A stretch of DNA of 64,000 nucleotides from NCBI GenBank assembly GCA_015956445.1, contig WIUZ02000002.1, forward strand, positions 620,001-684,000, written 5' to 3'. A program made the position numbers and the translations under genes. Under the pieces are notes generated by a model. It was given only the letters and a program-made list of their open reading frames with translations. It had not been told where the DNA came from and did no database searches. Below are positions 1-64,000 of this stretch, one piece after another; positions within the stretch are counted from its first letter, which is position 1, and each line of letters opens with the position of its first letter. The DNA is from Thelephora terrestris. Its lineage: Eukaryota > Basidiomycota > Agaricomycetes > Thelephorales > Thelephoraceae.

Positions 1-576
1 GAGTCTCCGACGGTCTCAACGACGGCGAGATCACGTTCGGAGGCCTTGACGCGTCCAAATTCGATTCCACCACCCTCGTCACCGTCGACAACGTCAACCC
101 GCAAGGATTTTGGGAGGCCAGCTTCACCGTGTCCGCCGGTGGCAAGGATCTCGGGCTCACCGGCCGCACCGCCATCCTCGACACTGGCACCACCCTCATC
201 ATCGCTCCCGCTAATGATGCACAAGCAGTCCACGCTATGATCCCTGGATCACAGAGCGACGGTCAAGGTGGTTTCATCATCCCGTGCACAACCACCACGG
301 TCGTCTCGCTGGCTTTCGGTGGTAAAAACTTTGACATCAACCCAGTCGACTTATTGTTCACCCCGGTCGATCCGAACAATCTCCAAGGGGACTGCATTTC
401 TGGAATCTCTACGGGAACCATCGGTACTCCCCAGCAATGGCTGTAAGTCGACTGTCTCTTTCGCACCACACCCACATTACTTACGTTTCAACAGCGTTGG
501 AGATGTGTTCCTCAAGAACGCGTACTATTCAACCAACGTCCAGAAGAACACTATAAGCCTTGCGAAACTCGTATAA
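1..576 (+). CDS. pepsin-like aspartic protease, 3' part (A1 family)
   Basis: The gene runs in from the left edge, so only the C-terminal half is visible. The frame is open from base 3 and shows DGEITFGG, the strand motif typical of A1 proteases, and later ILDTGTT, the second catalytic Asp motif (D-T/S-G-T). An intron of about 52 bp (443..494; GTAAGT to CAG) joins a short last exon that begins VGDVFLKNAYY and ends at TAA 576. VGDxFL followed by Y is the normal end of pepsin-type enzymes. Such proteins are usually secreted or vacuolar endopeptidases; the signal peptide and first catalytic Asp lie outside the window. Nothing looks broken. Confidence 0.9.
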
Positions 577-1059
577 ATCCCGCGAAGTCCCCCACGAGGA
601 TTTCAACAGGATGCACACGCCTAGTCGTGACCCGTCTCTTGCTCGACGCAAGCTGGACGTCCACCATTGCAGCGCAATCAAGTGTTCTACCCTCTTCTCT
701 GGGTGAAGAGTGGTTTTCATTCATTTATGTACTTATCGTGTACTGATGCGGTGCTAACGTATATACTTATCCATCACACCCAATAAATGGCTTCCTTACA
801 ATCCGTTGGAAACACAATAACGCCATGAACGTTTGAACCCCTGAACTCTTATAACGTGGGCATGAGCAACCCGCTTCGGTGTTTTTTGACTTCACAAACG
901 TCGATACGCCACCGTATTCACTCAAGGGAACGATGCTTTGTAGCTATCGCTACATCCCACCAGTAGCATCACGTGTTCTGCCCGAAGAGACCGAGAAATG
1001 GGATTGTTGCTCGGAGGACCACTAAAACCAAGTATATCACTCGCACAACGAAATCCTCG

Positions 1060-2204
1060 TTACTCTCCCAGACCAGCCAACCTGCCGCGTCCTTCCCTGT
1101 CCAAATGCGCCCTAGTGCTCTTCAAGACCTCTCTCTCAACATACCACTCCGGCCAACTCCGACGCATCTTGAGCGCGACCGCGTGACCAAAATACGGAAC
1201 GACGTATCGTCTCCCACACCCAAACGTGCCCACCAGCTTCTTCGCGAACTCTTCCGAACTCGGCCTCCAAAAGTTCACAGGGGCCACGATCAGACCCGAG
1301 CGGACAGACCCGAGGTGGACGAGCGTGAATTCGATCGCGCCGTCGATATTCCGATCGTGACCTCCGTTGGGGTCGATCTCGAACCGCTCGTCTGCGTGGA
1401 GGCTGGGAGCGAGCTGACGGACGTATGCTTTGGAGGCTGTGTAGAGAGGGATTCGGGGCATCGCGGTTTCGTCGCTGGTTGAACCCATGAACGCCACGAG
1501 CACCGGACGCTCGCGAGCCGTCGCCCGGAGGGAGGACAAAAACGCTCGTGTGAGCAGGGTTGGGAATATCGCGTTCGTCCTAACCTGGATCAAATGTTCT
1601 TCCTCGGTCCATTCGTCGAACCTTGAAAGGACGCAGCGATACTCGTTGAGCATCCTCGGAAGCGAACCGCTCACAGATAACGACAGATTGCGAATACCGC
1701 ATACCTCTCGAGACGGATCTTGATCCCACCGACGTTGTTCACCATCAAAGTGACGTTCAGCCCCTCAAATTTCCTCGCGATCTCCTCAAAATCGACATCG
1801 TCTCGACCGGCGTCCGCAACAAAGTACCTCACCTCCCCACCGGAGGAAGAACAACTCTTCAGCTCATCAATGACGGAGAGGATCTTCTCCTCGTTCCTCC
1901 CGTGGACGATCAGATTGAAACCCTTATCGTAAAGCTCCTTCGCCAGAGCTTTCCCAATACCGTCCGTCGCGCCCGTGATTAACGCGTAAGGACGGGGACC
2001 GGTGAGGTACTTCCTATACGTGTCCGTGGGACGGAGATAATAGAACCAGATGACGTCGAGGAGGCTTCTGAAGTGATAAAGACAGAACAGGAACCCGATA
2101 ACAGAGAGCAGATCCTGCATGACGTCGACGTTCGAGAGGCCGGATCTGCGGAGGAAGGGCCCAACGGAGAGAGTTGGTCCAGGCAACATGATATGGGCGA
2201 CCAT
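1060..2204 (-). CDS. very-long-chain 3-oxoacyl-CoA reductase (SDR)
   Basis: Short-chain dehydrogenase of the KAR/Ifa38 (HSD17B12-like) type, which reduces 3-ketoacyl-CoA in the ER fatty-acid elongation cycle. The N-terminal segment has a hydrophobic stretch (LLSVIGFLFCLYHF) followed by YLRP. The NADP-binding motif is ITGATDGIGKALA, with VNNVGG downstream. The second exon has the catalytic Ser in FMGSTSD and the Y-x-x-x-K motif in LYTASKAY. One 50 bp intron (1655..1704) joins the exons in frame inside IRLER/MLNEY, giving about 364 residues. The start chosen is ATG 2204; the frame opens slightly upstream without an ATG. There is no C-terminal KKxx-type retrieval signal. A hydroxysteroid-dehydrogenase relative is the alternative. 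Confidence 0.85.
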
Positions 2205-2792
2205 TAGTGGTCGAAATGGGGAAACCACGGAGTACAACGCTGATCAGACGTTTCCGGGGGATTGAACCCGGGTGGGGGAGCGACTTCGGGGCGCGTGGCC
2301 GGTTGCGGGTCGAGGGACCCGAACCCCGCCCGCTTCCGAGTTAATACCACCTAAAGGCGAACAGAAGACGGGGATTGTCGTGAACGACACGAGATGACAG
2401 GAGAAAGGCGATTGTGACTTCCAGAGAGGGAGAGCGCGCACGACAACAAAAAAAACTCCGTGATCGTTTCCAGATACGGTGCATCTTCTCACCATCCACC
2501 GTCTGGGCTCCCCCCTGATTCGCGCCATTGAATACGCAGAATCCCAGAACCTGAGTTACATGTGCATGATGTATTGCGTAGTGTGAATTACAAATGGCCA
2601 ATCCAACAAAAGAAACAAGGAGACGGAGACGAGAGATTAGACCGAGATGGTACATTTGCGTGTGGATAAGTTATGACTGTCGATTGAAATAGAGAGAATG
2701 AAATGCGAAAAGCAGAGCGACGATGATATGCGAAAGAAGCAGAGAGGTTGTAACCAACCTGCCCTGCGGAAGCAATGCGATGAAGTGGAAGA
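2205..2792. other. intergenic stretch between reductase start and phosphatase end
   Basis: About 590 bp separate the start of the reductase and the end of the phosphatase, both on the minus strand. It must hold the reductase promoter and the phosphatase 3' region. Small open frames are present but I see no recognisable protein or RNA gene. Confidence 0.5.
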
Positions 2793-4280
2793 TTAACCTG
2801 AACAGTCTACATCGACGATAGAAGCCTTGATGAGATTGTCATCGTCCCCAAATTTGATTTTGCGCTGCTGTGGACGAGCGAAAATCTCTTGGGTTTCTTC
2901 ATTTGGGTCGTGTGACATGGTTTCTTCGATTTCTTCTACGTTGTCTTCCTCTTCTTGGATGTAGGAAGCGTGGTGAGGAGGAAGTTCTAACACCAACGCT
3001 GACAATTTCCGACCATATGCCTGTTTGAGGGAGCATGAGTGGATGATGATGGGTTGAGGAGGCGCGGATACGACTTACACATCCACTATCGAGTCCAAAT
3101 GACCACCGGTTGATATCAAGACCACGCGCAGCGGCATGTCCGTAAACGACGGTAGCGGGCATGCATGGGAGGCCCTTCTTCGCCGTAGAATCAGAAGCGA
3201 AGTTGGCCCCATAACCAACGCAGCGGTCCATGATCTCATTGTAATCCCTCGTCCAGGGGTGGCCCTTCTTGTTCCTCCTGCACTACTGGTTAGACTAGAG
3301 AGGCCACGATAGCGAGCAAGTTCGACCATACCGAATGATGGTGTTATCCTTTAGGATGGACCGCATGTTCAACATGACCCACGGTTCGTTGTTCTGGGGA
3401 ATGTCATTGAGAATCGCAGACTCCTGCAAAAAACGGAGCGCTGTTTCATCTACGGTCGGATTCGATGATCTCGGGGGGTTGGGATGGCGTGCGAGGGGCT
3501 GATGTCGGTCGGTTGCGGGACGGGAGACATCCGAAGCGAGAATTCCTGCATGGACGGTGAAAGTGTGGATGGAAGGAATATGCAGCACGAGCGGAAGTGA
3601 CAGAAGGTATTCGTATTCACGTTGTTCCAAAGAGCTGCGGGAAGGAAATGAGCGGTCCTCCTCTGACGGAATTGAAATAGAGCTCACGCAGCGATGAGGT
3701 AATGTTCGTTGAACATCTTCCAACCGCGGGGAACCCGTCGCCACCAGGATTTGTGTTTCCTGGGAGAATTCTTCCGACGTTCTTTCGCCCAATCGATGGG
3801 GTCAAGTGCGTTGGAGGACGTTTTGCTGTTCTCATTCTCCCAATCTCGGTCTAGTGAATGCAGCCACGCCTTGCCGGCCGAAGTCGACGAGATCCAATCT
3901 CGCCAGCCCTTCCAATCTATTACCGCTTGATCATGGTTCCCGCGTACCCCAGCTACGTCATGCGCCGCCATCCACTCTAAGACCTTCTTTGATTCTAGGA
4001 CAGAGCTTTTGGTGATCGTGTCGCCGGTGTGGACGAGGGTATCCCCCGCAGCAGGATCATAGTTGACCTTGCGCAGTAGGTGTTGCAAGTCTTCGAAGCG
4101 GCCGTGGACGTCGCCAACGAAGAGCAGCCGGGTTGGTTGGTCGCTGGATGAGATGTTTAGCGCGGAGGTCTTGATGTAGCGACTAAAGTCCGGCTGCAAG
4201 TCAAAAGAAAATGGGAGCGCGCTAACGCCGGCGGAAAAGAAGTAGAGGAGGAAAATCGTTAGGATGGTGAAGGAGGCCAT
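2793..4280 (-). CDS. calcineurin-like metallophosphatase, Ppn2-like
   Basis: Metallophosphoesterase with the family blocks in order: VGDVHGRF, HTGDTIT, GVRGNHDQ, then VHAGIL and GHAAARGLD, followed by GLDSGC and YGRKLSAL. This resembles the yeast Ppn2/YNL217W group (vacuolar endopolyphosphatase-like) and bis-nucleosyl tetraphosphatases. A hydrophobic N-terminus (FTILTIFLLYFFSAG) suggests a signal anchor or secretory entry. Four exons splice cleanly: 4280..3688, 3634..3332, 3277..3079 and 3020..2793, with introns of 53, 54 and 58 bp, giving 440 residues. The start is the ATG before ASFTIL. A longer in-frame extension exists upstream but would bury the signal anchor. The acidic tail (EEEDNVEEIEE) is unlikely to be catalytic. 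Substrate is not deducible from sequence. Confidence 0.85.
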
Positions 4281-5487
4281 GGAGCGAACAGCGGGGCAGG
4301 TTGACTCGCAACCCGCGACTCGCATGTTGGGTATAAATACGGGTGGCCCCTCAGTCCAAACCCTGCCAAACGGGACAGCGGTGATCAAGCCCGGGCGCAG
4401 GGACGCACAGGTGAGGAGCCTTGCACGTGATCGGTCCGACCCTTCCACTCGCTGCGACCTCCGAGGTCCACATGGGCACAAATCCATCCCGGACGCCCGG
4501 AGTGAACGCAGGACGATCTCCCTTTGGGGATACTATGACATAGCGGGAATCACCAAACGGGGACACGTTGTCGTCAGAAGCGATTGTCCAGCCATCTGGG
4601 TTCTCGCTCCACAGTATCGTTTGCAATGGCCTTGAATGAAATGGACGCTGTATCTCATTGTATGCAAGTTATTATAAGTAAACCCGGAACAATTGAGATT
4701 ACTTCATGAGTCGATGGCTCGATGCGCCTTTGTTCCCAACGTACGTTCAGCACCCAGTCCCTTGCCGTTTCACTGGCTCACTGAAATTCACGTTTCCGAC
4801 AAAATAGCCGTGTTCAACCCCCTCTCTCGCCCATGTCGCGCCCACAACGCGTATCCGACCTCGCATAGACAAAGGCGGGGAGGGCGCGCGTGTGAGTCGC
4901 GTCGTCTGCAATCGACGCGTTGGCGTTGAATTGCGAGAAGGTTATTGCCACCTCCCTTGGTTCTTCCTTACGCTCACTATGGCCGCCGCCACAGATTACT
5001 CTTTTCCCCTTTGTCTCCGAGGTATAGACTGAGCGCTTCCTTGTCTGTTCCTCAAACACGAGAGCGGTCTTCGCAGCAGAAACTATGGCATGCTTGCGCC
5101 CGTCGGATGACAACCCGGTATATTGCTAGCGGCTCTCGTTACAGCCACCTGCGTTCTACCAGGAACAGTCCAGACTCCGGGAAAGCTTCATCCTCGGCTG
5201 GTCCGAGACGCGCGATCGAAGAACCCAGTCTTCATCCTTGCGATCACTGAGCATTGAATTGCCCACCGTCCACGTATATAGGACGGTATTCAGCTCGAGG
5301 CCGACTATGTTGCGCCTCCCTCTCCGACCGAGGGTGCTCGTCTAGTCCGGTCACGGGACCCCCCCTCATCGGCCACGTTTTGTTCGAATTTAGTACCCTC
5401 CCCCTCCATCTATCACATCTGGTGCGTTCCTTCAAACCGTTGGAGATATTTAAGGCTCAGAGCTGAAGACCTCGACGTCCCTCAGCC
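4281..5487. other. intergenic region, divergent promoters
   Basis: About 1.2 kb lie between the start of the minus-strand phosphatase and the start of the plus-strand F-box gene, so it should hold both promoters. Several open frames of 60-120 codons cross it on both strands but none has recognisable motifs or splicing. I see nothing else in it. Confidence 0.5.
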
Positions 5488-7020
5488 ATGTTGCTCCAGA
5501 ACATCACCAACACCCGTCGTCACGTCCCGACAACGACCAAGGTCAAACGACGCTCCGCCAAGGCCAAGACACCCAGAACTCGGAAACAGGCGACCACTGT
5601 TCATTCCCTTCCAACCGAGGTCCTCGCCGAGATCTTCGTTGCCGCAACCTTTTCATCTGAAGAGTCACGGCTCGAAGCTCCCGACATCTTGTCCCAGGTT
5701 TCATCGCGCTGGCGAGCCATCGTCCTCGACACCAGCATCCTCTGGACCTTCATCGTCGTCACCTTCCCATTCGCGGCCAAGCAGATCGCCCGAGCAAAAG
5801 CCGCTCTCCTACGCTCCAAGAACCGACCGATCGATGTGCACATCGACGTTCGCGACCCAGAGTGGACTTGGGAACTCGACGAGGATCAACATCCGGTCGG
5901 ATCGTTCGACATGGTTGAGATTATGGAGTGGCTTGGTGCTTCTCACCATCGGTGGAGAAGCTTGACGGTCTTCACGGATAATTGGGAACCGATGCAAACC
6001 TTCCTCTCTTACTCTACCATGTTTTCCTCTTTGCCAGCTTTGGAGACCCTTTCGTTGAACAGGTGCAACGCCTACGCGGGACTTCCCGGTTCCATATCCG
6101 ACTCTGTCGTCCCCACCGAACTATTCAATGGTAACGCCCACCTCCCAAAGTTGCGACATGTCGTTCTCTCCGGGGTTCACATCGACTACTCCTGCAGCGG
6201 GTTTATGGATCTTATCTCCCTCGACCTTCGACACCAATCACACGGAGTTTCTCCGTCCCCTCAGGAACTTCGTCGGATCCTCGGCTCCTCCCCAGACCTG
6301 GCCTCGCTTTCCCTTGTTGCGCTTTCCCCCTCCTGCTCTCGTAGGCTCGAGGAACATGACGAGGTTCCGATTGTCATGTCCCACCTCAAGGAATTGACGC
6401 TAGGGTGGTGGAACGTAGAGGATGCTGCAGAATCGTTAGGAGTATTCCTCATTCCGGCCGTGGAGAAGCTTTCTCTCGAGGATATAGGCTCAAGCTTGCT
6501 CAGCCCTCTCGAAAACCCTTCATTCAATGATTTCCCTACCCACGATTCCACGCGGATCTTGAGCGTCCTCGCGGGAAAGAACGAGGGTTGCCGTAACCCT
6601 GTCCCCTCCTCTTCCCCTTCAACCGCTTTCGGATCCTCATCACTTCGTCCTGATGGGAAGACGTCCGGTTTCCCCTCATCTCTGCGAACCCTTTCAATCA
6701 ATGGCGTCCATCTAGACCAGTCCACGTTCTCCGAGTTTTTACCGCGACTGACTCGCTTGGAGGAGCTGGAATTGAAATCGGTCGACAACAGATTGATCAG
6801 CGCTCTGAGAATTCAACCTCCTATCGTTGATCAACACCCAACCGCCTCGGACCCGGGACTGGAGCCATCCTTGAGGACGTTGAAGCTGTGGCTTTCCAGT
6901 GGAGGGTTTCGAGAGGCCGCGAGGGCGTTGTACGAGATCAAGCTGCGACATCCCAGCCTGAGGATCGTAAACATGGTTAATCTCGTCCTGCCGGAAATGG
7001 CCTCCGACAGGCCCGTCTGA
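5488..7020 (+). CDS. F-box domain protein
   Basis: Intronless 510-codon gene. After a basic N-terminus the F-box lies at about residues 35-80: SLPTEVLAEIF, then SQVSSRWRAIVLDT and LW. This is the L-P-x-E-(I/V)-L...V-C/S-x-x-W pattern of the large basidiomycete F-box-like family. The rest is a leucine-patterned region (ALETLSLNRC, LRHVVLSGVH, LRTLSINGVHLD, LEELELKSV) like degenerate leucine-rich repeats, expected to pick substrates for an SCF ubiquitin ligase. A basic segment (KVKRRSAKAK) precedes the box. Start is the first ATG of the frame. The target is unknown, and families of this kind are highly expanded, so no symbol is given. Confidence 0.88.
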   Translation: MLLQNITNTRRHVPTTTKVKRRSAKAKTPRTRKQATTVHSLPTEVLAEIFVAATFSSEESRLEAPDILSQVSSRWRAIVLDTSILWTFIVVTFPFAAKQIARAKAALLRSKNRPIDVHIDVRDPEWTWELDEDQHPVGSFDMVEIMEWLGASHHRWRSLTVFTDNWEPMQTFLSYSTMFSSLPALETLSLNRCNAYAGLPGSISDSVVPTELFNGNAHLPKLRHVVLSGVHIDYSCSGFMDLISLDLRHQSHGVSPSPQELRRILGSSPDLASLSLVALSPSCSRRLEEHDEVPIVMSHLKELTLGWWNVEDAAESLGVFLIPAVEKLSLEDIGSSLLSPLENPSFNDFPTHDSTRILSVLAGKNEGCRNPVPSSSPSTAFGSSSLRPDGKTSGFPSSLRTLSINGVHLDQSTFSEFLPRLTRLEELELKSVDNRLISALRIQPPIVDQHPTASDPGLEPSLRTLKLWLSSGGFREAARALYEIKLRHPSLRIVNMVNLVLPEMASDRPV

Positions 7021-7667
7021 TGCCTCTCCAAGGCCCCCACTCACCTGGTTTGGGTTTATTTTGCTTCCGATTCTTTCCCCCTTTGACGTGTGACTCGCGA
7101 TTGGTTCTGATGATTTCGAAAGCTTACATAGAGAGAGAGCACGTACATGCAGCCCACGATTTTTGTTTATGACCACTTACACCCCCCCCCCCCCCCTTTG
7201 TTCGCCTCAATAATTTTCCTGCCGACCCTTCAACATTCTTGCAATTGTAGCTTTACCATTTGAAGTATCATTCACCATCATCTCACATCTATTTTCGCAT
7301 TCGCTCCTTCGTATTCTTCGCAATGTTTTGATCTCTTAGAGTTTAACTTCCTGTGCTTTTAGGTTATCGAGTTACCGGACAGTGTGGCCCGCCGTTCGTC
7401 CGTCATATTTATTCAAACAGTCGTTACTTGCATCACCCCGCTGTCCCTACAAAACAGATACTAGAACGTTTCGTAAAGTGTCCCCTTCGTTTAACCGTGT
7501 GTGTGGGTCCTTGGCACTTTCGGCTGCAACCGACGCCACACCGGATGACTCGGCTCCAACCTAATTCCGACCCGCGCATGCCTTTGTCCGCGTTCGCTTA
7601 ATCTGCCATCTGGTCACCGCTTAGCTTGGGCTCTTGTCTCTCCGCCTCTGCGAGCCATCCATAAATC
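7021..7667. other. intergenic region with poly-C tract
   Basis: About 650 bp between the F-box stop and the CTU2 start. It contains an uninterrupted C tract of about 15 bases near 7180-7196. No gene is recognised. Confidence 0.5.
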
Positions 7668-9498
7668 ATGTCTTGCGGTACAGCAGCGGAGATCGAGGGC
7701 GCACGAGGAGAGTCCATGCTGATGACAAGTGGGTCAAGACTCTCTCCCTCCCCCTGCCATTTCCTCCAGATGTGCGTCAGGCTGCCAGGATGTTGACCGA
7801 TATCCGCGAAAACAGAGAAGCCGAAGCACGATAGGTCCAACGCGTGTGTGAAGTGTAAGGAAAACGGGGGCAACATCGTGATTCGACACGTGGTATATTG
7901 CAAGTTGAGTCGCCTCGGTCGCCTTGGAGAGAACCGTCTGACTGAACGCTGAAAACCATCCACTTCGTTCGGTTAAGATCGTGTTTCGACCCTTTCGTAA
8001 AGCACAAATTCAAAAAAGGGCTGGAGCCGTTCATAAACGTATCCGGCCAAAAGAAAGCGGTGCTCAAACCGTGGGGGAACCTGACGATCGGCTTCTCCGG
8101 TGGGCTGGGCTCGACCGTCCTGCTCGATCTCGTGAAGAGATGTTACTATTCCTCCGAAGAGGTGGACGAGAAGAAGGGGAACAATCCTAGGAACGACGGG
8201 ATTTGGAAGAAGGTCACCGTGTGTTTTGTTGACGTGAGCGAGGTTTACCCTGAGGTACGTTCGGCCCCCGTGGAGTGCAGTTGATTGCGCTCAAAAGGGT
8301 GAACGGAACAGGCGCTGGACGAAACTTCGCAGGTGGCGCAGTACATCCAAGGATCGTATCCCACCTTTAAATTTGTCCCCGTTCGCCTTTCAGACGCCTT
8401 TGACAAACGGTGGTGGAAGGCGGTCCGTGGCGGGCCATTGACAACTTCAGACTTTGGGGTGCAACTCGATCCAGGTGCGTCAGGGAGAGAGAGAGATCTA
8501 TCGCAGCTGCTCTGATGCTAACGGGAGTTTACTTGCAGATCTCGCGCTCAGGATATTGGACGCCTCCTCTCCCACTCCCCTTGAATCACTTCAGACGTAT
8601 TTCCGCTCACTGCCGACCCAGACTGCGGCTCACTCGAGCATACAAACGCTCGTTCGGGTGCTACTCTTGCACGTCGCCCGATCGACGGACTCATCCCACT
8701 TGTTACTGGGAACGTCTTTGACTTCGTTGGCGATTTCGCTTATATCGGGGATCTCACAAGGTGGTGGGTATAACGTCCGCGAGGAAGCTCAGGAAGATTG
8801 GATGCCACCGCCAACGCTGAAGGAAGGTAAAGAAAGAGCTATCAGGTTGGTTCGACCGTTACGAGATGTCGGTGTAAAGGAGTGTGAGATCTATGCGTGG
8901 TGGAGGGAGCTGAAAGTCGTCGGTAAACACAAGTGGCCAGGCGGCGGTCAAAGTATAGCCAGCCTTACAAAAGGTGCGTCCGACCGAGGGGCACGGGTCC
9001 GTATGGTAGCACCGCTCAACGGCTCGACGATCAACTTTTTTAGAGTTTATACTGGGGTTGGAGAAGGATTACCCTTCGACCGTGTCAACGATCACACGGA
9101 CCTGTGCCAAGTTGGTGTCAAAAGATCAACCCTCCGGTACCTGCTCAATATGCCAAAGGTGTGTCATCTTTCGCTGGACCTATCTTTTCGCATATGGTGC
9201 TAAAAGGTGCAGGCCTCTGCAAGGCGGGTTGGATACGTGGAAGTCCCAAATATCTATACGGTCGTTGACAGAAGTGACTCCCGCACGGTCGGTGCAGGAT
9301 CTGCCTTTGAGCTCTCTTACTCCACTGCTTTGCTACTCTTGCCAGGGGACATTGACAAGTCGGAGCAGCAAAAGTGTTTCGACCGCAGAGAACGGAGCGA
9401 CCGTCTCGTTGCCTGTGTGGACGCAGGCGAAACTCTTGGACCAGGAGGCGATGAAAGGAGAGATTGAGGAGTTCCTTCTTTCAGACGAGGACGAGTAG
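7668..9498 (+). CDS. CTU2: cytoplasmic tRNA 2-thiolation protein 2 (CTU2/Ncs2)
   Basis: Partner of CTU1/Ncs6 in the s2U34 thiolation of the tRNA wobble base (mcm5s2U pathway). Seven exons splice in frame: 7668..7728, 7816..7903, 7978..8254, 8312..8474, 8539..8973, 9044..9158 and 9213..9498, giving 474 residues. N-terminal paired cysteines sit in ACVKCKE and VYCKSCF, followed by FVKHKF. The PP-loop-like motif IGFSGGLGSTVLLDL lacks the canonical SGGxDS, as usual for CTU2. Near the C-terminus are GTCSICQRPL and LLCYSCQG, the second cysteine set. FILGLEKDYPSTVS is typical of the family. The second exon was chosen because it is the only one restoring the CxxC frame. Cytosolic enzyme; no sign of decay. 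Confidence 0.9.
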
Positions 9499-9625
9499 CT
9501 CGTGCTTGATTGTGGCCGGACTTGCCGATGACCCCTATGATCGTAAGGGAGGGGGTCTTGTTGTTTTATTTCTCATCTTTTGGCGGGGACGGCCTTTTCC
9601 CCGGGCCTGTAAAAGTTTGGAGTCA

Positions 9626-9633
9626 CTTTTACC
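9626..9633. repeat. target site duplication, left
   Basis: CTTTTACC directly before the left terminal repeat. Matches the middle and right copies exactly. Confidence 0.85.
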
Positions 9634-9805
9634 CAAGCGGCCGGCAATCATCAAATTTCCGAGACCAAGTCTCCAATGTCGGCGCTCAACCACCACCCTC
9701 AAAAAGGAAGGAGACCGAAGACCGAGGCTCGAAATTGAAAAAGTATTTTGAAATACAGTAAATAATCGTACATTTAAGGGATGGAGCGAAGGGGGTCAAT
9801 GACGT

Positions 9806-12800
9806 CAAAGACGCCGCCGTTTTGTCCCGTTTTGGGTTCCTTGGGCTCTCGCCTCGATCGCGGCGCGCGCGCCGCCCTGAGGAAAGAGGTTGGGGTACTT
9901 AGCACGCCATTCCACGAAAGCCTCGTTGGGAATGCCCATAGATGTCCCCTCTTCATCACTGATTTGAACTTCAAGAATAAAACGGGGGTCGAGATCGTTG
10001 TTGTCGGAAACGGACTCGGCGTGGTTGACTGTGATGTGGTCGGCCGCGTTGTACTTCCAAATTGTCTTTGAGCACTGAGGGCACCTGACGGGAACGTTGG
10101 TACACGGGGAGGCCTTCGATGACTTCTTTGCTGAGCCGTACTTGAATGGACAATGGAACCGACAGTTTGATTTCACCTGTTTTTTGTCGCCGGTAATCGT
10201 GAGAGTCGTATTGCACGGACCGCCACCGCAGAAACCACATGGGTCCTCGCTGACCTTGTGTCTGAGTTAGCAATGTTCAACGTTAACAAAAGAAATGCAA
10301 ACTGGTTTTAAAAGATGATCCTCCTCCACACCGCACAATCGGGACAAGACGTGATGTCCGATGTGATCCCGCATCGCCTTCAATTTCTTCTGTTTGTTGC
10401 AAAGGGGGCATTGTCGTGTTGCCTCCTTATCGAGAGCATCTGGTCCGTTGAGACTGAAACCTTCGATGACGAAGGCAGCTGTCCCTGAAAATGGTGTGAG
10501 TGTCCATTGAAAAGTGTTGTTTCCACAAAGGTTTTCATACCCGTTTGGTCCGTGTATGGAAGTCCACCTGAAGACCAGATCCGTGGTAACAACTCGGTCT
10601 TTTCCTCCAAGTCATCTTCGTTCTCCGGTCGAAAGTCGGACCACACAGATTGGATGAGTTGTAAAAGTTCCGTTGCATCGAACGTCCATGTTTCGCTGTC
10701 ACGGGGCAAGGTGGCATCCAGAGACTCTGCAAAATGGAGTTGATTGGGAATGGGGGAAATACGGGGGCTGATCCGATGACAAAGGAAGCCGGGAACGGAA
10801 AGTGCGAAATCTTTAACCGCCAGCTTCTTGGTTTTCTGCTTCGTCGGCTTCGAAACCTTCACAAAATCATGAGGCGGCCATGCCCACATATCTGAACTGG
10901 CCTGAACGATCCGCAGAACTTCGACCTGAATGGTATATCCCTCCTTCGAGTCATACAGTGCCTCGGTTTTGACGACATGATGTGTGTTCTGGTCCTTGCG
11001 AATGCCGATCGCCTGGATGATTGCCAGGCACACGAGTGAGTCGGTCCTAACCAAAGTCACAGCAAGGTCTCCAACTTGGAAGTTATCCCCATCGGGATCA
11101 ACAGGCAGCTCTGTAGGGCGCTTTCGAAGGTCATCAAGAGTGAGACCGCGCACCCGCAATGTTCTCTCGACGACCTTTTTTGAACGATTGGCCTTCAGGT
11201 GTTGAGTTACGAGCGAGCTCTTGAGGTATTGTTGTCCGTCAATTTCGAGCCACTCATCTCCTCTGGTGTAAAAGCTGTCGAGGGAATCATCGGTTGAGTC
11301 TGGGAGGAGATCCTCCAAGTCCATGTCATCTCTGCTACTCTCGGCATCGTTGTCACTGAATCCATCCTCCCCATCATCACCGCACCCATCATGAGAGTGT
11401 GTTTCGGCAACCGCGGTGTCGTCCAACTGATCGTCAGCGATCGAAGGGTCGGCCTCAGCTGAAAAACCGACATATCTCCCACCAGGTCGAAGGAGGTCAT
11501 GGCTGTCTAAACGAAATGCTGCCTCAAAATCCGCCACAGGATCCCCTGGATAAAGCGAAGAAATAAGTTGGGCTGCCTGTTTCCTTCCCTCCTCCCAACA
11601 CCATTGCAATGAAACCTTGCCCACAGAAACGTCTCCGATCCAGGACTTCGGGTTAAGGTGGTCAACACCGACAACACCGGTAACCTTCAAGCGTCGTGAG
11701 CCAGCGTCAAGGGTTGGATTGCGGACGAAGATTGAGTCGATCAATGAACTCGTTGCCAGTTTACTGGCGAGGTCCAGGATGTCAAAATTTTGGTGGTGGT
11801 TTTGTGTCCGAGCGTGACAGAAGTCCATCTCCAGCCTATCGGTGCCGCAATGGATGAGGTAGAACTTTTGATGGGAGTCGAGTAACTGCTGTTTGGCGAC
11901 ACAAAAGTAGATATCCTTGACAGCTGCCTGGCTGTCCGCATATAACGCAGAGGTCATGAAGTCAGTCGTGTGTTTGGAATAGACGGCAAACGCGGCGTGG
12001 GTGTATTTCGATAACGACGTAAGTTGCTCCGACAAAGACCACGTGACGTTGACAAACGGGTTGACGAAGGCACAGAAGATCTCTCCGGCCGCAACGAGAG
12101 AGCGATGTTCATTGAGGCGTGATGGACTGTGGTGACTGACGTCCAACGAGCTGAGTTGGCCGAGGGACTGGATGAGGGTCACTGCTTTTGGTACGTTTTG
12201 CTTGTCAGCGGGGTCAATGAGTGACTCAACCGTACTCGAGTTGATGTGTGGGAGCTGAACGAGATGCGACCGAAGATGATTTTTGTTGATGATCGATGTG
12301 TTGACAAGTATCCCTTCTCGTGCACGAAGCAGTGTGGCAAACCCTGGAAAGAGTTCAGAAACGAGTGTTTTTTTATGGTCGGAGGCTTACGCTTAAAAAC
12401 ATGCTTGGGATCACATGTCATTGTGACTTCGTTTTCTCCGGTGAAGAGGTTGAGACCAGTGAGATTTCGGAGAAGGGGGTAAAGAAGACTGGTCGTCGCA
12501 AGTGCACGCGACATGCAGAGGATGAAACGGGACATCCGCATTGTGGATTCGCCGTCGGTTGCGATCGACCATATCTGGCCATGGGCTGCCGCTCCGTCGG
12601 GGTGGTCATTCCATGTGCGAATCAGCTTCATAATCCAGCTAGCCATGGATTCTCCCCTCTCTGCCTTGCAGCTTCCAGAAAGGGCGAACGGGACCGCTGA
12701 ATAACTGGATGACCGAAACGGGGCGATGGCTACGACTGTTGCTTCAGATGCGTAGTGTGCTCGGGGTTCCTTGTCATGGATAGCTTCTCCAATTTTCAGG

Positions 12801-14579
12801 ATGGACTCCGCATCCCACACGTGGAGGTCCAGGTCTTTTGCGTGCTCTCGACAAACTCCAATGACACTGTTGGCGGGACGGAAGTACCGACACCTCTCCT
12901 CGAGCGCCACACCGTCGATCAGGATCGAATGTCCAGAAGGGACGGAAAGGGGCCGTTCATGTTGATTGAAAAATGTCGATATGTTTGCTGACACGTCATC
13001 ATAGGATGGGGCTAGGATTGAGGGAATTAGCTGAGGCACCTTTCGATGACGACCGACGGTGCGGTAGGATGGTAGACTGAGCCCTCGATTGAGCGCGAAG
13101 AGTAACTTTGTGCCACCGATCGCCTTGACGAGGCACCCAAGATCGAGTGCAAATTCATCAATGCCGGGGTGCGGGGTGTATTTACGACTGATAGCATCCT
13201 GGAGCTTTGAGATGGCTGCGGCTGGAGAGGACCGATTCTTCAAGGTAACTTGCAAAACGCGTGACGTATTCTTGTAATCCGAGACAGCGATGTGCTGGAT
13301 GAGGCGTCCGTAGTCATCGAGTCGTTGCGTCAAGCGAGACGATTTTCGTGAGTTCTCCTGCATCCAAAGCATCAATATTGAGCTTAGAGCGGAGGAACCA
13401 GACCCACTTTTTTCCGCAGTTGACGGCATTCGTCCGTTCTGGCCTTTAATCTCTGCAACAGCTGCTCCCTTGATAAATAATTCCATGGGGTGGTTGGAGC
13501 GGGATCCTTGGAAGCCTTGAGTACTATAGATTTGTATTCTTTAGAAAGGGGAACTTGAAGGCACTCGAAACAGGCATTGGTGGATGTCGTGTGGAAACCA
13601 GTACAGGAAAGCGAGCGAAGGAGGATTGTGTCGGGGTTGGAAGAATGCTGAGTTGTTACAGACCATGGCAGGTGGTCCTCACTGTGGTAGTGAAAAGGGT
13701 AGGTTTTTGCTGGGCAGCCGTACTCCCATTTGACTGATGCGCCATAACATGGCACCTCAGCTGAAGGCATGTATCCAGCAGAGGGAGAAACCTGAGAGAA
13801 GTTCAATACATTTTCAATAAAACATAGGATGGTCGTACATTTTGTTTTGAGAAGACGATGGAAGGCATAGTCGAGAGCGGTGACGAAAGCTGGAGGTTGA
13901 CCGTGGTCGAGAGCGGTGACAGATTTGGGAAGTTGACAGTATCCGGCGTCTCTGAAGTCGGGATGGCGTGCATTGATGACGATTCAGGCAAGCATGAAGA
14001 GCTTTCGCCTGGGGGAAGCTCCAAGAGAGAGACATCGGGGGGTGATGGAAAAGATAGGGGCCCAGACGCAAACGAAGTCCTCGTGACCAAGGACTCGCGC
14101 ACTGCGGCGGGCGCCCGTTCCTTCCTTCTGAATTCGGCAAGTTGGCGACAACGAAGTCCGTCCTGATGAGTGAGAAACGGATACTCGCTTCCCTTTGCCC
14201 CCAACCCAACCCACTCTCCACACCTTGTACAAAGTTTTTCCATCTGTTTTCGCGTTCCTGGACGGGTGCGAATTTCATCGACATCCATCGGGGTCTGGTC
14301 CAAAGGTACAGTTTCTCCAGTGGCCCCAAGTTCTCCCGGATCGCTAATGAAGGCCATCGTGGCAGGATTTTGTGTCAGATTCATCGAGGTCGTCGGGATC
14401 GGTGTGGCATGTCCCCGCACACTCGACTCGGGGCGTCCCTCATCCCGTCGTTGAAACTCAGTGCAAGACACCTCCCCCACTCCCCCACTCGTGGGTTCTA
14501 CCTTGAGCGTTGAGCGACCCCCTTGTCGCTCCGCTCGGTCGAACCCTCGTGTACCGCTATCTTCATTTGTCCGGGACAT
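9806..14579 (-). CDS. transposase, P-superfamily-like, left copy
   Basis: Exact mirror of the right-copy gene, described there. The exons visible on this strand are 14579..13803 (N-terminal, CTRCGEW zinc-like cluster), the exon holding SVKWEYGCP, 13369..12179 (LIDGVALEE and IATDGEST), 12182..10380 (DRLEMDFCHAR and acidic linker) and 10176..9806 (CPQCSK C-terminal zinc cluster). Splicing restores one frame across all of them, so this copy is as intact as its twin. Stop is near 9806, only about 170 bp from the outer terminal repeat. Confidence 0.65.
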
Positions 14580-14649
14580 TCACATCACCGAAGGTCTGCG
14601 CCACATCTCATCACCTTTGCGACCCGCTCTAACACAGTGTGTCCCCTAG

Positions 14650-15600
14650 ACCAAGAACCCCTTCTCATCGAGACCAAGCGTTGCTTTGTTCTGCGGCGGT
14701 AATCACTTCGATATCACCATCCCTGCCTCATCGTATTCTGGATCCTCCAACATTGCTGCCCAGAACACAATGATCGTGGTCATCCGTCCAGGTTGGACCC
14801 TCACGCCATGAACATGGGCCAGCGTTCCCTCCAATTGAACAACACATACACTGTCAACAAGGATGGTCCAATCGTGTACCATGTTGCTCAAATGCCCCCC
14901 AACGCCAACGTTTTCCAACCCGGACCCGCATTTGTGTGGGAAGACGCCAACATCTTGAAGATGCAGAAGTCTCGATGGTATTCGTCTGCCGAGCCCCTCG
15001 CGAACGGTACGATCACCTTGATCGGTGGTTTCGTCAACTGTGGCTACATCAACAGGAACTACCCCAACACTGACCCCGCAACCGAAGGAGGTGCCGCCGA
15101 GCCAACTGTCGAGTTTTTCCCATCCACCGGCCCCGCTAAGCAAATGCAATTCATGGTCGATACATCTGGTCTCAACTCCTACGCCCACGCCTTCATGATG
15201 CCCTCCGGAAACACGTTCATCCAGGCCAACGTTTCCGCCATGTTATGGAACCCTGATACTTTCGCCGAGAACCGCCTCCCCGATATGCCCAACGGCGTCA
15301 TTCGAGTCTACCCTGCCTCTGGAGGTATCGCCATGCTTCCTTTGACCCCGGCAAACAACTATAACCCCACCATCCTCTTCTGCGGTGGCAGCGACATGCC
15401 CGAATATGAGGACTGCCAACGCATCACCCCCGAGCCACTCGATGGATCCAGTCCCACTTCCCGATGGCACTATCCTCGTTGTTAACGGTGGTCTCAACGG
15501 CACCGCTGGACACGTCAAGCCGACCAGTCCAACGGTTCCCCACATTTGCCACCGAACCGAGGGAGCCAACAACTGACTTCGGCTGCGAAGCTCCCGCCTC
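14650..15600 (+). pseudogene. scrambled glyoxal-oxidase passenger, left copy
   Basis: Reads as copper-radical (glyoxal) oxidase sequence but in the wrong order. First comes a piece belonging to the family's C-terminus (FCGGNHFDITIPASSYSG, MIVVIRPGW, then HAMNMGQRSLQLNNTY and VFQPGPAFV). It is followed at once by kelch-region sequence that normally precedes it (ILKMQKSRWYSSAEPL, TLIGGFVN, GLNSYAHAFMMPSGN, RVYPASGGIAMLPL). A 1-base frameshift separates RPGW from HAMNMG (near 14795). Another break lies in EPLDGSSP before LPDGTILVVNGG. There is no signal peptide and no complete beta-propeller. Best seen as a captured, rearranged host-gene fragment, unlikely to make an active secreted oxidase. Confidence 0.7.
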
Positions 15601-15930
15601 TCCTGCCTGCAAAAAGCCACCCGGTCAACCGCCTCTCATCAGATAACGGGATGATTTCGAACCCTCTCGACTACCGTTTGATGGGTGGGGGCACGGGTAT
15701 GTCAGGAGGCACGGCCGGAGACAGTCCTTCGGCGAGTTAGAGTACCACGAGCCTAGATACTCATACCACAACAAAGACGTATACTAGGCCCTGTATTATT
15801 GTATCAATATTCATAAATATACAAAGTACATTGTCGGATTTTTTGTGAGCGGTTCAGTGCTCCGATCATACCACCCGCTCCCCCAGGGGCTTCAAGAATC
15901 AAACTCACTTGAACTCACCCATCATCTAAA

Positions 15931-16395
15931 ATGTCAGAGGCCTCGGGTTCGCATGCAAAAAAAACCTCTGATCCATCCTCCCCCTTTCTCAACCACCTGC
16001 ACACTGTGCACAACGCGACCGATGCCGATGTTGGGGAGCTCTTCTCTCTTCACCACAAGATCTCCGACGAGTTGGCATTCCGGACCGGATCGCGGTCGCG
16101 ATCTGACACCAACCCCGACATCCGTGATCTGAGCGTGGGAGAATTGCTGCAGATTTTGGGCGAGGTTGTTGAGCGAATGACCCATTTGCTTTATGATCTG
16201 CGTGATGAACTCAAGTGTGTGAATGGTGAAGCATGGGTTTCTAAATCTGATTTTTATTGACATAGGCTTATCAAAAAACGGACTCCATGTCAAAGATGTT
16301 GGGCTGAGTTCTATGAAGACGAAGGTGAATGGGAATATCCCAACCCGGAGGATGATGAACCGCCGTACAACTACATCTATGACGAAGACGAGTAA
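15931..16395 (+). CDS. small acidic CxxC protein, element passenger, left copy
   Basis: Two exons: an ATG at 15931, an intron of about 50 bp with GTGTGT donor and CATAG acceptor (ending about 16264), and TAA at 16393. The product is about 137 residues. It has a serine-rich start, a leucine-patterned helix region (LSVGELLQILGEVVERM), then TPCQRCWAEFY and a strongly acidic tail (PEDDEPPYNYIYDEDE). I do not recognise the family. Position near one transposon end and opposite strand to the transposase suggest an accessory gene of the element rather than host cargo, but this is inference. The clean splice and unbroken frame argue that it is a real gene. Confidence 0.5.
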
Positions 16396-16797
16396 GGGAT
16401 AGCGCGTAGCGGGGCGGGCATTAGGGCGGGCTTGGGGCGGGCATCATGTTTTCGGCATGAGAGAGGGCGCACCCGCTCAGATCTAGCGGCCGCTGATGAT
16501 CTAAGCAATGATCTCACTGTGGAGTGAGCATGAAATTTTCGACCTCATCCCGTAAATCATGCGTTCTATTTTTCTACCATTTCACCCTATTAAAATTCGA
16601 AGAAAAATGTGATAATAATATTTGTGTTGTGAACTTGACCTGGGTAACAAGAACGGAACAGGAACGAGTGTTCTGGCTCATTGCGAGCCAAAATCGTTGC
16701 CGATTGCCCACAAACACATTTATTGAACCCGAGGCGCTAAATACCCACCACCACCATCCAGTTGGTCAGCGGGCGCCTGCGTTTTGCCAGCCGCTTG

Positions 16798-16805
16798 CTT
16801 TTACC
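16798..16805. repeat. target site duplication, shared middle copy
   Basis: A single CTTTTACC lies between the abutting ends of the two inverted elements. It serves as the right duplication of one and the left duplication of the other. Confidence 0.85.
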
Positions 16806-17207
16806 CAAGCGGCTGGCAAAACGCAGGCGCCCGCTGACCAACTGGATGGTGGTGGTGGGTATTTAGCGCCTCGGGTTCAATAAATGTGTTTGTGGGCAAT
16901 CGGCAACGATTTTGGCTCGCAATGAGCCAGAACACTCGTTCCTGTTCCGTTCTTGTTACCCAGGTCAAGTTCACAACACAAATATTATTATCACATTTTT
17001 CTTCGAATTTTAATAGGGTGAAATGGTAGAAAAATAGAACGCATGATTTACGGGATGAGGTCGAAAATTTCATGCTCACTCCACAGTGAGATCATTGCTT
17101 AGATCATCAGCGGCCGCTAGATCTGAGCGGGTGCGCCCTCTCTCATGCCGAAAACATGATGCCCGCCCCAAGCCCGCCCTAATGCCCGCCCCGCTACGCG
17201 CTATCCC

Positions 17208-17672
17208 TTACTCGTCTTCGTCATAGATGTAGTTGTACGGCGGTTCATCATCCTCCGGGTTGGGATATTCCCATTCACCTTCGTCTTCATAGAACTCAGC
17301 CCAACATCTTTGACATGGAGTCCGTTTTTTGATAAGCCTATGTCAATAAAAATCAGATTTAGAAACCCATGCTTCACCATTCACACACTTGAGTTCATCA
17401 CGCAGATCATAAAGCAAATGGGTCATTCGCTCAACAACCTCGCCCAAAATCTGCAGCAATTCTCCCACGCTCAGATCACGGATGTCGGGGTTGGTGTCAG
17501 ATCGCGACCGCGATCCGGTCCGGAATGCCAACTCGTCGGAGATCTTGTGGTGAAGAGAGAAGAGCTCCCCAACATCGGCATCGGTCGCGTTGTGCACAGT
17601 GTGCAGGTGGTTGAGAAAGGGGGAGGATGGATCAGAGGTTTTTTTTGCATGCGAACCCGAGGCCTCTGACAT
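17208..17672 (-). CDS. small acidic CxxC protein, element passenger, right copy
   Basis: Mirror of the left-copy gene: ATG at 17672, the same small intron, the same CQRCW motif and acidic tail. Function unknown. The two copies face each other across the palindrome centre and so would be transcribed towards the 8 bp junction. Confidence 0.5.
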
Positions 17673-18002
17673 TTTAGATGATGGGTGAGTTCAAGTGAGT
17701 TTGATTCTTGAAGCCCCTGGGGGAGCGGGTGGTATGATCGGAGCACTGAACCGCTCACAAAAAATCCGACAATGTACTTTGTATATTTATGAATATTGAT
17801 ACAATAATACAGGGCCTAGTATACGTCTTTGTTGTGGTATGAGTATCTAGGCTCGTGGTACTCTAACTCGCCGAAGGACTGTCTCCGGCCGTGCCTCCTG
17901 ACATACCCGTGCCCCCACCCATCAAACGGTAGTCGAGAGGGTTCGAAATCATCCCGTTATCTGATGAGAGGCGGTTGACCGGGTGGCTTTTTGCAGGCAG
18001 GA

Positions 18003-18953
18003 GAGGCGGGAGCTTCGCAGCCGAAGTCAGTTGTTGGCTCCCTCGGTTCGGTGGCAAATGTGGGGAACCGTTGGACTGGTCGGCTTGACGTGTCCAGCGG
18101 TGCCGTTGAGACCACCGTTAACAACGAGGATAGTGCCATCGGGAAGTGGGACTGGATCCATCGAGTGGCTCGGGGGTGATGCGTTGGCAGTCCTCATATT
18201 CGGGCATGTCGCTGCCACCGCAGAAGAGGATGGTGGGGTTATAGTTGTTTGCCGGGGTCAAAGGAAGCATGGCGATACCTCCAGAGGCAGGGTAGACTCG
18301 AATGACGCCGTTGGGCATATCGGGGAGGCGGTTCTCGGCGAAAGTATCAGGGTTCCATAACATGGCGGAAACGTTGGCCTGGATGAACGTGTTTCCGGAG
18401 GGCATCATGAAGGCGTGGGCGTAGGAGTTGAGACCAGATGTATCGACCATGAATTGCATTTGCTTAGCGGGGCCGGTGGATGGGAAAAACTCGACAGTTG
18501 GCTCGGCGGCACCTCCTTCGGTTGCGGGGTCAGTGTTGGGGTAGTTCCTGTTGATGTAGCCACAGTTGACGAAACCACCGATCAAGGTGATCGTACCGTT
18601 CGCGAGGGGCTCGGCAGACGAATACCATCGAGACTTCTGCATCTTCAAGATGTTGGCGTCTTCCCACACAAATGCGGGTCCGGGTTGGAAAACGTTGGCG
18701 TTGGGGGGCATTTGAGCAACATGGTACACGATTGGACCATCCTTGTTGACAGTGTATGTGTTGTTCAATTGGAGGGAACGCTGGCCCATGTTCATGGCGT
18801 GAGGGTCCAACCTGGACGGATGACCACGATCATTGTGTTCTGGGCAGCAATGTTGGAGGATCCAGAATACGATGAGGCAGGGATGGTGATATCGAAGTGA
18901 TTACCGCCGCAGAACAAAGCAACGCTTGGTCTCGATGAGAAGGGGTTCTTGGT
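18003..18953 (-). pseudogene. scrambled glyoxal-oxidase passenger, right copy
   Basis: Mirror copy of the fragment in the left element, with the same permuted order and the same frameshift. The rearrangement therefore predates the doubling of the element. The open part spans 18118..18810 on the minus strand. Confidence 0.7.
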
Positions 18954-19023
18954 CTAGGGGACACACTGTGTTAGAGCGGGTCGCAAAGGTGATGAGATGT
19001 GGCGCAGACCTTCGGTGATGTGA

Positions 19024-22000
19024 ATGTCCCGGACAAATGAAGATAGCGGTACACGAGGGTTCGACCGAGCGGAGCGACAAGGGGGTCGCTCAACGCTCAA
19101 GGTAGAACCCACGAGTGGGGGAGTGGGGGAGGTGTCTTGCACTGAGTTTCAACGACGGGATGAGGGACGCCCCGAGTCGAGTGTGCGGGGACATGCCACA
19201 CCGATCCCGACGACCTCGATGAATCTGACACAAAATCCTGCCACGATGGCCTTCATTAGCGATCCGGGAGAACTTGGGGCCACTGGAGAAACTGTACCTT
19301 TGGACCAGACCCCGATGGATGTCGATGAAATTCGCACCCGTCCAGGAACGCGAAAACAGATGGAAAAACTTTGTACAAGGTGTGGAGAGTGGGTTGGGTT
19401 GGGGGCAAAGGGAAGCGAGTATCCGTTTCTCACTCATCAGGACGGACTTCGTTGTCGCCAACTTGCCGAATTCAGAAGGAAGGAACGGGCGCCCGCCGCA
19501 GTGCGCGAGTCCTTGGTCACGAGGACTTCGTTTGCGTCTGGGCCCCTATCTTTTCCATCACCCCCCGATGTCTCTCTCTTGGAGCTTCCCCCAGGCGAAA
19601 GCTCTTCATGCTTGCCTGAATCGTCATCAATGCACGCCATCCCGACTTCAGAGACGCCGGATACTGTCAACTTCCCAAATCTGTCACCGCTCTCGACCAC
19701 GGTCAACCTCCAGCTTTCGTCACCGCTCTCGACTATGCCTTCCATCGTCTTCTCAAAACAAAATGTACGACCATCCTATGTTTTATTGAAAATGTATTGA
19801 ACTTCTCTCAGGTTTCTCCCTCTGCTGGATACATGCCTTCAGCTGAGGTGCCATGTTATGGCGCATCAGTCAAATGGGAGTACGGCTGCCCAGCAAAAAC
19901 CTACCCTTTTCACTACCACAGTGAGGACCACCTGCCATGGTCTGTAACAACTCAGCATTCTTCCAACCCCGACACAATCCTCCTTCGCTCGCTTTCCTGT
20001 ACTGGTTTCCACACGACATCCACCAATGCCTGTTTCGAGTGCCTTCAAGTTCCCCTTTCTAAAGAATACAAATCTATAGTACTCAAGGCTTCCAAGGATC
20101 CCGCTCCAACCACCCCATGGAATTATTTATCAAGGGAGCAGCTGTTGCAGAGATTAAAGGCCAGAACGGACGAATGCCGTCAACTGCGGAAAAAAGTGGG
20201 TCTGGTTCCTCCGCTCTAAGCTCAATATTGATGCTTTGGATGCAGGAGAACTCACGAAAATCGTCTCGCTTGACGCAACGACTCGATGACTACGGACGCC
20301 TCATCCAGCACATCGCTGTCTCGGATTACAAGAATACGTCACGCGTTTTGCAAGTTACCTTGAAGAATCGGTCCTCTCCAGCCGCAGCCATCTCAAAGCT
20401 CCAGGATGCTATCAGTCGTAAATACACCCCGCACCCCGGCATTGATGAATTTGCACTCGATCTTGGGTGCCTCGTCAAGGCGATCGGTGGCACAAAGTTA
20501 CTCTTCGCGCTCAATCGAGGGCTCAGTCTACCATCCTACCGCACCGTCGGTCGTCATCGAAAGGTGCCTCAGCTAATTCCCTCAATCCTAGCCCCATCCT
20601 ATGATGACGTGTCAGCAAACATATCGACATTTTTCAATCAACATGAACGGCCCCTTTCCGTCCCTTCTGGACATTCGATCCTGATCGACGGTGTGGCGCT
20701 CGAGGAGAGGTGTCGGTACTTCCGTCCCGCCAACAGTGTCATTGGAGTTTGTCGAGAGCACGCAAAAGACCTGGACCTCCACGTGTGGGATGCGGAGTCC
20801 ATCCTGAAAATTGGAGAAGCTATCCATGACAAGGAACCCCGAGCACACTACGCATCTGAAGCAACAGTCGTAGCCATCGCCCCGTTTCGGTCATCCAGTT
20901 ATTCAGCGGTCCCGTTCGCCCTTTCTGGAAGCTGCAAGGCAGAGAGGGGAGAATCCATGGCTAGCTGGATTATGAAGCTGATTCGCACATGGAATGACCA
21001 CCCCGACGGAGCGGCAGCCCATGGCCAGATATGGTCGATCGCAACCGACGGCGAATCCACAATGCGGATGTCCCGTTTCATCCTCTGCATGTCGCGTGCA
21101 CTTGCGACGACCAGTCTTCTTTACCCCCTTCTCCGAAATCTCACTGGTCTCAACCTCTTCACCGGAGAAAACGAAGTCACAATGACATGTGATCCCAAGC
21201 ATGTTTTTAAGCGTAAGCCTCCGACCATAAAAAAACACTCGTTTCTGAACTCTTTCCAGGGTTTGCCACACTGCTTCGTGCACGAGAAGGGATACTTGTC
21301 AACACATCGATCATCAACAAAAATCATCTTCGGTCGCATCTCGTTCAGCTCCCACACATCAACTCGAGTACGGTTGAGTCACTCATTGACCCCGCTGACA
21401 AGCAAAACGTACCAAAAGCAGTGACCCTCATCCAGTCCCTCGGCCAACTCAGCTCGTTGGACGTCAGTCACCACAGTCCATCACGCCTCAATGAACATCG
21501 CTCTCTCGTTGCGGCCGGAGAGATCTTCTGTGCCTTCGTCAACCCGTTTGTCAACGTCACGTGGTCTTTGTCGGAGCAACTTACGTCGTTATCGAAATAC
21601 ACCCACGCCGCGTTTGCCGTCTATTCCAAACACACGACTGACTTCATGACCTCTGCGTTATATGCGGACAGCCAGGCAGCTGTCAAGGATATCTACTTTT
21701 GTGTCGCCAAACAGCAGTTACTCGACTCCCATCAAAAGTTCTACCTCATCCATTGCGGCACCGATAGGCTGGAGATGGACTTCTGTCACGCTCGGACACA
21801 AAACCACCACCAAAATTTTGACATCCTGGACCTCGCCAGTAAACTGGCAACGAGTTCATTGATCGACTCAATCTTCGTCCGCAATCCAACCCTTGACGCT
21901 GGCTCACGACGCTTGAAGGTTACCGGTGTTGTCGGTGTTGACCACCTTAACCCGAAGTCCTGGATCGGAGACGTTTCTGTGGGCAAGGTTTCATTGCAAT

Positions 22001-23798
22001 GGTGTTGGGAGGAGGGAAGGAAACAGGCAGCCCAACTTATTTCTTCGCTTTATCCAGGGGATCCTGTGGCGGATTTTGAGGCAGCATTTCGTTTAGACAG
22101 CCATGACCTCCTTCGACCTGGTGGGAGATATGTCGGTTTTTCAGCTGAGGCCGACCCTTCGATCGCTGACGATCAGTTGGACGACACCGCGGTTGCCGAA
22201 ACACACTCTCATGATGGGTGCGGTGATGATGGGGAGGATGGATTCAGTGACAACGATGCCGAGAGTAGCAGAGATGACATGGACTTGGAGGATCTCCTCC
22301 CAGACTCAACCGATGATTCCCTCGACAGCTTTTACACCAGAGGAGATGAGTGGCTCGAAATTGACGGACAACAATACCTCAAGAGCTCGCTCGTAACTCA
22401 ACACCTGAAGGCCAATCGTTCAAAAAAGGTCGTCGAGAGAACATTGCGGGTGCGCGGTCTCACTCTTGATGACCTTCGAAAGCGCCCTACAGAGCTGCCT
22501 GTTGATCCCGATGGGGATAACTTCCAAGTTGGAGACCTTGCTGTGACTTTGGTTAGGACCGACTCACTCGTGTGCCTGGCAATCATCCAGGCGATCGGCA
22601 TTCGCAAGGACCAGAACACACATCATGTCGTCAAAACCGAGGCACTGTATGACTCGAAGGAGGGATATACCATTCAGGTCGAAGTTCTGCGGATCGTTCA
22701 GGCCAGTTCAGATATGTGGGCATGGCCGCCTCATGATTTTGTGAAGGTTTCGAAGCCGACGAAGCAGAAAACCAAGAAGCTGGCGGTTAAAGATTTCGCA
22801 CTTTCCGTTCCCGGCTTCCTTTGTCATCGGATCAGCCCCCGTATTTCCCCCATTCCCAATCAACTCCATTTTGCAGAGTCTCTGGATGCCACCTTGCCCC
22901 GTGACAGCGAAACATGGACGTTCGATGCAACGGAACTTTTACAACTCATCCAATCTGTGTGGTCCGACTTTCGACCGGAGAACGAAGATGACTTGGAGGA
23001 AAAGACCGAGTTGTTACCACGGATCTGGTCTTCAGGTGGACTTCCATACACGGACCAAACGGGTATGAAAACCTTTGTGGAAACAACACTTTTCAATGGA
23101 CACTCACACCATTTTCAGGGACAGCTGCCTTCGTCATCGAAGGTTTCAGTCTCAACGGACCAGATGCTCTCGATAAGGAGGCAACACGACAATGCCCCCT
23201 TTGCAACAAACAGAAGAAATTGAAGGCGATGCGGGATCACATCGGACATCACGTCTTGTCCCGATTGTGCGGTGTGGAGGAGGATCATCTTTTAAAACCA
23301 GTTTGCATTTCTTTTGTTAACGTTGAACATTGCTAACTCAGACACAAGGTCAGCGAGGACCCATGTGGTTTCTGCGGTGGCGGTCCGTGCAATACGACTC
23401 TCACGATTACCGGCGACAAAAAACAGGTGAAATCAAACTGTCGGTTCCATTGTCCATTCAAGTACGGCTCAGCAAAGAAGTCATCGAAGGCCTCCCCGTG
23501 TACCAACGTTCCCGTCAGGTGCCCTCAGTGCTCAAAGACAATTTGGAAGTACAACGCGGCCGACCACATCACAGTCAACCACGCCGAGTCCGTTTCCGAC
23601 AACAACGATCTCGACCCCCGTTTTATTCTTGAAGTTCAAATCAGTGATGAAGAGGGGACATCTATGGGCATTCCCAACGAGGCTTTCGTGGAATGGCGTG
23701 CTAAGTACCCCAACCTCTTTCCTCAGGGCGGCGCGCGCGCCGCGATCGAGGCGAGAGCCCAAGGAACCCAAAACGGGACAAAACGGCGGCGTCTTTGA
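19024..23798 (+). CDS. transposase, P-superfamily-like, right copy
   Basis: Large multi-exon protein (about 1,400 residues). In order: cysteine cluster CTRCGEW; a block with SVKWEYGCP and CFECLQ; a coiled segment LSREQLLQRLK; the nuclease-like core with LIDGVALE (first Asp), SIATDGEST (second Asp), DPKHVFKR and later DRLEMDFCHAR (candidate final Glu); an acidic linker; and C-terminal zinc clusters CPLCNKQKK, DPCGFCG and CPQCSKTIW. Inferred introns include 20196.. (GTGGGT to CAG) and 21212..21260. The D-D-H-E arrangement and D-P-x-H before the last acidic residue recall P-element/THAP9 transposases. That comparison is from memory. I know close relatives only as unnamed agaricomycete proteins. 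The first ATG used is 19024; 19219 or later is possible. Confidence 0.65.
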
Positions 23799-23969
23799 CG
23801 TCATTGACCCCCTTCGCTCCATCCCTTAAATGTACGATTATTTACTGTATTTCAAAATACTTTTTCAATTTCGAGCCTCGGTCTTCGGTCTCCTTCCTTT
23901 TTGAGGGTGGTGGTTGAGCGCCGACATTGGAGACTTGGTCTCGGAAATTTGATGATTGCCGGCCGCTTG

Positions 23970-23977
23970 CTTTTACC
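23970..23977. repeat. target site duplication, right
   Basis: CTTTTACC directly after the right terminal repeat. The next base is C, followed by ACACTTTCG, so the inferred empty site joins left-flank AGTCA, CTTTTACC and CACAC. Confidence 0.85.
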
Positions 23978-24070
23978 CACACTTTCGTTGGTTTAGCCCT
24001 GTCCCCGAGCCTACTGCTGTAGATTCCGCTTACGCGCTTGCCATTGTGAACTAATTTTTTACACCAATAC

Positions 24071-25060
24071 AGAGACACGTCGGCGGAGACTAAGACTTAG
24101 GTTGCCATTAAGATCTTGACATCGCAAACTACCGCGCATATCCTCTGTGCAAATTTACCAGAACGTGATGTATACCAGAACATCGAAACCGGGAATCCCG
24201 AACACCCCAGATTCAACCACTGTCTGACCCTCCGAGACCGTTTCATTTGCCAGGAGCCCGGCTGGCATCCATATATGCTTCGTGACGGAAGCCTCAAGCT
24301 CGTAGCTTAGCAGCACTTCGACCGCGTGGGCAGAACCGGTTCAAGCTGCCCATTGTGAAGCGCATAATAAAACAGGTCCTCCTCGCTCTGGGCTACCTTC
24401 ACCGCGAATGCAAGTATACTCACACTGGTGAGTCTGCTTCACCGCCTGTTCTTGTGCATGCTGATAACCATGAATTGAGATATCAAACCCGAGAAAATTC
24501 TCGCCACGATGCAAACAACTTCACACATAGAGGAGTTCCTCGAGTCAAATCTCGCGCACGTCTACGGTCCCCCCCTCACCCTGGAATCGTTACCTGTGCC
24601 TCTCGTTTTCTCACATTCGCAACCTCCCGTATCTCGACCTCGGTGGATCTCTTGAAGATATCTCGGTGCGCGTAGTGGATTACAGCGAAGCAACTGCCAT
24701 CGACGAGCCCCGGAGACCTCACCTTATCCAGCCCTCTATCCTTCGTGCCCCCGAATTCACCCTCAAATATCCCTGGACGTCCGCTGTCGATATTTGGACA
24801 GTCGGTTGCCTGGTAGGTTAGCCACCTCCGTCACGATGCTGATACTGAATGTGTCTCAGTTGTTCGCACTCCTTACCGAACACCCGCGCTTTGGCCAGGT
24901 CACCAAGGATTATTCTCACGGATCAAAGCATCGATCCAGCCGCGGCGATCCCCGGGCCAACGACCCTCACGCCTCACGCCGCAAGAGAAATCCTCGACAC
25001 ACTGATTGTTACACAGATATGGAGGCAACCCGACACCGACCTTCATATCAGGTGACTCTA
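24071..25060 (+). pseudogene. SRPK-type protein kinase, decayed
   Basis: Kinase pieces in correct order: RDTSAETKT, an in-frame TAG (24098), then VAIKIL (the lysine motif), NLPERDVYQNIETGN, a second in-frame TAG (24308), VKRIIKQVLLALGYLHRE, a spliced THTDIKPEKILA (catalytic loop, HRD-like Asp), VVDYSEA in the activation segment, and YPWTSAVDIWTVGCL joined over an intron to LFALLTEHPRFG. The pattern matches fungal SR-protein kinases. Two stops, a missing glycine-loop start and a run into unrecognisable sequence after about 24900 mark it as a pseudogene. It lies about 100 bp right of the transposon border, so insertion may have separated it from its 5' part, though the match begins inside the flank. 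Confidence 0.7.
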
Positions 25061-25785
25061 TAGGCAACCGTCTGCACTCGTCATAGTACAGTTCAAGCCG
25101 ACTCATCGTGAGAGTAGGAAACCAGACCGAAGCTTAGTCCCTCTGAGGGATACATCTTCTTTTTTATCCTCGGCGTTGATGTTGTTATGATGGCCATTAA
25201 ATCTATCTCCCAGCTTATCCAACCTTGGACGCCCAGCATTCTACTAACCACTTGTTTTGCAGGTTGCGGGAATCCTGCCAATTGGAGGCCATGGTGGAAC
25301 CAGTCATCCACTGTGCCGTTACAATTTCACCCAATGGTGTACACAAACGCGGTACTTAGTCCCACAGGCCCGGGCAGTGTTGGACAAGTTGGAAGCAGCT
25401 CCCAGCTCGCTAGTAGCTGTGGCTGACAGTCCGGCAGGTGACTGTTTCGGGGGCTATGGCGCAAAGCACTAACTTATGCAGTGTGCACGCGTGACTGGAG
25501 GAAGTGTGACACGTGCCGGAGTTTTCCAGGTGGCACGGTCACGTGTACCGACAAATGTTCGCGCAACAAAGCTGCCAGCCGCTGACTACCGTGTGGCTAC
25601 ACAAACCGGGAGCTGTGCGGCCACTCACAACGGCTGAGCGCTGAGCTATCAGTCGTCCAACACTGGGTCCAGGTGTTCATGATCGGGAGTCTCTTAGACC
25701 TTACGATCTGCGACGCATGGGTACCATGCATTCTGTGTTCGTGCATAAGAGGTGTAGTACAAACGCTTCAAAGGACTGAGAATCT
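25061..25785. other. no recognised gene
   Basis: About 700 bp between the kinase remnant and the start of the inverted repeat. Only short frames without motifs are visible. Confidence 0.4.
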
Positions 25786-28245
25786 TGATCCAAGGATGCA
25801 CAGCCCGACATCCAGTGTACCGTAAAAACGGTTGGACTTAATTTCCGGCGAAGCAGCAAGCGTGGCTTTCGGTGGGTAGTCGAGAGCCCTTCGTGAACAA
25901 TCCCAAAACCTGATGCCCACGCATATAACAAGGGATTCCGGCCCATTCAGTCACAGAACTCATATCTACGCCATTTCTACCGGCCCGGAGAGATAACGCC
26001 CCTCGGAAGACAACGATTGTGGCAGAGTTCAGCGTGCACTTCTCAGTCCGGAAGAGTCACGGATCGTCGCAGGTTATCCAGCAGGACGGGTCGGCTTCGC
26101 ACCCGAAGTGAGAGTAGCCGCGTGAACGCACTGGGTGAAAGTCCCACGGTTGCCACGGATCATCTAGAAAGCTGACAAGTGGCTTCCCAGGGCTGAGGGC
26201 TGGCAAGCCTGACGGCCTCTATCAGGGAAGCGCTGCGGCCCCGAGGGGATGCCCTTGGACCTGGGGAAGAAAGAACAGGCATGCGCGACTAGTCGGCGAG
26301 GGCGTTTCGCTGGCAAGAACCCCGTTGCAGCTTATCCGACTCTCCTGTCGAAGCCGCTACTTTCCACACCGTCCACGGCGCATCTCAGTCTATTACCTAG
26401 GTATATATATATACATCCAAAAATACTGGCCCTCACTTCGGTACATCATACATCACAAGATACGACGGCCGTATGGCATCGTTGTCATACACCACGAGTT
26501 CGTCGTAGTTCAAGCCAGAATCGGAGGCTTCTGCTAGAACCTAGTTCCTCGTCAGCGCCTCACCAAACAGTTGTCGTGTGCCATTACTCACAGAATCGTA
26601 GCCATCGGGTGGGCTCATCATAGTGGTATCGCCAGCTGTCATCCTATACCCCTTCCCGACGACCACTTTGTTCAGCAGCATCGCCTTCCACTCGGAAGCG
26701 CGCACGTTACGCGAAAAATGATCTGACCTGGGAAAAATCAACCAAAGCCGTTAGACAGCAGCCCCGACGACCTCGATGGGTGTGGACACAAACTTGGATG
26801 TAGTTGATGATGTGTATATCCCCCCACCGAACATCCCGGTGCCCATGGAAAACGAGAGATCGAACGAGGACTTCATGATGGAACACAGGGAACACGAAGA
26901 GTCTTGGCAAAAATCTGTCTCCCCTTTGTCTCCGATGTTACAATTTCTCGTCGTCCCGTGCCATCTGCGATTCTCATTTCCGCGAGTCTTCCCCTGCGCC
27001 ATAAAGTTTCCTTTGGCTTCGACTAGATTACTGTGATCGAGTGCACAAATCAGGTGAGGGAACCTACGATGATCAGCGAGACGTACAGGTATTGCTCAAA
27101 GTTTTCGAGGCTCTCTATTGTGCTCACGATCTTGTAAATTGCACGGACTTCAGGGCAATTGTTGTTGTGCTGCCATTTCTTTTTGAACTGTGACGCAACT
27201 AAGAGTATACTTCAATCGTTTCACCGAACACCAGGGGGATTTGCTAGTGGACTGACCGCTCGTGTACCTTTCGTGATCTGTAGGAACTTCGACAATTAAT
27301 GGTGCCATGTAGAAAACTTCGTCACTGCAAGACTGGCAGAAGGAAATCGGATCGATCACTGGCGCCTTGCGACAGCATATGCAGCCATATGTTCCTAACC
27401 TATGGACCTTTCAGTGCAGGTCAACACAGGATGACGAAAAACCCACTTCATATGTGCTTTGGAACAGTAGTGGCCAGTGGCTCCGTTTTTGCCGACGTAC
27501 ACGCGGTTGAAACATTCCGGAACCCAGCAAAACGGAATTAGAGTATCGGGTTGTTGTACAGAAGCTCTGTTGTGTCGCGGGGTCCAATTGTTCAATATGA
27601 TGCTGTTGCGAGGGGGGTTGGCGAATCCAGATCCATTGAAACGAAGGACGTTGGGACTCGCTCCAGGTGTGGTCTCGTCGGTATTCGTCGTGATGGAACG
27701 GCTCAAGGGAGGGCTGGTAGGCGTCGACGCGTTTCCGGTTGCCGGTTGCTTGCCCTTTGCAAGGCTCGCACATCCCTTGCCGCAATATGGATGTACTACA
27801 TCACCGTCGGTGTACCTTGGCCTGATCTTGCAATGCTTTGTAGAGTAAATCGTTCAGCGGAACTCACAATCACGCCCGGAACGCGCGTACTCACATCGCA
27901 CTTTGCTGGATCGGGGGAAGAGCTCTTCTGGGTCATCGCCGTAGCACATTTCTTGGAGCAACAGCGGTAGTAGCCACCTGTGGTCTGGTTCCGTGCTTGT
28001 AGTCTAGAATGGCAATTCTGGGCGGATGCAGGTGAGTCGGCATACTCGGAACCCCACGCGATAAGAATGCTCTATACGCACGACGCACGGCTCTGGCTGT
28101 GGTATTATGGAGGGGGAGGGCGGGTTTGAGGAGCGACTCAAACTTTGGAATCGACTGATAAGGGAGTGCATTGTAAAACGATAGTCCTTAGTCTCCGACC
28201 AAGCAAAAATGTGGCGGACGAGGCGGGGGTGTTAGCGGGGGCGTC
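25786..28245. repeat. inverted repeat, left arm, containing a PARP gene
   Basis: This arm matches the reverse complement of about 38330..40860 with roughly 5-10% divergence by eye. It contains the P1 gene plus about 650 bp of its 3' flank. The arms are 10 kb apart and enclose the first kinase-PARP fusion, P3 and the NLR-like N-terminal gene. They differ by small indels and by an 81 bp insertion in the right arm. Confidence 0.8.
26433..28171 (-). CDS. P1: zinc-knuckle PARP-domain protein
   Basis: ADP-ribosyltransferase-type protein assembled from about eight small exons. In order: SRFQSLSRSSNPP start; knuckle 1 (NCHSRLQARN to CCSKKCA); knuckle 2 (HCKIRPRYTDGD to PYCGKGCA); a linker; knuckle 3 (FCWVPECFN to HYCSKAH); knuckle 4 (GCICCRKAP to CQSCSDE, then APLIVEVPTDHERY); and FKKKWQHNN before the PARP fold. 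The catalytic triad is visible: H in RWHGTTR, Y in GGGIYTSSTTSK, and E in LNYDELVVY, followed by IRPSYLVMYD. CSLCSIMKSSFDL is the family's internal cysteine motif. Start at 28171 is uncertain, because homologous codons (WSETKDY) continue upstream until a 1-base deletion shifts the frame. Likely intracellular; substrate unknown. Confidence 0.8.
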
Positions 28246-29578
28246 TTGAGGTCTCCTGACAGATTAATCATCGATATCATAGCGCCCAGCGCTGGCCACA
28301 TTCAGCCACCAGCCTCATTCCCAGATTTTACGAAATTCCTACAAATTTAACGACAAATTCCGCTTCACGTGCTGCGCCAATCGCAGCAAGGGTAATAATG
28401 TACATGTCCAAGCTGCAAAGGTGACCTGTGACTGGTGAAGGAGGTTGTCGAGGGCACTCAAGTCTCCCACAGGAACCTTTGATCGGCGTCTTTGGTGATT
28501 ATCTTCGGAATTGGTTCTAAGGGCAGCCACGCGAGCGGGCACGAGCACCCAGAAGTTATGTGAACCCCTGATGCCGTCGAGGGGGCTGAGTTTCAGGATA
28601 AGGAGGCTGGTGAGTTACGAAGAACACCGCCATCGCTAAGCCTCCCTTGTATGCGCCCGGATCGGTCCGGGCCTCCGAAAGGGGACGAATACGCCAACCA
28701 ACAGTCCTTATACTTGTTATGAGGACAAGGATACACGGATGGTCATGGGGGGCACGACTCGGTTGGTTTAGGCGGAGTGCAATCATTGCAAAGGGAAATT
28801 TCACGTTGTTTGTGCGATGAAAAGTAGATAGATACTCTGTAAACCGGTGAGGTATCGTATGAAGGCCAGAAGTGCTACCACTTCCTATCCTTGTTCTGCT
28901 TATACACAATGATAGTCGTACGGTAGGCAAGTGTCGGAGAAGCGATGGGGGTACCTTTTCAGCCAGACCTAGGGGCGTGAACCAGAATTGCAGATACTGC
29001 CGCTGGGTGAAATCGCTAATAAGCAGTGCAAGCATAAAAGTAAACGAAAGCTATAGGACGGGAGATATAGTCCATCAACACCTCAACTCAGCTTCGGCCA
29101 AAGGGCGGGGATGCAAAGCCACCGACTGTACAAATTCTGTGAACTCTGGATTTGTGGCAGCGAGAGGAGCCGACTTGGCTCCTGCCTCCTGCTGGAGGAT
29201 GACTTTCTTGTCCGTCTACTCGCCCGAGCGGTGGCACAATTTCTCCTCACCATATTTCACCTTTCACCGTTGTCGAAGATGGCGAATCTTTATCACCACC
29301 CTTACTTTTTTTTCGGGCCTTCCCACAACAGTGGTGACGATCGGAGGTGGGATTCACCCCCGCAGGAGGCGTTCCCTGCCGATCACACTCTTTACTTGGC
29401 TTACTACAGGAAGGTATAAGTGATAGACCGATATGGTCCTTAGAATATAGAACTTACTCCTCAGCACCAAATGGAAAAGGGCCGAGGAGTGCCAGCGAAC
29501 CAAAATGTGAATAACCACGGCATGTACCTCAAAATAAAACGAAACTCATCTACCCGCGGCTGAAATGCGCGGACGTAG
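28172..29578. other. no recognised gene
   Basis: About 1.4 kb between P1 and the end of the first kinase-PARP fusion. A plus-strand frame of 183 codons (28872..29423) exists but has no motif I know and unconvincing composition. Confidence 0.4.
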
Positions 29579-32500
29579 TCACTCTGTTATCTCCAAACAC
29601 ACACCACTTAATGAGCTCTCGGGTTCCCCCAATCTGGCTCGAGGGCATTCCGGGGTCGGGGCTCCAGAGTACACCACAAGATACGATGGTCGGATCGCCT
29701 CGTTCTTGTAGACAACAAGTTCATCGTAGTTCAGAGCTCCGCCGGGGACCACTTCTGCGAGAATCTAACCCCTAGTTAGCGCACCTATATAAGAACTGGT
29801 CCAAAATTCTCACCGAATCGAATCCCGGGGGTGGTCCAGTCAACGATATGTCGTCGTTAATCAGTTTCTTCCCGTTTCCAACGATAACCGTGTTCAGCAG
29901 CAGCGTCTTCCATTCGGATTCCGCGCCCATGTTCATTGAATAGTCGTTGCACCTGAGGGAAGAAACTTCCTTGTCAGACACAGCGTTCGAGAAAAACCTC
30001 CTCCAATTGGGCAGGGACGAACTTTGATGAAGTGGAAGAGGTATAGATTCCACGTCCGAACCTCCCCCAACTGGTCGCCATCTTGTAGTACTTAATATCG
30101 AACGATTCCCTGATGATACAACACAGCGAGCACCCTGGGTCTGCACAGAGGGCCTCGTTTCCCGGGTCTCCAAGGGTACATTTCCTTCTGGTACCATGCC
30201 ATCGTCGGTTTTCGTTGCCCCGTGGCTTGCCCTGGGCTACAAAGCCCCACTGAGCTTCCACACTTTCGCTATGGCCAAAAGTCGGTAAATTTGGGCGAAT
30301 TTAGAGACAGCAGGGAATCAATCGTACAGGTACTCTTGGTATGGACCCATGATGGCATTCGTGACCACGATCTTGTAAATTGCCTTGACTTCGGGGCACA
30401 CCGTTTCATGCCTCCACGATTGCTTAAATTGCTTCTCGACTGTAGTTCGATAAGTCCCCGTATTCTCCCAGTCAATAGAGTAACATTGACGTACCGCCCT
30501 TGTAATTCCTGTGATCTTCAGGTACTTTGAGGATCCCCGCCATATCCGGCGCAACGTCTAGGCAGGGTTGACACAGAACAGATGCATTGCTCATCGGAGC
30601 AGCACGACAAAATACGCAACCATGTTCTCTCCACCTATTGATGGACCCGTCATTTTGTGAACAGAAACTGAAGAAAAAAACTTGCTTTGCGTGGCTCGCC
30701 GTGCGACGAGTAGTCGGTGGGTCATCCCAAATGATGGACGTGGGCCGAGGAGGCTGGAGAATTGGCGGGGTATCCTCCCGACGAGAGGATCTAGGCAACG
30801 TGCACCGAGGAGTCTGACGAGTCTGCGAAGTTTCAGCCCGACGGGCAGGTTTAGGCAACGCGCATCGAGGGGTCTTGGGAGTCGTTGAAGCCCCATCCCG
30901 GTGGACGGTAACAGGCAACGTGCGCCGAGGATTCTGGCAAATCGGATCTAAAAGGATCTCAGCCGCTTTGAGTCACGTCAGAAACACAACCTTATCAATT
31001 ACCTGAACGGGCTTGGTGAGAATCCGTGTGGATTGGAGGATTCGGTGGAGCGGGGCGATTGTGTACTTTGAGCCGTGCCTCTTCCACGAGCTTTTTCTTT
31101 GCTGCAAGTTTTGCGCACGTCCGACCACAATACGGGTACACTTTGGCTCTCTTTCTGAACCCTAGGAACTTTCTGTACTTTAATCTTTTGTTGCATTGCT
31201 GCAGAAAAAAATCAGATATTGATCAAAGGGTTGTGCCTAACAAGTTACCTCGCACAGAGTCGCCTGTGACCCACCCTCGGATGAGGTGGAACTTTCCCCA
31301 ATAGTTGAAAGGAGTGTGGTAGAGGAGGAAAGCCGGTGGCGAGATAGAGGAAAGATGGATGGTAGCCTCCACCACTTCGTCGCGTTAGACACGTTTGGGC
31401 CCCCCTCCAAACGGTGAAGCACATTTTCTATGCTGGGGCGTTTTTTCGGATGGGGTGCCCAGCACTGCTTCAACATCTTCCATACGCCGTCGGGGAACAG
31501 ATCTTCACGGGGAGGAAGATCCCCCCTTAAGACGCCCACAAGGACCGTCATGTCTGTCTGGTCGTGGAACGGTATGTGTCCGCTGATAGTCTCATATATC
31601 ACCATCCCAAGGGCGTAACAATCCGAGGACGTTGTTGGGCAACTATCCTTGGACCCAAACCGTCGCGGATCGATAAGCTCGGGGCTCATCCACCGTGCCG
31701 TCCCGCCCGGAGTGTACGAGGCTGGCCCTAAAGTGTTCGAGATTACTGTAAGCAGCCCGAAGTCTGCTATGCAGGGGTTGCCGTTCTCGTCTATCAGTAT
31801 GTTTGTCTTGACAGATTCCGAAGTCAGTACGACGGGGAAATCCCTCGGATCATCGAAGACATACGCCCTTGAGGTCCCCATGAATCATTCCTCGGTTATG
31901 TATGTAAATCAGGCCTTTGGTGACGCCCACCACCTAAAGTATTTCAAAATCGTCAACAAATTGAAAACAGCAGAGTCTTGAACAGAGAACCTACGAGGCT
32001 GAGTCGGTCTACCTCTGGATGCGCCTTCACGAAGTCATTGATGTTTCCATTCGCCATCCAATTTGATATCATAGCGAAGCGAGATTTAGATACCGTCACT
32101 CCCATTAGCGGTAGGACATTTGGATGGCGAAGAAATTTCCACGTCACAGCCTCCTTACAAAATTTCTGCAAGGGCCTGTCAGTGCGGTGCTACAGGAGAA
32201 GGGACGACCAGTAACTCACGCAGACTATCTGTTGCAGGTCGCTATCTGCATACGTCCTGACAACTTTTACTGCGACTTCCTGACCACGATAGTGCGCCTT
32301 CCTGACGTCCGCGCACCCACCCCTGAACATCGCATCTCTGGCTATGTCATAGCAAACTGGGATGATCAATGATTTAGGGAGGAGTTCGTGTTTACCGCAC
32401 GTCTTGTACAACAATTTCAGACACTTGTCCCAGGTTTGCAACGGGATTTTGGGCTCATCTAAAGCCTAGTCGATAGAAGATGTCAATGTTGATTTCGAGC

Positions 32501-32713
32501 GGGGTAAGCGAGCGGTGAACGTGCCTCATCTACCACGTCGACCAAGGCTTGCGCATCATCCCGACAAAGGGAATTGATTTTGTCACCTTCCACCACGCTC
32601 GAGACGATTGTATCCACCAGGAAAGGAAATTCATGCGGGGCGTAGTCGCGCCTGATCAATCTGCCACATGCTAAAGCGTCGAGGTTGAGGAGGGGAAATG
32701 GTTGGAGGGGCGA
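29579..32713 (-). CDS. P2: protein kinase-zinc knuckle-PARP fusion I
   Basis: One reading path links a TKL-type kinase to a PARP. Kinase: LACGRLIRRDY leader; SLIIPVCYD; RGGCADVRK; the lysine in EVAVKVV; LRHPNVLPLMGV; the catalytic loop IHGDLKG; IADFGLL; and ARWMSPELI. The kinase tail SSEGGSQATLCE ends at a GTAACT donor. After a CAG acceptor the frame continues as QCNKRLKYR and VYPYCGRTCAK, exactly where other PARPs have SLCE joined to YCxxRPKF. Then come repeated TPRCxLP units, CVFCRAAP, and the PARP with RWHGTRRKC, GRFGRGIYTSSTSSK and LNYDELVVY. The H-Y-E triad is complete. The upstream limit is the first visible exon (acceptor before 32713); the true start is unresolved. Two adjacent genes read separately is the main alternative. 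Confidence 0.7.
30733..30925 (-). repeat. coding minisatellite built from a zinc-knuckle motif
   Basis: Three to four imperfect units of about 60 bp inside P2, each starting near CGAGG on the plus strand. They encode variants of TPRCxLP with basic and proline residues. The other PARPs have one such unit (CRTPRCTLP) as the start of knuckle 3. Here it is multiplied while the YCSxxH half is degraded to SHAK. Confidence 0.6.
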
Positions 32714-33522
32714 CTGGCAATCCACATAAGGTCTACCAGGATGAGGCCAAGGACGTACCGCTTGAGTCCGACGCGTGAGTTGAGGTGGTCATAGCCGAAG
32801 GCTCGCGTTGCTGCACACGTGAAGTGTGGTTAAGGATGGTGGTTCTCTCTCAGCCTGCTAGGGGGGCACGTTGCCTATGGGCGCAGGGGGGTCGTTTGGT
32901 GGGCAGATGTCCAGGCGCTCAACGAGCGCACTGCCCAGCACGTGGCAGTCCGGTGCCATCAGGCAGATTGACAGCGAGCTGCCAACAACGCTAGAGGAAG
33001 CGCAGGCAGCACCTGCGCAACACACCCTGGCTTGAGCACGGTACCCCATCTCAGTGTCTGGGGTCCTCAATGATCTGGGCGATCGAACGAAAAGCGCACG
33101 GCCCGATGGTCTTGAGCTTCAGAATCATGTACTCTGTGTCCAATGTTTCACGCAGAGATTCGTGGTGATACTCACAAAGAATATCGTGCTCCTATATCAT
33201 ACTACGACTCATGATTCTGGGCTGAAGAGCGAAATATTGGATCCCTCGAGCGGAAGCTTAGTTCTCACGCTTAAAGGACTCCCACCGGGGTTGGGGCCAA
33301 GGTTGCCAAGGTTGGCAGTCATGGGCGCGGTCTTCCGGTGCCCATCACTGTATATCTGGATATGATAAATAAGTATAAGTATGCCGGACTTTGAAGGGTG
33401 GTCGGTACCAGTAGCGGTGTTTTCCTTCAAGGGGCGATCACCCTTTGTACTTCCTCCAAAGCACGGCTCTATTCGCTCGGCACCTATGGTACTTATTACA
33501 TTACACCAGGGAGTCCTGGCCC
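32714..33522. other. region upstream of fusion I, 5' end unresolved
   Basis: About 800 bp holding the unresolved first exon(s) and promoter of P2 and the 3' flank of P3. No other gene is recognised. Confidence 0.4.
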
Positions 33523-35259
33523 TCACTTCGGTATATCGTACATTACAAGATACGACGGCCGTATGGCGTCGTTGTCATACACCACGAGTTCGTCGTAGTT
33601 CAAACCGGAATCGGAGGCTTCCGCCAGGACCTGGTCTCTCGTCAGCGCCTCAACAAACAGTTATCGTGTGCCAGCGCTCACAGAATCATAGCCAGCGGGT
33701 GGCCCTGTCAGTTCGGCGTCGGGCGTTGTCATCCTGTACCCCTTCCCGACGACCACTCTGTTCAGCAGCATCGGCTTCCAACCAGAAGCACAGCTGTTGA
33801 ACGAAAATTGGTCTGACCTGGTAAAAATCATGAAGGCTGTTAGAGTGTAGTTCCAGCTAGCTTGATTGATATGAACACAAACTTGGATGATGTTGATGTG
33901 GTGTAAATACCCCCTCCGAACATCCCGGCATTCTCGGAATACGTGAGGTCGAAGGAGAACTTCATGATGCAACACAGGGAACAGGAAGGGTCTGAACAAA
34001 ATTCCATGACCCCTTTGTCTCCGATGTTACACTCCCTCGTCGTCCCATGCCATCTACGATTCTCATTGCCGCGAGTTTTGCCCTGCGAAGCGTAGTTTCC
34101 TTTGGCTTCAATTTTATTACTGTGATTGTGGGCGCAAATCAAGTGAAGAGACTGGCGGTGATCAACGAGACGTACATATACTGCTCGTATTTTTCGAGGC
34201 TCTCCGCTGTGCCTACGATCTTGTAGATTGCGCGAACTTCAGGGCAGTTGTTGTTGTGCTGCCACTTCTTTCGGAACTGCGACTCAACTAAGAGGATGCA
34301 TCAATCATTTAACTGGACACTGGAGCAATCTGCCAGTTGACTGACCGCCCTTGTACCTTTCGTGATCTTTAGGAACCTCGATGATCATCGGCGCCACGGA
34401 GAAAACTTCGTCACCACAAGATTGGCAGAAACAAGTCGGACCGATTGCTGAGGCCTTGCGACAGCATATGCAGCCGTGTGTCCCCAACCTATGGACATTT
34501 CAATGCGTGTTCACAGACGATACAAGACGGTAAAAAAACCCACCGCAAATGAGCTTTGGAACAGTAGTGGCCGGTGCCTCCGCTTCTGCCGACGTACACG
34601 CGCGATGAACATCCCGGAATCCGACAAAGTGGAACTGCGGATTTAGTCCGGTGGGCAGTAGGTCTGTTGTTTTGCGTGGTCGAAGTGAGTCTGCTGCGAG
34701 GATTCGCGGGTCCGGCTCCGTTGGAATCATCAACGATATGACCCGCTCCAGACGCGGTCTCTTCGTCAGTATCTATCATGATAGAGGTGCTTCTGAGAGG
34801 TCTGGTAGGAATTGACCTGTTACCGGTCGCGGACCGGTTGCTCCTTGCACTGCTCGCACATCTCTTGCTGCAATATGGATGTACGACATCGCCGTCAGCG
34901 TACTTTGGTTTTGACTTGCAATTCTGAGGTGGGCGAGCCATTGAGCGATACCCCAATTACACCCGGGGCACGCGCACTCACATCGCACATTGTAAGATCG
35001 AGGAACAGAGCTTGCTGAATCATCGGCGGAGCACATGCCTCGGAGCAATAAGGATAGTAGTCTCCTGTGACCAAATTCTGAGCTTGTGGTTTGGAGTTGC
35101 AGTTCTTCGTGGGTGTAGGTGAGTTGGCGCAGCACACTCGAAACCCACGCGATAAGTGTGCGCTGTACTTACAACACACAATCCTGGCTGCGATTTGGGG
35201 TGGAATGGCGGGTTTGAGGGCCGACTTAAACTTGGGAATCGACTGAAAATGGGGAGCAT
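33523..35259 (-). CDS. P3: zinc-knuckle PARP-domain protein
   Basis: Close paralogue of P1 and P4 with the same exon plan. It begins FSRFPSLSRPSNPP. Knuckle 1 is NCNSKPQAQN to YPYCSEACA, knuckle 2 NCKSKPKYADGD to PYCSKRCA, knuckle 3 LCRIPGCSSRVY to HYCSKAH, and knuckle 4 GCICCRKAS to CQSCGDE followed by APMIIEVPKDHERY. The PARP domain has RWHGTTREC, GGGIYTTSTSSK and LNYDELVVY, so the H-Y-E triad is complete, and it ends SYLVMYDIPK. Knuckle 1 to 2 uses a GTGAGT donor and CTCAG acceptor, with other introns matching the paralogues. Start is ATG 35259, but conserved codons (WSETKAY) lie in frame just upstream, so a longer N-terminus is possible. No frameshift was seen. Confidence 0.8.
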
Positions 35260-35923
35260 TGTAGAACGGTAGGCCTTAGTCTCTGACCAAAGAACGATGT
35301 AGAGGATAGGATGGAACCATGGGAGTGTGGCACACCGCCATCGTTTCCGCAACTTGCCATTAGCGCCCGGATCGGACCGAGGGCTGAAACTGAAAGGCAT
35401 AGCAAGGCATAGCCCACCAGGACAGGTCATGTATTTCGGTTCCGTGTGAGCTGTGTCATCGGCCGACCCAATTTCCCGGTGGTTATTCAACGTTGGGACC
35501 ACTCAAAGAATGAGGGGATCTCTCCAGTTAGTGTATAGAGACCAGGCTTGCCAGCCCTCCGCCCCGTAAAGCCACTTGCCAAACATCGCCTCAACTTGCT
35601 AAATGATCCGTGGCAACCGTGTAAGTTCTCAAAGCACTGTCAGTGGTACCTCGAAGCTTAGGGATTATCGATTGTTGATCGTCGCCCCAGGTCTCACAAC
35701 ACCAACAACTCACCCGCTGACGATTCCTCCATGGCCCCCAAGCCTCCGCCATACTGGGACTTATATCGGGAGTAAGTTCGAGCATTGTTTCCACTCAAAC
35801 TTGACGCCGACCCGTCTTAGCCAAATGTCTCGGTTTGATTACGGACATGCTTTATGGTCCGTTGCTCAGCTTTTCCTTTCATGTTGTATCTGAGAGTATG
35901 TCATTACCAGGCAGACCATCCCG
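35260..35923. other. intergenic; carries a dispersed repeat block
   Basis: About 660 bp between two divergent genes. It includes a block at 35541..35621 that also occurs in both inverted-repeat arms near 26150..26215 (reversed) and 40376..40451. The start of the next gene may extend back to ATG 35825 through a small exon, which I could not settle. Confidence 0.4.
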
Positions 35924-38232
35924 GTGGCAGACTCCAAACGCATTCAACCAGGAGACGTGGGTTACGTTCGAAAAGGCCGTTTCCACTTGCTGTTTTCTGC
36001 TAGCCTCTCGCCGGTCCAGGAATCCGATGCCCCTCAATCATTCGAGATACTCACTGTTGGGAGGATCGTATGTGACGTACCCGTACCAGCTGGTCCTCTC
36101 AAGACAGAAACCGCCCAAGTAATTAAAGAGCGTCTTATACCCATACCATCTCCAACTCCAGCATCTTCACCCCCGTCATCATCTTCGTATGTCCACTCTG
36201 CTCCCTTCAACACCTCAGACCTGGACTCTAGGACGACTGAATCCGCTTCCTGCACTTCGTTCCAACTCAGGGGGGAGAAAGGCGCCCTCCTTCTGACTAA
36301 GTATCCGATGTACAGAGAGGACGTGGAACGAGAGGGCCACTTCAAGGAATATACAAGAAAACACTACAACTCTTGGGTAGAGTTCGCTCGCCAGAACGGT
36401 CACGGTGACGGTGACCTCAATCCAGTCCTCGTCACCGGTGTCGACAGGACCAGGGATTTCGTGATGCTGTGCTATTCGAAGGACAACGACCGCGTCATCA
36501 ATTGCGAGTTCACCACTCCCATTCCAGGGGCCAACGATTATGGGAAATGGAACTTCCCAGATGAATTTGTGCATACGAATCACAGTCCCCAGACGCTGCG
36601 CGGCCCCCTTCCTACACAAGTCACGGACCCGACATCCTCTGGCGACAACGATCCGGAGACTATTTCAGATCAGCACGTCTTTATCCGGTACTTCACTGTG
36701 CGGAAAAGGCTCTGGGTCCCTATGGTCATAAAAGCCTCCGCGGGTCCACATGAGCTCGGTGGAGGAGGGTATGGGTATGACGATGACGGATCGCCGCTCG
36801 AGGTGCTCTGCGGTTCGGACCAAGGCCCAGATTTACTATACACCCCGTCTAATTTATCTGATGGCGATGGGTGTTCACCCGCAAGCACTGATACCGAATG
36901 TGACAGTGTGGTGCATAATATCAGGGCTGTGAGTTATTTTCGTGCCGCCCGCCCATCCATTCTGATGAACCCCTCTAGGGTGGAAGGGATGATTTCGATG
37001 TAATCGCGGATTATGTTTTCCAGGTAAGTTGGGAACAAGTGTGTTAGAAACCTCAAGGCATCCAAACTCTCCGATTTTAGAACTCCAATGCTGAGTCCGT
37101 GCTTCTTCATCATAAAGACGTCGCGCTGCTCCGCAAGGTGAGGTGCCTGACCACAGGAAACCCCCCTCACTCAACTCACGCAGCTTGGAGACGGCACTGA
37201 CTTGTCTACTCTTATGTTTGAGAGGCGACTACGGATCGTTGTGGATACAGACGGTGGTCTGTTCTTTTTTTCTTGCGTGGGCAGGTCATTCGGTAACCCA
37301 CACTATGGACAGTTGGAACAATCAAGTCCCAGGCGGATCTTCCAGCGGAAACGTGGTATGGTGGCGTTATGACACCCACCATCTCGTCTGTCCCCAGCGA
37401 CAATCGACAACAAGCAACGAATCTCATAACGCTATTAGAGCCACAGCCTTCCTCAAATCATCAACAAAATATTTTCGGCAGTGCTCAGGAACCAACTACT
37501 GATGCCAACAGTTCCGTTTCTGAATCCATTGCTCCGGTGTTTGGTGATTGCAGGCCGGATTGGTCCCACACTGGACCCCAACTTTCTTCGTCGTCAACCA
37601 GGCCTAGGAGCAGTCCGCCGCCAACACATACCCCTCCGGTCGTTGAGCCCGTAAAGCAGCGCCTTAGGATAATCCATCCCAAGGTCAATGATCCCGTACT
37701 CGACGAGCCTGGATCATCTGAAGAGTCGCGTTGGAGGACGGCATATGAGGCAGCGAGGATGGCCATCGATATTGCCGACGCATCCTCCGATATGTTTCTG
37801 CCGCTCAAGGCGGTCGTGAGTGCTCTTTCGGTCCTCATCAAGGACTACGATGTAGGGTTTACCCAGTATCTCGTCCGATTTGGTGTTGATCTTTTCTTGC
37901 AGCAAACCGCCGACAACGCAGACCGGATCAAAGAGATCGAGGAAAGGGTAGACTCGCTTGGCGAGATACTCGCCTCCCCAGTGGGTGACCAAGACGATGA
38001 GGAGAAGGCGCGGAGAGGTGCTCTTAGAAAGTCTGTGATACTCCCCTTCGATGAAAACCTGGCACATCTCTAAACCACATTTGCTATTCGCAGGAATTTG
38101 GATGACATGATTGCGAAGCTTAGACCGCCACCGGGGAAACGTGGGACCGTGGAATTTTTGAAGAACGCTAATCATGCCGAGACCTTGAACACTGTCGTCG
38201 AAGACTTGGCTACTGCTGTGACGGATTACCAG
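35924..38232 (+). CDS. NLR-type N-terminal region, possibly fused to P4
   Basis: Two parts. The first (35924 to about 37365) has PGDVGYVRKGRFHLLFS, LLLTKYPMYREDV, HYNSWVEFARQNGHG, VLVTGVDRTRDFVM and then, by splicing, DDFDVIADYVFQ and NAESVLLHHKDVALLRK. This is a recurring agaricomycete family I cannot name. The second (from about 37369) is helical: RWRTAYEAARMAIDIADASS, LPLKAVVSALSVLIKDYD, ADRIKEIEERVDSLG, DDMIAKLRPP and AVTDYQ. It recalls the N-terminal helical (Goodbye-like) domain of fungal STAND/NLR proteins. No NACHT ATPase follows. Instead the last donor (after 38232, GTGTGT) pairs in frame with the acceptor at 38292 that opens P4. The 35924 codon is GTG in an open frame, so the true start is unknown. 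The two parts could also be separate genes. Confidence 0.6.
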
Positions 38233-38292
38233 GTGTGTGCAACCGACGCTACGCCACAAGCCGTCTAACGTTCGGGATAGACATCAATACAG

Positions 38293-40145
38293 GAGGATAT
38301 CTGCGGGGACACAAAGAAGATCGGTGAAGATACCGCCCTCGCTAATACCCCCCGCCTCGTCCGCCGCATTTTTCCTTGGTCGGAGACTAAGGACTATCAT
38401 TTGACAATGCCCTCCCTTTTCAGTCGATTCCCAAGTCTGAGTCGCTCCTCAAACCCGCCCTCTCCCCCCACGTCGCTGCCACAGCCGTGCATCGTGCGTA
38501 TAGAGCATTCTTATCGCGTGGGGTTCCGAGCATGCCAACTCACCTGCATCCGCCCAGAATTGCCATTCCAAACTACAAGCACGGGACCAGACCACAGGTG
38601 GCTACTACCGCTATTGCTCCAAGGCATGTGCCACAGCAATATCCCAGAAAAGCTCTTCCCCCAATCCCGCAAAGTGCGATGTGAGTATTCGCGTTCCGGG
38701 CGTGATTGTGAGTACCGCTGAACGATTTACTCTACAAAGCATTGCAAAATCAGGCCAAGGTACACCGACGGTGGTGTAGTACTTCCATATTGCGGCAAGA
38801 GATGTGCGGACCTTGCAAAGGGCAAGCGACCGGAATCCGGAAACGCGCCGTCGACTACCAGCCTCCCTCCCTTGAGCCGCTCCATCACGACGAATACTGA
38901 CGAGACCACACCTGGAGCGAGTCCCAACGTCCTTCGTTTCAATGGATCTGGATTCGCCAACCCCCCTCGCAACAGCATCATATTGAACAATTGGACCCCG
39001 CGACACAACAGAGCTTCTGTACAACAACCCGATACTCTAATTCCGTTTTGCTGGGTTCCGGAATGTTTCAACCGCGTGTACGTCGGCAAAAACGGAGCCA
39101 CTGGCCACTACTGTTCCGAAGCACATATGAAGTGGGTTTTCCGTCATCCTGTGTTGACCTACACTGAAAGGTCCATAGGTTAGGAACATATGGCTGCATA
39201 TGCTGTCGCAAGGCGCCAGTGATCGATCCGATTTCCTTCTGCCAGTCTTGCGGTGACGAGGTTTTCTACATGGCACCATTGATTGTCGAGGTTCCTACAG
39301 ATCACGAAAGGTACACGAGCGGTCAGTCCACTAGCAAATCCCCCTGGTGTTCGATGAAACGATTGATGTATACTCTTAGTTGCGTCACAGTTCAAAAAGA
39401 AATGGCAGCACAACAACAATTGCCCTGAAGTCCGTGCAATTTACAAGATCGTGAGCACAATAGAGAGCCTCGAAAACTTTGAGCAATACCTGTACGTCTC
39501 GTCGACCACCGCCGGTTCCCTCATCTGATTTGTGCACTCGATCACAGTAATCTAGTCGAAGCCAAAGGAAACTTTATGGCGCAGGGGAAGACTCGCGGAA
39601 ATGAGAATCGCAGATGGCACGGGACGACGAGGAATTGTAACATCGGAGACAAAGGGGAGACAGATTTTTGTCCAGACCCTTCGTGTTCTCTGTGTTCCAC
39701 CATGAAGTCCTCGTTCGATTTCTTGTTTCCCATGTGTACTGGGACGTTCGGAGGTGGGATATACACATCATCAACTACATCCAAGTTTGTGTCCACATTC
39801 ATCGAGGTCTTCGGGGCTGCTGTCTAACGGCTTTGGTTGATTTTCCCCAGGGCAGATCATTTTTCGCGTAACGCGCGCGCTTCCGAGTGGAAGGCGATGC
39901 TACTGAACAAAGTGGTCGTCGGGAAGGGGTACAGGATGACAGCTGGCGATACCACCCTGGTGGGCCCACCCGATGGCTACGATTCTGTGAGTAATGGCAC
40001 ACGACAACTGGTTGGTGAGGCGCTGACGAGGAACCAGGTCCTGGCGGAAGCCTCTGATTCTGGCTTGAACTACGACGAACTCGTGGTGTATGACAACGAT
40101 GCCATACGGCCGTCGTATCTTGTGATGTATGATGTACCGAAGTGA
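38293..40145 (+). CDS. P4: zinc-knuckle PARP-domain protein (inverted-repeat twin of P1)
   Basis: The first exon is open from a CAG acceptor at 38292 through EDICGDTKKIG and WSETKDY to TMPSLFSRFPSLSR, so the ATG at 38407 may be internal. Then come knuckle 1 (NCHSKLQARD to YRYCSKACA), knuckle 2 (HCKIRPRYTDGG to PYCGKRCA), knuckle 3 (FCWVPECFN to HYCSEAH), knuckle 4 (GCICCRKAP to CQSCGDE), FKKKWQHNN and the PARP domain. RWHGTTRNC, GGGIYTSSTTSK and LNYDELVVY supply H, Y and E; the gene ends SYLVMYDVPK at TGA 40145. It differs from P1 by scattered substitutions and keeps YCSKAC where P1 has CCSKKC. If spliced to the upstream exons it would be an NLR-N-terminus-PARP hybrid. Confidence 0.8.
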
Positions 40146-40860
40146 GGGCCGGAATTTTTTGGATGTAAATATATATACCTAGGTAATGGATCGAGATGCG
40201 CTGTGGACGATGTGATCTGAAGAAAGTTCGAAGTAGCGGCTTCGACAGGAAAGTCGGATGAGCGGCAACGGCGTTCTTGCCAGCGAAACGCCCTCGCCGA
40301 CTAGTCGCGCATGCCTGTTCTTTCACCCCAGGTCCAAGGGCATCCCTTGAGGGCCACAGCACTTCCCGGACAGAGACCGTCAGGCTTGCCAGCCCTCAGC
40401 CCTGGGAAGCCACTTGCCAAACATCGCCTAAATGATCCGTGGCAACCGTGGGAATTTCATCTCACTTCCTGCTGCTCACGTGCGCTCATGGGCACGAAGC
40501 CGACCTAGGCTGGAATCCAGCCTCGAATTCAGAGGCGGAGGAGGAACGGTTTGCGAGGGGACGGTATCTAGGGGGGCGACGCCTCCCGACCCGTCCCGCT
40601 GGATACCTGCGACGATCCGTGACTCTTCCGGACTGAGCAGTGCACGCTGAACTCTGCCACAATCGTTGTCTTCTGAGGGGCGTCATCTCTCCGGGCTGGT
40701 AGAAATGGCGTAGATATGAGTTCTGTGACTGAATGGGCCGGAATCTCTTGTTATATGCGTGGCATCAGGCTTTGGGATTGTTCACGAGGGGCTCTCGACT
40801 ACCCACTGCAAGCCACGCTTGCTGCTTCGCCGGAAATTAAGGCCTTGGATCAAGATTTTC
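38330..40860. repeat. inverted repeat, right arm, containing a PARP gene
   Basis: Partner of the left arm in opposite orientation; it contains P4 and its 3' flank. The arm's inner edge begins inside the exon that joins P4 to the upstream NLR-like coding sequence. Confidence 0.8.
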
Positions 40861-41325
40861 AGACCTTTACGATCTGCGACGCAGGTACATGCATTCTGCG
40901 CTGGTGCATCGGTAAGAGGTGTACAAACCATTCAAAGGACTAATCATGTACACCTGGGCCTGTGGGACTAGTGGCCGCTATGTGAGTACCGCGTTTGAGT
41001 ACAACATTGGGTGGATTACAAAAATCTCGGCGCTTATGATAGTGATCGATGATCGATGACGTCTTTGAGCTGCGAATTTGCTGACATGTCAAAGCCTTTC
41101 TGCTTCCGGTCACGAGTGCAGTGCCTACAAACTCGCCAATCCGTCTAACCACGTTCACTCAAGATGGAGAATCCTGTGCAAGAGTTCCGTATGCAGATGT
41201 GCCAACTACCCAATCATCCAACTATAACGGCTACTGCGATCCTGACCATTTCCGCCCACAAACCCCACCCATCTGCCGCGCGAAGAGTGATTGCTCGACT
41301 TTCTGACCGTTGAGGTTACTGCACG
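40146..41325. other. intergenic, mostly inverted-repeat flank
   Basis: The first 700 bp belong to the right inverted-repeat arm and include the 81 bp insertion. The remaining 450 bp hold the presumed promoter of P5. No gene is recognised. Confidence 0.4.
40506..40586. mobile_element. 81 bp insertion with 5 bp flanking duplication
   Basis: Comparing the two inverted-repeat arms, the left arm reads GCCGACCCGTCC. The right arm has an extra 81 bp between two copies of CGACC (40501..40505 and 40587..40591). The insert begins TAGGCTGGAATCCAGCC. Related motifs occur at 48080..48110 and 59744..59790 on the other strand. Confidence 0.55.
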
Positions 41326-43308
41326 ATGAACTTGAAGGGTCTTTTCAAACGCAAATCGAAACCCGTGCCTCCTTCAGCGCCTCCTCCTTTCCCTCCAACG
41401 CCGCCACCTTCTCGACCTCTAGTTCCACGTTCGCCCTTGCTTCGGCCTCTGCCCCTGCCCCCACCTTTGCCACAACCTTTGCTTCCACCTTATTCTCCGT
41501 CTTCTCCTTCGCCTCCACCACCTCCTTCGCCTCCACCACCTCCTTCACCTCCACCACCTCTTTCGCCTCCGCCTCCGCCTGCGCTTTTCACTCCGCCTTC
41601 GGCTCGACCTTTGCCACATCCTCGCCTCCAGCGTCGGCCTACACCCCGCCCCCAGCGTCGACCTTTGCCTATATTCGGCCCCTCAATCTGTCCTGTGAGT
41701 TTTCATGCAGTAGCGATCGTTTTGGTGCCTTATTGCCCTCTACTTTCACAGAACTGCAAGAGCAAGCCTGTAGCATCTAACCCCAACACTGGACGGTACT
41801 TCGACTTTTGTTCAAAGGAGTGCGCAAGGCAGGCAAGAAGCCCTGGTGAATGGAAGGAACAGGCGCACTCTCTGTGCGAGGTAACCGATAACTCTTACCG
41901 GACACGACTTCGAAGCCTTTATCTGATTCGACTCTCGTAGTATTGCAATCAGAGGCCCAAGTTCAAGGATGGAACTAACGTGCACGCGTACTGCGGTCTG
42001 ACATGCGCAAAGCACGCAAAGACCCGTTCCAGTCAACTGAACCCTCCTCCGAGCACTTCTTTCCTCTACTGGAGCACTCATCTGGACCCACAGCCGGTTC
42101 CTCGAGGTGATCAATGAGACTGAAATTCCATCGCGACCCAAGGCAGCTGAAATCATATTCTTGCCAGGCATGTCGACAGCCCCTAAATGTCGGACTCCCG
42201 GATGTCCATATCCTGTGACCGTCTATGTGGATCGGACTTCGAGTGGTTACTGCACGGTGACTCACGAAGAGTAAGTCTTTTTCCTTCCGATCTCCGTCCA
42301 CGGGATGACAGGTCCGTGAGTAGGTGGGGACAACGAGGCTGTATCTCTTGTCGCGCTGCTCCGATGAGCAAAGCATCTGTCCTTTGTCGACCTTGCCGCA
42401 AGAATGCGCTGAGCAGAGCGCCGGCCATCGTTGAAGTACCTGAAGATCACGATAACTACCAGAGTGGTATGTCGATGATGTCCTTTCGGCTGAGTGCCAA
42501 CGGGAACTTATCAGACTACAGTTGAAAAACAATTTAAACAATCATGGAGGCATAAAACAACGTGTCCTGAAGTCCAGGCGATTTACAAAATCATCGTCGC
42601 TGAGGCAAGCATGAGACAATACCAACAATACCAGTGCGAGCGACATCCCGTTGTATCTTATCTCCCATTAATTTACTAATTTTTTTCGGCCGCAGAGATA
42701 GCGTGGAAATAAGGGGAAAATTTGTGGCTAGGGGAAAGTCACGCGGCAACGAGAACCGTCGATGGCATGGAACGAAAAGGAAATGTCATCTCGGCGACCG
42801 GGGGTGCGAAACCTTTTGCGCGGACTCAGCGTGCTCGCTGTGTTGTATTATCAAGACTTCGTTCGATGTCAAATTTTTCAAGGCCGCGACGGGCTGGGGG
42901 AGGTTCGGGCATGGGATTTACACTTCTTCCACTTCATCAAAGTTTGTCTTCCTCTCGACTGAGTGCGTGGTCGATGAACGTGCATCTGATGCCGAGGTTT
43001 TCGACTTCCAGGTCCAACGACTATTCGAAGAATATAGGTGTCAATTCTGAATGGAAGGCGCTGCTGCTGAACAAGGTCATCGTTGGAAAGGGGAAGAAAC
43101 TAACTAAAGATGACACGTCACTGACCCAACCACCTCCGGGATATGATTCCGTAAGTTTTCATTGTCCAGTTTCCCTGTGAGTGCGCTAATCCAGAGTCAG
43201 GTTCTCGCGGAAGTCGCTCCCGGTGGGTCTCTGAACTACGATGAACTCGTCGTATACAACAACGAGGCGGTCCGACCGTCGTATCTTGTGATGTATAAGA
43301 GTTCTTGA
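41326..43308 (+). CDS. P5: proline-rich zinc-knuckle PARP-domain protein
   Basis: Starts MNLKGLFKRKSK, then about 80 residues rich in PPPxPP repeats, ending FGPSICP at a GTGAGT donor. Knuckle 1 is NCKSKPVAS to DFCSKECA, knuckle 2 YCNQRPKFKDGT to AYCGLTCA, knuckle 3 KCRTPGCPYP to GYCTVTH, and knuckle 4 GCISCRAAP to LCRPC, followed by APAIVEVPEDH. The PARP domain has WRHKTTCPEVQAIYKI, RWHGTKRKC, GRFGHGIYTSSTSSK, an NDYSKN exon and a last exon with LNYDELVVY. The H-Y-E triad is complete. All junctions fit GT-AG in frame. The proline-rich head could bind SH3, WW or EVH1 domains. The gene lies just outside the right inverted-repeat arm and is nearest in sequence to P10. Confidence 0.82.
41500..41600 (+). 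repeat. proline-coding CCTCCACCA-type microsatellite
   Basis: Tandem CTCC/CACC units inside P5 encode the polyproline stretch. Such tracts are prone to length change. Confidence 0.6.
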
Positions 43309-45547
43309 CGGTTTCACTGTTATTTGTGTACAATGACTTTGTAGCGGCGTCCTTCCCACCCCTGACCTTGAGGGTGGATTCTAGCCCGCCGTTATTTCAA
43401 GATGTTAGGATGGAAAACATGCGATCAGAATCAAGGGGGGTCATTTCCGCGTCTCGGCGGGGAACCATTGATGTCCAGCATCGGGTGAATGACCATGATA
43501 TCTTCAGAGACCGTAAAAGGGCGCCAGTCGCCGGGCGGTACTTCTGATAGCGTGGTCGGGGTCCTGTGCCCTTGAGAAGTCCATTTGTATGTGTACGTAC
43601 AAAGCCCAGCCATAGGGACAGCCACCAAATATCGGCCCTCTCCTCCAGCCCTCGCAATACTATGGGTGTGCAGCGACAAACTCGCGAAACCAATCATATC
43701 GTACTCACCACTTCAAACCGCGGTGAAGCAAGCTATATGGCTCGGGTCAGTCCAGAATTCGATGAAATGGACAAACCAGGTACATGGCGATCATAATTGG
43801 CGGTAAACTGGTAGCGGAAGACTAGGATGCTGTGATCTTAGGTCTATCTTTCGGCGGATGGAAGAGGTGCAATTGGCACATTGGAGAATCGTTCGCATCG
43901 ACCGAGGCATGCGTGACTGGCTGTGGTTGCCTTTGAACTTGAATACGGAAGCGACGATGCAAACGGAGTTGACCAGGTCTGTCACGATGTGAGGATCCTA
44001 GATATCCGCAACACAGGAAAAACGAATACCAGTGAATGCGACCTGTGCCACTCTGCGTTCGCAGAGGCTGTGAAGATACACTTTCGAAACGAATCGAGAT
44101 GTACCCCGGGAAATTCCAGACTGAGCGAGAAGATCCAAGAAGCGAACGGAAGAGCTGAAGTGTATGCACTACCTGTTGCCGAAGGGAGATCGACAAGCCA
44201 CATGTCCGTCGCCAAGGATGAAATGATGAGCATACCGAAAACAGCGAGAAAGTGTTTTCTGGCTTCAGTCGGAGCATATACCCTGGATCCAACTCTACTG
44301 CCAGTGAGCAATTAGGCAAATGGGTAGATTAATATCCTGTTCCCCCGTTTTTCGGCATACTCAACCGAGAATTATGATGAAAACAAAGTAGCACCCTTCC
44401 AACTTTACAGAGCGATTACACCTGTGTTAAATCTGGCATTTGAACATTCCTAGCCATTGACGCCAGCCAAACTCACACCTGCGCACGAGGCTGTGTGAGA
44501 CACGTCTTAAAACCCGGGAGAGTACAACTTTCGCCTCTCGAGTATAGCCCGGCCAGAAATTCGCTGCGAATACTCCAGCGAACACCGTGTCACCGGATTT
44601 GGTGCAGAAAGGTACCGCACACACCATGACCCGATTTTGGCAGAGAGGGGTGGATTATCTGCTCTGTGAGGTGTTCAACGACCGCCAGGAATCTGGTGGC
44701 ACTCACCCCGCGATTTTGTTTTCTTCCGTACATGATGTACCCGGCCAGAAAGTGTTACATAGCAAGTGGTCCCAGAGCACCACCGCTTTTCGCGAGCGCA
44801 AAGTGGTGGAATCGGCCACGTCAAGGAACGAAATTCTGGGCGTAGATCGTAATTCGGACCTTCGAAATCATGCTCCCGATGAGGTTTTGCAGTCGTGCAT
44901 TGTCTACTCTGAGCGTTCAAAGCGAGAGCAACAAGGAGGAACGAAGGATCTCTCCAGCAAAATATCCTTGAACATGACCGCGACATCCAATCAGGTTCCC
45001 TGGTGGTTCTGCGCCAACTTTGAGCGCTGCAGGCCTCCGAGAAACGAAACCCCGCCTGGCCCTCTTGCAGGGTCCGTGTGTGTCGAACTACGTTTTCCAG
45101 ATTCGGTATTGGCAAAGCGGTCCAGGGTCTGCAAGGTCAAACCGACTGACTGGATCTCACGACTCCTGGTAGCCCGTGGCACAGTTGGATGAGGGAAAAT
45201 GGAGACTATACCATCGGAAAGTGCCGGCATCATCGAACTGTATACACTTGCGTTCCGGCCGCGATTTAGAGTTACACTCGCGGTAAATGGAAACAATCTG
45301 TCAAGCAGAATGGATGAACTGGCTGGGTCGGGTATTTTTCCCGCAACATGAGCCGATTCAGAATTGGTGGTACCAGGGACTTCCGCGGCTCACATGCCCT
45401 CTGCTTTGCAACCCGAGCTTAATCGAGGGATCGCGAACGGCGGGATTCACCAGAGAGCTCGATCGAGTTACACATCCAATCTAATTAGCTATAGGTGCAT
45501 ATGACCAGAGCACAGGCAACCACAATTCGTAGACAACGACAAAACGA
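43309..45547. other. no recognised gene (2.2 kb)
   Basis: The longest frame is 44587..45192 plus (201 codons, starting SPDLVQKGTAHT). It is cysteine-poor, has no known motif and is crossed by a long antisense frame, so I do not call it a gene. A 130-codon plus frame (43923..44315) is equally unassigned. Confidence 0.4.
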
Positions 45548-46888
45548 TTAGGGGCTCTTGTAATTTACGGAACACGACGGTCCGACTGTGTCGTGCCCAT
45601 GGACAACAGGTTCATCGTAGTTCAGAGGTTCACCTGACGCAACTTCCGTGAGAACCTATCACTTTGTTAGTGGGTCCACCGAGGCAAAAAAAAAAACAGA
45701 CAAAGATGCTCACAGAATCGTATCCCGGAGGTGGTTCGGTTGGTGATGTGTCAGCTTGTGTCGGCTTCTTGGCATTTCCAACGACAACCCCGTGAGACAG
45801 CAGATCCTTCCAACCCGAAGCGACGTCCACGATGTTCGGATTGCCGGATCTGAAGTGCAGAAAATAAACCAGGGTGAGGTCGAGGATGACAGGGAGTCAC
45901 CCGTACAGATATTGTTGATGATCCCTCGAGTTTTTCTCTGTGAAGATGACTTTTGCATCGACTTTGAGACAAGCTGTTTTACGCCTCCACGTTACTTTGA
46001 ACCGCAATTTTACTGGCTTCTGATGAGCGTCCAACGTCAGCTAATAGGAAACCGTCGACGTACCACTCTTGTAAGTTCCATGATCTTCAGGTACCTCGTC
46101 GGTCATCGGCGCCCTTATTATTGCCTTGTCTTGACACAAAACCGATATACCGTTGCTCGGGGTAGCACGACAAGAAATGCAACCGTGTTTTCCCAATCTA
46201 GTCAAAGCCTTGTCAATACGGAAATTTAAATCAAGCAAAACAAACACTTGCTGTTTGTGAGCCATAGAACAGTAATTGCTCAGAGTTGCATTCGGGTGGA
46301 CGAACACGGGGAGTGTGCACCTGGGAGTCCGGCAAGTCGGCTCTGACAAAAATGTAGTTCAGCCACGTTGGGTCGCGTCAGAAATTCAATCTCATCGATC
46401 ACCTGAAGAGGGTGGCTGTGGGGTCGGGCGAGCGGTCCTGGGGGTTGGAGGGCTCGTCTGAGGGTTCGCTTGATTGGGGACGCTAAATGCTGCATGCTTT
46501 GCGCATGTCAGACCACAATACGGATACACTCTGTTCCCTTTTCTGAACTTTGGCCTCCGCTTGCATTGCTGAGGGGCACAGTTAAATAACGACTGCAAAC
46601 CAATACTGAGCAAGGGCCGCTGTTTACCTTACACAGTGACTGTCCCCGTTCCTCCTTTTGCTTCGGCCAAGGTTTCTTTGGCCGTGTTGCACACGTCTTC
46701 GAACAATGGTTAAAGTACTGCCCCGTAGCGGGTCTGGGTGCTACAGGCCTGCTCTTGCAGGTCTACAAGAGTGCAGAGAAATCAGCCGCACAAAACAATC
46801 AGTATAACAAGGGGCTTACGGGACAGATTGGGAGGATAACTTGAGGCATTGGTTTGAATTCGTTTTCGAGAAGATCGTTCGGGTTCAT
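45548..46888 (-). pseudogene. P6: PARP-family gene lacking the catalytic exon
   Basis: Family order is recognisable: MNPNDLLENEF and ICP; knuckle 1 (TCKSRPVAPR to NHCSKTCA); knuckle 2 (QCKRRPKFRKGN to PYCGLTCA); knuckle 3 (TCRTPRCTLP to NYCSMAH); and GCISCRATP. Knuckle 4 has lost its second CxxC (VLCQDKA). The exon after the conserved Y-L donor is missing altogether. The splice runs directly to DVASGWKDLL, so the part with RWHGT and GIYTSS, including the catalytic His and Tyr, is absent. The last exon is corrupted (NYDEPVVH, and SCSVNY for SYLVMY). No ADP-ribosylation activity is expected. It might still make a zinc-knuckle protein, but decay of several motifs favours a pseudogene. Confidence 0.7.
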
Positions 46889-48652
46889 CGTTCAGCTAAT
46901 CGGCAGGATCGATATTCAGCGGTCAGAGAGTTTGGTGATCAGTTAAGAGGAAGTGGCACAGATGCGCGAGGCTTATGAGTGGTGAACGTTGAGGCTCCGT
47001 GGTCGGAGTTGACACGTTTGCTTATGAAACTCCGCCAAACAAAGCGTCGGCTCGAGGGAAAGGCACGGTCGGGCAGATCTCAGTGTTGAAGACGTTTTGT
47101 GGTTCGGTTAGCGAGCGTTGCACAGCACGACAGCCGAACAGTGCAGGGCGGGCTGCATACAACCTGCCAGCAGGTCCTAGTCGGCATCGTCCATTCCAGT
47201 TATCACTGCTGTATCGGGGGCGGTCAGGGGCGGTCCTCCAGACCGTACCAGTATTTGCTCCCACGTGCAAGACAGCCAACTGATCAACACGGATACCGCG
47301 ACCCAGTTAGATATCCCGCTCCCATTTGGAGGGATTTTGATGAAAAACACCACAGGTCGAACTGCAACCTCTGAGAGGGCCAAAGGAGAACCGCGTACGA
47401 TTTCTATCCTGGGGAACGGTTTGAACTGAAACAAACAAAGAATAATGAAGCACCGCGCGAGCTGAAACAGGCCACGTCATAGCATAACCGCGGATTTTGG
47501 GTGCAAATTGTGATCTGGACAATGGAATTGGCCTTTCGATTCAGGGGTTCGTTAGCGTTCGAATCACAAAATGGTTGGCGATTGCACGTACGTGTTTTCA
47601 CAGACAGTAGCGAGGCTTTGTAGCCCTGTCGCGTTATCCATTCTGAGTGTCAGGAACGAGAAAGGCGAGGGGCCGTCCCAGTGAAAGGATGTCCTTAAAA
47701 AGATCAATCCATTGAATAAGGTTCATTGGTGGCACCGCGCCAGGCTTGATGCTATCCAGGCACGTAACCGTTCCTCATCACCCTCAGGGACCACGAAAGC
47801 TTGGTTACATTTCCTAGATCGAAAGCGGCGAGGAGATTTGCAAGCTGGAGCTGGCTGATTAGAGGCCACAGCTTCGCAGTCCTTGACATAGATAGAGGGT
47901 GAGGTAAATTCAAACATGGCAGTGGAGGCAGTTGCTGAGAAGGTGCGGCATCAAAGGCGCGCGATCTCAGGCTGTGTGGGCGGTCGCAGACGCAGGGCTG
48001 AACTATTTGGCAGTAAATGGCAACCAAATAATATGAGGGTATGTGTCGATTCTGAGCATCCCCTCGAGCCATCCCCCCGCTCTGAATTTGAGGCCGGATT
48101 CCAGCCTAGGTATGTGAGGGCCCATCCAAAATTGGTGGTGTGCGAGGATGTTCAGCCTCCCGGGGTTGCATCGGGGTTAAGGTTTTGAGAGTTGCGTGTC
48201 CCTGGGCGCGCTCCTCCTGATATCAACTGTTTCCAAGGTCCTGCACAACGAGGAGGCCTTGCAGCCCACACGCCTCCGACTCCACAATCAGGCCACAGTG
48301 TCTTGTTCATATTCTCAAGCTTGAGGTCTAGCAGGTCCACAATCCAAACGTACTTCCCTCCCCTTTTCGCAGGCAAGCTCGTCAACTCGTGCCGCACAAT
48401 TCAAGGCCGTCTTAGGTAGAAAGGACCTCCGGACCCAACCTGGGGATATATGCAAGAGGAATAGGAACAAACGAGAGTATAAACTACGTAGTCGTTGTAG
48501 AGGTATGGTCTAACTAAATCTTCGTAGATAAGTAGCAAGAAATACAATTCCCTGCCTGCCCTTTACCGCTGAAAAGAGTTCATGAAGTGGATACAAATAA
48601 CGCCGAAAACAAAGTACAGTGAAATCATGGTGCATGAATAAGGGAGAAACGG
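46889..48652. other. no recognised gene (1.8 kb)
   Basis: Separates P6 from the second kinase-PARP fusion. Contains only short frames and the dispersed repeat near 48062..48110. Confidence 0.4.
48062..48110 (-). repeat. dispersed short repeat, copy 2
   Basis: Contains GAATTTGAGGCCGGATTCCA and CCTAGG. It matches the start of the 81 bp insertion at 40506 in reverse orientation. Confidence 0.5.
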
Positions 48653-51600
48653 TTAGAGAGGTTGATACATGACGAGGTATGACGGTCGAACGGCGTCGTT
48701 GTTGTAAACGACCAGCCTATCATAGTTTAGATGACCGGGGGACACTTCGCCGAGCACCTAACTCAAGATTAGGGCGCCGCACAATAAAAACAGCCAAAAA
48801 TACTCACGGAGTCGTATCCAGGAGGTGGTGCTATCAGTGCTTGGTTGCGTTGGGTCAGTTTCTTGCCATATCCAACAACAACTTTGTTCAACAGCATCGC
48901 CTTCCATTCAGAATGGATGTCGACGTTCTTCGAATAGTCGTTGGACCTGCAAGTCAAAACCTCAATATTAGACACGCGTTCACCAAAACCTATAAGATTG
49001 AGCGGAGACGAACTTTGATGAAGCCGACGAAGTGTAGATCCCAGTCCCAAACATCCCTCCCTTGACGTAGAAATCCAGATCATACGAACGCTGAAGTATA
49101 CAGCATAGCGAACACCCCGGGTCGTTGCAAAAGGTCGTGACTCCCGAGTCCCCGATGTAACATTTCCTTCTGGCTCCATGCCATCGACGATTTTCGTTGC
49201 CGGGTTGCTTGTTCATAGCCTTGAATTTTCCCCTAGCTTCCACAGCATCCCTAAAACCGGAAGTTTCAGTAAACTGAGGCGAAGTTAGATATGACGTGAG
49301 GTCACTCGTACAGGTACTGTTGGTATTGTTTTAGGCTCTGCTCGGTGCTGATGATTTTGTATACTGCGCGGACTTGAGGACACGGTGTGTTATGCTTCCA
49401 ACTTTGTTGAAATTGTTTCGCAACTATCATGCGATAAGCTCCCACCATCGGCTAATCGAACACCATCAGCTTACCACTCTTGTAAGCCGTGTGGTCTTCA
49501 GGCATGTTGATTATCATCGGTGCCATTAGCATCGCATTGTCGTGACAAGGTTGGCACAGGATAAACACGCTGTTGCTTGGAGCAGCCCGACACCAGATGC
49601 AACCGTATTCCCCCAACCTGGTCATAGGCCTGTCATTATATGGACAGGAAGCGAGGAAAGGAAAGACTTGCCGCTTGTGAGTAATCGAACAGTATTTGCT
49701 CAGAGTCCCATTGGCGTTAGTGAACGCAGGGAATACGCAATCAGGAGTGTGGCAAATTGTAGCTAACAAAGATTTGATTTCAGCTGTCTAGAGTCGCAAA
49801 GGAAATTGGATTTCATCAGTTACCTGTAAATGTTGTCTGGGGTTGGGCCGGATGGGCAGTCCTGAAGAGTGGGGGGTTCGGAGGGTTCATTGGAGGTCTC
49901 ACTGGAGGTGGACCACTTTTTGCACATCTCAAACCACAATACGGGTACACGATGTCTCCTTTTCTGCACTTTGGTCTCGTCCCGCATCGCTGCGAGACAA
50001 AGATTAGATTACGATCACAAGGTCATTCCGGCGAAAGTCATCGCTTACCTCGCACATATAGTCCACCTGTACCGGACCTTGGCTTTGACTAGGGGTACTT
50101 GCATGCGATGCAGACGAGTCTGGTGTCATTGTCATCATATACCAAGCGTCGTTCAGATAAGGAAGTATCTCCTCCACGCTAGGCCGCGCGCTGCGATCTT
50201 CTAGCCAACATCGCTCGAGTATTCCCCACAATTCATCAGTGAATCCGAGGCGTGCTGCACCCTCCGGTTTCTCCGGCCGAACCCCATTCGTGATGGCATT
50301 CATGACTAGAATGTCCGTCGGGACGTCAACGAAAGGGTGGTGTCCGCATAAGATCTAAGGTAATGCACTTGGACGTTTGCGAAAACAAATTTATTTACAC
50401 TAACGCTTACCTCGTAGATGACCATCCCGAATGCGTAGCAATCGGATTGCGTTGTCGGTCGAGAGCTTTCCTCTGATTGCGGTATCCCAAACGCTTCCGG
50501 GTCTAGAAGTTCAGGGCTCATCCAACGATATGTCCCTCCGGGGGTGAATGGCATCAGGGAATTGATTGAGAACAATGATACTTGGGAGCTCCGAGCGACG
50601 GCACGCGTTGCGGCGCCGTCGATTGCTACAAGGCCGAAGTCAGCGAGACAGGCCCGCTTTTCCCTGTTGATGAGAATATTTGCCTTCGTAAATAAGTGAG
50701 AGGTGTAGAAAGTTAGTTTTTGGGAGATACGTACCCCTTTCAAATCTCCGTGGACGATCTGGAGGTCATGCAGGTACTTCAGGCCACTCGCGACATCAAC
50801 CAACTACAGACCATTAGTCATTTTCATGTAGAGAATTATGGGTAACGCACAAGCATCGGGCGGTTGGCGTGTGGGTACTTCTCGATGAATTGGTTGATGT
50901 TCCCATTATCCATCCACTCAGAAACCATAGAAAACCGGTGTTTGTCTATCGTTACCCCAAGCAGCGGTAATATGTTCGGATGCCGTAGGTGCTTCCAGGC
51001 AACTCCCTCTCGGCAGAACCTCTGCGACGGATTCAAAAATCCATTTACAACGGCGCAAACAGAACACTCACGCTGAGGAGGTCGTCCATATCGCTGGTGA
51101 CGAACATGCGAAAAACCTTGACCGCCACGCGAACCCCTTTGTACATACTTTGCCATACGGTGGCGGAACCTCCATATGCAGCTTCCACAGCGCCTTGTGA
51201 ACAATCTGGGATATACATTGATGTCGGGAGCATCTGGTACCGGCTGCACGCTTTGCAAAGGTCATTGAACAACTTTTGACGCTCCCGATCTTGTTGAATG
51301 TGACTGCCGAGGCGCTATAACTCATTTGAGTCTTGGATTTGGGAATGCGGAAGAGCCTTACGGTGTCTATATCATCAATATACCCCTGAATGTTGCGTTC
51401 TGCATCCCACGGAACCTTCGAGGATGAAGGGGTCGGTGGAGGATCTGGCTCGTGTCGCTGTTGCCGTTGCTGTGTTCCAATAACCGTTGCGGAACCTCCC
51501 GTCCAAAGTGGAGATCCCTCCTGTGTCTCGCGTCGATAAACTGTTGGTAGGCCGTCAAAGTGAGTGTTGGTTAAAGTAACTTTTGGGTTTAACTCACCTC

Positions 51601-52396
51601 CCATGGAACTTAAAACTTCCTGAGGACTTTTACGTCCAGGGACGAACTCCTTCCTCTCGCTAGCTTCTGCCGTCCGATCCCGGGTAACCTCGCGGCTTAC
51701 GGGCGGGAGACTCGTCGGCAGATGCGAGTCTTGGTCCTGTATGCGTCTAGCCTCGTGCTCGACCAAAACAAAACTGGTTTGAGATCGTGTGGGGGAAGGG
51801 AGAGGTCTCGGAGGGCTGTCTCTTGTACCATCAAAGTTGAAGCTGCGCATGAACGTCGTCATGGAGTTGCTTCGGGATCGTGTCAGGGGAAAGAGGAGTC
51901 TTGGGGGATCTTCACTTGTCTGATAGATAGACTCTCCATCGGACTCGGACTCTGAGTCCTCAGTGCCGATGAAACGGGATAGGTATGGACTATTGTTGGA
52001 CGATGATTGCGCCTTTTGGGTGTCCGGGGTTGCTCCGGGGGTAGATTCTGTAGGAGATGCGTCACGTCGGCGCAAAATTCCGCCGAGCCGGCTCTGACCG
52101 CCGGCTTTAATATTTTCAGCAGTCAAACCAGGGCTCAACCTGGTTCGATGCCGCAGTATCTGAGTGTCCACGGTCGCAAGCGGGGGGGTCGTTGATGATT
52201 CCGGGTACTGCCCGGGGATGGACCTGTTATCAGGCGGAGCGGCAGAGACGCTTCGAGACCGCTTCAGGACATCGAAAACGCTTCTCCTGCGACTGTCTCT
52301 TGAGTCGCCTCCAGAATCTCTACTTGAGCGGTGAGTGTCGTCCGAGTAGGATATGGATGGGTTGTTGATTGAGGTTGAAGACTGTGAGAAAACCAT
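48653..52396 (-). CDS. P7: kinase-zinc knuckle-PARP fusion II with altered catalytic residue
   Basis: The N-terminus (about 330 residues) is Ser/Pro-rich with DVLKRSRSVSAAPPDN, a module shared with the NADAR gene. An 80 bp intron (51304..51383) joins it to the kinase: FNDLCKACSRY, GGSATVWQ, VRVAVKVF, LRHPNILPLLGV, VHGDLKGANIL, LADFGLV, YRWMSPELL and LERCWLEDRSARPS. The kinase tail VDYMCE splices to RCGTRPKCRKGD and YPYCGLRCA, then ICHTPDCVFP to KYCSITH, then GCIWCRAAP to CQPCHD. The PARP domain has RWHGARRKC and GTGIYTSSASSK. The third triad position reads LNYDRLVVY, with Arg instead of Glu. Start is ATG 52396; the frame opens further up without an ATG. Probably cannot elongate poly-ADP-ribose and may be mono-transferring or inactive. 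Confidence 0.75.
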
Positions 52397-53920
52397 GGGT
52401 TTGAGTCCCCCTCCTAGTCTGGCGGAGGGTGTAGTGGGTGACCAGTAAATGTAAGGTGAGTTGAAAGAAGATAACAACGGTATTTATTCATTTCACAGCC
52501 ATTCGCGTTCGTACTAGTGCGCGGCTAAGGGCACCTTTCCCCCCTCGGGGCAGGTTGGCCCCCATCTTCGTCTCAGCCTCACCACGTGTTGGACGCCTGG
52601 CCGCGCTCATTTCCGTAATTTTCCGCCGGCTTTCGCAGCCACGCCCCTTCAGCGTTATCTATTGTACCATTGACATATCTGGGACCCCGGATCCCAAGGG
52701 ACACTGCATCTATGCACTAGCTCGCATTCCCAAGCCCCGAACAACATGCACACCGCCGGTACTGATCCCCTCATAGGACTTAAAAGCACGATAAATGGTT
52801 GTCACTCATATTGCGTCCGCCTACTAAATAACTTTAGTTTCGAATCGGGGTGCCTCAGCCATTTGAGCTACTGTGTCGGCTGAACCATTCCGGCTATGGG
52901 GCTGCATCCCACGGAGAATGGTCTATAGTTTCGAAAATAGCTGTCAGTCAGCGCGGTCTTTGTCCCCCCAACTTTTTCCACATCCATTCATGGTATGTTT
53001 TGGACGATCCGGGATTGACCAAATGACTCCTCCGCAGCTCGTGACTGCGGAAATCCCAACGGGAAACATGTGTTGGCTGAAAGTTGGCTGTGGGAAAGTG
53101 ACTAACCTTCAGCTGGATCATCAGAGTGATATTTTGTCATCCACGTGTGCTTCTAGTCGTAAGTCTCGAAACCCTGACTTCAGAGCTGCTACTTTTTTCG
53201 CTTACTCCACCGCCCTCATCGAGTAGGAGGGTAATGATGAGCGGAGGCAAAAAGCGGCGGTGTCACAGGAGCTGGGTCTGCACGCTTGTCCGAGCTACAA
53301 TGCAATGACCCATCGGTAACAAGGTTAGATCAAAGGCAGTGCTGTTTCGGCGATGGGGAGACCCGTTGACGTCTCCAACGTTCTTGGGCACCGTGGATGC
53401 TGTGCTATTCTGACAGTTTACGTTCCATACGACGTGAGAACACGAAGCCACATCAGGGCCAAAGGGTTATGTGTGGAGCTCCTATGAGGATGGGAACAGA
53501 TGTTGGATCATTCCACGGATGTTTCTAAATGACACACCACAGCCGCAGACCCGGAAGCGGTATGAGACGGCGAACCGCTGCCCCCGAACCAAGGCATGAG
53601 ACCTGAGGGCACAAATCCTCAGCGGTGACATGGGCTCGGAAAAACCAAGGAAGCCTGTGGCACTGGCAGGGGCTGCCGAGTAATCTCATGGACATCGCTT
53701 CCCCAACGAAACGGCGAGAGATGGATGCAGTTCTCTGACCGAAGGGAGGAAAATGTGGTAGAATGCCCATTTCATCAGCATCGCAACACAAACGTTCCAA
53801 CTTGGGGAAAGCACGAAAGGTACCACGGACTATCCCAATTTCACGCTAAGTGCGGGGAAGTCAATCAACATACAATTGTTGAACACGCGGAACGTGAGGC
53901 ATAAGCTAAGAGCGTAAACA
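52397..53920. other. no recognised gene (1.5 kb)
   Basis: Holds the presumed promoter of P7 and the 3' flank of VPS25. Short frames only. Confidence 0.4.
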
Positions 53921-54697
53921 CTACCTCCCAGAAGTTCCTGCTAGGAACCTGACTCCCTCTCCGTCAGCCACAGCGATGATCTGGGCCCTCGCGGTCTTTG
54001 CCAAAATCCCAATCGCCTTCTTTAGCAACGAAATCGGCAGATTCGAAAGCTCGGAAGGGAGGGGAGGCTCCACGATCTCATAGAAGGTCATAATGGTATT
54101 TAGCTGACCAGTCGAGGACGCCTGAGAAACGAAATCGAATTGTCAGCGTGAATAACATTGTCCTCGGAGCGCTGTGATCAGGGCATACCCACTCGTGCAG
54201 CACCTCGGCCCATTCTTCCGGGAGTCGCCAGTACAATTGGACGGAACGGGTCTGTTTAGCAGGCTCGTACACAGCGAGGCCCTTTGCAACCAACTGGGAG
54301 ATAATGTACTCTAGGTAAGACGGTAGCAGCCTACCTAAACAAAAAACACGGCTGTCAGCGGAGAAACGCTCCGGCATAGATAACGTACGCACGATTGATC
54401 CTCGGATTCCTCGACACCTCGTCCCAATCACCCCCACTTGTTTCCGCATCCTCAACCCTCAGGGTGAACAACCTCCTGAACCGCGCATAGGAAAGGATGA
54501 GCTTCGTCCACTGCTCGGTCACAGTCGCTTGTGTGGCGGGATTCGGCTGTTGACTAACCCCCCGGGAGGAGGCGCAGCGCGGTGGTAAGGAGAGGGCTGC
54601 TCCGGAGGAATTGTCATACGAACGTGAAGAACGGTGGTGCAGAGTGGATAGAAGGTAAGAGGAAACCCGTCGGGGTCGTGTGCGTTGATAGTGCCAT
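53921..54697 (-). CDS. VPS25: ESCRT-II subunit VPS25
   Basis: Winged-helix subunit of ESCRT-II, acting at endosomes in multivesicular-body sorting. The start is MALSTHTTPTGFLLPS and PPFF, then an intron to QQPNPATQATVTEQW and LILSYARF, matching the PPFF...Q-PN-x-x-T start of the family. Next are RINRRLLPSYLEYIISQL, then YWRLPEEWAEVLHEW, and after a third intron SSTGQLNTIMTFYEIV, ending GEGVRFL. The W-x-x-P-E-E-W-A and TGQxNT(I/V)xT(F/L)YE motifs are diagnostic. Four exons give about 200 residues, the usual length. A lone housekeeping gene inside the PARP island, useful as a synteny anchor. Confidence 0.85.
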
Positions 54698-54907
54698 GAA
54701 TGGTATGAGATCAAGAGACTTGGGTGCAAATGTCCGTGACCTGATTGGCGAATGTCGAGCCCCCTTCAAAACGAAAGTAGATTCCTGCCCATAAAAGAGA
54801 AAAGTACATGTAAAATGCTGATGAGGGTAATTAGGGTATGTGTCAATGCGAGTACATAAATTACAGGTTGAGGTATATCCAGCCCCAGCCGCATAACCTT
54901 CACGGTA

Positions 54908-55905
54908 TCACGCGCGCTTTCTCAACTTCCCCACCCTTTCTGAATGCGTGCCATAGGTAACCAAGTAAACAGGCCGAATCGCTTCGTTGGTATACACGAC
55001 GGTCTCCTCGTAGTTGAGATCTCCTCCAGTAACTCCCATCACCTGCACAGAACAGACAGGTCAGCTCGGTGGTGCAGTGCGGAACCGCAGGGCTCTCCAG
55101 CACTCACGGAGTGGTACCCAGAGCCGCACGGATTGGCAGAAGTGTCGGTTTTGGATAGTTCTTGGGGCTTTCCATAAACGACGGCGTTTACGAGAAGAGC
55201 GCGGGATTGTAATTTGCAGGTCGCGAGATCCCTGAAGTAGTCGTCCGCCTCTGTCCCCTTAGTTAGTCACTGAGTTCTTAAGAAAAAAAGGAAAAAGATC
55301 CTACTTGAGGAACATGCGGACGTGTAAATCCCGCGCCCGAACCTACTAAACTTGTGCTTCGATCCTAAAGGGACGGTGTCAGCTGAAAGGCCTATGGCAA
55401 GTGTGAACCCAAGAAGCCACATACCAGACTTTGCGAGATCGTAGGAACTACGGATGATCCCACACAGATTACACTTGTTGTTGTTACATAGTTCATCATT
55501 TATCTTCCTGTCGCCCAAGGCGCATGCCCTGTTCGTCCCGTGGAAGAACAAGCCTGAGGTGTCGACACCGTCACCAACCTCGGCTACGATGCTCGAGCTG
55601 ATTGGAACAATCATGAATCTTCAATGGTGTGAGAATGACCCCGAATGTGGCACTCACCGGTACGAGTGGTGCTCCCCCATCTCGCTGGGCGTTTTGAGGA
55701 GCTTGAATATAGATCGAACAGTAGGCGTCGACTTGTTTGGGTGCTTCCAACCCTCGTCGAAAAGCTTCTTAACTGAGAAAAAGACAGAGCGTTAATGACT
55801 GTTCCCCAGGAATTTGGAAGTCCCCTTACCGTATTGATATTCAGGGTCATCTTCGTTCAACGCCTTCAACCTTTGGTTCTTCTTCAGGATGGATCCGAAC
55901 CTCAT
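54908..55905 (-). CDS. P8: compact PARP-domain protein without zinc knuckles
   Basis: Short ADP-ribosyltransferase-type gene of about six exons. It begins MRFGSILKKNQRLK, then KKLFDEGWKH and TVRSIFKLL, which align with the FKKKW...AIYKI segment of its neighbours. The core has FFHGTNRACALGD, CNLCGIIRSSYDL, then RFGRGIYTSACSS spliced to KADDYF, and DLNYEETVVY near the end. H, Y and E are all present. GRFGxGIYTS-C-SSKADDY is close to the standard form of the family, and closer than in its neighbours, so this gene may represent the ancestral stand-alone type. There is no N-terminal cysteine cluster. Start is ATG 55905, close to the divergent NADAR gene at 56490. Confidence 0.8.
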
Positions 55906-56489
55906 GGCAGAGCAAGGAAGAGACGAGACAAACAGTTATAGAATAGCGGTCGCCTTTGAACGAAACCCAGAGGTGGGGAAAGCTCCCGCGTTGCCGAGTA
56001 ATATAGCTATCGCTTAGCGCTACATGTCCGATGGGCGCGTTGTTGGGAACGTGTGAATTGCCGCCAGCTCATCCTAGGATGCTGTACCAGAGAGTCCGGG
56101 GTCCCAGATATCCCGTGCAGGTGACACTGGCTGGACGTAATTGAGAGCCGGCATCACGAAAACGAGCGGCCTGGCCTTCCTAAGCGTGCTGGGTCAGTGC
56201 GGAAATCAAGGGTGCGAATATTTGTTTACCCATCACGGCAAATACAAACAAAGAAATCCAGTCCTATTTTTCCAAAACACCGCCTGTGGCTTGGAAAACC
56301 TTTCGAAGTGGGTGTCGCCATCGCCACGACCTTGACCGTTATGGCCACCATGGGCGGTAAGTAGTTCGTGGACTGGATAAAACTAATAAAACCTGGCTGC
56401 ACCTTTGTGGACTACATTTGGATCGACTTTCTCACGTCCACAACTCATCCTTCCAGTTCCCGCAACCAGGCGAAATCCGATTGGTACCG
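55906..56489. promoter_or_regulatory. divergent intergenic region of P8 and NADAR gene
   Basis: About 580 bp between two head-to-head genes, a PARP and a NADAR. A shared promoter is possible but no specific site is recognised. Confidence 0.35.
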
Positions 56490-57547
56490 ATGGCTTCGCC
56501 AAAGCCCCCATCAGACCCAAGCAGCTGCCCATCCTCTTACAATCCCACCGATGTTCTTGGTTCACAGGACGCGTCCGGCACAGAGTCTGCAGGCGACACA
56601 AAAGAGAATCGCACGAAACGTGTCGCCAATGTCCTGAAACGATCTTTGAGCGTATCTGGTGCCCCGTCCGATAACAAGTCCACTCACAAGGAGGACCGAC
56701 GAAGATCGTTGACCCCCCCGCTTGTGACCGAGGACATGGACACCCCGATCGCACGGTATTGGGCCAGCATGAGCTCCGCTGAAAACCCCGACGGTTCGGG
56801 GTGGCTAGGCGGAATTTTCGACCGTCGACGAAGTGACACATATCCTCCATGGTCCTCCGGAGCGACCGCGGGGTTTCCGAACTTTCCGAATCATATCGCT
56901 CAGCACTGGCTCGCAAGTAACAAGATCTACTTCTACCATAAGCATGAGCCTTTCTATGGGTTCACGAACTTCTCACCCCACTCCGTGGTGTACAAGGGCA
57001 AGAAGTACCCGACGAGCGAACATCTCTTCCAATCTTTCAAGGTACGCTACAAAGATTTGACACGGACCTTTGTGAGGATTAACAACACCACGCCCTAGTT
57101 CACACACAAGCCCAAGCTCGCAGAGCATATCAGAACGTGCTCCTCCAGACCAAGTGTCGCATTTTCCGAAGCCCGAAGGTTTGCTCCTGAAGTCCGGGAA
57201 GACTGGGGTGATGAGAAAGTCAAAATTCAGGCGGCATGTCCTCCCCTTACCTTAACAGCCACAAGTCCTTATGCGCCTCTCTGCACAGATGGAAACCACG
57301 ATATACAACAAATTTATGCAACACAAGGATATCAGACGTCAACTACTGGCTACAGGGGATGCAGAATTGATTGAGGTTTGTGCGACGTGTGGATTCTGAC
57401 ATTCACGAACTACAATGGGCTTATGGATCACCGTAGAATTCTGACAAGGACTCATACTGGGGCTGTGGGGCAGATGGAAAGGGACAGAACGAGCTCGGGA
57501 AGGCTCTTGAACGCCTCCGCACAAGATTGCGTAAAGAGCGACGATAG
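56490..57547 (+). CDS. NADAR-domain protein (ADP-ribose hydrolase-like)
   Basis: Four exons: 56490..57041, 57099..57230, 57289..57375 and 57449..57547 (289 residues). Residues 1-130 are disordered and contain NVLKRSLSVSGAPSDN and SLTPPLVTED, shared with P7. The NADAR (YbiA-like) fold starts IYFYHKHEPFYGFTNFSPHS, then YPTSEHLFQSFK, LAEHIRTCS, EARRFAPEVREDW, YNKFMQHKDIRRQLLATGD, and ends DSYWGCGADGKGQNELGKAL, all hallmark blocks. NADAR enzymes are known to remove ADP-ribose (for example from guanine bases) and to process ADP-ribose-linked intermediates. Among ADP-ribosyltransferase genes an eraser or immunity role is plausible. The second intron needs a GC donor (57231). Start is the first ATG of the frame. 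Confidence 0.8.
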
Positions 57548-57898
57548 CGGGGACCTGTCGCATACGGAAGCTGTACATGTAACATCCTTCACTTGCACTT
57601 CCGTGGTGAATGTGCTGTGCGATAATGGACTGCGTAATACTTAGTACACTTATGTTCGGCGTAGGCGAGGCCTGGGAGTGCTCGAGGTCCGCTGATCGCC
57701 TATTCCATTTCTTTCGGTTCGTCAGGTCCAGTTCGGTTTGATTGCATTGATGTCGCAACCTCTCGGAGATCTCCCGTCCCGTATATAATTGCCCCTCAGT
57801 GCAAAAAAGCCATCGATCAGAGACTGTGCGCCGAGCCTCTGAGCCTCGCCTCCCTACCACCACGTTTCTTATTCCCGACTTAACATTCCGCCTCCGAG
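57548..57898. other. short intergenic region
   Basis: About 350 bp between the NADAR stop and the zinc-knuckle gene start. It should contain the latter's promoter; no motif is assigned. Confidence 0.4.
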
Positions 57899-59406
57899 AT
57901 GTTTGGTTCCGGTAAACCACAAGCCCGGGGTTCCTCATCGTCTTCGAAGGACAAGATGTGCGATTTTTGTCAGCAACAACCAAAGTTTCCGTGTGTTTGA
58001 ATTCCTCGTATCGATAAAGTGTGGCCGCTTGACCTTGTGGACCTGGATTGGTTTTAGACCGTATGATTATTGCAGTAAAGCCTGCGGTGCCAGGGCCAAG
58101 TCCTCTTCAAAGGGCCCTACGATGTGCAAGGTATGGATATGGGTCGTTTATGGTCATTGGATCCAAGTCGTTGATTGGTGGCGTCAGAACTGCGGCCAAA
58201 AGCCGGTTTACAAGGGCCACCAATTCTGTGGCAAGGGTTGTGCAGGTTCATGGCAGTCGGCGAACGGGTCTAGTATGTCCTCCAGTTGGTACGGCCAGCC
58301 CTACTACAACCAGCAACGATCGTGGGGTCCAGTGCAACCTCCCCGCCAGCAGCAATATCTTCAGGGTCACATTCCTGGTTACCATCAGGACCAGGGTCAG
58401 GGCGGTGAGACTCTTTACTACCCTCCCCTCGACATCTTGGAAATCTAACGAATTCGGCTGTGTAGTCGCAGGGATCTTCAGCGGTCTCCTCAAATCTCTC
58501 GTCTCTCCGACCCAGCCCAGGCCGCAATCGCCCAAACGACGACCTACCCTACCCAGTCCTCCTCACACGTTCCACGCTTCGGGGTCTAATTCACGGGATC
58601 CTCTGAGGAACGCCCCGTTGAACCCTCCAGACAACTCAACGTTCTCCGGGGTGGGCGGTCGAACGTCGCCACGATCGCCTGCACCGAGAAGCCCTGGGTC
58701 GTCCAGTCAACAGTTTCACACTCCGACTGCTTCTCCGACTTTAGGAACTCAAGATCTGGGCACGGGCGGTCCGACCAATGGGCAACGCGCCTCATTGTCT
58801 CCGCCTTCACCGATGTCACAGATCCAGAGTTCTACGTCAGGCCAGGGTTCCACCGCAAGTGACATGGATACGAGCCCGCCAACCTACACCCCCGTCGACG
58901 ATGCCCTCCCCGACGATGACGAAAACATCGATCTGAGCGCATACCCAGACGAAGATCCAACACCGACTTCAAACAATGACAACAATGGACCCAAACCTGC
59001 CCGACCTCCGACTCAGGGGCAAGGCTCGGCTCGGGTCACTCTCCCTCCTCCGGGCGATGGAAGGCGTGGCGGTAGGCCTCTGGATCCAAATGACCCCAGT
59101 TATTCCGCTACGTTGAGATACATCACGGCCAATTCAAGCCAGCCCCCAAAGTGTCGGTTGAAAGGGTGCAACAACCCCGTGTTTGTGGACAAGTATACCA
59201 GAGGTCGGAGCGACTATTGTTCCCAGAGGCACCGAGAGTAAGCGTTTGGTTTTGCCCTCTTTGGAGTCGCACTCCACTAACGAATCGAAAGGGAAGCGGT
59301 GAACTCTAGGCAGGTAATCCCGTGTATTATGTGTGGCATCATGCCCAGAAGTAGGGAAGATCACTTCTGTTCGAGGACATGCCGTGACGCAGCTTGCCAC
59401 GCTTGA
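57899..59406 (+). CDS. stand-alone FCS-like zinc-knuckle protein
   Basis: About 400 residues, no catalytic domain. It begins MFGSGKPQARGSSSSSKDK, then knuckle 1 CDFCQQQPKFP to YDYCSKACGA, knuckle 2 NCGQKPVYKGHQFC to GKGCAG, and a long Pro/Ser/Gln-rich disordered middle with an acidic patch (DDDENIDLSAYPDED). Then come KCRLKGCNNPVF to DYCSQRH and, over a last intron, CIMCGIMPRSREDHFC to SRTC. Introns: 57991..58057, one near 58129..58199, one near 58411..58469, and one near 59240. I know this type as a common agaricomycete family of unknown function. Its knuckles are the same kind as those heading the PARPs here, so it may share partners with them or have donated the module. Confidence 0.75.
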
Positions 59407-59929
59407 GCTTACATCCCCTCGATCCCACTAGAACTCTCGCTTTTCTCCATGTCTTGTCCCATGTACACTAGGATTGCTACGCACTTTGCTTTTTCGTATG
59501 AATCACAGAGTGAGATACGGTTACCGAGAAACAAGGAGCGCCCGCTGTGACTGTCTTGAGCGGAGTCGCCACCTACGCGCCTTCGCGCGCTCAGCGCTCA
59601 TCTCCGTCTCTAGTGCGAAGGCTCGTTGGACGCGTCGGGGTCACTTCCACGCCCTTGAGGTATAGCTGCTGCATGAGCAACCAGATTGATCAAACCTTCT
59701 GCCCCATCCTTCGCAATCCCGCGGCATGTCGAACCAGAGATTCTCGAGCCCCCCCCTCCGCTCTGAACTCGAGGCTGGATTCCAACCTAAGCACTCGAGA
59801 TTTTACGACCTTCAAAACAGTCCGACGAAGTACAGGATAGATATGACCTGAGGGGAACAATGTTTTACAAAGAGCAGGATTACACAAGTGAACCGGCAGG
59901 CCACTGGCAGCACACAAGCAGTTGAGCCT
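59407..59929. other. intergenic between convergent genes
   Basis: About 520 bp with the dispersed short repeat at 59744..59790. No gene is seen. Confidence 0.4.
59744..59790 (-). repeat. dispersed short repeat, copy 3
   Basis: Contains GAACTCGAGGCTGGATTCCA; about 85% like the copies at 40506 and 48080. Confidence 0.5.
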
Positions 59930-61300
59930 CTACTCGTGGAGAATAGAATTGCGCCCGCTGGATCCCGTGGGGGATCCTTTGGACAGGCTGGTGGAGGATT
60001 TGGGTTTGGAGTACAGTATGAGGTACTTGGGTGTGATTGCCTCTGCTCCCGACACGTAGACCAACGGTCCCTCCTCCCGCTGTAGACGGATAGCGTCAGA
60101 ATAAGACATGGGCACCAGGAGCAGTGGCTTACCGACGAGCAGAGCCCGGAGAAAAACGGAGCTTTCTGTCGGGGAGGTAAGAGGTTCACTTCACACGCGA
60201 GCATCACCTTGTAAGGTGAACTCGTGGTAGACACCGCCCATTTATCTGCCAACGAAGGATTCAGATACGAATAGATACCGGGGCCGAATCTGACAGAGAC
60301 GAGTAAGCGGGATACCCTTCAAGGGGCCGTGTGTCTTTTTCCACTAACCGCCCTGTGTTTGACCTGGCATCAAACTCGAATTCGGTAAACGCGGTTAAGA
60401 GGATCGCACAGATCCCGCATCCCGACCAGTCGCAGAATTCTGTGCTGTTCGTCCCGAGGTCGCAAATACACTGGGTACTGTGAAAGGTTTGGATTTGGCG
60501 TGGCTTTTTGACTGCGATGAGTTTGTTGCTAGGATATCAAACAGGTCAGCTAAACACAATCTTCCCACGAGCAAGGGGACTAAAACCGTACTGATAAGCA
60601 TCGCGCGATTTGACCATGTTAGGCGGGAGGCGAATTTCGTAGACCTTTCCGATCTCGACCGGCTCAGGCCCCTTCCACATATGGTTGAAGTTATCGATAA
60701 CTGGGACGTCGTCAGCGGGTATCCGTTGTGGGTTGGGTTTGGAACATACGTGAAGCCGCCTGGGGGTCTTGCAAGCTTAGTTCCTTTAATCGTGGTTCGG
60801 TCGACCTTCCGAGAGAGCTGTTGCACCCCAAACACAACTCATCGATCGCTTGGGGTTGTTTCTTACATTCCACACACGGGGTTGCGTGACCGTCCTGAAC
60901 AGCGTCTCTGTGGAGCCAGTAAGATATTTGTGGAGAAGTTACAAAAAGAGTGGAGATTACCTTGCATGCCCAGGTCCACAGTATCCGCTGAACGTCGACT
61001 TGCCGGGATAGTTACAAGGTGGGTACTTGCATAATGGCTGACTTGCTCGTGCACAGGTTCTTCCGCAGTATGGATGGACGAGACCATTCCACTCGACGAA
61101 CCTGGGCCGTTTCCCACAGACCTGATTTTACAGGACAGAGACCGCCAACGAGAATCAGAAGGTGGGACGAGGAAAATATGATCGTGGCCACTGACCTCGC
61201 ACAAGCCCCCCTTCTTAGACGAACTCTTCTGACTTGAACCATACTCTGGACTGTGGGCCCGTCTGGAGCCTCCGCCACCGTAATCTCTCCCGCGGTCCAT
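59930..61300 (-). CDS. P9: divergent PARP-domain protein (HST variant)
   Basis: Starts ACC-ATG-GAC (MDRGRDYGGGG). Knuckle 1 is LCEVCGKRPRFVEW to HPYCGRTCA. A second knuckle (CNYPGKSTF to GYCGPGHA) lies one frame off, implying a frameshift or unmodelled junction near 61010-61030. Then come PCVECKKQPQ to LCLGC, NHMWKGPEPVEIGKVYEI, and the ART fold: QTFHSTQCICDLG, FCDWSGCGIC, NTGRFGPGIYSY, ADKWAVSTTSSPYKVMLACEV and GPLVYVSGAEAITPKYLILY. His and Tyr are kept. The third position, Glu in classic PARPs, appears to be Pro (GPLVY). This belongs to a separate basidiomycete PARP subfamily. An N-terminal hydrophobic extension from 61393 is possible but less likely given the good context at 61300. Confidence 0.65.
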
Positions 61301-62027
61301 GGTTTGAGTGTTCTTGCCTTTGCGTTGACTGGCATTCATCAGTAAGATGAGGGGGATCATAAACAGCGACGCGGAGAGAAGATAGCCGTACATCAAGGAA
61401 CCGCGTGGCCGTCAGGGATCTTATATTCGGTCCGAACTGAAATGGCGGTGGTTCGTCGTTTTTCTCTCTTTTCGAGCGGTTCGGTTCGTTTTCGAGGACA
61501 AAGGGCCTTTGATCTCGAAGTCGTTGCCCGTCCACCGGAATCCTTCCTCTCAACGGGGGCAAAACAGCCTCAGCGGCTGGGCTGTTGCGTCTTTGTCGAA
61601 TTGTCGGCTGTCCCGCACGTGGCATCAAGTGCCGGTGTGACGTTTGGAGGATTGCTGGACCCCTGGCACTCAACAATGACAGGCGGAACGGGTGCTGCTC
61701 GGCGATGCGTGGCTTGACGGGCTGTGACCTTTCTGATGCTTGTGAATTCTTTTGGGCCCACTGATTGGTCTTCAAAGAGTGTGCTGCGCACCGCTCGCTG
61801 CCATCCTATCCAACTAGGCTCACCATTGGCTCGTGAGCAGGGATGCTTCCCCTCAATCTGGGACACCGGATGCTTTCACTGGCGAAATCTCCCATGCACA
61901 GGTGTTGTGATGGGCGCCTCGAATTCCCGCTCATATACCCATACCTCGTGTATCTGCCCCCTCTTCCCCTCAATTGACCGCCACGCTTTCCGACCGTCCA
62001 AGACCGACCCTGTCGACTTACTGAACG
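61301..62027. other. divergent intergenic region between P9 and P10
   Basis: About 730 bp between head-to-head genes. Frames of 90-180 codons on both strands overlap here but lack motifs. Confidence 0.4.
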
Positions 62028-63680
62028 ATGCTCAATCGCCTTTTCTCCAGGAAGAAGACTGTCGTACGAAGATCTCCCAAAGTACTAGAAACTGCGCCAG
62101 CGGTCGACCCCCCCATCTGTCCTGTAAGTTTGTTGCGATACTAGTTGTTTCACGTGGCTGATTCTATCCTGCAGAACTGTAACATCAGGCCTGTAGCAGC
62201 TAAACCTACCGCAGGAGAGTTCTTCGATTTCTGTTCAAAGGGGTGCGCAACGAACGTGAAGAAGGGTAATCTTAATTCTCTGTGTGAGGTATACAACAAA
62301 TCTTGCTCAGCGTGTCCTGTGATCGTCATCTAATTTGGTTCTCGTAGTACTGCAAGCAGAGACCAAAGTTCAAGGACGGAACTAGAGTACACCCGTATTG
62401 TGGTCGAAGATGCGCGAGGTCTGCAGCGGCTGACTCAGCCAACCTTCCGCCGAATCCTCCAAACCTCGCAGACTCTCTTTCAGTCCTGTCCCAGACGGTT
62501 GCCTCAAGTGATTGATAATATTGATTCCCATCGCGATCCAGGGTTGCTGATATTCTGTTGTTGCCAGGTTTGTTTTGCCAGGATCCTGATTGTGTACTCC
62601 CTGCATTTATGGATACGAACGGGACCCAGAGCAATTACTGCGTCCTTCACAAAAAGCAGGTTTCTTTCCTCCCAACCTCCGTTCAAATGAATGACCAGTC
62701 CGTGAGTAGGTTTAGGGAACAAGGTTGCATCTCTTGTCGTGCTGCTCCAAGTACCGACAAGTCCGTCTTGTGCCAACCTTGCCATGATGATGCGCTCAGT
62801 AGGGCGCCAGCACTCGTTCGAGTACCTGAGGACCACAAGAATTACAAGGGCGGTACGTCGACAGCGTTCTGTTGGATTATGATAGGAGCTTATCGGAATT
62901 CAGTTCAAAAACAATTTACGCAAACTTGGAGGCATAAAACTACATGTCCTGAAGTCAAGGCAGTTTACAAGATCGTCGTCTCGGAGGCGAGCATGACACA
63001 ATACCAACAGTACCTGTACGAGTCGTTCCCCGTTCTATCGAACCTCACTGAACCTTTTGTCGCAGTGACAGTGTGGAAGTTGCGGGAAATTATGTGGCCA
63101 TGGGCAAGTCACGCGGCAACGAAAACCGTCGATGGCATGGAACGAAACGGAAATGTAGACTCGGAGACTCAGGGAACGAGACGTTCTGCGCCGACGCGGA
63201 GTGCGCGCTGTGTAACATCATTAGAACCTCCTTCGATCTCAAGTTTTTCAAAGCGGCCACCGGTTGGGGAAGGTTCGGGCGTGGGATCTACACTTCCTCG
63301 ACTTCTTCAAAGTTTGTCTCCGCTCGACCGAATGGGTTGAGGAACGCGCGTCTGACATGGGAGTTTTGACTTTCAGGTCCAACGACTATTCGAAGAATCT
63401 GGGTGTTAGTTCTGACTGGAAGGCGCTGCTGCTGAATAAGGTTGTCGTCGGGAACGGCAAGAAGCTTACCCAGGATGACACGACACTTACAGAACCACCT
63501 CCGGGATATAATTCAGTAAGTGTTCCAGTTCTAAGTCCATTTTTCCCAGTGAGTGCGCTAATCAGGAGCTAGGTTCTCGCAGAAGTCGTCCCCGGCGGTG
63601 CTCTAAACTATGATGAGCTCGTCGTTTACAACAACGAGGCGGTCCGACCGTCGTATCTCGTGATGTATAAGAGCCCTTAA
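62028..63680 (+). CDS. P10: zinc-knuckle PARP-domain protein
   Basis: Starts MLNRLFSRKKTVVRRS and PPICP with a GTAAGT donor. Knuckle 1 is NCNIRPVAAK to FFDFCSKGCA, then NSLCE; knuckle 2 YCKQRPKFKDGT to PYCGRRCA; knuckle 3 LFCQDPDCVLP to NYCVLH; and knuckle 4 GCISCRAAP to LCQPCHD, followed by APALVRVPEDH. WRHKTTCPEVKAVYKI leads into the PARP domain with RWHGTKRKC, CALCNIIRTSFDL, GRFGRGIYTSSTSSK, NDYSKN and LNYDELVVY, ending SYLVMYKSP at TAA 63680. The H-Y-E triad is complete. Knuckle 2 to 3 appears to use an acceptor 3' of the family position (TTGCCAG), because the usual CAG is mutated. Closest neighbour in sequence is P5. Confidence 0.82.
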
Positions 63681-64000
63681 GCCCTCTGTCATTATCTATG
63701 TACTTTACTTTACTTTTTCGGACTTCGTTGTAGGCACATATTAGGATTTCCTTCGCATTGTAACTCAGTTGGTTCCCTGGCGGCGGCCAATGATTAATGA
63801 GGCGTGACGAGCAAGCGTGAGAACGATCAAGCCATATACCGTTCCACGAATGTAAGCGGCTCAACTTGTTCCGGTTTTTACAGGTTGCCACCAATTACAT
63901 GCTCGTGTGGTTTCGACTCGGGCGCTCGTTCACGAAATCTTATGCCAGGGTTTGAGCCACCATACGGGTGTAACCTAGATGCAAACTCACAACCTCGTTT
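63681..64000. other. 3' flank of P10 to window edge
   Basis: About 320 bp with no recognisable gene. Confidence 0.4.

Follow-up and report, generated by a model that had tools for sequence, protein, structure and literature searches.

The cluster of PARP-type ADP-ribosyltransferase (ART) genes in Thelephora terrestris is real, larger than first described and mostly intact, and its copies are spread around an old block of synteny that persists at C12:539-560 kb. The window, that is the whole stretch of 64,000 nucleotides analysed, corresponds to C12:620001-684000 of a contig of 3,455,736 bases (~3.46 Mb). Between 26.4 and 63.7 kb it contains ten PARP-type loci with a NADAR gene and a Zn-module gene among them, and the clustering of ten ART loci with NADAR claimed in the first-pass annotation was borne out by tblastn, splice-aware alignment and Pfam. 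Profile searches for PARP, NADAR and kinase families returned PF00644 in eight of the ten loci, PF08719 in the NADAR gene and kinase families in two fusions.

Extent of the island

The island extends past both the cluster as originally claimed and the window itself. The segment C12:539-791 kb makes up 0.6% of the genome and contains 23 of the ~31 ART loci of this type as well as six of the seven NADAR loci found. Ten of the 23 modelled ART loci lie inside the window and 13 outside, and additional fragments of the type of locus 9 were located at ~768, ~778 and ~788 kb of C12. A whole-genome search with P0035 revealed at least eight or nine further ART places on C58, C60 and C2, numbers that were counted by eye and are lower bounds. 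Two copies on C58 (1096.6 and 1181.5 kb), 85 kb apart, share 93% identity with P0035 across one exon. A PARP distinct from these, with a match to WGR, was located on C56, and one macro-domain match on C14.

The window also harbors an inverted repeat (9634-23969) with two 7,164-nt arms that are 100% complementary, separated by an 8-nt spacer, and bear glyoxal-oxidase-like frames. This perfect arm identity may point to an event of very recent date or to an artefact of the assembly.

ART loci of the window

Members of the family were used in tblastn, and loci were modelled by splice-aware alignment, which reproduces the NCBI models of locus 1 (P0001, 388/388), locus 10 (P0035, 419/419) and others. 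Locus 1 (26436-27936, minus strand) encodes Zn modules and an ART with the H-Y-E triad; P0001 comprises 388 aa, the match to PF00644 (5.4e-13) was obtained with a 397-aa model, and the first exon or exons may lie further upstream. Locus 4 (38639-40142, plus; H-Y-E; PF00644 7.5e-14) is an inverted near-copy of locus 1, with 360 of 388 residues identical to P0001 and 92.8% DNA identity over 2130 nt; 41.0-43.3 kb and 76.6-78.8 kb are likewise inverted near-copies. H-Y-E is also present in locus 3 (33526-35023, minus; PF00644 3.3e-14), locus 5 (41326-43302, plus; 8.5e-15) and the 419-aa locus 10 (62028-63677, plus; 1.4e-14), whose protein is the one that was folded. Locus 8 (54953-55782, minus; PF00644 2e-10) represents a short type whose model is without Zn modules and keeps H-Y-E ('YEETVVY'). 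A stop codon considered for this locus was rejected, since the apparent stop lies within a GTGAGT intron donor.

Two loci depart from this picture. Locus 6 (45204-46858, minus) is a relic in which the Zn modules and the ART ends remain while the HGT...GIYTS stretch carrying H and Y is missing, and its 226-aa front part gave no Pfam match at E<=0.01. Locus 9 (60002-61665, minus) is of a divergent type with Zn modules, HST, GIYSY and no clear catalytic Glu, and likewise had no Pfam match at E<=0.01; the H-Y-E call of the aligner is not believed here because the underlying model contains one frame break. PF00644 exceeded its curated cut-off in all loci except 6 and 9. The triad is kept in seven of the ten window loci (Glu to Arg in locus 7, doubtful in locus 9, missing in locus 6) and in 18 of the 23 modelled on C12, the doubtful 60.0-kb locus not being counted. 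The P0035 model has an ART fold, and its nearest fold among the matches listed appears to be that of tankyrase/PARP. A DarT-type fold was absent among these matches, a listing that excludes nothing.

Zn modules and kinase fusions

The modules preceding the ART domain had been described as zinc knuckles, an identity that did not hold: they follow the pattern C-x2-C...[YF]C-x3-[CH], and no CCHC zinc knuckle (C-x2-C-x4-H-x4-C) was detected from 24 kb on when open frames of >=40 aa were taken singly. The zinc-knuckle gene proposed earlier does exist as a gene with Zn modules in which no ART was found (58033-59430, plus; its second module encoded by another exon, at 59323), only its modules are not zinc knuckles.

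Both proposed kinase fusions were supported, with kinase and PARP families passing together in one joined protein each; these proteins were joined by eye from exons. Locus 2 (29657-32398, minus) encodes a protein kinase (~31.5-32.4 kb), Zn modules and an ART with H-Y-E, its joined protein matching PF00069 (5.4e-40) and PF00644 (4.6e-12). Locus 7 (48659-52483, minus) consists of a leader (within 51068-52483), a protein kinase (~50.2-51.2 kb), Zn modules and an ART with HGA and Glu replaced by Arg, and matches PF07714 (2e-36) and PF00644 (5e-13). At both fusions, with kinase-Zn junctions at ~31.2 and ~50.0 kb, kinase and Zn module are read in one continuous frame, the module being split by an intron after 'CE'. 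The fusion at locus 2 is disfavored by NCBI model P0002 (29657-35023), because this model links the ARTs at 33.5 and 29.7 kb (loci 3 and 2) and omits the intervening kinase; P0002 looks like a chimera of these two loci. The replacement of Glu by Arg is common to the kinase-fused ARTs at C12 668 and 771 kb. An array of more kinase genes related to both fused kinases is present at C12:737-766 kb.

NADAR genes

The window NADAR gene (56490-57547, plus; introns 57042-57098, 57208-57265 and 57376-57436) matched PF08719 at 3.6e-34 with 118.8 bits against a cut-off of 35.1. Its NCBI model P0121 begins at 56769 and matches at 200/200 residues. The catalytic Glu (TGDAELIE) is kept and corresponds to E125 of the Phytophthora enzyme, as deduced from aligning the protein with 8bau, where the position is offset by two residues. 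NADAR places in the genome comprise six on C12 (552.7, 554, 570, 677, 747 and 749 kb) and one on C1. Among the five modelled on C12, three have Glu at the catalytic position, which the other two have lost (Gln at 747 kb, Phe). The NADAR-like loci at C12:552.7 and 570.5 kb are divergent, and it is at 570.5 kb that Phe replaces Glu.

The leader of the window NADAR (56490-56936) matches that of kinase-ART locus 7 (44% over 104 aa, blastp 1e-15; 72% over 155 nt of DNA) and is also common to the environmental relative P0136 (61%). The best match of this NADAR among solved structures was E. coli YbiA (2.3e-26). The roles of eukaryotic NADARs are called unclear in the accessible text of PMC11125620.

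The ancestral block and its copies

The Zn-ART gene is widespread in Agaricomycetes. In T. terrestris the ancestral block (C12:539-560 kb) comprises a Zn-ART at 539 kb, a divergent ART at 541, RTA1, COQ4, a Zn-module gene at 548, NADAR at 554 and a short ART at 557 kb. In a quick tree, calculated with SH-aLRT only and with six T. terrestris loci left out, the 539-kb ART grouped with the genes of other Agaricomycete species, apart from two expanded clades (SH-aLRT 96). In this tree the T. terrestris copies have environmental proteins nested among them; the expanded clades are therefore shared with relatives. T. ganbajun was represented by one row among the Zn-ART matches listed.

Zn-ART and NADAR were found on the same contig in 23 of the 28 species that had both among the best 120 matches each, counted by eye with contigs of equal size taken as the same contig. 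The five exceptions were T. ganbajun, L. shimeji and three Mycena species whose listed matches included only a distant NADAR. Close ART/NADAR locus tags were seen in Cerrena (014319/014316), Amanita phalloides (007645/007648; COQ4 at 007651), Tetrapyrgos (009884/009881) and Jaapia (40054/40058). Chance linkage was rejected, as ~1.1 of the 23 same-contig species would be expected if these 23 are entered, 30-Mb genomes are assumed and equal-size contigs are treated as one. As a control, the housekeeping gene COQ4 was examined by the same count among the matches listed, and it shares the contig of the Zn-ART in 19 of 24 species. COQ4 being linked equally, the ART-NADAR linkage reflects an old block that is not specific to ART and NADAR, and linkage as a sign of a specific PARP-NADAR pair is weakened. 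In Mycena kentingensis, ART and NADAR share one contig and COQ4 is on another.

Part of the window mirrors the ancestral block. The order short ART (minus), NADAR (plus), Zn gene (plus) and divergent ART (minus) at 54.9-61.7 kb is the exact reverse of ART at 541 (plus), Zn gene at 548 (minus), NADAR at 554 (minus) and ART at 557 kb (plus), without RTA1 and COQ4. Both ART pairs are sisters in a tree that leaves out locus 6 and calls for long-branch caution for the 557-, 559-, 674- and 680-kb loci, and are among each other's best non-self matches. The NADAR tree, whose bootstrap had not settled and which leaves out the 552.7-kb NADAR, P0121 and P0136, gives no resolution of subfamily for the 554- and 677-kb genes, and the block copy therefore rests on two of the four genes plus their order.

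Constraint, decay and transcripts

Rapid duplication accompanied by relics was supported. The term fast-evolving, used in the first-pass annotation, applies to copy number and the N-terminal half (dN/dS 0.27-0.58, 12 pairs), but not to the ART domain, with dN/dS of 0.13-0.41 for ten pairs and 0.48 for the pair with Glu replaced by Arg (11 pairs; one further pair was saturated). No positive selection was seen gene-wide in the dN/dS of gene pairs.

Among 21 environmental rows checked, 12 were >=388 aa and eight of these leave <252 nt for introns, while genes of T. terrestris contain six to eight introns (median 58 nt). From these lengths the environmental relatives, for which the source type is not given, look like spliced transcripts.

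Interpretation

The explanation to which we give about an even chance is that an Agaricomycete ADP-ribosyltransferase with Zn modules expanded by birth and death around the ancestral synteny block, that most copies are working ARTs and that the cluster combines writers with at least some erasers. Judged from sequence, most ART copies would be functional enzymes; target choice may lie with the variable N-terminal zinc modules, and the kinase fusions may add signalling input. Known NADARs take ADP-ribose off guanine; the copies here that keep the catalytic Glu would likewise act as erasers, ART writers and at least some NADAR erasers then forming one modification system. Counting against this explanation are the parity of COQ4, the loss of Glu in two of five NADARs and the Arg of the 668- and 771-kb ARTs. 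The writer/eraser cluster put forward originally thus stands as a cluster of ART, NADAR and Zn-module genes with kinase fusions, while linkage alone is no proof of a pair given the equal linkage of COQ4; coupling of ART and NADAR is plausible.

Because COQ4 is linked to Zn-ART as often as NADAR is, their pairing may be synteny alone. It is possible, well short of an even chance, that the two are neighbors without partnership, NADAR being a YbiA-type flavin damage-control enzyme and both having been copied by an easily duplicating region. COQ4 is unrelated to ADP-ribose, YbiA is the best solved-structure match, and fungal NADARs are placed near flavin-biosynthetic ones in the accessible part of PMC11543638. 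However, the mirror block left out COQ4 and RTA1 and kept the ART, NADAR and Zn genes, the window NADAR carries a kinase-ART leader, and six of the seven NADARs remain in the cluster. A role confined to flavin is further opposed by E. coli YbiA itself, which is active on guanosine-ADPr RNA according to the available text of PMC11833690.

Use in defence or self-recognition, with ART toxins carrying recognition modules and NADAR as the check, is unlikely in our view, even though such toxin/antitoxin logic is established for DarT1-NADAR (PMC11543638, in the portion available) and the kinase fusions, copy-number growth, relics and faster N-terminal half would suit it. It is opposed by the absence of gene-wide positive selection, by a nearest fold that appears to be tankyrase/PARP rather than DarT among the matches listed, and by the accessible portions of two fungal-immunity reviews, which contain no PARP. 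That the cluster consists mostly of silent, decaying duplicates is very improbable: the relic in the window, the fragments near 768, 778 and 788 kb and several copies without the catalytic Glu point that way, but H-Y-E in 18 of 23 modelled loci (60.0-kb locus not counted), the constraint on the ART domain and the seemingly intron-free environmental relatives argue against it. A bolder version of the writer/eraser explanation, which we hold to be rather unlikely, is a eukaryotic multi-gene system of reversible ADP-ribosylation in which nucleic acid (guanine) or invader targets would be modified by kinase-coupled and zinc-targeted ARTs and restored by co-amplified NADARs, with use in conflict or self-recognition and an exchange of parts between NADAR and kinase-ART genes.

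Comparison with known systems

The T. terrestris ARTs have the ART fold, the H-Y-E motifs and PF00644 in common with the PARP/ARTD family (catalytic domains of tankyrase, PARP4 and PARP3), but differ in their N-terminal C-x2-C...C-x3-C modules and in a cluster of Cys residues (C-x10-C-x4-C-x2-C) located between HGT and GIYTS. The zinc of tankyrase presumably sits elsewhere than this cluster. No Pfam match to WGR, PRD or UBCc was obtained in the ten proteins scanned at E<=0.01. According to the available text of the 2010 survey PMC2964712, fungal PARPs fall into clades 1 and 6 only, and the companion domains of its clades 1 (WGR/PRD) and 6A (UBCc) are absent from the window ARTs; the Agaricomycete type would thus add a domain layout differing from both fungal clades of that survey. 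The kinase-ART fusions would be a further addition.

The statement that no fungal cluster of this kind had been described agrees with the literature searched, most subscription papers being outside its scope; nothing resembling it occurs in the accessible portions of PMC2964712, PMC11125620, PMC9503650, PMC12881547 and PMC10197012.

With the NADAR/YbiA family the T. terrestris NADARs share PF08719 and, in three of five C12 copies, Glu at the catalytic position, and differ in being several per cluster and in the leader common to a kinase-ART gene. The cluster offers a delimited set of genes with which to ask if NADARs of eukaryotes erase the products of neighboring PARP-type enzymes. Like the DarT1-NADAR toxin-antitoxin system it places ART beside NADAR, but it is eukaryotic and many-copy, with no operon and no toxicity known, and its ART is PARP-like rather than DarT-like among the matches listed.
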